From Spirogloea muscicola (Eukaryota; Streptophyta; Zygnematophyceae; Spirogloeales; Spirogloeaceae): DNA of 47,239 bases. A program made the translations under genes and the position numbers. The notes beneath the pieces are model-generated. The model was not told the origin of the DNA and searched no databases. It was given only the letters and a program-made list of their open reading frames with translations. Shown piece after piece: positions 1 through 47,239 of this stretch. Position 1 is the first letter of the stretch. Every line of letters begins with the position of its first letter. The stretch lies in the NCBI GenBank assembly GCA_009602725.1, contig WELB01000008.1, forward strand, positions 21,980-69,218, given 5' to 3'.

Positions 1-230
1 CCTGTTTGCAGCGTGCTCAGGCTAGTGCCTTGCACCAGAAAGCTGGGCGAGCTCTAGTAGGTGGCAGAAGGGCTCCGTTCCTGGCATCTAGTATTCATGC
101 ATCGAGTAGTGACCTTTATGCTTTGACCCGTGGTTATTGAGCGGGTCAATCTGCTGTAGGTTATGTAGATCTTTAGATGTGCTTGCCTTTGTACCTGGCC
201 ATTTGGCCTACATTTCTTTCTAATACACGG
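1..230 (+). mobile_element. 3' end of RLE-type non-LTR retrotransposon, subfamily A1
   Basis: The window opens inside an open frame (codons from base 3, stop at 138-140) encoding the last 45 residues of the retrotransposon protein and ending in S-D-L-Y-A-L-T-R-G-Y. The stretch is almost identical to 28786-29013. The copy here keeps the frame through the terminal LTRGY, whereas the 28.8 kb copy has lost one base and stops early. Bases 141-230 are the A1 3' UTR, with the small palindrome GGCCATTTGGCC near 200-215 and the end AATACACG. The 5' part lies outside the window. Confidence 0.8.
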
Positions 231-310
231 TCTCTCCTTCTCGTACTCTGTTCATTCTTTTTCGGGCTGGTTTTTCCAGCCCCTATTCTCAATGGGCGAG
301 CACTTTCTTC
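231..310 (+). repeat. B1-type 3'-tail hairpin module
   Basis: This is one copy of the dispersed module: a pyrimidine-rich lead (CTTCTCGTACTCTGTTCATTC), a GGGCTGG / CCAGCCC hairpin, and the tail TCTCAATGGGCGAGCAC. It directly abuts the A1 3' UTR on the left and a Q-rich coding remnant on the right. Longer copies (39771-39910, 45912-46037) show that it is the terminal part of the subfamily B1 3' UTR. Confidence 0.75.
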
Positions 311-463
311 GACAAGTCAGCGGAAGAGGAAGGCCGCGCACGGGTGAATCGGCTGGAGACGCTACTGACTCGGACTGTACAACAACAGCAACAGCAAATG
401 CAACAGCAATTACAACAACAGCAAGCGGACTGGTTCAGCAGGCTGATTGAGAAGCTTTAATAA
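311..463 (+). CDS. Orphan C-terminal coding fragment, glutamine-rich
   Basis: An open frame of 50 codons runs from the edge of the hairpin module to two consecutive stop codons (458-463). It encodes a charged, heptad-like stretch (R-L-E-T-L-L), then about 15 residues that are nearly all Gln with a Met and a Leu, then A-D-W-F-S-R-L-I-E-K-L. The pattern suggests a coiled coil. No start is visible because the 5' side is transposon sequence. I do not recognise it; it may be a host gene remnant or the end of a gag-like ORF. The copia gag pieces near 17.5 and 27.1 kb are also Gln-rich. Confidence 0.4.
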
Positions 464-1310
464 GAGCCGGCAGCAATCCGATTGCAAAAAGTTTATGTAC
501 AATAATTTCTCAGACTGTCAATTGGCTCTTCACAGGATTCGAGATTCTGCGTAGCAGGCTGATCAATTAGTAGCTGTAGTAGGCGCCGGCAGGGCTCTGA
601 CCGCCAACGTCAATGTACAGATTGCTGGCAAACAGTCAAAACGATCTGTTTCTTCCCACATGTTTGCCCATCCGACCTGGCGGGGCTTGCGGGGCGGTTC
701 CGCCCGTGCAGGCGGCCTCGGCCTCCATAGCCGTGTCCACCCCTCTGACGGCGTAGACGAAACGACCGCGTCCGTCCGTCCAAGTTTAAGTCGCCCCTGA
801 GCAGCTGTCGCCCAGCAAAAGCAGCTGTACAAGTATCCCCAAGCACTAAGTAGCCTCGCTGACAGATGGGAACTGCTACCCAGTATACATCACAGGCGGA
901 TTTTGAAGTACTGGTCCTAGGGTAATTGGAAGATTGAGAGGAAAGTAAGTTATTATTGATATCAGGGTTATGACTTGATTGCTATGTATTCAGCAATAGA
1001 ACTTCAAGGTTTACGTTTCTGTATAGCTGCCGCCTCGAAGACCACAAAGCGGCCGTCACTCAGGGTGCAAAAGCAGCTCCCAAAGAGTGTAGGCAAGTCG
1101 TGACAGCCGGCACTGACAGCCTCACTTGATTGTGCATCAATCTGTCGCGGCTCTTCTACGAGGGGTCTTAGTAAGACTTAGCTTATTACATGCTCCACCT
1201 GCTCTCGGTAACATAATCTGTGAGCTCCAATTGCTTGACATTGAGTGCAGGCTGGAGTAAACAATGAAGGAATGGTCGGCATATGACTGGGCACGATAGT
1301 CTATCTGGCC
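464..1310. other. Intergenic / 3' flank of the receptor kinase gene
   Basis: No gene is supported here. Short open frames exist on the minus strand around 563-846, but they have low-complexity Arg/Pro composition and match no family I recognise. The 3' UTR of the minus-strand kinase gene presumably lies in the right part. Confidence 0.4.
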
Positions 1311-4300
1311 TCATCGCGGCAGGACTTGTGTGAGGGGGCTCTTGGCCTGCCCAGAAGACTCTTTGGAGGCAGCAGAGTCGCTGTTGAAGTCGTTCTGCTT
1401 GGCCATCGTCTTAAATCGCTCAAAGTCCATTGAGTTACCATTGGGGTCCCGGACAGGCGACTCCATGAAGAGCCGCGCCTGTGATAGTGAACCTAGGCTG
1501 CTCTCCTTTGACAGAGCATCGCCCTCAAGGAAGCTCGAGATCTGCGAAGCAGCAGCAGGAACTCTCCAAGCACTCAGCACTTTGCAACACTAGACAATGC
1601 ACTCTATGGTTTCTTGCAGGTGCTTGACAAACTGGTTACAGATCTAGATTATTTTTTCCTAACTGCAGGATGGCTAAAGAAGTCCTGTCACATGGACAAG
1701 GAGGTCTGCAAGATTGGGCCATGTTGCAGGACTAGTCACGGTAAGTTGCCTTCGAGCTACCATAATTGAGAAGGCTGTCGTTAAACAAGGCCTGCTGGTA
1801 AACTTCTTGTGTATGTACAAAGGCAAGAATGAGCTTCGTATGTATGTATGGAGACAATGGCAGATAACAGACAACATGATGACTGACAAGTACGCCATTT
1901 ACCATCTGGGACAAGATGCTCACCTTGCCCATGGGAGGGCGAAGCTGGGAGTCGTCCTGGACACAAAGTGCTGCGGCGGCTGCAATGGTATTGAGCTCGG
2001 CGCTGTCGTAATCTCCAGCAAGCAAGGGGTCCACAAGCTCCTCAAATCGTTCACTCACAAGCATGGGCCTAGCCTGCACACAGGGGTGCAGAAGATACAA
2101 GTGGGTGTCAATGCAAGCTGACGTAGATGCAGACAGAGAGACGATCACAGAAAGGAGCATCATACTAGAAGGTATTGTCCTGCAATGCAAGTCTGGAGTA
2201 TTTCAACGTAGACCTTTCAGCAGCTTTAAGCCAGCACAGACAACGCTAGTGACTCTATGAGGAGACGGGAACTGGGACAATGCGGCGCAGGTCGAAGCAT
2301 GCTCACCCAAATGACTAAGCTCTCTTTGCCTGGCGGCTGCGTCATGTCCACAGGCTTCTTGCCTGTGATGAGCTCTAGCAGCACAACCCCAAAGGAGAAA
2401 ACATCCGCCTTCTCTGACACCTTCCCAGTCAAGGCATACTCTGGGGCAAGGTAACTGTTGCAGACATGCAGAAGCGCCTTAGAAGAAGCACACCTGAGCC
2501 ATGCCACGTTGTGAAACATGTCTGACAACAACTTTCTTGTTGACAAGAGTGCCGCATGCTCCGACACCCGCTCCAAGCTGATTAAACAGCAGGAGCTATG
2601 TAACATCCTCTTTGGTGGACTGACCCAAAGGTACCCATGACACGGGTGGTGATGTGGCTCAACATGTCGTCAGCGAGCTTGGCAAGGCCGAAGTCAGCCA
2701 CCTGCACCAGCGAGAGACTCAGCAGCTCAGTGACTGAAGGCTTCTTCAAAGTGTCGTGCATTGCATGCCACAATCTACTGACAGAATCATCAATGACGAC
2801 CTGCAACTTGCTGATGAAAGAGATGTGGTAGTAATAGTAATACCATGGCCTCGTCTTGGGCATCGAGCAAAATATTAGGGGCCTTGATGTCTCGGTGGAT
2901 GATCCTCGGATTGCCTGCTCAGACGCCAATTAGCAGCTCAAATTCCAGCAAAGATGACAATGCGCCTGATTGTCCTTCTTGGTTGACAACTACTGGCATG
3001 GTTGCAGAAAGCACAGCTAAAGTGACCAGGTCAGCAGAGCAGCGAGGTTCTGGATGCTCACAATCTTCATGGAGGTAGGCGATGCCTCGGGCAGCGCCGC
3101 GGGCGACCTTCATCCGCGTGGCCCAGTCCATGTGCTTCTCTGCTCGGGCCAAGCATCATGCAGAGTGCAGGGGCAACAGGCTTGGTCAAGGTTTGGCTAG
3201 ACAAGTCGCCCTTGCCACGGCAGCAATGCTTGCTGCATAGGCAGGTTGTGCTTGCAAAGCAAACCAAGTTGCTACTAGAAGGAGAGTTGCAGCCACCATG
3301 CTGCTCAGCAAGCGCGACTGACCAGAATGATCAAGTATCTATATATCTGATGCTTAGAATTTCCATCTGTGCAATTGGTGTGTAGGGTCTAGCATGGAAG
3401 TTTGCACACCGTGGAGATTTTGATGGAGGTTGCCATGCGGGATGTAGTCATAGACAAGTAGCAGGTGGTCGTTGGCGAGGCACGCGCCCAGCAAGCCGAC
3501 GAGGTGCCGGTGGTGGATCCGGCTGATGATGTCCAGCTCCGCTCGGAACTCGCTCACCCCTTGCTTGCTGCCCTCCCGCATCTGCCGCCGTGATGGTGCA
3601 CGCCAACCTCACAGCGTGAGCGCCACTGAGCATGCCGCGCTTGGAGCTGAGGAGAGGCACAGCAAGCTCCGTGCAGCGCCTCTGACCTCTCCACCGCCCG
3701 TCCATGCCATAGCAGCTCGGCTCTCAGCACGAGCATTTTAGGACAACGAGATGGCTATGGGGATGCCATGGGGTACCTACCATCTTGACGGCCACCTCCC
3801 GGCCGTCCTTGAGCACGCCCTTGTACACCTTGCCAAAGCCGCCCTCACCCAGCACATGGTCCTCAGAGAAGTGCTTTGTGGCTGTGTCGAGCTCCTCCGG
3901 TGTGAAGTTCTGACAGTGCAAGAACGTCCAGTCGGAGTCCCCTGGATGCACGACCAAGCAAGCATCAGGCCCCAGCTGTACTGCGTCTCCCTAAGTCGCC
4001 GCCTCGGCGTTCCTGGCTGCAGATTGTTAGCTGGACCAGTGGACGTGCGCGGGCCCTGAAGACTGAGCAAGAGTGAGCATTGTTAGGAGCTGGCAGTGGA
4101 CGGGACGCTGCTGGAGGTGCATCCACCTCTGTAGAGCTTGGCCTTCTCGAGGTCGCGGAAGGACTTGGAGGTGCCACTGCCGGAGGAGCGGCGGCAGAGG
4201 GTGAGGAAGAGCAGGCAGCAGAGGGCGGCAGCGACGACCACGGCGGCGATGACGATGCCCGCGACGGCGCCGGCCGAGAGGCCGCTGCTGCCGCCCTGCG

Positions 4301-5336
4301 AGACGAGCGTCCAGCCCTTGATGACCGGCACGGGCTGGCCGTACGCCACGAGCCGCTGGTAGTTGGGAATGAGCACCGCCGTGAAGCCCATCACGCTCCG
4401 TGACCCGTCGTCGTAGATCATCTGCAGGCGCCACCGGCCGAGCCACCCGGCTCAGAAGCGGAGGACCCACGAAGACCGGGCCCTCACCGAGCCGCTTATC
4501 CGTGCGCGGCGCTGCATCCATGGCCGCTCTGAGCTTCTCGCAACCAGTCCCAAGTGTGGGCAGCTCAATGGGGCTCAGCTACATGCGGAGCTGAGCCACA
4601 TTGCAGCGTCCGCCTGGCCCTGGCGTCGCCGCACCTCGGTGATGTACGCCAGGCTGCCGTACTCGTCCCGGAACGTGATGCCGGTCTGGTTGCGGAGGCG
4701 CAGCAGCGTCGACGGCGGCGCGAGCGTGGCGAGCTCCTCGGGGGGCTCGTCGCGCGACTCCGCCTGGAGCTTGGAGATGTTGTAGTGCTCCGTGACGATG
4801 TGGTAGTCCAGCAGCTGCGCCAGGAAGACGGCGTTGTCGGAGCCCAGCGCCGCCGCCACGGCGGCGTAGTGGCCATGTGGGTCCGCCCACGCCCCATCCA
4901 CCGGCACGTACAGCGTCCGCCCCGCCTGCGCCGCCGCCGCCGCTGTCGCCGTCAGGCTCGAGACGGCGCGTCGAAGCAAACCCGTCTCGGCAGTATTGAG
5001 GCTAAAGTCGCCGCCATGGCGCCGGCGGCGCTGCCAGTTGCAACGGCAGCGCCTTCACTGCCGCTGCGGCGCTCTGGCTGCGGCAGCGTCCTGGCCGTGG
5101 CTGCTCCGGGAAAGGCGGCGACGGCGGCGGCGGCGGCGGCGGCCGAGCGCCCCGGTGGACCTGGAGGCCGAAGCTGCGGCCGACGCTGGTGGCGTTGTCG
5201 TCCAGGAGCCGCGCGGCGGTGGCGTAGCTTCCGCCGGGCGCCGCCAGCAGCGCCGCCCTCACCGCCGGCCATACGTCCGCCGCCACGGCACCGCCGCCGC
5301 AGCAGGCGGCGGCGGCGGCAGCTAGCAGCAGCCCAN
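1311..5336 (-). CDS. FAS1-domain receptor-like kinase (PERK-type kinase domain)
   Basis: Eleven exons can be joined: about 5336-5161, ~4990-4635, 4421-4127, 3941-3781, 3581-3410, 3139-3062, 2914-2844, 2701-2625, 2454-2307, 2073-1924 and 1541-1311. The first two give a hydrophobic Ala-rich leader and a fasciclin (FAS1)-like ectodomain with T-L-Y-V-P-V-D and L-L-D-Y-H-I-V. Exon 3 supplies a transmembrane segment ([13 protein letters not shown]) followed by basic residues. Exons 4-11 encode a complete RD-type kinase: glycine loop G-E-G-G-F-G-K-V, Lys in [18 protein letters not shown]. The tail after the kinase also resembles plant PERKs. Expected role: plasma-membrane receptor sensing the wall or extracellular matrix. 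The exact start and the exon 1/2 junction are uncertain, and an N lies at 5336. FAS1 fused to a kinase is unusual. Confidence 0.8.
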
Positions 5337-5740
5337 ACTCTACGACCTCTGCTGTGCAACTGACAGCCTGAGCAGCTGATTGGCTGCACGACAGTGCAGC
5401 AACACGGCGGCGGCGGCGGCGGCGGCGGCGGCTGCGGCGCGGCGGTCCTGCAGGCTGCGACGGTACTGGTCGGCGACGTGGCTGACGCACGTGGGGCCCC
5501 GGCCCCCGGCGCCTCTCGCGCCGAGCCGCCGGATCCCTCCGATCGACGGCGGGCGTTCCGTGCTCCGCGGCCATCCGTCCGATCCGTTCCGTCGACGGTG
5601 CATGCGCGCCGTCCAGGGGGGGGGAAGCTTTGCCCGGCAGCGTGACATCACGTCCCGGCGCTAACTTCCGCGCCACGACTCTCGCTGACCGACGCGGAGA
5701 CCGCCGTTGACCGCCGGCGTAAGGACCAGGCACCCCACCA
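5337..5740. other. GC-rich 5' flank of the receptor kinase with GGC run
   Basis: This very GC-rich stretch upstream of the minus-strand kinase gene holds a pure (GGC)n run at about 5404-5432. A minus-strand frame stays open to 5733, but it is Arg/Pro-rich and could be 5' UTR. An upstream ATG near 5573 could extend the gene if an extra exon exists. Confidence 0.4.
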
Positions 5741-5904
5741 CACTCGTAACCACGTAACCCCTGCTCCTACACCCAGACTCCTGCGCTACGTGCAGAAAAC
5801 GAACGACGGATCTTGCCCCAGCTTTTCTGACATGCGGCTGGTCAATGGGGGATGGTCAGCACCCAGTGCCACTTGGTTCGCTGTTTCCTTCACCGCTTTT
5901 CTGG

Positions 5905-6080
5905 CCCCTTCGAACTTTGTTCATTCTTTGGTCCGGGCTGGCCAGTCTCAGCTATCGAAGGAAGCGCGGCCAGATTGACTGGTCGCTGGGAAAGGCCAGC
6001 CCAAAAGAATGGACAAAGTCTGAGGGGAGCCTGAGTGCGAACAACTAGGGCTATCGCTCTCTACTGGAAGAGCCTGTCCC
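5905..6080 (+). repeat. D-type hairpin module interrupted by a B2-type module
   Basis: The D module starts with a GTTCATTC lead and GGGCTGGCC (about 5918-5945), breaks at GCTATCG, and resumes at 6050 with GCTATCG followed by CTCTCTACTGGAAGAG. The intact D consensus elsewhere (for example 32270-32305) reads straight through this point. The interruption is therefore an insertion, and GCTATCG is duplicated at 5951-5957 and 6050-6056. Confidence 0.65.
5958..6049 (-). repeat. B2-type 3'-tail module inserted in a D module
   Basis: This 92 bp insert reads, on the minus strand, as the terminal part of the subfamily B2 3' UTR: CTCAGGCTCCCCTCAGACTT, GTCCATTC, a GGGCTGG/CCCAGCC hairpin, then CCAGTCAATCTGGCCGCGC. 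The same tail follows a B2 ORF at 41329-41450. It is flanked by the 7-bp repeat GCTATCG. Confidence 0.65.
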
Positions 6081-6099
6081 AAACGGGGCGACTGCTGTT

Positions 6100-6135
6100 T
6101 CCAATCCCTATTCTCAATGGGCGAACACTTCCTGT
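6100..6135 (+). repeat. Partial B1-type tail
   Basis: About 30 bp (CCCTATTCTCAATGGGCGAA) match the last part of the B1 module without the lead or the 5' arm of the hairpin. It is either a very short truncated copy or a decayed one. Confidence 0.5.
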
Positions 6136-6195
6136 TGGACGGCCAGCCTAATATGGACTGGACAAAGTCCGGTGGGGCCGGTCCAGCAGATAGAA

Positions 6196-8066
6196 AGTGC
6201 TCGCCCATTGAGGATAGGAGCTGGAAATGCCAGCCCAAAAAAGAATGAACAAGTACAAGAAGGGGGCCAAGGGAAGCGCTAAGAAATACAAGCATACAAC
6301 GAAACAAAGCAGCTACGAATAACTCAGTAACCTCTGCTAAGCAGCCGCAGATCAGAGATGCTGGGCTCCTGGAAGTGGGTCCCCTGGCCAGAGCAAGAGG
6401 CAGCAGCCCATAGACCTCTGCAGCGAGACGGCCAGGCGCATACGATCCACTTGCGCCAGCGACCCGGCTGCAGGAAAGTCGACCGGCTCCCTGTGGAAGC
6501 GACGGGCGATGGTGTGGCGGGCGAGCCGGGTGAGCAGCTCGAGCCACCGAGCGCCCAGCGCCCCATGGGTGTCAATTGCCAGCGGGAAGAACTCGTCTTC
6601 CCGCGGACGGTCGGGGTACGTGAGCTATTTACTGAGCAGCCATCTGCATCTCCCTCTGCACCATCTTGCACTTTGTAGTGTAGTCCTTTTTCAGCACCTC
6701 TTTCTTTGGCTTTGAACATTGTCCATTCTTTTTGGGTTGGCTTTGCCAGCCCCTCTTCTCAATGGGCGAGCACCTTCTTCTTTAGCCCGAGCAGCGCAGA
6801 CGACCGCATACCCAGCCTTGACGGCACACTGGGCTGGGTGTGAGCGGTCGTATGCGTCGGTGGTCACCACGTCCAGGAGAAGACGTGGCCCGCCGGCCTG
6901 TGGGGTGGCCACCAGGTCTACGCGACGGGCGTGGAGACCGTCGGTCCTTTCCTGGAGCGGCATGACGCCGGAGTGCTCCGCTGCCACAGAGAAGCCAGCC
7001 TCCACCAGGATGCCATGCATCGCATTGCGGAGGCGGTCGTGAGCCGCTGTCCGCTCGCCGCCGTGGGCGCAGCGCAGAACATGAGCGGCCAGCTCCCCAG
7101 ACTCGGCCCCTCGCTCGCCGCACACACACTGACGCACGCCCTGGAGACATGGAGGCAGCAGCCCCAGGAGCCGGTGGACGGCAGTGCGAAATACTCATAG
7201 GGGAGAGTGAGGGCGTCATTGATGGGGAGGGCCTGAAGCCACGCCGCTGCCCCGGGGGAGGAGGCCGATTGAAGTCTTGCGCGCCTGCGCAAGTCGGCCT
7301 TGGGGAGCTGCAGCACGGCGGTGGTGTAGGCGGCCTTGTCGACCACAGCCGCGAAGCGCGCTTGGACGCGCAGGTCAGCGGTGTGCGCGAGGTGCGCAAA
7401 GGAGACCGCCTGGCCTGCCAGGTCCGGGTGCGCCGCGAGCAGCTCCTGGTGGGCGGAGCGAAGCGACACCTGGAATGGCAGCACACCCATGTCGACCTCC
7501 ACCACCGCCTGCTCCAGTGCACGCCAGCCGTGGACCATGAAGCGCTGGGCCACGGAGGCGGCAGTCTGCGCCCAGCTGCCGAGGTATGCAGCCCGGGAAG
7601 AACGGGCGAGCGGGCGCAGGCCGAGACCACCGTGGCTGAGGGGTAGCGCCGCCTGGTGGATAGCGGCTGGCGACTGGAGGAAGCCCTGGTGGCGGACCAG
7701 GGCCGCCAAGCTCGCCACCATGCCTGCGTCAAAATCCGCGTCTGCTGCCAACGCCCCTGGGGATGGCGGAGTGGTCCTCGTCAAGTACTGGGGCCGCTGC
7801 CCAATGGCCTTGATCAACATGGCCAACGACAGCTGCATATCGACCAGCTCAGGAAGCCAGGCCGCAGGCTGAAGATGCTCTGGCGGGCTCGCAGCTGCCC
7901 CTCCACGAAGGACGGCGCGCCGATGGGGCCCCTCAGCAGGGTGAAGCCATCTGCTGGAGTCTGGCAGCCGGTGGGCAGCATCAGGGTTGGTGGGAGGCCG
8001 CAGAGAGACCAAGCCGCGCAATTGACGCCCGGGTGGACAGGCCGAGGGTGGCCAGCTGCAGCTCAA
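6196..8066 (-). mobile_element. RLE-type non-LTR retrotransposon, subfamily B1 (degenerate)
   Basis: Read on the minus strand, the element runs from the C-terminal (thumb) side of the reverse transcriptase (H-G-G-L-G-L-R-P-L and A-Y-L-G-S-W-A-Q-T-A blocks, about 7300-8000) into a Cys-x-Cys...His-x3-Cys knuckle near 7070-7130, then an R-V-D-L-V...L-L-L-D-V-V-T-T-D endonuclease-like block. It finishes with S-D-L-R-L-L-S-R-G-Y and a stop at 6324-6326. Frame changes near 7140 and 7900, plus an inserted module at 6627-6783, show it is dead. Bases 6196-6323 are its 3' UTR with the terminal hairpin. The catalytic RT core is missing, so the copy is 5'-truncated. I place it with R2-like elements from domain order, not from a database match. 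Confidence 0.75.
6627..6783 (+). repeat. B3-type 3' end inserted in the B1 ORF
   Basis: About 157 bp, opposite in orientation to the host element, begin with the last codons and stop of a B3 ORF (TACTGAGCAGCC). They continue through the B3 3' UTR to the hairpin GGGTTGGCTTTGCCAGCCC and the end GGGCGAGCACC. The same sequence is the 3' UTR of the B3 element at 37861-38030. It splits the B1 codons for A-R-A-K-E from the rest, at the site where a different module sits in the 45.6 kb B1 copy. Confidence 0.7.
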
Positions 8067-8820
8067 AGGTGATGACGGCCGCCGCCACGTCTTCCGGAGG
8101 GCTGACTATGGTGGCAGGGAAGGCCGCTTACCGACGACTCTTTGAGAGAGACACTTCCTTTCTGGATGCGGGGGACCTTGGTCGGTCTAGTGTGGCTGCC
8201 CTCGCCCCCCTCAATAGGCTGCTCATCGTGCTAGGACAAGCTGTTCCGCTCTGTGCCCCGTGCCTTCTCGGCGACCCGCTCTACAAGTCCTGACTGATGC
8301 CTCTACATGCACTCTCCAGCCGGCCTAGCACGCAGTTGCACAGCGGCGTGATGTTCGGCTACCTCGTTGAAAGTCTTCCTGCTCTGGCTGCGCCTGACCT
8401 TGCGCCTGTCGATCACGTCCAGCAGCCTCCGCTTCTTGTCTCCTCCACTCAGAGTCCTCAACTGGACGTTTCCCTTTCTCTAGAAGACCAGCAGATCGTC
8501 GTCGTCTTGGCAGTTACGAACGCAGATCCTCTGCTCATGGTGGCACACACAATCCGACCACAGAGATCAGCCGCACTGTGGCGCAGACTGCTGAGGCTCC
8601 GCCCCACACAGACTCCGACCTCACACAGAGATCAACCACACTGTCACATAGACAGCTGAGGCTCCGCCCTCACACAGAGAGTGGTAGCCATGGCTTGGGC
8701 ACACCTGAACAGCCGTGGGCTCCGATTCCAGAATCAGGAATCAAGCCTGATGTGTCAAGCTGGGACTTTTCTCCACAGAACAGCGCTCCCACGGGGAACG
8801 AGGCTGAGTCAGATGGTTAG
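8067..8820 (+). other. Unrecognised coding-like sequence with a partial tandem duplication
   Basis: Open plus-strand stretches at 8033-8293, 8297-8659 and 8578-8820 overlap in different frames. None resembles a family I know. The last ends in a Ser/Glu-rich tail with a stop at 8818-8820. Around 8555-8680 a roughly 60-bp unit (ACAGAGATCA...GCTGAGGCTCCGCCC) is repeated twice with divergence. It could be the last exons of a small host gene or an ORF1-like remnant upstream of the B1 element. No splice model is convincing. Confidence 0.25.
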
Positions 8821-9321
8821 CTAGCCCGTTCGTTGCTTTACCCCATACAGCATTTAACAGATTACTTACGGCCCAGATCGCCGTATTGACCATTATTTAT
8901 TCAGCATTCGTGACCCTCTTCGATGCATGCCAGAGTCCCTCCTTCCTCGTGGCACCCCATTTTGCCTACCATGACTGTCTCATCTCCATACTTCTATGCT
9001 TGCTCTTGCCGGATGGTGCCAGTATCGTGGCTTCCAAGGTATGCAGACCTCGCCAGAGTGTCCATTGCATTCCATTTCACTCCTACTTGCTGCACTTCCT
9101 TCTCTCCTGCCTTGATTGGCAGTCTGTCCTAGCATGCAAGTTGCGCCCCCCTTTTTAACCACTCGTCCACCCTGCCCTTCCAGGCCTGCCCCTAAGGCAT
9201 CCGGCTGTCACCCCAGGCTTGTATCATTACAGCAGCAGAAATGAAGAATGACTCAAAGGCAGCTCAATGTGAGGCTGCACAAGCAACTTATTCCGGGTAT
9301 ACATTCATCAAAATTGATGCA
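8821..9321. other. Intergenic spacer downstream of ALG9
   Basis: I see no gene, tail module or clear repeat here. The right part is presumably the 3' UTR of the minus-strand ALG9 gene. Confidence 0.4.
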
Positions 9322-12300
9322 TCAGCTTTGCCCTGTCCGCTTCAGAAGCCTATAATATCCATAGCGATTACGCTGTTCTGACCACCAGGGTAAGTAAAGC
9401 GCACGAGAAAGAGGCGAGGAATGCTCATTGTCAAGGAATGGATGCTCGTACAAGACCTGCACAGAAGTAAGTACACAAGAAGTGCAGCAGTCCCTCAGTA
9501 AGCCAGCCTCCTGACTGCTGAAGGCCCTTCTGCAGGTCTACAGACTTCTTGTGCTTGGAGATGTCTAAGCAAAGATGCAGAAGGCATGAACGCCTCTGCC
9601 TTTTATTCGGCCTTCTGGCCTGTCAGCTTAGAGATGACAGGAGAGAGAGGGCTTGGGCCGTCACAGAGATGACCTGCCAATTGGTGCTATTGCGCCCTCT
9701 CAGGTTCACATCTGCCTGCTCCAAATCGAGCTCTATGAGGAAGTCACACAGTGCCTCATCTGCAAGCTGCACAGGGATTCAAGATTGCGGGATCACGCAG
9801 TGTACAGCTCAAGATTCTAATCTGCCAAGAGTGACCCCAGCCAATGGCGAGATGATGAGAGAGGGGAGCTTGCCCAAGGTCACCCTCAGCATTGGGGGTG
9901 CATGTGTGATCCACTTTAATATCTATCGTCGGCATAAAGCAGAGCAAGCTAGGAGAAGTACGGACAAATTGGTGCGGAGAGGCCTTGTTCCTATTGTTGA
10001 TATACACAGGAGCTGCAGCTGTCCCGCCTGCTGACTGGTCAAATGGGAATGGGAGGAGGCCACGGAAACCATCATCGAGGAAAGCGATGCGATGTTGAGC
10101 AGAAGGTAGGAAGAAGGACAATGGAAAGCGGTGCCATTCGCTGCCCACGCAGACGGTAAGATCTGACCAAGTCGACGGGTCACCTGGGGAGTGCTTAGGC
10201 CCTCAAGGGAGTGAAGATAGACTCTTAATCTTCTCCTACCAAGAGTACAGAATATGTTCATGCCCTATCATCTTCAACTGTAGCTAAAGAAAATGCGAGA
10301 TCGGCTATGCAAGTAATAGGAAATTATGCAGTAAATCTGCCAACGTCACTACTTGTCTACTCATCTGAACAAAACCATCCAACAACTTTGCTGTGAAAGC
10401 TGATATATTGCTACATGTGACGGGAGGTCAAATTCTGCACGTGAGCAATTGGTCACTCTGAGTCCCTTTGAGTCTCACCGGAGTTGACACTGTCTGATGC
10501 AGAAGGCAGGTGCTTGTAGACGAGCATAGGGGCATTATAGTAGCTCAGGAGCGCAGCTGTCCGACAGTAGGACAGCACAAGGATGGTACTTAACAGTACT
10601 GGGCGCATCCACTTGGCAATCTGCACGGCTTGAGACACCATCACTCAGAAGCCCATATTTGGTGGCCAGATGATGAAGAGGGGAGGACAAGCGTAGATGC
10701 TTGCAACTTCATAGGTGTGTCAAAGTCTGTCTTAGGCATGCGTATATGGTGGACTGAGGACTCACTGTATGCAAGGCACTCCCACCAGTAGCATGCCTGC
10801 CCTGTAAAGAGTTGACAAACTCTGGTAGGGCGTCAATCATAGCAGCGGCTGCAACGCAGATGAGGGGGTAAATAACGAACAGAAACCTGAAAGGAATGTC
10901 CACAATGAGGTCAGCATGGCTGGCTTGGCAAGGAGGTTGATCTTCACATGCCATGTCTTCTATTAGCACAAAAGCTTGCCAAGACTTCTGAGACCAAGAT
11001 CAATGCATGAGCTTTGAAGACTCACACACTTGTCACACAGCAGTAAGAGCAGAAGGCAACCAGAACAGTTGATGGTGCTGGAGCCAACACGCCAACTACT
11101 ACCAGTAGCCGGAACCGCCTACCATGAAGCTCAAGGAGTCGGCCAGGGCGGGGCTACCTCTCCTCCTTGTGGGCTTGCAGGGACATGAATGCCAACCACA
11201 GGTACAGTGGCATGACCGCAACGAGCAGACGCAAGTAGCCTTGCTCGTGAGCCCAGATTGCCACTATGGGGAGGGCCAGAGCCAGCGGGAGAGCCAAGTT
11301 GAAGTTGTTCAGGCCATTGCGCAGATAAAAGAGCGCGCCCTCGGTGCCGTACAACGCGCTATCGCCGCCTCCAGCAACGTTGTACCAGACCAGGTTGAAG
11401 ACGGAGCAGGTCCACCGGCCGTAAAAATATTGGTCTGTCAGGACTGATGGCACCTGAAAGGTGGGAGGCTGCTATGGTCACAGTGCACTCTCTATGCTGG
11501 ACCTTGGCAGCCTTATCCTGCAGAACCCAAGGACAACTCAAGGACACTCAGGTGTCCAGCTGAGCAGGTGCAGGGAGCTTACCAGAATTGCTGCGGTGGC
11601 TGCTGCACCGGAAACAATGACTTGCCAAAAGCCCGCTTGATAAAAAGCGTGACAGACAATGGGCGCCGCTGCCAGCACCGCGAATGGCCACCCCAGAAGG
11701 ACGCCAGCCGCGGCCACCGCAACTGCTGCTCGAGGCCTTCCAGTGAGCATTGCGGCGGTGGCCAAGGTTGTCGAGTACATGGAGAAGGAGCAATGCTGCA
11801 ATGAAGCAAGCATGCAGCACTTAAATTGAATCACCTTAGGAGATACACGTGCCTCCGATACATCTTGCCTGCGAGTGGACATCGCGAGCTGGCTTCAAGT
11901 GAAACCCCCTTGCCATTCAGCAACTTACAGTGACCTTATCACCTCCTTCTCTTAAGCTCTTTTGAACAATGTATCGGCTTGAATTGGCCTCCACTTCATT
12001 TCATGCGCCCCGCGCGCCTTCTCCCTTCTCTTTAGCTCCAAGGCTCTAAAAGCTCTACTTGCCCTTGACCACTCTGGACTTCAATGAGATGTGGGCGGCA
12101 GCGGAAGTCGGCACCTGTGCTGGCAATGAAGCAGCCGCTGGTGAACGCCAGTAGGACCAAGGAGTAGGCAGCCACCCGCGGGCTCGTCACCCTGCCCACG
12201 GCCGCGACAAGGGCTGCCTCCGTTGCCGCGGATGCAGCTCCCAGTGCCCCCCGGAGCACGTAGAAAGTGGCTACCTGGGGCCGAGGGAAGACGCCACAGT

Positions 12301-13152
12301 GTAAGTAAATCTTGCCACCTGGGTTAAAGGAGCTGGAACAATCCAGTTTCCAGGCAATCAGCTCAGCTGGTAGAGTGCCTCGTTAACACCGAGAGAGTCA
12401 GCGGTGCAAATCGGCTGCCAGAGGCAGACACCGGCCAGCTGCGATCGAGAAGCTGTCAGTGTTCACCGAGCAGCCAAGCGAGAGGGGGCTTACCTTGTTG
12501 GCACCTGCGCCGGCGACCAACGAGACCGGCCAGGCTACGAGGCAGTGGAGGAGCAGGTAGAGGTTTGACCGCAGCGCGTACTGGGAGCTGCGCGACCCGG
12601 CACGACGGCGCCTGCCGCGTCAGTAAGGGCCGGGGCGGCCGTAGTGGAGCTGGTAAAGGCTCTGGCTGGCCGCCTCTCCAGGGCTTCCAGAGCTTCTACC
12701 GTTAGCTATTCGATATTTGATCATAGATATTCAGTGATTGCATATCGATGATTCTCAATACTCATTTGATAATCAGTAATCAGGCAAATTCCTGCCAAAG
12801 AATCAAAGTCTGAACCGGTCGTCGTAGACACTCCGGCAGCGGCGGCGGCAGCGGCGGCGCCGACGGCGGCGGCGGCGGCGGCGGCGGGCGCCGGACCTGT
12901 ACTCCCAGGTCTGGAGGCCGGCGCCGTGGAGGAGGTTGTGGAGCGGCTCCCAGTAGTTGAACACCTCGTCGCAGTCGTGCACCAGATTGTGGCGCGCGCT
13001 CACCAGCCGCGCAGCCAGCAGCACCGCCAGCGCCGCGCCGAACGTCACGCCGCCGCCGCCGCCGCCGGCGTCGGAGGTATCGCCACCTCCGGCGTTGGAG
13101 CCGACGCCAATGCCGTCGCCTCCGCCCTCGCTCTCGCCTTGCGGCGATAGGG

Positions 13153-13184
<32 letters not shown>

Positions 13185-13236
13185 CTGGCCGGCTCCAGCT
13201 CCTCGTCGCGCTCCTCGTCGCGCACGCCCCGCGGCG
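9322..13236 (-). CDS. ALG9: ALG9-type alpha-1,2-mannosyltransferase (ER N-glycan assembly)
   Basis: ALG9 adds alpha-1,2-mannose to the lumenal dolichol-linked oligosaccharide. Exons: 13236(gap)-12897, 12587-12494, 12274-12115, 11795-11583, 11453-11158, 10886-10766, 10620-10479, 10162-~9980, ~9766-9674 and 9456-9322 (stop at 9322-9324). Family signatures appear in order: H-D-C-D-E-V-F-N-Y-W-E-P-L-H; Q-T-W-E-Y-S-S-Q-Y-A-L-R-S; T-S-G-C-F-I-A-S-T; Y-F-Y-G-R-W-T; L-Y-G-T-E-G; S-L-Q-A-H-K-E-E-R; I-Y-P-L-I-C-V; V-C-V-G-S-E-W-H-R-F-P. Repeated hydrophobic stretches fit a multispanning ER protein. The first exon opens with Pro/Gly runs and its start codon is lost in the N gap. The exon 3/exon 4 junction does not join in frame with the obvious splice sites, so a frameshift or another splice site must be assumed there. 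Confidence 0.88.
11960..12023 (+). repeat. A2-type 3'-tail insertion in ALG9 intron 3, with 15-bp target duplication
   Basis: The 64 bp insert contains GAACAATGTATCGGCTTG and CATGCGCCCCGCGCGCC, the terminal sequence of the A2 element (compare 44289-44345 and 37388-37455 on the minus strand). It is flanked by 11945-11959 and 12024-12038, which match at 14 of 15 bases (CCTTCTCTTAAGCTC versus CCTTCTCTTTAGCTC). The host intron lies on the opposite strand. Confidence 0.8.
12352..12420 (+). pseudogene. Degenerate tRNA-Val(AAC)-like sequence in ALG9 intron 2
   Basis: The sequence has a tRNA D-arm (GCTCAGCTGGTAGAG). It is followed by an anticodon arm whose loop TTAACAC presents AAC, with four of five stem pairs intact, and a T-arm-like segment (AGCGG TGCAAAT CGGCT) with one mismatch. 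The acceptor ends do not pair over seven bases and the T-loop lacks TTC. I read it as a decayed tRNA gene or the head of a tRNA-derived SINE, antisense to ALG9. Confidence 0.4.
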
Positions 13237-13277
13237 NNNNNNNNNNNNNNNNNNNNNNNNNNNNNNNNNNNNNNNNN
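13237..13277. other. Assembly gap (41 N)
   Basis: A run of N separates the GC-rich first exon of ALG9 from a retrotransposon fragment. The true distance and the ALG9 start are unknown. Confidence 0.99.
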
Positions 13278-14210
13278 CTCCACAACGCTTTCAAAATCAG
13301 CCCTGAAGCATTCCGGACGCTTCTCCAGCTGTTCCTGGGCCTGCCCCCGACCTGCCTGATTGGAGTAACTCAGTGTGAGTGTGGCTTCCGTACGGAGGGC
13401 GGAGACCTAGCCACCCACATGCTGCGGTGTCCCACAGGCCCTGAGGTGGTGGGCGTCCACAATCTCCTACGGGACGCCCTGGCTGTTTGTAGCTGCTTTC
13501 TTTCTTTGTGTGCTTTGGTTTCTTAGCGCTTCCTCTGGCTTCCCCTGGCGGGCTTGATGCGCGACGCCGGCTACCGCGCCATCGTTGAAGTGAGCAATGT
13601 AATGCCCATCACCACGGATTCCCAGGGAGGCCATCACCGTCGCACCCTGGACATTGTGGGTGTACAACCTGGCGGAGGCCCACGAGCTTTGGTTGATGTG
13701 GTGGTGACTGAGGCATACAAGAGTTCCGCTTCCACACACATTGCTGGCCACGCAGTGGGAGGTGCTGAGCAGAAAAAGCTCCGACACTACTTAGACTACC
13801 CCCGCAGTGACCACCTCCTCCCGGCCGCAATCGACACTTTCGGCTGCTTGGGTCCTCGCTTCCATACCCTACTCGAGAACATAGCGAGTCTGGGATATGC
13901 ACGACGCGAGGATATGCTCCCAGCCCAGATGGGTATGCAGGCAGCCTATCTGTCATTTCTGCGACGTCGAGTGTCAACCTGTCTGCAACGAGCTCAGGCG
14001 TATGCTCTGCATCAGAAAGCTGGTCGAGCCTTAGCTGCTGGCACAAGAGCTAGTCAATTGCCGTCCGGTATTCGAGCGTCAGCTAGCGACCTCTATGTGC
14101 TGACTCGTGGTTACTGAGCGGGTCAGCTTAGCAGCAGGTGACGTACATTTGTCCAATGTGCTTGCCTTTGTACTTGGCCACACATGGCCTCCCCATCTCT
14201 TAATATACAC
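13278..14210 (+). mobile_element. RLE-type non-LTR retrotransposon, subfamily A1 (3' half)
   Basis: The plus strand encodes the knuckle (C-E-C-G-F-R...T-H-M-L-R-C, about 13375-13435), then H-N-L-L-R-D-A-L. After the inserted module at 13484-13542 it continues with the endonuclease-like blocks R-R-T-L-D-I-V and V-D-V-V-V-T-E-A-Y, a long C-terminal region, and S-D-L-Y-V-L-T-R-G-Y with its stop at 14115-14117. The A1 3' UTR with a GGCC...GGCC hairpin follows to about 14210. Upstream sequence is lost in the gap. The insertion brings an in-frame stop (TAG near 13525), so the copy cannot make a full protein. Confidence 0.8.
13484..13542 (+). repeat. B1 3' UTR segment inserted in the A1 ORF, with 7-bp duplication
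   Basis: The inserted 59 bp (GTAGCTGCTTTCTTTCTTTG... to TTAGCGCTTCC) match the upstream part of the B1 3' UTR. CCCTGGC occurs at 13477-13483 and again at 13543-13549, and removing one copy plus the insert restores the A1 reading frame seen at 28340-28365. Unlike other modules it stops before the terminal hairpin. It may reflect a shorter B1 transcript. Confidence 0.6.
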
Positions 14211-14289
14211 GCATTTTCCTGGCGCCTCGCGGTTCCGCTGGTCCGCGGAAATGGAGTGTGTATTACTTGATGGATTATGTGACAGTGCC

Positions 14290-14640
14290 TGAGTGGCCAA
14301 GCACATTGACAGATGTCCATCACATGCTGCTGAGCTGACCCGCTCAGTAACCACGAGTCGGCATGTAGAGATCGCTAACTGACGCCCGAATACCGGACGG
14401 CAGTTGACAAGCCCTTGTGCCACCAGCTAAGGCTCGACCAGCCTTCCGGTGCCAAGCATGAGCCTGAGCTCGCTGCAGACAGGCTGACGCACGTCGTCGC
14501 AAAACGACAATTAGGCTGCCGGCATGCCCATCTGCTGGAAGCACGTCTTGCATATCGTAAACTTGCCATGTTCTCAAGTAGGGTATGAAGACGAGGAGCA
14601 TGCAGCCAAAGGTGTCAATTGCGGCTGGCTCTGAGATTCT
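14290..14640 (-). mobile_element. Inverted A1 3'-end fragment
   Basis: The minus strand encodes the last 70-80 residues of an A1 protein, ending S-D-L-Y-M-P-T-R-G-Y with its stop at 14344-14346; a short 3' UTR follows. It faces the plus-strand A1 copy ending at 14210, so the two 3' ends point at each other across about 80 bp and form an inverted repeat. Confidence 0.7.
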
Positions 14641-15013
14641 TTTGGGGACTTGCAGTTCAAGCCCTTGCCCCCTTCAGGAGAGCCACTTCCTTTGGAAGAG
14701 CTCCATCTTCTGAGGGGACTATTGGCTGCAATGGCTTCACAAACCCCGGACCCTGGACAAGCCTTCGATCAGCAGCTGCAAGTAGTCAGCCGAAGGACAC
14801 CTGTAACAACCAGTGCGAGGTGGAGGAGGTGTGGGTGCCCTTCACCAACCCGCCTGCGCTTGCAGCAGCCTCTTAGGTGGCCCTCGAGGGCAGCACCCAT
14901 TCCCTATCCCAGCACAACTGGCCCACTTCCAAGTTATCGTATTACTTGTTCAGGATTACACGGCAGTGCACTCAAGCAATCCAAAGTTTATTTTATTGGT
15001 GACGTATGCAAGC
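14641..15013. other. Unassigned spacer, probably the esterase 3' flank
   Basis: A plus-strand frame (14650-15075) is open but matches nothing I recognise and has Pro/Arg-rich composition. The right part is probably the 3' UTR of the minus-strand carboxylesterase. Confidence 0.35.
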
Positions 15014-16302
15014 TCACGCGACCTTGCGCTGCAGATATTGCTTCAGAAGCTCGTGGCACACAGCATGCTCCTTGAGGAATGTCAGCAGCATAAACGTGTG
15101 CACCGAGCCCTCAAAGTCCAGCACCTCAGCATCCACGCCTTTAATCTTCAGCACCTCCGCATAGGCAACGCCCCGATCATGCAGCAGGTCCTTGCCTGCT
15201 ACAACCACGAGTGTGGGAGGAAGCACGCCCAGGTCCGGGTGCTCGAGGCTCAGGGGATTGGCAGCCCAGTGGTCCCGTGTGGCCCCTGACGGCAAGAACC
15301 GCTGCCACAGTCCGTCAGCCACGGGCAGCGACAGGATGTCTCCATCAGCATGTTCCAGTTCCGAGGGCAGCCGCTGCACGCCACCGAAGAAAGGGCAAAG
15401 CAGGATCTGGCAGAGGATGCGGAGGGGACTTGCGGCGGCGGCTTTAGTGGCACCACCAGCGCACTCTCGCATGACGACGTGGTGCGCGATGTTAGCCCCC
15501 GCGCTGTCCCCCATGACAATGACTTTTCCCAGGTCCGCATACTTTGCGATGAACGGGTCCACATCTGGCCCGCCTCGCTGCATTGTCAACCACGGCTCTA
15601 AGAGCATGATGGGGGAGCTCGCAGTCATCACGAGCACCACAATGCAAGTGCAGGGAGCAGCAAGACAGGAGGTTGGCCAGAGATTGCTTCCCGTGCCACC
15701 TGTTGCAGAGCTGCACAAGACATCCTGCGGGTCTACATTGCAGCACAAGGTGACAGCCACGGCCGCAGCAAGGACAGGCAGCCAGCCAGCCGCCTTCAAG
15801 CAAAGGTTCCGAGGTCCGCGAGCAGCACCTGCAGCCACTGGAGGGCGGCGGTGCCATCGTCGTAGGCGGCGGGGAAGGGGTGCTCGGGCGCCAGCCGGTA
15901 GTCGACGGACAGCACGACGGCGGACGATGTGGCGGCCAGCTGCCGGCAGAAGCGGTCGTATATCCACCCGAACGGGCTGAGGTACACGAAGCCGCCGCCG
16001 TGGAAGTAGACGACCAGCGGCACCCGCGTCGCCGCCGCGGCGCCCATTGCCAGGCCTAGCTCCGCCGGCGGCGGCGTCGCCGCTGCGCAGGCGGCCGGGA
16101 AGAAGGCGCGGCCTTTGACGGCGCCGCCGAGGTCGACGTCGCGCGAGGCCACGCCGGCGCGGAAGGCCAGCGACGGGCTGCGCCGCCGTACCAGGACGAA
16201 GTCGTGCACCCAGCGGCGGACGCTGCCGTCGGGGCGGTCCAGCAGCAGCGGCGTCAGGTACTTGAGCACCGCGCTGTTGACGGCCAGTGCCAGACTCTCC
16301 AT
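15014..16302 (-). CDS. HSL-type (CXE/GID1-like) carboxylesterase
   Basis: Two exons, 16302-15829 and 15577-15014, give about 345 residues, a normal length for plant CXE proteins. The donor follows A-L-Q-W-L-Q and the acceptor precedes R-G-G-P-D-V. The oxyanion-hole motif H-G-G-G-F is at residues 101-105. S-V-D-Y-R-L-A-P-E-H follows, then the nucleophile elbow G-D-S-A-G (Ser about 183), the acid in A-G-K-D-L-L-H-D, and a His in G-S-V-H-T-F. A complete Ser-Asp-His triad argues for an active alpha/beta-hydrolase. Gibberellin receptors of the GID1 type have lost that His, so I do not call it GID1. Start chosen: the first ATG (16300-16302), which gives M-E-S-L-A-L. Substrate unknown; no targeting signal is obvious, so it is probably cytosolic. 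Confidence 0.88.
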
Positions 16303-16570
16303 GCCGCCGCCGCCGCCGCCGACGACGCCGCCGCAAGCGCGGCTTACCGCCGCGGCAGCTCAGGCGCGCGTCCGCCCTCCGGCGCTACAGAGAGCGCGGG
16401 GCACCGCTGTCCGACCGGCGCAGCCTCAACGCTGGCCAATGCCTGCCTCCGGGTGCGCGGGGCCGCAGCCCGCCATGGCCGAGGCCTCGCGTCGCGGCGG
16501 CGGCGGCGGCGGCGGCCTTGGGGTGTCTGCCGCCGCCTGCAGTTGCCCCCCCATTGTTAGCACAGCTAAC
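16303..16570. other. GC-rich 5' flank of the esterase gene
   Basis: The stretch carries short (CCG)n runs just before the esterase start and a (GGC)n run at about 16496-16516. It probably contains the esterase 5' UTR and promoter. No TATA-like element stands out. Confidence 0.4.
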
Positions 16571-16619
16571 GTGAGGAGGGTGACATTTGCCACCTGTCCC
16601 CGTCACGGCGCGTGCTTCG

Positions 16620-16800
16620 AGGTTTGGGTGGGGGGGGTTCGACAAAGAAACGGCTCTTCCCATGTAAGGCGATGGCTGTGACAGGCCAGCCCACAGAACT
16701 GTACAAAGAAGAACGACTCCTCCAGTAGAGGGCGATGACTTGGATTGGCCAGCCCAGGAAAATTTTGAATAGAGTCTGAATGTACAAAGTCTGAATGTAC
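16620..16800 (-). repeat. Two D-type hairpin modules
   Basis: Two divergent copies lie next to each other, both showing on the plus strand GGGCGATG...GGCCAGCCCA (about 16655-16705 and 16715-16775). On the minus strand each reads as the D module: GGGCTGGCC, a CAGCC-like arm, then ATCGCC and a CTCTACTGGAAGAG-like tail. The second is followed by a short TCTGAATGTACAAA duplication. Confidence 0.55.
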
Positions 16801-17022
16801 AAGCTTTGCTCAATGCAAACATGATGGAGTACTGTAACCAAGCAGTTTACAATTGGTCTGCTGCAGAGTCGCAGCAGACCAGGGTGAGGTACACGCCAGC
16901 CTCAGGTGGCCCATGGAGACCCTCTCAATTTGCTGCTGCAAACGAACCAACGAACCTCCTAATCTGAACGAGCCTCTGCTCTCGCAGACTGTGCATTGTA
17001 TTTGGACAGATCAGTACAAGGG

Positions 17023-17487
17023 TGTTGAATATAGAAATATGGTGAATCAGTGGGTTGGTAGAATCCCCCATTCCGCTCATTCTGCTAGGCCGATGAGAGT
17101 CTCCCTAGATAAGGGAGGCTCCGGCAGATGACAGGATAGGCCCAAAAAATCTTGTGGCTCTAAGTACGGCGAAGCGGCGCTGTATGCGCGGCGGCTCTGT
17201 GTGAGGCGAAGCGGCGCTGTGTGCGCGACGGCTCTGTGCGGCGAGGCGGCGCTGTGTGCGCGGCGGTTCTGTGTGAGGCGAAGCGGCGCTGTGTGCGCGA
17301 CGGCTCTGTGTGCGGCGAGGCGGCGCTGCGTGCGCGGCGGCTCTGTGTGCGACTAGGTGGCGCTGCGTGCGCGACGGCTGTGTGTGCGGCAAGACGTTGC
17401 TGTGTGTGCGGCCAGGTGGAGCTGAGTGCTCGCCAGCTCTGTGTGTAATCAGGCAAGCCTTTGTGTTACTCTGAACTCTTTGTGACC
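17023..17487 (+). mobile_element. Copia-type LTR containing a 37-bp minisatellite
   Basis: The sequence begins TGTTGAATAT, like the 3' LTR start at 26720, and shares with it a block near GAGAGTCTCCC...GATAAGGGAGGC. A short gag-like ORF with the same M-S-A-S-A-S start follows, as at 26961. The middle is occupied by a tandem repeat that the other LTR lacks. I treat it as the left LTR of a copia relative whose internal region is mostly gone. The right boundary is not certain because no canonical primer-binding site follows. Confidence 0.5.
17171..17450 (+). repeat. 37-bp tandem repeat, 7-8 units
   Basis: Units start with GAAGCGGCGCTGTGTGCGCG or GAGGCGGCGCTG and end CTCTGTGTGCGGC. Most are 37 bp; one is 35, one about 22, and the last is diverged. 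GAAG- and GAGG-starting units, and ...GCGGCGG and ...GCGACGG forms, alternate in the middle, suggesting spread as two-unit blocks. Confidence 0.85.
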
Positions 17488-17667
17488 ATGTCTGCGTCTG
17501 CATCTGCGCCAAGACGGGGACGGTCTGCTGGTCCTCTCACATCAGGACAGGAAGTGGCTGTAAGACATGAAGGACAGGTACAAGATGTAGATCGTGAACA
17601 GCAGGTTCAGGTTGCAGGACAAGGAAGGCGAGGGCAGGCGGAGCAAGAAAACTTTCAAAGGGCATGA
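17488..17667 (+). CDS. Truncated gag-like ORF of a copia relative
   Basis: The 59-residue frame starts M-S-A-S-A-S-A-P-R-R and is rich in Gln, Val and Arg in its second half (E-Q-Q-V-Q-V-A-G-Q). The same start motif sits just after the LTR at 26720-26960. Together with the LTR upstream this suggests the N-terminus of a gag polyprotein, cut short. No zinc knuckle is reached. Confidence 0.4.
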   Translation: MSASASAPRRGRSAGPLTSGQEVAVRHEGQVQDVDREQQVQVAGQGRRGQAEQENFQRA

Positions 17668-18544
17668 ACATTCTCCAGACGCGCGTCATGCAGCAATTCC
17701 CTCCAACCAACTAACTCGTCATTTGGACTTGGGAGGGAGGGAAGTGGGGAGGGGACTCACCAGCAACTTAAAAGGCCTTTGACGCATAATCTGTATGAGG
17801 ACAGCTAAGCAGAAATGTGTGTATAGATCGAGGTGTATCAACTAAAACCCATTCCTGTGAGACATCTTCAACAAAAGACCGACTGTCAGCCGCCTGCCCT
17901 TTGCCCTGTATTTCACAATGTTCGCAGAGCTCCAGCAGTAGCCCCCCCAGCACTCCTCTTGCTATCCTCGATCTGCTAATCCTGGACCTGTACTATGGCC
18001 TTGCGAAGTTCCTTCAGGAATAGAATTCATCACAAAATATGCAGCTACTTCTGGCACCTGAACACAGTGGGAGTTCTGCCAGAACCCTGAAGCAAGTGGT
18101 TGTTAGTCAGTACGTTGGCCAAGGCTGTGCTCCTGCAACAGCTCCCTTAGCCCTCCAAGGTGGTACTCGTTCCAGTCCAGGGGGCACGTAGCAGGGAAAC
18201 ACAGACAAGGGGTCAATGGAGGAGGCGTCAAACATCATGCAACATTGTTCAGGTGGTATGATGCAGACCACTTGAGTACTGGTCAAGACTTAAATAATCG
18301 AATCAGTTCAGTACAATCTGCCTGAGATCCTGCAGTACGGTTGGTGGAAGGACAAGCCATATCGTGTCCAGCATGTCGCCCTCTCCAGAGGCTGCATAGC
18401 CTAGTCACTGTGGTAGACGAAGATGGCAGCCTGTGGCAACCGCCTGTAGCCCACGAGGACAAATGACCAAGCCTGCGAGTACACAATTGCGTCTGTTTGT
18501 GGGATAGGAAGGACAGTCTGGTTACAGTTGCTCCCAGGGTCGAC
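17668..18544. other. Intergenic / phosphoribulokinase 3' flank
   Basis: No supported gene. Short open frames on both strands match nothing I recognise. A TGTAA motif lies on the minus strand within about 25 bases downstream of the phosphoribulokinase stop (rc of about 18521-18530). It could be a polyadenylation signal of the green-algal type, but this is weak evidence. Confidence 0.35.
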
Positions 18545-20727
18545 CTAGGCAGCAACTGCCTGCTTCACCAAGATCCGCTCGAAGACCTCGCAGATCTTCA
18601 GACCGCAGATGGTCTGGAAGAGGCCGGTTCCGTTGTTGCTCCCTGGGAAGTCAGCGTGCTTCAGCATCTGCTGTGTGATCTCGCCATAGAACTTGGTCGA
18701 GGTGTTGCTCAGGTGGCTCTCCACATAGATGAGCTCCTCCAGCCGGTCAAATTGGCCGTCCATCTCAACAACAGATACCTGCAAGACCACGTGGAGGCAA
18801 GTACCACACTCGTTACTATTGTGCATTGCTCCGATGCCGGCAGAAACTGTTTTGGACCAAGCTCATGGCCAGGACGAGCCAGAACAATGCTTGCATGGCC
18901 AGGGTGGCAACTGCGATCAGTTGTCCGAGCTTCCATTATAGCACATTGCATGAAGAGGCCTGACCACTTGTTTGAGGACCTTACCTCATGGCCGTAGTAC
19001 GAGTCAGGTCCATAGAAGAATTTGATGCCAGGGTAGGAACAGGTCAGCTTCCGGCCACAGGGTATCCAGGATATAGTGGAGCCCTCGTCGAAAAGGTACA
19101 CGGGGTCAAAGTTCTTGACGCCCTCCTTCATGATCATACGCACCCGCAGTACCTTGCCCTCATTATCGTCAGGAATGAGCTGCGTAGGGAGGACCTGAAT
19201 GACGATGTCTGCGAATTGCTTCTGAGGGTCTGCGCTAGCAGCCCACCGCAAGCATCAACTGGTCAGAATCATATCTGCAACATTTGGTCGAAGTCGTATC
19301 TGCAACTCCTATATGTGACCAGTACATCACATTGCGGAAGGGCAAGAGGAGTGATGTGCCTCCACTAATCTGAATCAGGCCTGAGCAAGCTAAGCCCATG
19401 AGTGGGCTAAGCTATCAAAGTGCATAGAATGGGCCCTTACCAATGAAGGCATCAAAGTCGGGCTTCCTAGCTGCAATGCTGGCTTTGATGCTCTCCAGGC
19501 TGTGGCCACGCTCAGCCATATCTCTCTGTACAAGCATGTGATGACCAGCTGTCTAAGTGGGGAGGGCTGAGTCCTTATAGCTTACACTTTTCACATTTTA
19601 CTAAGGCTCTGGCCAGTGCTATATAACAAGTGCATCTGATATACACGACCAAACCCTAGCGGCTGAGCAATGTAGGGCTTTGGATGGTGCCACATCATCA
19701 AGCACCATGGACTACACCATCTCTAGGCAATGGCGAAATGCAAAGACTAGGACAATGACGGGTGTGGGATGCAGCATCTATTCCTGCTCACCTGAATCTT
19801 CCAGGCAAACTTGACATCGTCGCTGATGTCCAGGTAGATGCTGAAGTCAAGAAGATCCCTGACGCGCTCGTCGAACCTGGATCATGGTGGGTGTATTGTG
19901 AGGCTCAAGGCCAGCAAGACTATATGCTCTGTGCCAACAGAATACATTACAGATCAATCCCCCAGACAAGCAATGACTTGCAGGCCACCAAGCTGGACCC
20001 GCATGCTCTAAGGAGGGTTTAAGGCTGGGGAGAAAGTCCGCATGCGTCCTTGATCGATTAAGAAAATACATCTAAGAAACATCAAGTGACTCAGCACTTA
20101 CTCGGCTGTGCATTTCTACCTCTGCATCAACATAACGGCAGTATGTGATACATTTGCGCTTATAGTCAAGGAAGCCCAGATCCATGGCCGGCATTGACCT
20201 CAGGCAGCAACTGCGGGCACTCACATTGGGTGGAGGCCCTCGATGACGAGGATCTTGGGGGGCTCGATGACCTCGGGCGGGTCGAGGAGGCCGGTGACGT
20301 GGTTGTAGATGGGCTTCTGCACGGGCTTGCCTTCCTTGATGGCCTTCACCTGCTCGTACATGAGGTCGAAGTTGTTGGCGCGGGGGTCGAGCGCCGTGAC
20401 GGCGGCGGCCTTGCGGCCATTGCGGTCCAGCGAGTGGTAGTCGTCCAGGCAGATGACGGTCGTTGTGTCGCTGATGAGCGTATTGGAGTCGGGGTTGCCG
20501 CCCTGGGGCGGCCGCGCAGTGCCGCCGAAGACGCTGGTCATGCGGCGCATGAAGGTGCTCTTGCCGCACCCCGAGTCCGCCGCCAGGCCGATGACGATGG
20601 TCTTGTCCGCGGCCTTGCAGACCACCACCGCGCGGCGGCCGCCGCGGCGGGCGCNAAAAAAAAACAGCGGCCGCGCGGCGGCGGCGGCGGGGCCCGCGGC
20701 GAGCGCGGCCGCCATGGAGGTGGCCAT
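18545..20727 (-). CDS. PRK: Phosphoribulokinase, chloroplast (Calvin-Benson cycle)
   Basis: PRK phosphorylates ribulose 5-phosphate to ribulose 1,5-bisphosphate in the plastid stroma. Five exons (20727-20225, 19876-19792, 19525-19441, 19229-18985, 18778-18545) total 1152 bases, exactly 383 codons plus stop. Residues 1 to about 36 form an Ala/Arg-rich transit peptide, with one N and a run of Phe codons (20646-20664) that may be an assembly fault. The P-loop is A-D-S-G-C-G-K-S-T. The Cys in it (residue 54) and Cys 93 in T-V-I-C-L-D-D are 39 apart, the spacing of the thioredoxin-regulated pair of plant PRK. The C-terminal Cys pair in I-P-C-G-R-K-L-T-C, linked to CP12 regulation, is also present. 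Other blocks: Y-N-H-V-T-G-L-L-D-P-P, E-G-L-H-P-M, R-D-M-A-E-R-G-H-S. Confidence 0.96.
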
Positions 20728-20754
20728 GGCTCTGGCGGGGGGCGGTAGGGCGGG

Positions 20755-20985
20755 GAGGGAGGAGAAACAGCTCTTTCAATGCGAAGCTGTGGCTGTGAGT
20801 GGCTAGCACAAAAAAGGGATATAGCCCCCGTTTGGTACTATGTATATTCTTTTGTCTTGGGCTGGCCAATCACAGCCATAGCTTAGAAGGAAGGACATAA
20901 CAGGGAGAGACCATTTCCAGTAGAGGGCGTAGGCTGTGAGATGTGGCCAGCCCAGAAAAACAGTGCAGGCCTGAAAGGGTCGGAA
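20755..20985 (-). repeat. D-type modules upstream of PRK
   Basis: Three pieces: a minus-strand copy at about 20762-20810 (GGCTGTGAGTGGCTAGC on the plus strand), a plus-strand copy at 20848-20890 (TTGGGCTGGCCAATCACAGC then CATAGC), and a minus-strand copy at 20910-20965 (TTCCAGTAGAGGGCG...GGCCAGCCC). The second and third face each other and form an imperfect inverted repeat within about 150 bp of the PRK start. Confidence 0.55.
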
Positions 20986-21744
20986 GGCGAAAAAGCAGGA
21001 CTACTCGCCAAGGCTGAAAACATCTGTGACAACTGACCGAGAAAACATGGTCAAACGAAAGAGAGGGAGCTTGGACCTAGAGCATCAGGATTATGCATAC
21101 GCAACATGCAATATAGCTGCAAGGAAGGCTATGTGGTAGGGGAGACCTTGGCGGAGCTAGCTCCCTAGGCCGTTAGTGCGGCCGCATGGGCACCACCCCC
21201 CCCCCTCCGACACTCCCTCCGCCCCGGCGCACGTGGAGGCAGAAAAGGCGAGCTTCCCCCCCCTTCTCCCTCCCCAAAGGAGCCGTATTCAGTAACACAA
21301 GAATGTGCCCTGAGAAGAGGGAATTTTTCTGAACGAGGGGAGGGAGGAGCTCGCCGGCGTGGAGGGGGGGAGAATGCCGGCGCCTCATTGGTCCGTCTCC
21401 CGAGTTATCTCGCCTTCCTCCGGGGCGCGGCGCATTTTTCGACCAATCAACGCCCACTTTCCCACCCGGGGTGGTGCTGACGTGGCGCGTCTGCTGCCGC
21501 AGGATCGCGTGCCGATGCCCTGAGCTCGGTGTGTGCTTCGCTCACTCCGCCTGGCTGTGTGGTGTTGTGTGGTGTCAGCGCCGTTCAACGAACAACACCT
21601 CTTCCAAATCTGAGGCAGTGGCTGTGAAAAAGACAGTGGCTCTCCCGAAGTGGCAGTGGAAGGCCAGCCCAAAAAAATGGACAAGGTCCAAAGAGCCCAG
21701 AAACAGCTTTTCTGAAATGATAGCAATCGCTGACTGCAAAAGCT
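20986..21744. other. Spacer with C-rich tract and one more module
   Basis: No gene is supported. A C-rich stretch with short homopolymer runs spans 21195-21290. Around 21600-21690 a decayed module (GGCAGTGGAAGGCCAGCCC then ATGGACAAGG) reads on the minus strand. A pyrimidine-plus-CAG acceptor-like site near 21500 is isolated. Confidence 0.35.
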
Positions 21745-22750
21745 AGTACGTGAAGTTAGGGCTACGTAGAACGAAGAAAGAAGGTCCTCCCACAGCATGC
21801 GGTAGCTTCAGAAGACCAGCCTAAAATTTCGGACGCAGTCTCGAAGATTCCCCAACCCGAAAATACCAAGCTCTCATCACTCTTCACAAGTATTCAGCGA
21901 GCAACGCAGCAGGCAAGGCCGCCAGAGCTTAGACATGGAACGAAACGCAACAAGTAGGATATTCAATAGTATACAATATCAGTGAAGCTAGATAGTCAAG
22001 AGGTCATCTTGGCACATTCAATTATTGTCTCTACTGCACCCTGGAATGGGCACCAGTGCTTGCCTTAGTTAGTGGGTCTTTCATACGTCCAGGCAACCAC
22101 TTTCTTGATAGGGGTTCTGCACACCTGGAAAAATGGGATAGAGACAATCAACAAAGTGTACATCACCTTGAGTATGGATTAACCTGGCCCCACCGCACTG
22201 GCCGAGACCTTCAAAATCCTCACCTCGACTAGACTCTTTCACAAAGCCTCTCTCACTGATCTGAGTATAGGTGTGATGATCACAGCGCCTGCCTACGATG
22301 TACAATGTACAATGTAGAGAGTGTCAGGTGCACTTGCTGACCCACCACTCTCAACAACGAAAGCCGGCCCTTGCTGCCACTCTTCCACCTCAGGAATGTA
22401 AATCTGAGCCCCAAAGCTTTGTCCTTCAACATTAGCCGCTTGATGCAACGTCCACAATCTCCCATCTTCAAAGTGGTCATGAACTATGACATTCTTGTGG
22501 GTGGTGGTTTGAGTACCTATGACGAACGTCTTTCACGCCTAGTGGAAAGCTTGGACTGTGCCGAGGAGGAGAGTACGTGGCACTCACTTCCACCTCTTCT
22601 GGATACCTTCAGATTATATTGTGTGGGACGCCTTCTGCCTAATATATATGTATATATATAACACAATATAATTTACGGTAAACAGAATTGAGTGGAATTG
22701 AGTGCCACGTACTCTCCTCCTCGGCACAGTCCTAGCTTTCCACTAGGCGG
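21745..22750. pseudogene. Scrambled kelch pseudogene, paralogue of the 30-kb F-box/kelch gene
   Basis: From about 21745 the sequence parallels 29745-30560: shared 3' flank (CAGCATGC...GTAGCTTCAGAAGACCAGCCT), shared C-terminal coding (CTACTGCACCCTGGAATGGG) and shared kelch blocks (H-T-Y-T-Q-I-S-E-R-G-F-V on the minus strand near 22260). Frames are broken by several indels. At about 22470-22650 the homologous kelch segment (D-I-L-V-G-G-G, then V-E-S-L-D-C-A-E-E-E-S) is on the plus strand, while the flanks are on the minus strand, so part has been inverted or copied back. The 5' half is missing and copia sequence begins at its edge. Confidence 0.75.
22537..22750. repeat. Fold-back: ~51-bp inverted repeat arms inside the kelch pseudogene
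   Basis: The segment from CGCCTAGTGGAAAGCT to TACGTGGCACTCA (22537-22587) recurs as its reverse complement at about 22699-22750 with at most one or two differences. Between the arms, ATTATATTGTGT and ACACAATATAAT form an inner inverted pair around an (AT/TA)n loop. The arms are far more alike than the pseudogene is to its intact paralogue, so the fold-back is recent. Confidence 0.8.
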
Positions 22751-22759
22751 AAGAGGCGT

Positions 22760-25700
22760 TGTCAACCTGTCTTTGGCCAGTGGCACCTGGGAGTATCTCG
22801 TGAACAAGTTTGAGAACTGCGGAACTGACAGGGCTTATTACCTCAGCATGCGCTTGAGAAAGCAGAAAGGAGGAGGATGAGCCAATTCAAGCATTTGTAA
22901 GCAGAGTATAATCATTGGTCCTTCAGCTGCACGACATTGGAGAGGAGGTTCCACTCCGATTCCTAGTTCTTGCCATTCTCATGGAACTCCCGCCTGCATA
23001 TGATACTGTCAGAGATACATTGCAGATGGTCAGCGCCGACAAACTGACTGTAGAATATGTGCTGGCTCGCCTCCTCCATAAGGAGCGAGCATTGGATGAG
23101 CAACACCGACTTCTGACGGGGCCTCTGACAGGATATCCGCTAGGACCTCCGACAGGCTCTCTGAACACAGGTTCGTTGACAGGTTATCTGATAGGCTCTC
23201 CGACAGGTGCACAGGCAGCGCTGCTGGCTAGACGTCAACCTGAGCAAGACCTCCGACACCACTTAAATCAATACAGGCTTCATCAGCATGTTGCTTGCAG
23301 TCTTCGGAGCGGGACTGGTGGTAGTAGTCGTCTGAGTGAAGATCAGTTTGCAGGATGGAACAGGAACCCTCTGTACCCTAGAACTTTCTTCTATTGCCGT
23401 GAACCTGGCCATGTAATCAACGACTGTCCCAAGAAGAAGGCTCTGGAATCTGGTGGCAATAGTAGAAGAGGCATAGGCAGCTATGCTGAGGGAGAGGCAC
23501 ACTTGACCAGACAATCTGACAGGTCGAATTGTGATAGCTGGCTGATCGATAGTGGAGCGTATCACCATCTCACTTACAGGCGGGATTGGCTCCATGATTA
23601 CCAATATGTTCCGGATTTCAAGATTTATCTGGGTGATGATAGTGTGCAGCCTGCTGTTGGAAAAGGAGAAGTGCAGCTGCAAGTGCCTACCTTCCATGAC
23701 ACTGAGACACAACATTCGAGGAATGTATATCATGCTCCTGGTTTGGCGTCCAATCTCCTATCCGTATCCCAGCTGTTAGACCAGGGCTAATAAGTTATTG
23801 TTGACCGAGATATCTGTACAATCAAGAACTCTGTTGTTCCCATTCTGACAGGACGCAGGTCAGGAGATCTGCTTACATTGAACGGACAGGTGCAAGTACA
23901 GCTGTGGGAATACAGAATCAGGTGCAGAAGCAGATGCAGGTGCAGGAACAGATGCAGGTTCAGGGCAGGGTAGATGTTTCTGAGTCTGACAAAGACAAAT
24001 TTGAGCACTGGCATGCTCGACTGGGACATCCCAACGTTCAGCGAATGAAGAAGCTGAAGAGAATGGTGCACGGAGTAGATAATCTTCCACAAGATGCTGA
24101 ACCTGACTTCTGTTGGAGCTGTGTTCAAGGGAAACTCCACCTTCAACAACCACTTGCTGGTGAGCACTACAGAGCTTCTACACTTCTGGAGCTGGTGCAT
24201 TCTGATGTCTGTGGTCCTATGCAAATACCATCTTTAGGGGGTAGCAGATATATCTCGTCCTTCATTGATGATGCCAGCCGATGGAGCAAGGTGTATTTTC
24301 TAAGAAACAAGTTTGAAGTGCTGGAGAAGTTCATGCGTTTCAAAGCTGCAGTGGAGTTGTAGACAGGGAAGAAGCTCAAGGCTCTTAGATCTGATAATGG
24401 TGGAGAGTATACTTCTGAAGAGTTTGAAAGGTTCTGTCAACAACAGGGTATACACAGGCAATTGACAGCAACCTATTGTCCTCAACAGAATGGTGTGGCG
24501 GAAAGGTGGACTGTGTCTTCAATGGAGATTGCAAAGTGCTTACTGTTCCATTCTCATACACCATCAGAATTTTGGGCTGAAGCAGTCACAACGGCTGTTT
24601 ATCTGACGAATAGAATGCCTACTACTGCAGTAAAAGACATGACACCATAGGAGTCCTGGACTGGCAAGAAACAGTTGCCCAGCTTAGGATATTTGGCTGT
24701 TCCACACAGGAATTTTGGACTGGGAAGAGACCTACACTTGAACACCTTGGGGCATTTGGTTGTTCTGCGTGGGTGCATGTTCCTACTGAGATGAGACAAG
24801 TTGCAATCAAAGGCTCGTCAGTGTGTCATGGTAGGATATGGTGAAGGCGTGGAAGTGTTTTGATCTTGAGAACAGGAGGATGGTGTTCAGCAGAGATGTA
24901 GTGTCTGACGAACAGAGAAGTCCAGACTATTCTGCTTCTCATAACGGCCATCTGAGATAGTGGGAGACATGCAATTGGTGGCCTGTATCTCAAGTCTGAC
25001 ATTGTGGCTACTGTGGCAGCAGGGTCTGAATTTGAATCTGGAGTGGAAGCAAGGACAGGAGGTGAATATCTGGAGGAGACTACTGCTACATTGGGAGTAT
25101 CTAGGACAGAGATTCGTGCTTTTGCTGCTGTAGTGTTACGTGAGCATCTCACAATGCAAGAGGCCATGAGTAGCGATGCAGCACTCAAGTGGAAAGCAGC
25201 AGCAGAGGCAGAACTAGATTCATCAAGGGAAACAAAACTTGGGATTTGGTAGAATTACCTGTTGGCAGGAAAGCTATACCCAGCAAATGGGTGTTCAAAA
25301 TCAAACTGAAGGGCGATGGGACCGTAGATCGATATTAAGCACGCCTTGTGGCCAAAGGTTGTGCTCAGAAGGAAGTGATTGATTACAACGAGACATTTGC
25401 TCCAGTGGTAAAACTTTGTGCTGTCAGAAGTTTGCTGGCTGTGGCAGCTATTCATGATTTAGAAGTAGAGCAGATGGACGTCACCACAGCGTTCTTGAAT
25501 GGCGACCTCGAGGAAGAGATCTACATGCAACAGCCTGCAGGTTTTGAAGTCAAAGGCAAGGAGAGTAAAGTGTGCAAGCTGAAGACAGCGATGTATGGGC
25601 TTACACAGGCGCCCAGGGCCTGGTATGCACAGATTGATACCTTTCTAGTGAACCAAGGTTTCAAGAGATTTGAGGCTGATCACAGTGTGTATGTGAGGGA

Positions 25701-26960
25701 GAAACCTGCTAAAGTGGTTCTGGCACTGTATGTCAATGATCTGATATTACTGGGAGACTCAGCTACTGAAGTGAAAAGAGTAAAGCAAGAGCTGAGTAGT
25801 AAAATCAAGATGAAGGATCTTGGGCCCTTGGAGTAATTTTTGGGTATCTAGGTCAAGAGAGATAGAAGCAGGAAGATGTTGACCTTGAGTTTGTCAAAGT
25901 ACATCACTGAAGTCTTGGACAGATTCGGTATGCAAGACTGCAACCCTATCTCTACTCCACAGGATACAAAGCAGAGCTTGAGCAAGGATCAGGGACCCAA
26001 GAGAAATCAAGACAGAGAAAAGATGGCACAGGTGCCTTACAGTGAGGCAGTGGGATGTTTAATGTACATAGCCGTGGCAGCACGTCCAGAAATAGCAGCA
26101 GCAGTGGGAGTGGTTGCTCAGTTTGTGCAAGATCCTGGTTGTGAACATTGGCAAGCTGTCAAGAAGATCATGCGATATCTGCAGTGAAGCAAGAATCCGT
26201 GCTTGACGTTTTGACATACAGGAGATAAATCTGATCAACTGGTAGGATTTTGTAATGCCGACTGGGCAGGCAGTCTGGATGATAGAAGGTCAGTAACAGG
26301 ATATGCCTTCGAGATGGGAGCAGAAGCAGTCAGTTGGAGTAGTAGGAAACAGCAGACTGTGGCGACTTCAACTGTAGAAGCGGAGTACATGGCAACAACT
26401 GCAGCAGCAAAAGAAGCAACCTGGCTGAGGAGACTACTGCAATTACGTGGATTTCTTCCTTCATCGAGTGCAACCACTTTCTTCAGTGACAGTCAAGGTA
26501 GCATTGCTTTGATTAAGAATCCAGTCTATCATGCTCGTACTAAGCATATAGAGATACAACATCATTTCATCCGAGAGAAGGTAGACGAAGGAGTCATCAA
26601 GATGCAGTACTATAGTATAGCAACTATAACAGCAGATAATCTGACCAAGGGCTTGCCTAAGCCGAAGTGTGATAGATGTAGAAGTTTGCTAGGTCTGGCT
26701 GATTCACATTTGGTGGGAATGTTGAATATTGTAATATGGTGGATCGGCGGGTCGGGGTGAGTGACCATTCCGCCCGTCTCATTGGGCCCTGAGAGTCTCC
26801 CCTGGATAAGGGAGGCCTCGGGCACCCGTCGAGCTTACTCCCCACATCTGAGGCCACGCGGTGCGCAGGTGCGCCCTAGCCATGGCTGCCACCCACCTTG
26901 GGTGAGGGCGGAGTCTGTGCTGTCTGACTGACTGTCTGAGATCTGAAGCTGTCTGCCACT
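22760..26960 (+). mobile_element. Degenerate Ty1/copia retrotransposon, 5'-truncated, with 3' LTR
   Basis: Order is gag-protease-integrase-RT-RNase H, as in Ty1/copia. Gag: W-E-Y-L-V-N-K-F-E, then a knuckle near 23390-23430 that keeps C...H...C but has lost its first Cys. Protease: W-L-I-D-S-G-A. Integrase: H-W-H-A-R-L-G-H-P and the D-D-E triad residues (H-S-D-V, S-D-N-G-G-E-Y, N-G-V-A-E-R). RT from about 25260; the Y-V-D-D box is Y-V-N-D (25729-25740), an inactivating change. RNase H: T-V-E-A-E-Y-M-A and H-A-R-T-K-H-I-E. Stops and frameshifts occur at 24360, about 24648, 25252, 25836 and 26185. A purine tract (GGTGGGAA) precedes the 3' LTR at 26720. No 5' LTR was found; the gag start is lost at the kelch fold-back. 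Confidence 0.9.
26720..26960 (+). repeat. 3' LTR of the copia element
   Basis: The LTR starts TGTTGAATAT directly after the purine tract. Its right edge is not clear: no TGGTATCAGAG primer site follows, and an M-S-A-S-A-S gag-like start is at 26961. Homology with the LTR at 17023 is restricted to the first ~110 bp. Confidence 0.6.
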
Positions 26961-27195
26961 ATGAGCGCATCTGCATCTAGCCGCTGCGACGAGGTCAATC
27001 TGCTGGGCCGCCGCCTCGACAAGGGCGATCTGCTGGACCTGTGGACAAAGGCAAACGTCCAATGGAGGAGCTCGACTGGAGGAATGCAGGCTCTGAGAAC
27101 GCTGTCTACAACACACAGGGACAGGTACAGGAGCAGGTACAAGAGCACGCAGCCCAGGAAAGTCTTCACCACTGGGTGGGAGTGTGTCAACTGAC
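26961..27195 (+). CDS. Gag-like N-terminal fragment following the copia 3' LTR
   Basis: A frame begins M-S-A-S-A-S-S-R-C-D-E-V and closes at 27194. The other frame over 27041-27170 carries a Gln/Val-rich stretch (G-Q-V-Q-E-Q-V-Q-E) like the one at 17560-17620, so a frameshift probably sits near 27050. A gag start downstream of a 3' LTR means the LTR is shared by two tandem copies, or that this is a deletion product of such a pair. Confidence 0.4.
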
Positions 27196-27239
27196 GGAGA
27201 GAAGTGGCACTCCTAATGGGGGCGAAGTGACGGAGAGCC

Positions 27240-27545
27240 TGTGTGGCCAAGTACAAAAAGAAAGGGCTCGCCCATTGAGGATAGGGGCTGGACAAGTACA
27301 AATGCACGCACAACTGCGCAACTGGAGCGGTTTGCCAGTGAGAAAGCGCGGCCAGATTGACTGGTGGCTGGGAAAGGCCAGCCCAAAAGAATGGACAAGG
27401 CCAGTTGGCCACCGCCAGACAAGGCCAGCCCACAGCTGTTCATTCTTTCCTGGGCTGGCTTTGCTGGCCCCTCTTTTCCTATGCGCGAGCCATTTCCTCC
27501 ATCTTTTTTTTTTAATTTCATGCGCTCCGCGCGCCTTCTCTCTTA
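27240..27545. repeat. Cluster of four tail modules
   Basis: In order: a B1-type tail, minus (27262-27298, GCTCGCCCATTGAGG); a B2-type tail, minus (about 27335-27400, CGCGGCCAGATTGACTGG); a B1-like tail, plus (27430-27495, GGGCTGGCTTTGCTGGCCC); an A2-type tail end, plus (about 27518-27542, CATGCGCTCCGCGCGCC). They separate the copia remnant from the A1 element. Confidence 0.65.
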
Positions 27546-29013
27546 TGTTCTTATCACCCCCCGCCCTGTCCTCACCCGCTGCATCGGCCAACGGGCTCGC
27601 TACTGCAACGGACAGTTGCCCCATTGGGCATGGTGGCGGAGCTCTACAAGGAATATGATGACTCCCTTCAGCAGTCCCTGGCAGCCCTACTACATTCTTC
27701 ATCTTTCCCCTCAGCTTCAGCTTCCCTCCAGGCCTCCCTCCCTACTCGCATGGGCGGCCTTGGCTGCCGGTCGTTGGAGCAGACGGCGCAAGCAGCCTTC
27801 CTGGGCTGCTGGCACCAGATCGCCTCCCTGCTCCCCATGCGCTTCCCTTGCCTCCACGACCCTGTACGCAATGTGGAGGAAGGCTCCTTCCCCTTCCAAG
27901 CGGATCTGAGGAGCATCCGCGACTCAGCCATCAGCTCTTTCCCCTCTCTCCAACCCCTACTCACGCCATTCTCCACCCTCGCCCAAGCTTCTGATAGAGG
28001 GGCACAATCCAGACTGGTTACGGCAGTGGAAGACGAACGCCGCAGAAGGTTGAGGAGGCTGCCAGAGATTCAGAACAATCCGAGGAGCTTGGCAAGACTC
28101 ACTTCTCTGGCCACACCTGGTGCCACTGACTGGATCACCTCTCCCCCCGTCGCCAACGCCTTCAGCATCAGCTCCGAGGCCTTTCGGACATCGCTTCAAC
28201 TCTTCCTCGGCCTCCCACCTAATTGCCTGATTGGGGTGCGCCAGTGCGAGTGCGGCTTCCGTGCAGAGGGTGCTGTGCTCGCCACTCACATGCTGAGATG
28301 CCCCACTGGACCAGAAGTGGTGGGCATTCACAACCTCCTTCGCGATGCCCTGGCGGGCTTGATGCGCGACGCCGGCTACCGTGCGGTCGTGGAAGTCAAC
28401 AATATCATGCCTATCACCACGGACGCCCAGGGACGTCATCATCGCCGCACACTTGACATTGTGGGCGTGCAACCTGGTGGAGGACCACGGGCCCTGGTCG
28501 ACGTTGTTGTTACGGAGGCATATAAAGGCCCAGCATCAACACACATTGCTGGGCACGCAGTGGGCGGAGCAGAGCAAAGAAAACTGCGGCATTACTCCGA
28601 TTACCCCCAATGCGATCAACTCCTGCCAGCTGCAATCGACATCTTTGGCTGTCTGGGTCCTCGCTTCCACACTCTGCTTCAAAACATTGCCAATCTAGGC
28701 TACACTCGACGCGCAGATGTGTTTCCGGCTGAGATGGGCTTGCCAGCTGCATATCTGTCGCTCTTGCGACGTCGAGTTTCGGCCTGTTTGCAGCGTGCTC
28801 AGGCTAGTGCCTTGCACCAGAAAGCTGGGCGAGCTCTAGTAGGTGGCAGAAGGGCTCCGTTCCTGGCATCTAGTATTCATGCATCGAGTAGTGACCTTTA
28901 TGTTTGACCCGTGGTTATTGAGCGGGTCAATCTGCTGTAGGTTATGTAGATTTTTAGATGTGCTTGCCTTTGTACCTGGCCATTTGGCCTACATTTCTTT
29001 CTAATACACGATC
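27546..29013 (+). mobile_element. RLE-type non-LTR retrotransposon, subfamily A1 (best-preserved copy)
   Basis: One frame of 427 codons (27624-28907) holds the RT C-terminal region (G-G-L-G-C-R-S-L and A-F-L-G-C-W-H-Q-I), the knuckle C-E-C-G-F-R...T-H-M-L-R-C (about 28248-28300), H-N-L-L-R-D-A-L, the endonuclease-like pair R-R-T-L-D-I-V and V-D-V-V-V-T-E-A-Y (28440-28525), and a long C-terminal tail. A one-base loss at 28903 (TATGTTTG instead of TATGCTTTG as at 118-125) replaces the final A-L-T-R-G-Y with an early stop. The RT catalytic core is missing and a frame change lies near 27615. The 3' UTR ends AATACACG near 29009. Knuckle plus restriction-like endonuclease after the RT is the R2-type layout; I infer the class from that. 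Confidence 0.82.
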
Positions 29014-29039
29014 TTTTTCCGCCCCCCCCCCTTCGCACT

Positions 29040-29745
29040 TGCTTCATTCCCTAATACTGGGCTGGCCAATCACAGCCATCGCCCTCCGCTGGACGAGACT
29101 TCCTTCTATATCGAGAATAGCGCTTCCAAATTGATAGAAATGGCAGTCTTCCTTCTCGTATAGCTACCCGAAACCTAGTTTCTCTGACCTGCGGCTGCTC
29201 AACGAAGGATATTGAGCACCCAGAGGCCTTGAGTCGGCTGTGTGCTTTACTGCTCCTCGGCCCTTCGGAGTATGTTCATTCTTTCTTCTGGCCACCCAAC
29301 CACAGCCATCGCCCTCAAGCAAGAGACTCTTCCAGTAGAGGGCGATGGCTGTGAGTGGCCAGCCCAGAAGTAGACTGAACAAAGTTTGTCGAGGCCAGAC
29401 AGAGTGGAAAAGCACACAGCAATTCAAGGGGCCACCAGGATCACTTGGAAGTGTCTTCTGTTCTCTCCCTTTCAACCTTGTCATGCTTTCTGGAGCTGGC
29501 TTTTCACAGCCATCGCCCACTTCGAAAGAAGAAAGAAGAGCTCACTTCTCTTGGACAGAGGTTCCCTTTTTGTTCGGCTCGCTGTTAATAATTCTTGCCC
29601 CCTTACAGAAGTGCCTGCTCTTTTGTCACAGCCCTCGCCGCATTTGGCTGCTTCTTCTGAAACAGAGGAAGGCGCTCGGTGCGAACGACACGGGAGGAAG
29701 GCCAATTGAAGCCTTCATCAGTTCCAGCAAAAGCTCGTGCGTTAA
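29040..29745. repeat. Array of D-type modules in both orientations
   Basis: Copies: plus at 29056-29110 (GGGCTGGCCAATCACAGCC then ATCGCCCTCC); plus at about 29272-29325 and minus at about 29325-29395, which face each other (CACAGCCATCGCCC... / ...GGGCGATGGCTGTG); plus at 29490-29525; and a decayed one near 29620. A large part of this stretch is related to 21590-21750, upstream of the kelch pseudogene, so it may belong to the duplicated segment. No gene is supported. Confidence 0.55.
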
Positions 29746-29990
29746 TATGGAGTTACATAGAGTGAAGGAAGGAGGCTCTTCCACAGCATGCCGTGGCTTC
29801 AGAAGACCAGCCTGAAAATTTGTTCGATGTCTCTAGAGCGCCCCAACGAGAAAGCTAAGTCGTCATCATCACTCCTCCCAGGACTTCCGCAAGCAACGCA
29901 CCAGGTGGGGCCTCCCGAGCTTAGACATGGGACGAAACACAACAAGGAAGAAATACATCGTACTCATTAGTAGCAGTGAAGCTAGGATAG

Positions 29991-32097
29991 TCAACAGGTC
30001 ATTGTGGTACACTCAAGGATGAATCTACTGCACCCTGGAATGGGCACCAGTGCTTGCCAATGTTGATTGTTTTCATTCCACTTTTGCAAGTACGCAGGGC
30101 ACTCATCAGCACTGTCGTCGCCTGGACGTATGAAATACCCACCAACTAAGTGTACATCACCTCGAATGAGGACTAGTTTGGCCCCGGCAAAATAGCCGAG
30201 ACCTTCTTGACACCCACCTCGACAAGACTCGTGCACAAAGCCTCGTTCACTGATCTGAGTATAGGTGTGGAGAACACAGTGCCTGTCTACAATGTAGAGA
30301 ATGTCATTTGCACTTGCTGTCACACCATCCTCAACGAGAAAAGCCGGCCCTTGCTGCCACTCTTTCACCTCAGGATTGTAAATCTGAGCCCCGAAGCTTT
30401 GTCCACCAACATTGGCCGCTGAATGCAACGTCCACAGTCTCCCGTTTAGGCAGAAGGCTTCACGAACAATATGTGTTACGGTATCCAAAATAAGTGGAAG
30501 TGACTGCCACGCACTCTCCTCCTTGGCACAGTCCAAGGTTTCCACATGGCGCGCAGGACGTAGGTCATGGGTAATCCAACCACCACCCACAAGAACGTCA
30601 TTCTTCAAGACCACATTAAAAAACTCTGCTCTTCCCACTTGCATTGGCGCACCTGACACCCAATGGTTGGTAGTCACATCATAGACCCAGACCTGCTCTC
30701 GAACCATCCAGCTCAAGTTATTGGCAGTTACCCACAACAAGATTCAGCCAAGCAGAGACAAACAAGAAGCAGATATCACGCTTACAGCCAGTGCAAATGA
30801 TGTCGAAGAAGCACAACCTCATTGCTAGTGATGGTGATGCTATATGCTGGTGATTGTCATACCTCATCTGTAGGTTGATATCTTTCAAATTCCCCTTGCG
30901 AATCTACAATATCTGATCGACCACCCATCACATACAATCTTCTCTTCACAACTGCTGCCCGGAAAAGGACTAACTTGTCTGTAGTCGTTGGAAGGGGCGG
31001 CAAACGAGACCATCTCCTAAGAGCTACACATGGATTCACCACAAACAACAATCTAGTCAATCATCATAAGCAGCCAATCACGAACATGGGGTTTGATAAT
31101 ATGTGTTGCTAAACTCTTCTTCAGAAGGAATCAAGCAGGAACTGGCACCTAATCCATACCTTCGCTGAAAGATATCTTTTTCTACAAAGGTGGAGCTACA
31201 CAAGGCTTGTACTCACCAAAATCATAAGCTAGCCACTGACTGGGTCGCCCGTAACCAACCACATAGAGCCACTCCTCCTTCTTCGCATGTCTCTCTCGGG
31301 CACTGTCGCGTTAGCATCACATTCTCAAGGTTCCATTGCACACCAAGGCTTCCATGAACCATTTGAGGACCTAACACATACTAGCACACCTTCTGCAATG
31401 AACAGGAGCATGCCGTGAGCTCAGAGTCATACACGTATATCTCGTCACTCTGAAGGAGCTTCCGCCACGATTGGCAAACACTTCGAGATTCTCTGTCTCA
31501 GAGATGCACAGAGTGGCAAAATATGTAAGCTGACACATTGTCTCGCTACTGTGAAACAAAAGCCTTTCCAAAGGCCGACCGCTGTGAATGGCCAGTCAAA
31601 GCGAGAGATCTTCTATTGGCTTCTTGCCTATGCTATGATTAACCGCCACAATGAGCTCTAAGAGCGTTGAAGTAAGGAGCCCGAATGCGGAACTCCATCG
31701 AGTCCCCAAAAAAGAGTTTCCAAGACACTGAAAGAGCAAGTTATGTTTACATATGTCAGTGGAAGCTTATATATAGATAGATACATGTATATAAGCTTCC
31801 AATTATGTCCTCCACCTCAGTCGCCAGTCTATAATGGGCAGTACATATCTCGGGCAACACCCAGCCCAATGTGGAGCTTGCAGCAGCGGCATTGGTCAAG
31901 CTGGACTGCCGATGGGGCTGGAGGAGTGGAGGTACGACGGGACATCCTGAAGTGGGCAGTCGAGGGTGTCAGGAGCGTAGGCGCTCACAGGTAGTGGCCT
32001 CCAGGGACGAGCGCCAGGCAGTGCACGGCGAGGTCGCGAGGGAGGCCCGGGATGAGCGCCGCGGCCTCTTGCTTCCCGTCGCCGCAGTTCTGCTGCT

Positions 32098-32133
<36 letters not shown>

Positions 32134-32152
32134 TAAGCTGCGGCTGCGCCAT
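29991..32152 (-). CDS. F-box / kelch-repeat protein (probable SCF ubiquitin-ligase adaptor)
   Basis: Exon 1 (32152-31989) starts M-A-Q-P-Q-L, has an Ala run from (GGC)n, then I-P-G-L-P-R-D-L-A-V-H-C-L, the start of a plant kelch F-box. Exon 2 (31492-~31389) continues it: S-V-C-Q-S-W-R-K-L-L-Q-S-D-E-I-Y. Exon 3 (about 31299-31218) carries E-E-W-L-Y-V-V-G-Y. Exon 4 (about 31030-30865) and exon 5 (to the stop at 29991) carry kelch repeats with typical G-G motifs (V-M-G-G-R-S, L-V-G-G-G-W, L-V-G-G-Y). F-box/kelch proteins usually bind SKP1 through the F-box and recruit a substrate through the kelch propeller; the substrate cannot be inferred. Exon 1-2 joins in frame (CT + A); other junctions are approximate. 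A related, broken copy lies at 21745-22750. Confidence 0.82.
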
Positions 32153-32249
32153 GCGTGGCGCCGGACTCGGCCGCCGGGAGCTACAACAGGAGCTGCTTGC
32201 CAAATTCGCCACTGCCAGACAAGGCTAGCCCACAATCTGCTATCAGCGC

Positions 32250-32313
32250 TTTGTTCAGGATGTCTCTTGGCTGGCCAATCACTGCCATCGCCCTCTACTA
32301 GAAGAGTTTCTTT
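32250..32313 (+). repeat. D-type module with 10-bp target duplication
   Basis: The 64 bp insert (TTTGTTCAGG lead, GGCTGGCC, ATCGCCCTCTACTAGAAGAG) is flanked by CTATCAGCGC at 32240-32249 and 32314-32323. A second D module (about 32335-32405: GTTCATTCTG, GGGAAGGCCAACCACAGCC, CTCTACTGGAAGAG) follows directly. It lies just upstream of the F-box/kelch start. Confidence 0.75.
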
Positions 32314-32419
32314 CTATCAGCGCGACTCTGGCCACTACGAACTTTCTGTTCATTCTGTTTCTGGGAAGGCCAACCACAGCCATCGGCCTCTACTGGAAGA
32401 GTCTTCTTTTGAATCAGTG

Positions 32420-32981
32420 AGATGTGCATGGTGTATGGAAAATTCGGCAGGACCCACGCTTTCACAACCTGCTAGAGCTGCAACTATCATGAATCCGACA
32501 ATTTTCACAAGCGCAAAGGCCAGACAGTGGGAGTGAGAGCATGCACCAAGCAGTAGAGGCAGGGGCGAAACGGAACCAAACATACCATCAACCTGTGCTT
32601 GTAACAAACTCCCCCTACTGAGCATGTGTGTGCAGCTGCAACCGCCGCAAGAAAGTATACATTGCTGAACCTAGATCCAGCCCCAGTTCAAGGCGAGCAT
32701 GTCTTGTAGAGAGAATGATGACTAACATAGAAAGTGGAGGGATATCCTAATCTGGACAAGGTAAAGGAGGAGCTAAAGGGCATGCCTCTCCAAGAAAGCA
32801 GGTCGTCTCTGGTCTAACAGCCAGCAGACGGCCGCCCTAAAAAAGGGAATAGTGTCCGTAAGTATGTATCAATTGAGGGATACTGGCCATCTAGTCGTGA
32901 ATGCTGACAAATACTAATAGAGGTCGAGGTGTGTGTCGATAGCATGCCTCGGCACTTATATCAGTGGTGAACTGCTGTAAT
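32420..32981. other. Spacer between the kelch promoter and the SnRK2 3' end
   Basis: No gene is supported. Its right part is probably the 3' UTR of the minus-strand SnRK2 gene. Confidence 0.4.
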
Positions 32982-35121
32982 CTACATCTGAGCAACAAAT
33001 TCTCCACTGTCTAAGTCATCTATGTCATTGTCCAGCTCGTCAACGTCAACCTCGCTCCGGAAGCGACCCAGTTGAGTCCCAGCAGCTGGTGCCCGCGCCT
33101 CTTGTAATATCCTCATGATCTCGTCAATATCTTGGGAGGGGTATGCGGAATCATCATAATTGTAGCTGGGATCTGTCTCAGCAAGAAGATCAGCCGGAAG
33201 GTTCTTCAAGAACCACTCATGTGCACGAATTTCAGGCATGCTTATTCTCTGCACAGCGAGAGGCAAAGGAGCAGGTCAGCATAACTTGAGCCACCTGACA
33301 TTTATTGCAAAAACTACATAAGCAGGATGGCACGTGCACAGCTCTCCGGTGAAGTAGTGACAATAGGTCCTCGAAGCATTGACAGTAACATGGCTGATTT
33401 GACACTGAATCCTATTGTGGGTCTACCTTCGTAGGATTGGCTGTGAAGATGCGTGAGAGGAGATGCTTGCATTCCGCAGACAGCCGTACGTAAGGGGGAA
33501 TAACATACTGTACACTCATAATGCGCTGCAGAAGGAACAGAGGTTAAATCTTCAACATATTTATTTGAACAGCAGATTGACTAGGCGCGAGCAATACTTA
33601 CTTCAGCTGGAATTTTACATAAGACATCATTATACATGAAGTGGACATTCATGAACAAGCACGCATAGATTACTGCTAAGAAGAAGTCTCAGCCTCCACC
33701 TGGATGGTCTTTCGGAAGTTGCGAGGATCATCTGGGTCCTCAAAGGGGTATGCACCCACAAGCATCACATACAAAGTCACACCGCAAGACCACACATCTG
33801 CAAGCTGGAGAGCAGTACAGGCAACTACGGAGTCAAGCGCTCAACTATCGGCCCTTACCAGCAGCCCTCTAACACAGGGCACAATAAGTGCGTGCCTGAG
33901 ATCCTGCTATATTATGACCATGCACCTCTGTTGACTTCATTCTGGACATGCAGAAGCTCATGACAATTGGCCTACCTTCCCATTGTACTCTTTCTTGGAA
34001 AGGACCTCAGGTGCAATATAAGCAGGTGTGCCCACCGTCGACTTAGGTTGCGAGTGGAGCAGGGATGACTGTGTTGGACAAGAAGAACCGCAATCCTGTG
34101 TCAGCTCGTTCAAGATGAATGACTGATGACTGACCCTGGAGTTTGACATCTGAGTAACAAGCAAGCTAGCACAGGCACAGTCGAGCACCTGAGCTGCCAG
34201 CTAGAGCTCATTGACTTGCCACTGCACCTTAGAGTAGCCAAAGTCACAAATTTTGAGCCGAGGAGCAGGACTCCCATCAAGCAGTGTATTCTCCAACTTC
34301 AAATCTCGGTGGCAAATCTCCTGAAGCGCCCACGACCAAACAGTTACAGATTGTGGACGACACAGCTAATCAATTCGATATTTGTGTTTCTCATGCACCG
34401 ACGAAGCTGCCTTGCTTGCAGATGCTTAGAAAGGCACAGGCATACCATTGCATGGCAGAAACTAACACCAGAGATGAGTTGCTGAAAGAAGAAGCGCGCC
34501 TGCAAGGAACAGGGGAATACATTGCTCATTATCCTGTTAAAACTGGGTGTGACAATATATGAGCCCCTCTACAGGCACTGGCAGTGGTGATCGACGTTGA
34601 GATGACTTTGCAGGCTTGCCTCGTCCTCGCTGAAGCGACCGGCATTCACAATCCTGTCGAAAAGCTCGCCTCCCGCAGCATACTCCATGACGATGGCGAG
34701 ATGGGTCGGCGTCAGCATGACCTGCCCATCAAGACCGAGCCTTAGTGCACGTCGACCGACGTCATATGCAACAAACCCATGCAAAGGAGTTACCGCAGCA
34801 CTGGCATGTTACCTCCTTGAAGCGAACGATATTCGGGTGTCGCAGCGACCGATGGTTCACAATCTCCCTCTGCACATTCTCGTCAATCTGCGAAAGCAGC
34901 ACCAGGTGGCTCTCCCAGTCAGTACGCCAAGCCCTAGGCTTCATACATAAACTCCAATATACATCCCATGAGCCAAGCTAAACCAGGGAGTGCACACGGA
35001 CCTTCTCCCCGCGCTCGATGTACTTGACGGCCACCAGCTCCTTAGTCTTCTTGTCGCGCATGAGCCGGGCAACGCCAAAGTTACCGGAGCCAATGTCCTT
35101 GACGAGCTCGTAGCGCTCCAT
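32982..35121 (-). CDS. SnRK2-family serine/threonine protein kinase
   Basis: SnRK2 kinases act in osmotic-stress signalling and, in land plants, ABA signalling. Nine exons (35121-35002, 34887-34813, 34721-34620, 34499-34446, 34320-34228, 34068-33976, 33804-33700, 33525-33427, 33248-32982) sum to 1008 bases: 335 residues plus stop. Landmarks: start [17 protein letters not shown]; Lys in [20 protein letters not shown]; activation loop [23 protein letters not shown]. After the kinase comes the SnRK2 box ([12 protein letters not shown]) and an acidic C-terminus ending [10 protein letters not shown], the region that in land plants contacts PP2C. The exon 3 donor is GC, not GT (GACGAG|GCAAGC). Only the kinase family is claimed, not an ABA function. 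Confidence 0.95.
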
Positions 35122-35654
35122 GGCGGCGGCAGCGGCCGCGCCAAGCCCTACGCTCAGGGCTCGAGGGGCGGCGGCGGCGGCGGCGGCGGCGTTGTCGGAA
35201 GCCTACGGCGGCCCTCCGCCGCGCCCGGCTGCTGCGGCGGCGAAGGGCGCTCCAGCGGGAGGCGGCGCAGTGATGTCCAGCACCATGACCCCAGAGATCT
35301 CTCGCCGCGAGAGCCGCCCTCACGGCGCCGCCGCTGCCGTCGCCGCCAACGCCGCCGCCGCCGCCGCCGCTCTGGCACGGCGCTCGACGCGGCGGAAGCG
35401 GCGGCGGCTGCGGCGGGGGCCAACTGCAGGTCTCGCTCTCAGGCTGCCGCGTGTACAACACCGCGGCTCGGGGAAGGGGGTCAAAAGCCGCCCTGCCGCG
35501 TGGCACCGCCGGGGCGGGGTGGGGCGGGCGGGCGAGGGGCCCAGTAAGTGACTATGTTGGGCGCGGGGAGGGGGAGAGAGAGCGGCTCGAGGCGAGCGGC
35601 GCGGTAAGTGGACGGTCTGCACGGGGGTGGAGGGAGGTGAGGGCGGAGGGAGGA
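35122..35654. other. GC-rich 5' flank of SnRK2
   Basis: The sequence is strongly GC-rich with a (GGC)n run at about 35167-35192 and several CCGCCG tracts. It probably holds the SnRK2 5' UTR and promoter. Long open frames here are compositional (Arg/Ala) and not supported as genes. Confidence 0.45.
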
Positions 35655-35870
35655 AAAGAAGGGCGCCCATCGAGGATAGGGGCTGGAAAAGCGAGCCCAA
35701 AAAAGAAGAGAAAGGACGCCAAGGGGGCCAGGGGAAGCGCTAAGAAAAGAAGAAAGTGCTCGCCCATTGAGAATAGAGAAGGGCGGCCAGATTGACTGGT
35801 GACTAGGAAAGGCCAGCCCAAAGGTGTGGACAAGAGCTGAGGGAGAGCCTGAGTGCGAACGACTAGGACT
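35655..35870 (-). repeat. Two B1-type tails and a B2-type tail in series
   Basis: On the minus strand: a B1-type module with pyrimidine lead (35658-35745), a short B1 end (35755-35775, GCTCGCCCATTGAGAATAG), and the B2-type 3' UTR (about 35780-35870) that leads into the B2 ORF at 35877. Confidence 0.65.
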
Positions 35871-35876
35871 AAGACA

Positions 35877-36476
35877 TCAGCCAGGGAACGCTAAGTGACC
35901 TCTAGTCAGGAGATGCAAGTCTGAGTAGCTAGCTGGCGGAAAGACGTCGCCCTGACGGAAGCCGGAGGCCGCCGCCAAAGCTCGGCCTGCGCGCAAGTGA
36001 ACCGCGAAGGCAAGGGACCGCTGCAACGAGATGGCCAGACGCATTCGAAGACTTGAGCAAGGGACCCGGCGACGTTGAAGCCGGGCTGCTCGCCCTGCTG
36101 CCCGAGGCGGGCGGGCCGCTGCACGCCGCGCAAGGCGGTGAAGCAAGTCGAGCCGTTTCGAGCCAAAGGCTCCGTGCACGTCGACTGCCAGTGGATCAAA
36201 CTCGTCTCCCACCGGGTGGTCCGAGTGTTTGCGTTCCTTTTCGCCCGCCGCTTGGCCGACTGCGTAGCCCGCCTCCTCCGACGAGCGTTTGGCGCTGCTG
36301 GAAACAAAGCAGTCAGTCGTGACAACGTCGGCGATGAGCCGAGGCCCCCCGCCGAGCGCGCTGGCGACGAGGTCGGCGCGCCGGGTGTGGATGCGGCCAT
36401 CCGCCCCAGCGGTCGGAGGCATGACGCTGGTGGTCTCGAGCGCCACCGCATAACCGACCTCAATAAAAGGTATCAC
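35877..36476 (-). mobile_element. RLE-type retrotransposon, subfamily B2 (endonuclease half)
   Basis: A single 199-codon frame holds the endonuclease-like blocks R-A-D-L-V-A and I-A-D-V-V-T-T-D, then A-V-D-V-H-G-A-F-G, L-H-R-L-A-R, R-M-R-L-A-I-S-L-Q-R-S and the C-terminal S-D-L-H-L-L-T-R-G. One base change turns the usual final Tyr-stop into His and adds five residues. The copy starts abruptly at about 36472, inside the C-subfamily element upstream. Confidence 0.75.
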
Positions 36477-37325
36477 CCGCCGGGTGGTCCTTGTACTTGC
36501 TCAACTCCTTCTGTTCGGCCACCTTCACAGCATAGCCTGTCTCAGAAGTAATGGGGCCCTTCGTCCGGAAGCTGTCGGTTAGGACGACGTCCATGAGGAG
36601 CCGCTTACCTCCCAGGGGGAACCCAACCAGATCGACACGCCTCGTCCGAGGGACCCGGTTGCGGAGTTGGATGGGCATCACCCCGGTTCTCTCCAACGCC
36701 ACTTGATATCCCGCCTCCTTGACGATGCCATACATGGCGTCACGTAGGAGGTTGTGAAAGCCCGTGCGCTCACTGCCTCTGGCACACCTGAGCATGTGGT
36801 CACCCATGAGCAATGCATCATGCTCAATTAGACCACATTCACACTGGGTCACCCCTGCCAAGCACAGGGATGGTAAGCCAAGGCGGCGACGCATAGCATC
36901 GCAAAACAAAGCATTTTCCTTCCGCAAGCCTGCATGCAAAGGCAAAGCGCGGAGCTACTCGGACGCTCCCAGAGACGAGACAGATAGGAGCCGAGCCTGG
37001 CCTCGAGCATCCCCTTGGAGGAGACTCCGGAGATGCTCCAGTGGTTGCTCGTCTGCAGCACGGGAAAACCGCAATTGAGCCTTAACATCAGAAACATCAG
37101 CCCAGGCAGCAAAACCAACAGGCTCATTCACTAGAGGCGGGTATGTGGCGAAGAGGTCCTGTTGGCATGCTTTGAGAGTCACTTGGAAAGGCAGACTCCC
37201 CTGAACCACGTTACTGATGTGAGGCGCCAATGTACGTTGTTGCTCAAGGAGGAATCGTCCAGATATGGACGAAGCCACTTGAGCCCAGCAGCCAAGGTAC
37301 GCTGGTCTGCATAAGCGGACCAAGG
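36460..37325 (-). mobile_element. RLE-type retrotransposon, subfamily C (RT C-terminus to endonuclease)
   Basis: The minus strand encodes L-C-R-P-A-Y-L-G-C-W-A-Q-V-A-S-S (about 37320-37265) through A-A-W-A-D-V-S-D-V. A frame change near 36955 leads into the knuckle C-E-C-G-L...G-D-H-M-L-R-C (about 36850-36790), H-N-L-L-R-D-A-M, R-V-D-L-V-G and L-L-M-D-V-V-L-T-D, stopping at H-P-A-G-D-T (36472). The first part is near-identical to 46870-47239. Its 3' end is replaced by a B2 copy that restarts the endonuclease domain, so this is a junction of two truncated elements. Confidence 0.75.
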
Positions 37326-37334
37326 GGTGACAAG

Positions 37335-37710
37335 AGAAGAAGAGCTCGCCCATAGAGAAGAGGGGCTGGCAAAGGCAGCCCAAAAAGAGAGAAGGCGCGC
37401 GGGGCGCATGAAATGCAATGGAAGCCAGTTCAAGCCGATACATTGTTCAGGCAGAGTCCAGGGCAAGAGAGAAGGCGCGCGGGCGCATGAAATGAAATGG
37501 AGGCCAATTCAAGCCGACACATTGTTCAGGCAGAGTCTAGGGCAAACTAAACAGGGCTACATAAAGCGGCCCCTTTCTCGTACTCTGCTCACTCTCTTTT
37601 GGGCTGGCTTTTCCAGCCCCTATCCTCAATGGGCGAGCACTTTCTTTCTACATAAAGCGGAGACCTAAACTAAGGTGCCTAAGGTGACATCAGTACCCAC
37701 GGGTAGAAGA
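37335..37710. repeat. A2-type 3' ends with nested B1-type modules
   Basis: On the minus strand an A2 3' UTR starts after a C-G-T-G-G-G-T-A-C-T-G-A stop context near 37697 and runs to CGCGCGCCTTCTC near 37463; it is split by a plus-strand B1 tail (37570-37647). A second A2 tail, 37388-37455, follows directly. A B1-type tail, minus (37338-37392), then joins the C element. Confidence 0.7.
37570..37647 (+). repeat. B1-type 3'-tail insertion with 13-bp target duplication
   Basis: The 78 bp insert (CCCCTTTCTCGTACTC lead, hairpin GGGCTGGCTTTTCCAGCCC, tail TCTCAATGGGCGAGCAC with one difference) is flanked by exact copies of CTACATAAAGCGG at 37557-37569 and 37648-37660. The other A2 3' UTR at 44365-44395 lacks any insertion at this point. 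Confidence 0.88.
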
Positions 37711-37860
37711 GAGGGAGAAGGTGCTCGCCCATTGAGGATAGGGGCTGGAAAAGGCAGCCCAAAAAAGAATGAACAGAGTACAAGAAGGGGGCCAGGGGAA
37801 GCGCTAAAGAAAAACAAGCACACAAGCAAAGGAGAGCTGGCCCACCCGGCCAGCCCACAG
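37711..37860 (-). repeat. B1-type 3' UTR/tail copy
   Basis: Reads on the minus strand as the B1 3' UTR from TGTGTGCTTG and the AGCGCTTCCCCTGGCC block through the hairpin to GGGCGAGCACC near 37720. Confidence 0.65.
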
Positions 37861-38500
37861 GAGAAGGTGCTCGCCCATTGAGAAGAGGGGCTGGCAAAGC
37901 CAACCCAAAAGGAATGGACAACGTTCAAAGCCAAAGAAAGAGGTGCTGAAAAAGGACGACACTACAAAGTGCAAGATGGTGCAGAGGGAGATGCAGATGG
38001 CTGCTCAGTATCCACGTGTGAGCAACAGCAGATCAGAGTAACTCGGAGCAGGAGAAGCGGCACTTTGCCGAGACCCGGAAGCAGCTGCCATAGCACGGCC
38101 AGCCCGCGCGTGGACCGCATGAGCCAAAGAGCGCTGCAGCGAGACCGCCAGCCTCATCCGAAAGACCTGCGAGAGGGAGCCGGCAGCATTGAAGCCTGGC
38201 GAACCCTGCCGCCGCTCGATGGCCTCCCGGGCAAGCCGCTGGAGGAGATCCAACCAGCCACTGCCAAAGGCCCCGTGTACGTCAATGGCCAGTGCCGCGA
38301 AGGCATCGCCTGGAGGGTGGTCAGAGTACTTGCGCTCCTTACTCCGAGCCGCCAGAGCGACCGCGTGCCCGACGAGCGTCGCGGACTTCGCGGGGTTGGC
38401 CGAATCAACGCAATCGGCAGTTACCACATCAGCGATGATGCGCGGACCTCCTCCGGGCGGGATGGCAACGAGGTCCGCGCGGCGGGTGTGAAGCTGTCCA
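37861..38500 (-). mobile_element. RLE-type retrotransposon, subfamily B3 (3' part)
   Basis: The ORF (minus, about 38500-38032) carries the endonuclease-region end (A-D-V-V-T-A-D-C near 38420), H-G-A-F-G, R-M-R-L-A-V-S-L-Q-R-S, and finishes S-D-L-L-L-L-T-R-G-Y at about 38030. The 3' UTR (to 37861) ends with GGGTTGGCTTTGCCAGCCC and GGGCGAGCACC. The first arm has T for C, which still pairs as U-G, so the stem is conserved. The 5' part is missing. Confidence 0.75.
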
Positions 38501-38657
38501 CAGGGCGTGGGCCCGAGGCGTGCGCACGTGGTACGGAGCCCAGGACCTCGAACCGTACTTAGCTACATACAGTGGAGCGAAGCTACCGGTACCGTTCGGG
38601 ACTTCCAAACGGTAGATACGATACGACCGTGTAAGGTTACCGGCACCGTTGGTACAC
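38501..38657. other. Junction sequence with short internal repeats
   Basis: A run of related words (TACCGGTACCGTT, TTACCGGCACCGTT, AAACGG, CGATACGACCG) makes a degenerate repeat between the B3 element and the copia gag fragment. Origin unknown. Confidence 0.35.
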
Positions 38658-39567
38658 TCAAACGGAGGGAACGTGACAGCAGGTGTCCTCAGATCGGTCC
38701 TCCTTGTGGTACTTGGTCTTCTTGCTCTTCTCCAACTTGCTCCCATGCTGGCTGAGTAGCACTGCTGCTGGCGAGCTGAGTGACCTCCCATCCAGGATCA
38801 TCAGGGCCTCTTCTTGAAGAAACCGCTGGCAAATCTGCTCGAAGGAGAGGGTCTCGCTAGGAGTACTCAGAGCAGTTACCAATTAAGGCCATTCGTGCCT
38901 CATGGAGAGGAGCAGCGCTCGGCGTGATCCTCCTCCTCAAATCGAGGGTCAGCGGCCTTCAGCTCGTTCATGTTCCCCTGGATTTTGCTGACGTGGTCCT
39001 GGATGCTGGCAGATGGATCCCTCCTGGCCTCCCAAAGTTGAGGACGAAGGTGCGCCTTCGAAGCTTTGGTCTTCTTCTCGTAGATGTTGCAGAGGGTCCT
39101 CCAGGCATCAGCTGCACTCCTGGCACCAAGGACATGCCGAGCTTGGCTGTCTGACGCTCCTCCTTCTGAGGCTGGTGCTGAAGCTGGTGTTGGGGCAGAA
39201 TGCTTAGACTCCCCTGCAGCCGCACCTTGTTCTCCCCCCCAGCCTGGCTTGCAGACTGGCTCTGTCCAGCTCCACCTGTTGGAGCTGCTGACGGGCTCAC
39301 CACATCCCAAAGGTCTCTGGACTTCAGGATGTGCTCCGATCGCCACTTCCACAAAGAAAAGTCGGTGCCGTTGAACCTCACAACGTCCATGGCTTCGCCG
39401 CCGCCTCTGATACCATGATGTCCGGAATGGACAGGATGTTTAATGGCAGCCATTGCGGGCTACCGTCGGCAGCCGTTGTCGAAGGCTAAACGGCGTGCCA
39501 GCGGCTGGGCAGAGCCCACTGAGAGGAGAATGCGGCTGCTGATATTAAAGAATCGGCTGTAATTTAA
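38658..39567 (-). mobile_element. Copia-type 5' end: partial LTR, primer-binding site, gag
   Basis: On the minus strand an LTR piece (39567-39416, ending CATCA) is followed by a primer-binding site and an ATG at 39388-39390 that begins M-D-V-V-R-F-N-G-T-D-F-S-L-W-K-W, the usual start of a copia gag. After frameshifts the gag continues (A-D-A-W-R-T-L-C-N-I-Y-E-K-K-T-K-A, then D-P-S-A-S-I-Q-D-H-V-S-K-I) to about 38658. No protease or RT follows. The LTR is cut on its outer side by a B1 fragment. Confidence 0.8.
39404..39415 (-). promoter_or_regulatory. Primer-binding site complementary to initiator tRNA-Met
   Basis: The minus strand reads TGGTATCAGAGG immediately after the LTR end, the standard copia primer-binding sequence (TGGTATCAGAGC) with one difference at the last base. 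Confidence 0.85.
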
Positions 39568-39910
39568 GGGGGGAGCCGGTGGACTTTCCTGCAGCCGGGT
39601 CGCTAGCGTGGGTATACAGGATGCGCTTGGCCGTCTCGCTGCAGCGGTCAATGTCCCGCGCGCTGCACCTGCGGGCTGGCAGAGCCTTTGCTGCTGCCTC
39701 TGGCTCTGGCCAGGGGACCCACTTCTAGGAGCCTAGCGTCTCTGACCTGAGGCTGCTTTGCAGGGGTGACTGAGTGATCCGTAGCTGCTTTGTTTCTTTG
39801 TGTGCTTGTTTTTCTTAGCGCTTCCCCTGGCCCCCTTCTCGTCCTTCGTTGGTCGTTTTTGGGCTGGCTTTTCCAGCCCCTATTCTCAATGGGCGAGCAA
39901 TTTCTTCCAC
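39568..39910 (+). mobile_element. B1 3' end with complete 3' UTR and terminal hairpin
   Basis: Coding remnant of the B1 C-terminus (TTTCCTGCAGCCGGGTCGCT..., ending at the L-R-L-L equivalent with a damaged RGY and a stop near 39770). It is followed by the 3' UTR (GTAGCTGCTTTGTTTC, TTAGCGCTTCCCCTGGCCC), hairpin GGGCTGGCTTTTCCAGCCC and tail GGGCGAGCAATTTC. This copy defines the full B1 3' UTR. Confidence 0.75.
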
Positions 39911-41081
39911 TGAGAGGTGAGAGGAGATGGAGCGTTGAGCGGGCAGAGAGGCAGGGCTGGCCCGTCCGTTGTTCATTCTTTTTTCGGGCTGGTTTTCAAG
40001 CCCCTATCCTCAATGGCGAGCACATTCTTCTCATTCAGAAATGAGAGGCCGCGCAGGGGACTCGGCTGGTGCCCTTGGTTGTATGCGGCAGCCCGGGAGG
40101 GCGCCGCCCCAAGTGTCTGACAGAGCAGCTTGTGAAGTCTCTCTTGTGGCGGTGAGTGGTTCCGCGAAGGCGGTAACCACCTGCATCACCTGCGTGGGGG
40201 GGCGGCGTCTAACAGCGTTTTGGGCTGGCTTTTGCGTCTCTGACCTGGGCTGCTTAGCAGGGGTTACTGAGTGATCCGTAGCTGCTTTGTTTCTTTGTGT
40301 GCTTGTTTGTCTTAGCGTTTCCCCCGGCCCCCTTCTCGTCATTTGTTGGTTCTTTTTTGGGCTGGCTTTTCCAGCCCCTACTCTCAATGGGCGAGCACTA
40401 TCTTCTTTCCCAGCCACCAGTCAATCTGGCCGCGCTTTCTCACTGCCCCCTATCTAATCTGGAAGGCAGGTGGATGGGAAACTACTTCCTGCAACCGGGT
40501 CGCTGGCGCAAGTGTATTGTATGCGCCTGGCCGTCTCGCTGCAGAAGAAAGTGCTCGCCCATTGAGGATAGGGGCTGGAAATGCCAGCCCAAAAAAAATT
40601 CAATGATGGACGAGAAAGGGGGCCAGGGGAAGCGCTAAGAAAAACAAGCACAAAAAGAGACAAAGCAGCTACGAATCACTCAGTAACCCCTGCTAAGCAG
40701 CCGCAGATCAGAGATGCTAGGCTCCTGGAAGTGAGAAGAAGTGGGTCACCTGGCCTGCAGAGGTCTACGGCCCGCGCTGTGCACCTGCGTGCCGGCAGAG
40801 CCCTCGCTGCTGCCTCTGGCTCTGGGGACCCACTTCCGGGAGCCTAGCATCTCTGACCTGCTGCTGCTTAAGGGGGTTACGGAGTGATTTGTAGCTGCTT
40901 TGTTTCTTTGTGTGCTTGTCTTTCTTAGCGCTTCCCCTGGCCCCCTTCTCGTTCTTTGTTGATCTTTTTTGGGCTGGCTTTTCTAGCCCCTATTCTCAAT
41001 GGGCGAGCACTTTCTTCTTTTCTTAGCGCTTCTTTCCCCTGGCTTCTCGTACTTTGTTCATTCTTTTTTGGGCTGGCTTTC
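39911..41081. mobile_element. Mosaic of nested B1/B2 3' ends
   Basis: Recognisable parts: B1 tail, plus (39975-40030); B1 3' end, plus, from the stop near 40261 through its tail (to 40410); B2 tail end, plus (40408-40440, CCAGTCAATCTGGCCGCGC); B1 coding scrap, plus (about 40475-40543); B1 3' end, minus (40545-40735); B1 3' end, plus (40735-41020, stop near 40880); B1 lead and half hairpin (41030-41080) breaking off at the first arm, where B2 coding sequence begins. No host gene is seen. Confidence 0.65.
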
Positions 41082-41450
41082 CACCGCCTGGCGCGGCGTG
41101 CAGCGGCCCGCCGCCACGGGCAGCAGGGCGAGCCCGGCTTCAACGTCGTCGGGTCCCTCGCACAAGTCTTCCGCATGCGTTTGGCCGTCTCGATGCAGCG
41201 GTCCCTTGCCTTTCGCGGTTCAATTGCGCGCAGGCCGAGCTTTGGCGGCGGCCTCCGGCTTCCGTCAGGGCGACGTCTATCCGCCAGCTAGCTACTCAGA
41301 CTTGCATCTCCTGACTAGAGGTTACTGAGCGTTCCCTGGCTGATGTCTTAGTCCTAGTCGTTCGCACTCAGGCTCCCTCAGATCTTGTCCATTCCTTTGG
41401 GCTGGCCTTTCCCAGCCACCAGTCAATCTGGCCGCGCTTCTTTCCAAGCC
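41082..41450 (+). mobile_element. Subfamily B2 3' end with 3' UTR
   Basis: Coding from L-A-R-R-A-A to S-D-L-H-L-L-T-R-G-Y (stop 41326-41328) in changing frames, then the B2 3' UTR (GCGTTCCCTGGCTGATG, CTCAGGCTCCCTCAG, TTGTCCATTCC), hairpin GGGCTGGCCTTTCCCAGCC and end CCAGTCAATCTGGCCGCGC near 41435. This copy defines the B2 tail. Confidence 0.75.
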
Positions 41451-41594
41451 CCTATCCTCAATGGGCGAGCACTTTCCTTTTCTTCTCGTCCTTTGTTCAT
41501 TCTTTTTTTGGGCTGGCTTATCCTGCCCCTATCCTCAATGGGCGAGCACTTTCTATTCCAGCCCGTCCTCAAGGGGCGAGCACTTTCTTCTTAA
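41445..41594 (+). repeat. Three B1-type tails in a row
   Basis: Tail ends at 41445-41475, 41486-41555 (with full lead and a hairpin altered to GGGCTGG...CTGCCCC) and 41556-41590 (only the last ~25 bp). The third looks like an extremely short copy placed directly after the second. Confidence 0.65.
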
Positions 41595-41794
41595 CCTACT
41601 CCGCGGATGTCACCGCCGGATAAGGTACTACTCCGCGGCTGTCACCGCCTAGAGCTAGTTAGCTAACTTGAAGTTAGCCAAGACTTCCCCCTTAGCGATT
41701 TCTCGCTTTAGGACAACAAGCACATCCCTCGTGGGCAGATGAGGAAGGGAAGGTGGGCCCCACAGGCAGCGGGGGACCGTGTCAGGAGTGCTCA
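41595..41794. other. Spacer with a 20-bp direct repeat
   Basis: ACTCCGCGG[A/C]TGTCACCGCC occurs twice, about 35 bp apart (near 41600 and 41633). No gene is seen. Confidence 0.4.
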
Positions 41795-41965
41795 GAAGAA
41801 AGTGCTCGCCCATTGAGAATAAGGGCTGGAACAACCAGCCCGAAAAAGAATGAACAGAGTACGAGAAGGGGGCCAGGGGAAGCGCTAAGTAACAGAAACA
41901 AAGCTGCTACGAGACACTCAGTAACCCCTGCTAAGCAGCCGCAGATCAGAGATGCTGGGCTCCTG
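41795..41965 (-). mobile_element. B1 3' end (last codons and full 3' UTR)
   Basis: On the minus strand it runs from the codons for S-I-S-D-L-R-L-L-S-R-G-Y (about 41960-41920) through the B1 3' UTR to hairpin and tail at about 41800. Both edges abut non-transposon sequence. Confidence 0.7.
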
Positions 41966-42830
41966 CAGAGGGTGCCCCTGCGCTCACCCCGGGCCGGACC
42001 ACCCCGGCAGCACCACCTCCGCCGCCGCGCCGCGCCTCGTCTCCTCGTCCCTGACACCCTTTTCCGCCCCGCTCCTCCTCTTCCCTCCGCGCGCGCTCGC
42101 CAGCTCCACCATCACTGCCTCGTCCCGCCGCCATCCCCGCGGACGGCGCCGCCGCCGACGGCCCGAACCACCGCCCCCGTGCCGCGGCAGCAGCTGCGGC
42201 CCCGGCTTTCTGCCTCCCGCCATCCTCCGCCGCCGCCTTCCGCGCCATGCTCGACGGCAGCGGCGCCGCGGCCGCCGGCGCTCCGGCCTGCCTGCCTCCC
42301 CACGACTTTCACCAGGTAGCGGCTGCTCGATCGCCCTCGCATCGAAGCCACTGAGTTGTGGTGATCGAGTCGTTGCCCGCCGTATCCCTGCACGGCCGAG
42401 CTCATCAACACGGCGGCTGATTCCCGCCATGTCGTGTGCCGCTCCTGGTGCAGGCATCAGTGCCCGCACCCTCTTCGCCAGCGCCGTCTCCAGCGCTGGC
42501 CGTGCCTGCTCCCCAGACCCTGCCACTCCCGCCGTCACCGTTCACGCCCGTGAGCGACGAGCAACCCCTCGACGTGACATTGTGGTCGACGTTGAACCCT
42601 CTACTCGCCAACCCGCACCTATCGGAAAGCATGCGCGAAGCTGATCCGTGGCAAGACTTCCTGGACACGGACCTTCTTGCCAACGGCCACTGCAGTAGGG
42701 GCTGTCCCACCGCTGGCAGTGAGGCCACCTTAAGCAACTCTGAATGGAGAGCTCTGCTCTATGCTGACGATGCCGGCACCCTGAAGAGGCTCCTCGCAAA
42801 ATTCCCTTCTCTTGCGAGACCTTTTTGAAA
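41966..42830 (+). CDS. Unrecognised plus-strand gene fragment (two or three exons)
   Basis: A frame over about 42120-42318 ends A-F-R-A-M-L-D-G-S-G...L-P-P-H-D-F-H-Q before a possible donor (CACCAG|GTAGCG). After a possible acceptor (GGTGCAG, 42454) a frame of about 125 codons continues to a stop at 42826-42828. It is Pro/Ser/Ala-rich at first, then has D-V-T-L-W-S-T-L-N-P-L-L and W-R-A-L-L-Y-A-D-D-A-G-T-L-K-R-L-L-A-K-F-P. The last part resembles one helix pair of an ankyrin-type repeat, too little to claim. GC-rich composition and intron placement fit the host genes. It is cut by a B1 3' end on the left; what follows on the right is stem-loops and an A1 element. It may be a truncated gene. 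Confidence 0.35.
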
Positions 42831-42862
42831 ACTCTTGCTCTTGCTAGCTCCTATGATCTAGG

Positions 42863-42980
42863 TTCTAGAACTGTGTGTGGAGCCTCGCGGTACCACCGCC
42901 ATGCGCGCATTATGAGGCCCACACACAGTGGAGCGTCGGCAGGGTACTGAAGGGCTCAGGGTTTATCCCTGAGCAAGGCA
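42863..42980 (+). other. Cluster of stem-loops before the A1 3' end
   Basis: CTGTGTGTGGAGCCTC (about 42869-42884) pairs with GAGGCCCACACACAG (about 42915-42929) around an inner GCGGTACCACCGC hairpin. A second perfect hairpin, CTCAGGG-TTTAT-CCCTGAG, follows at about 42955-42973. The inverted ends could be those of a small DNA transposon relic or a structured RNA. Confidence 0.4.
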
Positions 42981-42989
42981 AAGCTTTGT

Positions 42990-44840
42990 GTACTTGAAAG
43001 AAACGAAGGCCAAATGGCCTAGTACACAGGCAAGCACATCTCAAGACATACATCACCTACAGCATATCGAGCCGCTCAGTAACCACAGGTCAATACATAA
43101 AGGTCGCTAATCGATGCCTGAATACTAGATGGCAGATACGAAGCCCTTCTGCCACCAAGTAGAGCTGGCCCAGCTTTCTGGTGCAAAGCATTAGCCTGAG
43201 CACGCTGCAAACAGGCCGAAACTTGTCATCGCAAGAATGACAGATATGCAGTTGGCAAGTTATTTTCAGCCGGAACCACATCTGCACGTCGTGCGTTGCC
43301 TAGATTGGCAATATTCTGAGGGAGAGTGTGGAAATGAGGACCTGAACAGCCAAAAATGTCGACTGCAGCTAGCAGGAGCTGATCGCATTGGGGGTAAGCG
43401 AAGTAGTGCTGCAGCTTGCTTTGTTCTGCACTGCCCACTGCGTTGTCAGCGATGTGCGTCGATGCTGGACCTTATTTAAGCCTCCGTGACAACAACATCA
43501 ACCAAGGCCCGTGGTCCTCAACCAGGTTGCATGCCCACAATGTCAAGTGTGCGGCGATGCTGACGTCCCTGGGAATCCGTGGTGATACGCTTAATATTGT
43601 TCACTTCCACAACGGCACGGTAAGCGGCGTCGCGCATCAGAGTAGCCAGGGCATCACGGTTGTGGATGGAGGAGGAGATTGGTTTGTGGATGCTCACCAC
43701 TTGAAGTCCAGTGGGGCATCGCAGCATGTGAGTGGAGCTCAACACCCTCTGCACGGAAGCCACACTCACACTGGCGCACTCCATTCAGACAGTCAAGTGG
43801 GAGGCCGAGGAAAAGTCGAAGCAGCGTCCGAAAGGCCTCGGAGCTGATGCTGAAGGCATTGGCAACGGTGTGTGAGGTGATCCAGGCGGTGGCACCAGGT
43901 GTGGCTCGAGAAGTAAGTCTTGCCAGGCTCCTTGAATTGTTCCGAATCTCTGGCAGCCTCCTCGACCTTCTGCGGCGCTCGTCATCCACTGTCGTAACCA
44001 GTCTGGATTGTGCCCCTCTATCAGAAGCTTGGGCGAGGGAATAGAATGGGGTCATCAGGGGTTGTCGAGAGGAATAATAGCTGACTGCTGAGTGGCGGAT
44101 GCTCCTCAGATCCGCTTGAAAGGGGAAGGAGCCTTCCTCCACATTGCGTACGGGTTTGTGGAGGCAAGGGAAGCGCATGGGTAGCAGAGAGGCGATCTGG
44201 TCCCAGCAGCCCAGGAAGGCTACCTGCGCTGTCTGCTCCAACGACCGGCAGCCAAGGCCGCCAATGCGAGTGAGGAGGGAAGCCTGGAGAGAAGGCGCGC
44301 GGGGCGCATGAATTGAAAGGGAGGCCAATTCAAGCCAATACATTGTTCAGGCAGAGTCGAGTGCAGACTAAACAATGCTACATAATACGGAGACCTAATC
44401 TAAGGTACCTAAGATGACATTAGTACCCACGGGTGAGCACAAACAAATCTGACAAGCTAACTTGGGGAGCTGGAGCGCCGCCACGAAAGCCGGAGGCCTG
44501 ACTTAGAGCACGCCCTGCACGTTGATGAAGAGCCAATGCTTGCGAGCGCTGCAAACTAAGCGAGAGCCGCATTCTATAATATGCAGGGAAGGGAAGATGA
44601 AGCTGGAGGGAAGATGAAGCTGAGGGGAAAGATGAAGAATGTAGTAGAGATGCCAGGGACTGCAGAAGGGAGTTGGCGTATGCCTTGTAGAGCTCGCCCA
44701 TCATGCCCATTGGGGCGACTGTCCGTTGCAGGTAGCATGCGCGTTGGCCGATGCAGCGGTTGAGTATGCCAACGCCAGCTGTGTGTCGCCAAGGAGGGGA
44801 AGGGAAGGGAGGGGGGCAAGGTGTATTTGTGGGCGTTCCC
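42990..44840 (-). mobile_element. RLE-type retrotransposon, subfamily A1, with nested A2 copy
   Basis: On the minus strand: RT-end sequence with a frame break (L-G-D-T-Q-L-A-L-A, then R-C-I-G-Q-R-A-C-Y-L) near 44840-44720, M-G-M-M-G-E-L-Y-K-A-Y, then the nested A2 insert (44289-44598). The A1 frame resumes L-Q-A-S-L-L-T-R-I-G-G-L-G-C-R and runs to the knuckle region. A deletion and frameshifts damage the endonuclease part (43518-43784 keeps R-R-T-L-D-I-V). It ends S-D-L-Y-V-L-T-C-G-Y near 43080, followed by the 3' UTR with the GGCC...GGCC hairpin. Confidence 0.75.
44289..44598 (-). mobile_element. Subfamily A2 3' end inserted in the A1 ORF
   Basis: The insert begins with R-M-R-L-S-L-S-L-Q-R-S and ends S-D-L-F-V-L-T-R-G-Y (stop near 44430), followed by the A2 3' UTR and end CGCGCGCCTTCTCTC. 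The A1 reading frame is found on both sides, with about 9 bp repeated at the edges (AAGCCTGGAG at 44280-44289 versus AAGCTGGAG at 44600-44608). This copy shows that the free-standing A2 modules elsewhere are 3' ends of this subfamily. Confidence 0.7.
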
Positions 44841-44864
44841 GCAAATCCTCCGCCACGTCAGTGC

Positions 44865-45090
44865 GAAGGTCTAGGACTAAGACATCAGCCAGCGAACGGT
44901 CAGTAACCTCAGCCACCGCCCTCTCCGGAGTGCAAAGGACAAGGACTAGAACTGAGACATCAGCCAGGGAACGCTCAGTAACCTCTAGTCAGGAGATGCA
45001 AGTCTGAGTAGCTAGCCGGCGGAAAGACGTCGCCCTCACGGAAGCCGGAGGCCGCCGCCAAAGCTCGGCCTGCGCGCAAGTGAACCGCAT
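44865..45090 (-). mobile_element. Two B2 3' ends
   Basis: On the minus strand, codons for A-S-Y-S-D-L-H-L-L-T-R-G-Y with their stop near 44975 and a B2 3' UTR start lie next to a second, shorter B2 3' UTR scrap near 44865-44915 (GGACTAAGACATCAGCCAG occurs in both). Coding homology starts at about 45087. Confidence 0.65.
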
Positions 45091-45429
45091 GGAGGAGCTG
45101 CGCGACCACTTCCCTTCTCCTCATGGCCTATGGCCGTCCAGGGCGGCCGCTGTGGCAAGCGGGAGTCGTGGAAGACGCTGTGGTCATCTTCCGGCACACG
45201 CCTGGGAAACCCCGTAGCCCAATCCTGATGATAAGCCAGCCCGAAAAGATTAGACAAGGTTCGAAGGGGCCAAATTACGAAGGGCCAGCAAGCGCTATCT
45301 CAAGAGTGGGGTAGGATGAACCACTTAATGACTACGAGTGAGGAGCCGCTGTGAAAAGCCAGCCGGAAGAGACTTGACAGAGTTCGGAGGGGCCGAAAAG
45401 GACTGAAAGACAGAAATGAGCAAGGAGCA
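45091..45429. other. Spacer with two decayed hairpin tails
   Basis: On the minus strand two tails with CGGGCTGGCTTATC and CGGCTGGCTTTTCACAGC (near 45225-45285 and 45335-45405) both carry a GGCCCCTTCGAACC- or GGCCCCTCCGAACT-like lead. They look like relatives of the D module with a different lead. No gene is supported. Confidence 0.4.
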
Positions 45430-46037
45430 GGTAGGAGAGTCACTTAGCGTCATGCCGCTCCAGGAAAGGGCCGACGGTCTCCACGCCCGTCCCGTAGACC
45501 TGGTGGAGAAAGGCCACCCCACAGGCCGGCGGGCCACGTCTTCTCCTGGACGTGGTGACCACCGACGCATACGACCGCTCAGACCCAGCCCAGTGTGCCA
45601 CCAAGGTCGCCTGCGCCGCTCGGGCTAAAGAAAGAAAGTGCTCGCCCATTGAGAATAGGGGCTGGAAAAGCCAGCCCAAAAAAGAGCTCAAGTACGCCAA
45701 CCATCCGCGGGAAGAAGAGTTCTTCCCGTCGGCAATTGACACCCATGGGGCGCTGGGCGCTTGGTGGCTCGAGCTGCTCATCCGGCTCGCCCGCCACACC
45801 ATCGCCCGTCGCTTCCATGGGGAGCCGGTAGACTTTCCTGGCTTTGGCCAGGGGACCCGCTTCCAGGAGCTTAGCGTCTCTGACCTGAGGCTGCTTAGCA
45901 GGGGTTACTGAGTGATCCATAGCTGCTTGGTTTCTTTGTGTGCTTGTTCTCTTAGCGCTTCTCCTGGCCCCCTTCTCGTCCTTTCTTGATTTGTTTTGGG
46001 CTGGTTTTTCCAGCCCCTATTCTCAATGGGCGAGCAC
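45430..46037 (+). mobile_element. Subfamily B1 element, endonuclease half to terminal hairpin
   Basis: The plus strand encodes V-M-P-L-Q-E-R-A-D-G-L-H-A-R, then in another frame L-L-L-D-V-V-T-T-D-A-Y-D-R, A-A-R-A-K-E, the inserted module, L-K-Y-A-N-H-P-R-E-E-E-F-F, H-G-A-L-G, and S-D-L-R-L-L-S-R-G-Y (stop 45909-45911). The complete B1 3' UTR and hairpin follow to 46037. It aligns with the minus-strand B1 copy at 6324-7137. Confidence 0.78.
45636..45689 (-). repeat. B1-type tail inserted in frame in a B1 ORF
   Basis: A net 54-base insertion reads, on the minus strand, TTTTTTGGGCTGG, the CCAGCCC arm, TCTCAATGGGCGAGCAC and TTTCTT. Because 54 is divisible by three and the sequence has no stop in this frame, the B1 frame stays open through it, adding 18 residues between A-K-E and L-K-Y. 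AAAGA occurs on both edges. Confidence 0.75.
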
Positions 46038-46213
46038 TTACTTCCTGCAGCCGGGTCGCTGGCGCAAGTGTATCGTATGGGCCTGGCCGTCTCGCTGCAG
46101 AGTTCTATGGCCCGCGCGCTGCACCTCCGTGCCGGCAGAGCCCTCGCTGCTGCTACTGGCTCTGGCCAGGGGACCCACTTCCAGGAGCCTAGCATCTCTG
46201 ATCTGCGGCTGCT
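46038..46213 (+). mobile_element. B1 C-terminal fragment
   Basis: Starts TTCCTGCAGCCGGGTCGC, encodes the last part of a B1 protein (...S-I-S-D-L-R-L-L-S) and breaks off just before the final R-G-Y, where subfamily C sequence begins. Confidence 0.65.
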
Positions 46214-46216
46214 TAG

Positions 46217-47239
46217 CTGTTCTGCAGTCAAAGACGGGGACACGCCAAGGTGATCCAATGGGTGGTTTCCTCTTCGCTCTGGCGCATCACCGTGCTTTGC
46301 GCAACACGGCGAGCGCTCACCCTGGCGTTCTCTTCCCGAGCTATGCGGATGATACCACGCTCCTCGGCCCCCCAGAGGAGGTGCTGCGAGCTTTCGGCAC
46401 GCTTCAGCACCAGCTCCAGCTTATTGGGCTTGGTGGGGTCAATCCGGCCAAGTGCTCTGCCTGGTCCCCCATTGGCATCCCTCTTTCCCTCTTCCCCTCG
46501 TTGCCGACATCTTGTCAGACTCCAGAGGACGGCTTGAGGATCTTGGGAGTGCCACTAGGGGACCCGTCTTACTCGGAGGGTGCTGTCCTTGCTCGTCTCC
46601 AAGGATACATGCAGGTCCTGCCAGAGCTCCCCAGCCTCGGGGACTCTCAGTTGGCAATGGCCATTTTGACCAGGAGTGTGGCACAGCGGCCGTGCTACCT
46701 CCTGCGTACGGTCCCACCGTCGGTCAGCTTGGATGCTATCTATGCATCCATTGATGTCAAGCTTCAGCAATGTCTTGCTGATCAGATTGCTCACCCACTC
46801 CTAGAGCAGTCTCCAGCAGCACTGGTGCAATGTACGCTGCCCATACGCCACGGTGGGCTTGATTTCGCCCCTTGGTCCGCTTATGCAGACCAGCGTACCT
46901 TGGCTGCTGGGCTCAAGTGGCTTCGTCCATATCTGGACGATTCCTCCTTGAGCAACAACGTGTATTGGCGCCTCACATCAGTAACGTGGTTCAGGAGAGT
47001 CTGCCTTTCCAAGTGACTCTCAAAGCATGCCAACAGGACCTCTTCGCCACATACCCGCCTCTGGTGAATGAGCCTGTTGGTTTTGCTGCCTGGGCCGACG
47101 TTTCTGATGTTAAGGCTCAATCGCGGTTTTCCCGTGCTGCAGACGAGCAACCACTGGAGCATCTCCGGAGTCTCCTCCAAGGGGATGCTCGAGGCCAGGC
47201 TCGGCTCCTATCTGTTTCGTCTCTGGGAGCGTCTGAGTG
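46217..47239 (+). mobile_element. RLE-type retrotransposon, subfamily C: reverse transcriptase domain
   Basis: This is the only reverse transcriptase catalytic core of the non-LTR set in the window. The frame open from 45940 to 47016 contains R-Q-G-D-P-M-G-G-F-L-F-A-L-A-H (RT block 4, about 46240-46285), the catalytic S-Y-A-D-D (46339-46353), I-L-G-V-P-L-G-D, then L-A-M-A-I-L-T-R-S and H-G-G-L-D-F-A-P. A frame change near 46880 leads into L-C-R-P-A-Y-L-G-C-W-A-Q-V, as in the copy at 36955-37325. The N-terminal RT blocks are missing on the left, and the knuckle and endonuclease lie past the window edge. Confidence 0.85.

Follow-up and report, generated by a model that had tools for sequence, protein, structure and literature searches.

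Short dispersed repeats in an apparent green alga as probable 5'-truncated copies of R2-like LINEs

The 5' truncation of LINEs is a textbook phenomenon, and the surprise of meeting it in a further genome is therefore limited. For ordinary 5'-truncated LINEs, a usual length of 100–1,000 bp has been given (PMC3747384). R2 elements are described as animal elements (PMC12203849). The clades of LINEs with a restriction-like endonuclease (RLE) include HERO, CRE, R4 and NeSL/Utopia, with HERO described as holding many non-specific elements (PMC4640811). In Yarrowia lipolytica, the L1-type LINE Ylli has been reported as 17 full-length copies, 7 copies >1 kb and 104 fragments between 30 bp and 1 kb in length (PMC5014426). 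A preliminary description of the DNA considered here could name no described family with such behaviour, while allowing that one might exist. To hold that none is described would be too strong, as Ylli, in its published account, is a smaller precedent (PMC5014426).

Here, short modules were followed from one window (the whole stretch of 47,239 nucleotides that was analysed) into the host genome. They are very probably retrocopies that lack the 5' part of their parents and derive from at least three related R2-like (RLE) LINE families, B1, B2 and B3. The process is a known one that looks unusually extreme and common here.

Modules in the window and in the genome

Scanning both strands with the terminal cores of B1/B3 and B2 (up to 4 substitutions) located 25 module 3' ends in the window. 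The B1 core, the only one for which the window was shuffled, had 0 matches in 20 single-base shuffles. The preliminary description had counted more than 25 modules of 30–160 bp in both orientations; the 25 ends do lie on both strands, but the size range did not hold, several copies being >200 bp. Several modules are nested inside each other, and some seeming tiny pieces are a single copy split by a later insertion. Limits and orientation of A2, another LINE kind, were read by eye. The features are listed below, with limits from the core scan unless another basis is given.

231..310, plus strand: B1 3'-end copy, ~80 bp; the scan's automatic limit overran into a flanking repeat, and the start comes from a separate comparison
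5957..6053, minus strand: B2 3'-end copy, ~97 bp
6094..6133, plus strand: B1 3'-end copy, ~40 bp
6192..6406, minus strand: B1 3'-end copy, ~215 bp
6630..6780, plus strand: B3 3'-end copy, ~151 bp, within a LINE coding region; uninterrupted relatives exist (core scan and empty-site comparison)
27257..27296, minus strand: B1 3'-end copy, ~40 bp
27340..27400, minus strand: B2 3'-end copy, ~61 bp
27624..28907, plus strand: C-terminal part of a LINE ORF (A-type family), with CCHC-like knuckle and restriction-like endonuclease region (ORF, alignment, structure model; no Pfam match)
35749..35776, minus strand: B1 terminal piece, ~28 bp, adjoining a B2 3' end (limit by eye)
35775..36207, minus strand: B2 long copy, ORF end and 3' UTR
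37335..37388, minus strand: B3-like 3'-end copy, ~54 bp, 3 core substitutions
37570..37647, plus strand: B1 3'-end copy, 78 bp, inside an A2 element (read directly, with empty-site comparison)
37714..37825, minus strand: B1 3'-end copy, ~112 bp
37860..38272, minus strand: B3 longer copy, ORF end (by eye) and 3' UTR
39570..39907, plus strand: B1 copy, ~338 bp, ORF end and entire 3' UTR
40234..40399, plus strand: B1 3'-end copy, ~166 bp
40406..40441, plus strand: B2 terminal piece, ~36 bp, immediately after a B1 3' end (by eye)
40544..40733, minus strand: B1 3'-end copy, ~190 bp; 7-bp duplication TCTGCAG (own strand); empty-site relatives (core scan and empty-site comparison)
40755..41017, plus strand: B1 copy, ~263 bp
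41018..41479, plus strand: B1 3'-end copy split into 41018-41080 and 41445-41479 (core scan and by eye)
41082..41444, plus strand: B2 copy, ~363 bp, ORF end and 3' UTR
41480..41554, plus strand: B1 3'-end copy, ~75 bp (start by eye)
41555..41590, plus strand: B1 3'-end copy, ~36 bp, degraded, 4 core substitutions (start by eye)
41795..41980, minus strand: B1 3'-end copy, ~186 bp
44289..44430, minus strand: A2 3'-end copy within a LINE coding region (by eye)
45631..45691, minus strand: B1 3'-end copy, ~61 bp
45852..46039, plus strand: B1 3'-end copy, ~190–200 bp; 6-bp duplication TTCCTG; empty-site relatives (core scan and empty-site comparison)
46216..47013, plus strand: LINE ORF, reverse-transcriptase part (Pfam RVT_1, 2.1e-6, 28 bits, just below the curated cut-off of 29.6)

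The stretches first picked out as tails of longer elements proved to be so. B1 39771-39910 is the 3' end of the ~338-bp copy, B1 45912-46037 that of the ~190–200-bp copy ending at 46039, and B2 41329-41450 that of the plus-strand copy 41082-41444. On the minus strand, B3 37861-38030 lies within the copy 37860-38272, and A2 44289-44430 reads, by eye, as a 3' end with its terminus near 44289. Two insertions can be read directly. The 78-bp B1 copy lies between direct repeats of 13 bp, CTACATAAAGCGG, at 37557-37569 and 37648-37660, and an uninterrupted A2 relative of its target lies at 44378-44390 (11/13 identical). The B2 copy 41082-41444 interrupts the split B1 copy, with TTTCC on both sides of it.

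In the 153-Mb host genome, exact 3'-end matches number 2,299 for B1, 1,579 for B2, 346 for B3 and 1,736 for a fourth kind, the four kinds that were counted. They are strand-balanced, and reversed-sequence controls gave 0 matches for each of the four. The closer study of copies concerned B1, B2 and B3; the fourth kind and A2 look alike.

The parent element and its 3' end

The B1 parent is a LINE of ~4.1 kb whose single open frame spans 1,350 codons, or 1,299 aa when counted from the first Met, and has an RVT_1 match at 7.9e-16. Three R2 proteins are the solved structures that match it best (E 6.8e-7 to 1e-6, with the best stretches at 502-777 or 558-777). The reverse transcriptase is thus of the non-LTR kind and, among solved structures only, nearest R2. 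The reverse-transcriptase piece of the window alone had no match in the PDB at E up to 1. C-terminal motifs visible in alignments are what we take to be a CCHC knuckle and a PD-(D/E)XK-type endonuclease. The window's C-terminal LINE pieces had no Pfam match, and the sequence profile of the endonuclease region found no solved structure. When the modelled A-type fragment 27624..28907 was searched with Foldseek, the top 7 matches were all R2, and only R2 structures came below E 0.01 (next match 0.11). This likeness is tentative, the model being of low confidence (mean pLDDT 43), the TM-scores only 0.23–0.29 on the query (rmsd 9–18) and the protein A-type, not B1. At the N-terminus, two C2H2-like motifs are seen by eye; Pfam matches to one of them fall below the cut-off, and the alignment with the R2 finger is weak. 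The R2-like parentage proposed in the preliminary description is borne out by the parent's reverse transcriptase and, tentatively, by a C-terminal region resembling R2. An R2-like kind is supported; the R2 clade proper is not, because the copies are scattered instead of occupying the 28S rDNA site. A search with PF14529, which may miss exon-split or weak matches, found no LINE of the APE kind as a control.

Two long copies, L083 and L084, were considered as full-length elements of 5.45 kb and rejected as composites; the 5' end that other copies share puts the full length at ~4.1 kb. Three further copies (L130, L133 and L135) are 5'-extended.

At the 3' end of B1 (n=98), one TTC unit was found in 61 copies, two in 5, three in 3 and none in 16, with 13 not fitting. 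The terminal hairpin has 32 distinct sequences among 63, and each of its 7 stem pairs is kept in 30–32 of them. As no two-sided changes occur among the 32, an RNA structure is neither proved nor disproved. Single-sequence folding gave z-scores of -4.85 (B1), -0.95 (B2), -2.12 (B3) and -2.07 (A2). A fixed 3' end had been suggested as a check on truncation. It is seen for copies gathered by that end; copies lacking it could not appear, so that the sampling itself largely imposes it. When anchoring was relaxed, in the best 91 of 21,834 first-look candidates, a set biased to long copies, 82/91 scored matches come within 8 residues of the C-terminus and 9/91 stop before it; 26 matches lack the query start but reach the query end.

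Origin of the short copies

B1 lengths were taken from 98 copies with flanks, drawn from the first 100 places listed of the 2,299; 93 were uncensored. The 93 have a median length of 99 bp, with 48 at ≤100 bp and 75 at ≤200 bp. The median is 109 bp for B2 (45/46 uncensored; 21 copies ≤100 bp) and 150 bp for B3 (11/16 uncensored). An earlier, looser pass over all 98 B1 copies (median 101.5 bp, the element's own tail having raised the duplication counts) has been superseded. The plot of copy length that had been proposed as a test, made on this sample, shows spread 5' ends and a predominance of short lengths.

Duplications of ≥7 bp flank 29/93 B1 copies, against an expected mean of 3.8 and a highest value of 9.3 in 100 flank re-pairings. 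No such duplication was found in 64/93, and the 60–100 bp class has just 3/25. The flanks of the 98 B1 copies are diverse, and many copies sit inside other repeats. Empty sites were searched for 179 modules: 68 had some candidate, 32 passed a filter and 22 were accepted by eye, the other 10 being dropped because the "empty site" turned out to be another, related module or because the flanks matched poorly. Accepted sites go down to inserts of ~30 bp, e.g., ~31 bp with TCCGGC duplicated and 70 bp with CATGCTCA duplicated. Some accepted sites have short flank matches (31–47 bp) or extra bases beside the module (~74 in L044p1). Overlap or filler at the 5' junction is mixed and without clear pattern in 16 cases, some later dropped. 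Variable 5' ends, duplications and empty sites, the marks of insertion by target-primed reverse transcription, are thus present, the duplications clearly so in a minority of copies. Together with the parent LINE, they argue for retrocopies with extreme 5' truncation, as the preliminary description had read them, rather than SINEs or DNA transposons.

In such an insertion, the LINE protein would presumably nick a dispersed, pyrimidine-leaning target. The LINE RNA would then be copied from its 3' end, which bears the hairpin and a (U)UC-rich tail. Synthesis would in most events stop after 30–300 nt, probably by early stopping rather than at the ends of RNA fragments. Joining of the second strand at the stop point, accompanied by a short duplication or a few filler bases, would leave a SINE-sized copy. 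A minority of events would reach, or nearly reach, the full 4.1 kb.

Alternatively, truncation may precede insertion, with 3' fragments of LINE RNA, arising by degradation or cleavage, serving as templates that are copied to their ends. The lengths, which misfit a single stopping rate, would suit this: 43 of 864 young 3' ends (~5%) have sequence present at -1 kb and 32 at -3 kb (by coordinates, only 17 of the 32 are also among the 43), so that copies ≥3 kb occur far more often than a constant stopping rate permits. B1 5' ends also cluster weakly near 72–77 and 183–185 bp (smoothed-bootstrap fractions 0.14, 0.054, 0.044 and 0.29 for windows of 1, 3, 6 and 10 bases), which would allow for favoured stopping points or for sites of RNA cleavage. 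However, the spread of 5' ends fits early stopping equally. RNA fragments are a somewhat unlikely source, of appreciable probability.

SINEs, in the sense of independent short elements that are non-autonomous, carry a promoter and have borrowed a LINE 3' end, are very unlikely. The modules are SINE-sized, share a 3' end in thousands of copies and have green-algal precedents in the SINEX repeats of Chlamydomonas, whose 3' end is borrowed from RandI/Dualen (PMC3747384). Against this, the 93 B1 copies have no common 5' end, with 75 distinct start points, and the sequence upstream is further LINE, reaching the ORF in longer copies. The window holds no tRNA, and L083, L084 and the window gave no Rfam match at the gathering score, HDV-like ribozymes included. 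For B1, the SINE explanation is largely refuted.

DNA transposons, MITE-like elements or pieces of them are most improbable. Hairpins are present, L083 and L084 each have 947 bp of their own 3' end repeated in inverted orientation, and L129 has a 113-bp inverted 3' end beside its 5' end. The 947-bp repeat is nevertheless absent from all 13 of the further long copies that were inspected on their 5' side. Short copies have one common and one variable end and, by reading, none of the terminal inverted repeats that had been named as a sign of a DNA transposon, and their duplications vary in length. Erosion of longer copies by 5'-side deletions is scarcely credible even with diverged and nested copies present, since young B1 copies (exact 41-mer) are equally short (median 118 bp in 31 uncensored copies), the truncated ends coincide with, or are close to, duplications and empty sites, and deletions would have to end at a duplication every time.

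Significance and comparison with known systems

A broader reading of the truncated retrocopies joins several RLE LINE families in one scheme and, taken whole, is possible and rather doubtful. Insertion would have two modes: about 95% of events would end within the first kb, most within 300 bases, and those passing would often run for kilobases. B1, B2 and B3 behave similarly, so the outcome may be set by a host factor common to all three or by an early-synthesis checkpoint. Among the short repeats of the genome, micro-copies, not SINEs, may predominate, and some of those upstream of full-length elements may start their transcripts (compare L130, L133 and L135).

Each module may mark where a single R2-like insertion event naturally ended, which would give thousands of such end points, some accompanied by duplications and empty sites. 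With these, early stop versus completion of LINE copying, a long-standing question, becomes testable by counting. They also warn that a small repeat can be a LINE tail even where it is readily mistaken for a SINE or MITE. The findings suggest that R2-like enzymes can insert on a large scale at dispersed targets in an apparent green alga.

The elements resemble R2, as described, in their single ORF, in a reverse transcriptase nearest R2 proteins in the PDB and in 5'-truncated copies (PMC7650587), and possibly in a C-terminal region whose weak model matches R2 structures. They differ in their dispersed targets (28S rDNA for R2), their extremely short copies and their apparent green-algal host. 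Going by published descriptions, they would share an RLE with HERO and the other RLE clades (PMC4640811). Ordinary 5'-truncated LINEs share the proposed mechanism, but here 48/93 B1 copies are no longer than 100 bp. The SINEX repeats of Chlamydomonas are likewise short, LINE-tailed repeats of a green alga; they are listed as SINEs (PMC3747384), whereas the modules here have no fixed 5' part. Ylli, as published, likewise combines full-length copies with many very short ones (PMC5014426). It is described with an apurinic-like endonuclease, poly(A) tracts and no identified duplications, and has about a hundred fragments, compared with thousands here (PMC5014426).

Abundance and length of the modules

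The terminal cores of the B1, B3 and B2 modules occur 25 times in the window, on both strands. Twenty shuffles of the window gave no match to the B1 core. In the host genome assembly (153 Mb, 471 contigs; the window is G000:C8:21980-69218), exact matches number 2,299 for B1 (1,156 forward and 1,143 reverse), 1,579 for B2 and 346 for B3, and the dispersed hairpin modules of the preliminary description do exist. A fourth kind, represented by the look-alike core CACAGCCCTYGCCCCCATTGGGAG and counted without flanks, has 1,736 exact matches. All of these are lower bounds since only exact matches were counted, and the reversed core patterns of the four kinds gave no genome match. Locus L103 (G000:C1:1708165-1709073) carries three B2 3' ends head to tail at a spacing of 164 bp. 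The window also contains two genes, one in the phosphoribulokinase/uridine kinase family and one of the Abhydrolase_3 type. By eye they resemble a chloroplast-type PRK and a plant-type carboxylesterase, which suggests that the host may be a green alga, perhaps a streptophyte. Two further repeats lie in the window.

Other repeats in the window
17119-17421, tandem repeats of about 37 bp per unit
22915-25836 (+), remains of a Copia-type LTR retrotransposon, with gag_pre-integrs and RVT_2 in two ORFs tested (23904-24359 and 25348-25833)

Copy length was measured for 98 of the 2,299 B1 copies, taken from the first 100 places listed (contigs C1-C4) together with flanks of about 850 bases on the upstream side and 200 on the downstream side. 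The core GAGCAC is most frequently followed by the tail TTTCTTC and is preceded by common LINE sequence whose extent differs from copy to copy. Five copies were censored (four at assembly gaps, one at the end of its fetched stretch) and 93 were kept, including L065, which reaches the end of its stretch and whose 877 bp is a minimum. The length plot called for in the preliminary description was drawn for this sample and is dominated by short copies, with a median of 99 bp; the constancy of the 3' end in it is for the most part a product of the collection, which was anchored on the core. Lengths were at most 60 bp in 23 of the 93, 100 bp in 48, 200 bp in 75 and 300 bp in 85, and exceeded 500 bp in 4; three lengths at the 28-bp floor may be too low where another module flanks. 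There are 75 distinct start coordinates among the 93 copies. Starts crowd most near 74 and 183 bp (7 and 6 in 3-base windows) and near 72 bp (10 in a 6-base window), only marginally more than in a smoothed bootstrap (3-base windows 0.054, 6-base windows 0.044).

Among 46 exact-core B2 copies from the fetched loci and the window, 45 were uncensored, with a median of 109 bp (7 at most 60 bp, 21 at most 100, 37 at most 200, and 6 above 300). B3 gave 16 copies, 11 of them uncensored, with a median of 150 bp. Long copies of both kinds are capped by measurement flanks of about 400 bases.

The parent LINE and its composite copies

A search with a C-terminal protein piece yielded 91 scored matches, the best of 21,834 first-look candidates. 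Of these 91, 21 show 100% identity across 465 residues or more; among the matches at 99-100% identity, 15 lie in open frames of 1,243-1,403 codons. A single 1,350-codon open frame is present in L083 and L084; counted from its first Met it specifies 1,299 aa, one fewer than the 1,300 aa submitted to the protein searches. Its product has a reverse transcriptase, two C2H2-like motifs and, in the C-terminal region, what we take to be a CCHC-like knuckle together with conserved D...D residues, and terminates in SDLRLLSRGY directly upstream of the 3' UTR; the B2, B3 and A-type ORF ends are similar by eye.

The parent ORF matches RVT_1 in Pfam (7.9e-16). Among solved structures, three R2 proteins, at 6.8e-7 to 1e-6, are its only sequence matches with E below 1e-5. 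Searched by sequence, an endonuclease-region profile had no match among solved structures. A window ORF fragment with the same kind of C-terminal region was modelled at a mean pLDDT of 43; one block has 36, and the greater share of the endonuclease part about 50-71. With this low-confidence model, the seven top Foldseek matches in the PDB were all R2 structures (2.3e-5 to 1.4e-3; next 0.11), at low TM-scores of 0.23-0.29. As the nearest matches among solved structures are R2, an R2-like parent LINE is supported. PF14529, a model of the APE-type LINE endonuclease, had no match in the whole assembly, a single model search that does not establish the absence of APE-type LINEs.

The 5' sides of 13 further long copies were compared with L083. 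Six start at its position 2107-2116, three of them in one common upstream context; another starts at 2122, and the others start further in. L085 starts at 2114. These common starts place the full-length element near 4.1 kb.

L083 and L084 are different loci with 5,451 bp in common at 99.98%. Both open with a 947-bp inverted copy of the element's own last 947 bp, which about 390 bp separate from the full-length element. In L083 the inverted repeat (770-1716 against 5277-6223) is 99.9% identical and gap-free, and in L084 the inverted similarity extends into the flanks. This composite, with its long inverted ends, seems to have multiplied as a unit. Three other long copies, L130, L133 and L135, share a spacer of about 172 bp upstream of the element's 5' end, and before this spacer each has a B1 3' end on the same strand (132, 430 and 167 bp long). 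It looks as if the upstream sequence was carried by a transcript begun in or before an upstream B1 copy and was truncated separately each time. In HeT-A, promoters lie within the 3' end of the upstream neighbour, an arrangement that this recalls.

Duplications, empty sites and possible modes of insertion

Direct repeats at B1 ends were counted only if they extended past the element's own tail. Repeats of at least 7 bp flank 29 of 93 copies, against 3.8 expected from 100 flank re-pairings (highest 9.3), and repeats of at least 8 bp flank 21, against 2.0 expected by re-pairing. The 7-bp class comprises 7 of 22 copies below 60 bp, 3 of 25 at 60-100 bp, 13 of 28 at 100-200 bp and 6 of 18 longer ones; many B1 copies are thus without a clear duplication. 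Empty sites in repeat targets are stronger evidence of insertion than duplications. Comparison with the fetched loci and window DNA gave candidate uninterrupted relatives for 68 of 179 modules; 32 passed a filter on match length and position, and 22 were accepted on reading by eye.

Modules in interrupted targets
L005m3, B1, about 31 bp, empty site, TCCGGC on both sides
L087, B2, about 27-30 bp, empty site
L038, 47 bp, empty site, TCTACTGGA duplicated
L100, B2, about 70 bp, empty site in a LINE coding region, CATGCTCA duplicated
Window 37570-37647, B1, 78 bp, interrupts an A2 element; flanks CTACATAAAGCGG at 37557-37569 and 37648-37660; uninterrupted A2 relative CTACATAATACGG at 44378-44390

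In the examples read closely, duplications are about 4 to 13 bp long, frequently with pyrimidines first. The number of TTC units in the B1 tail varies, as would be expected if the RNA tail paired with, or slipped on, the primer.

Decayed long copies were rejected as an explanation, given that young copies are equally short and that duplications lie at or near truncated ends. DNA transposons were rejected on the one common and one variable end of the short copies examined, and SINEs for want of a common 5' end, of any tRNA in the window and of any Rfam family in L083, L084 and the window.

In a young subfamily, the terminal 41 bases have 864 exact matches; a 30-mer lying 1 kb upstream has 43 and another, 3 kb upstream, has 32, figures blurred by exact matching. 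By coordinates, in 17 of the 43 copies the second 30-mer lies at exactly 2 kb from the first on the upstream side; the remaining 15 of the 32 lack the exact first 30-mer and presumably belong to other subfamilies. In the B1 sample, the 41-mer is present without mismatch in 31 uncensored copies, whose median length is 118 bp; 28 of them do not exceed 300 bp and none is over 500 bp. Under a single constant stopping rate, with 5% of copies reaching 1 kb, about 0.1 copy would be expected to extend to 3 kb; at least 17 do. Either synthesis meets an early hurdle or there are two kinds of template.

Comparison with described elements

The preliminary description took the modules to be extreme 3' ends of R2-like retrotransposons. 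Lengths, duplications, empty sites and the parent LINE support this for R2-like elements, with the caveats given above; membership of R2 proper is not supported, the insertions being dispersed and not at its 28S target. R2 is present in animals (PMC13188248), and a tabulation of LINE clades from plants and green algae lists no R2 (PMC3747384). Among the RLE clades described, HERO includes many non-specific elements (PMC4640811), and both non-site-specific R2-like elements and R2 truncation have been reported (PMC7650587). Short copies are also on record: Ylli has 17 full-length copies, 7 above 1 kb and 104 of 30 bp to 1 kb (PMC5014426), and LINE members of 100-1,000 bp and SINEX families have been described (PMC3747384). 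The open-access literature searched gave no report of such a pattern in an RLE LINE or a streptophyte alga. The truncation mechanism is established knowledge; what stands out here is the scale, the shortness and the several families together.
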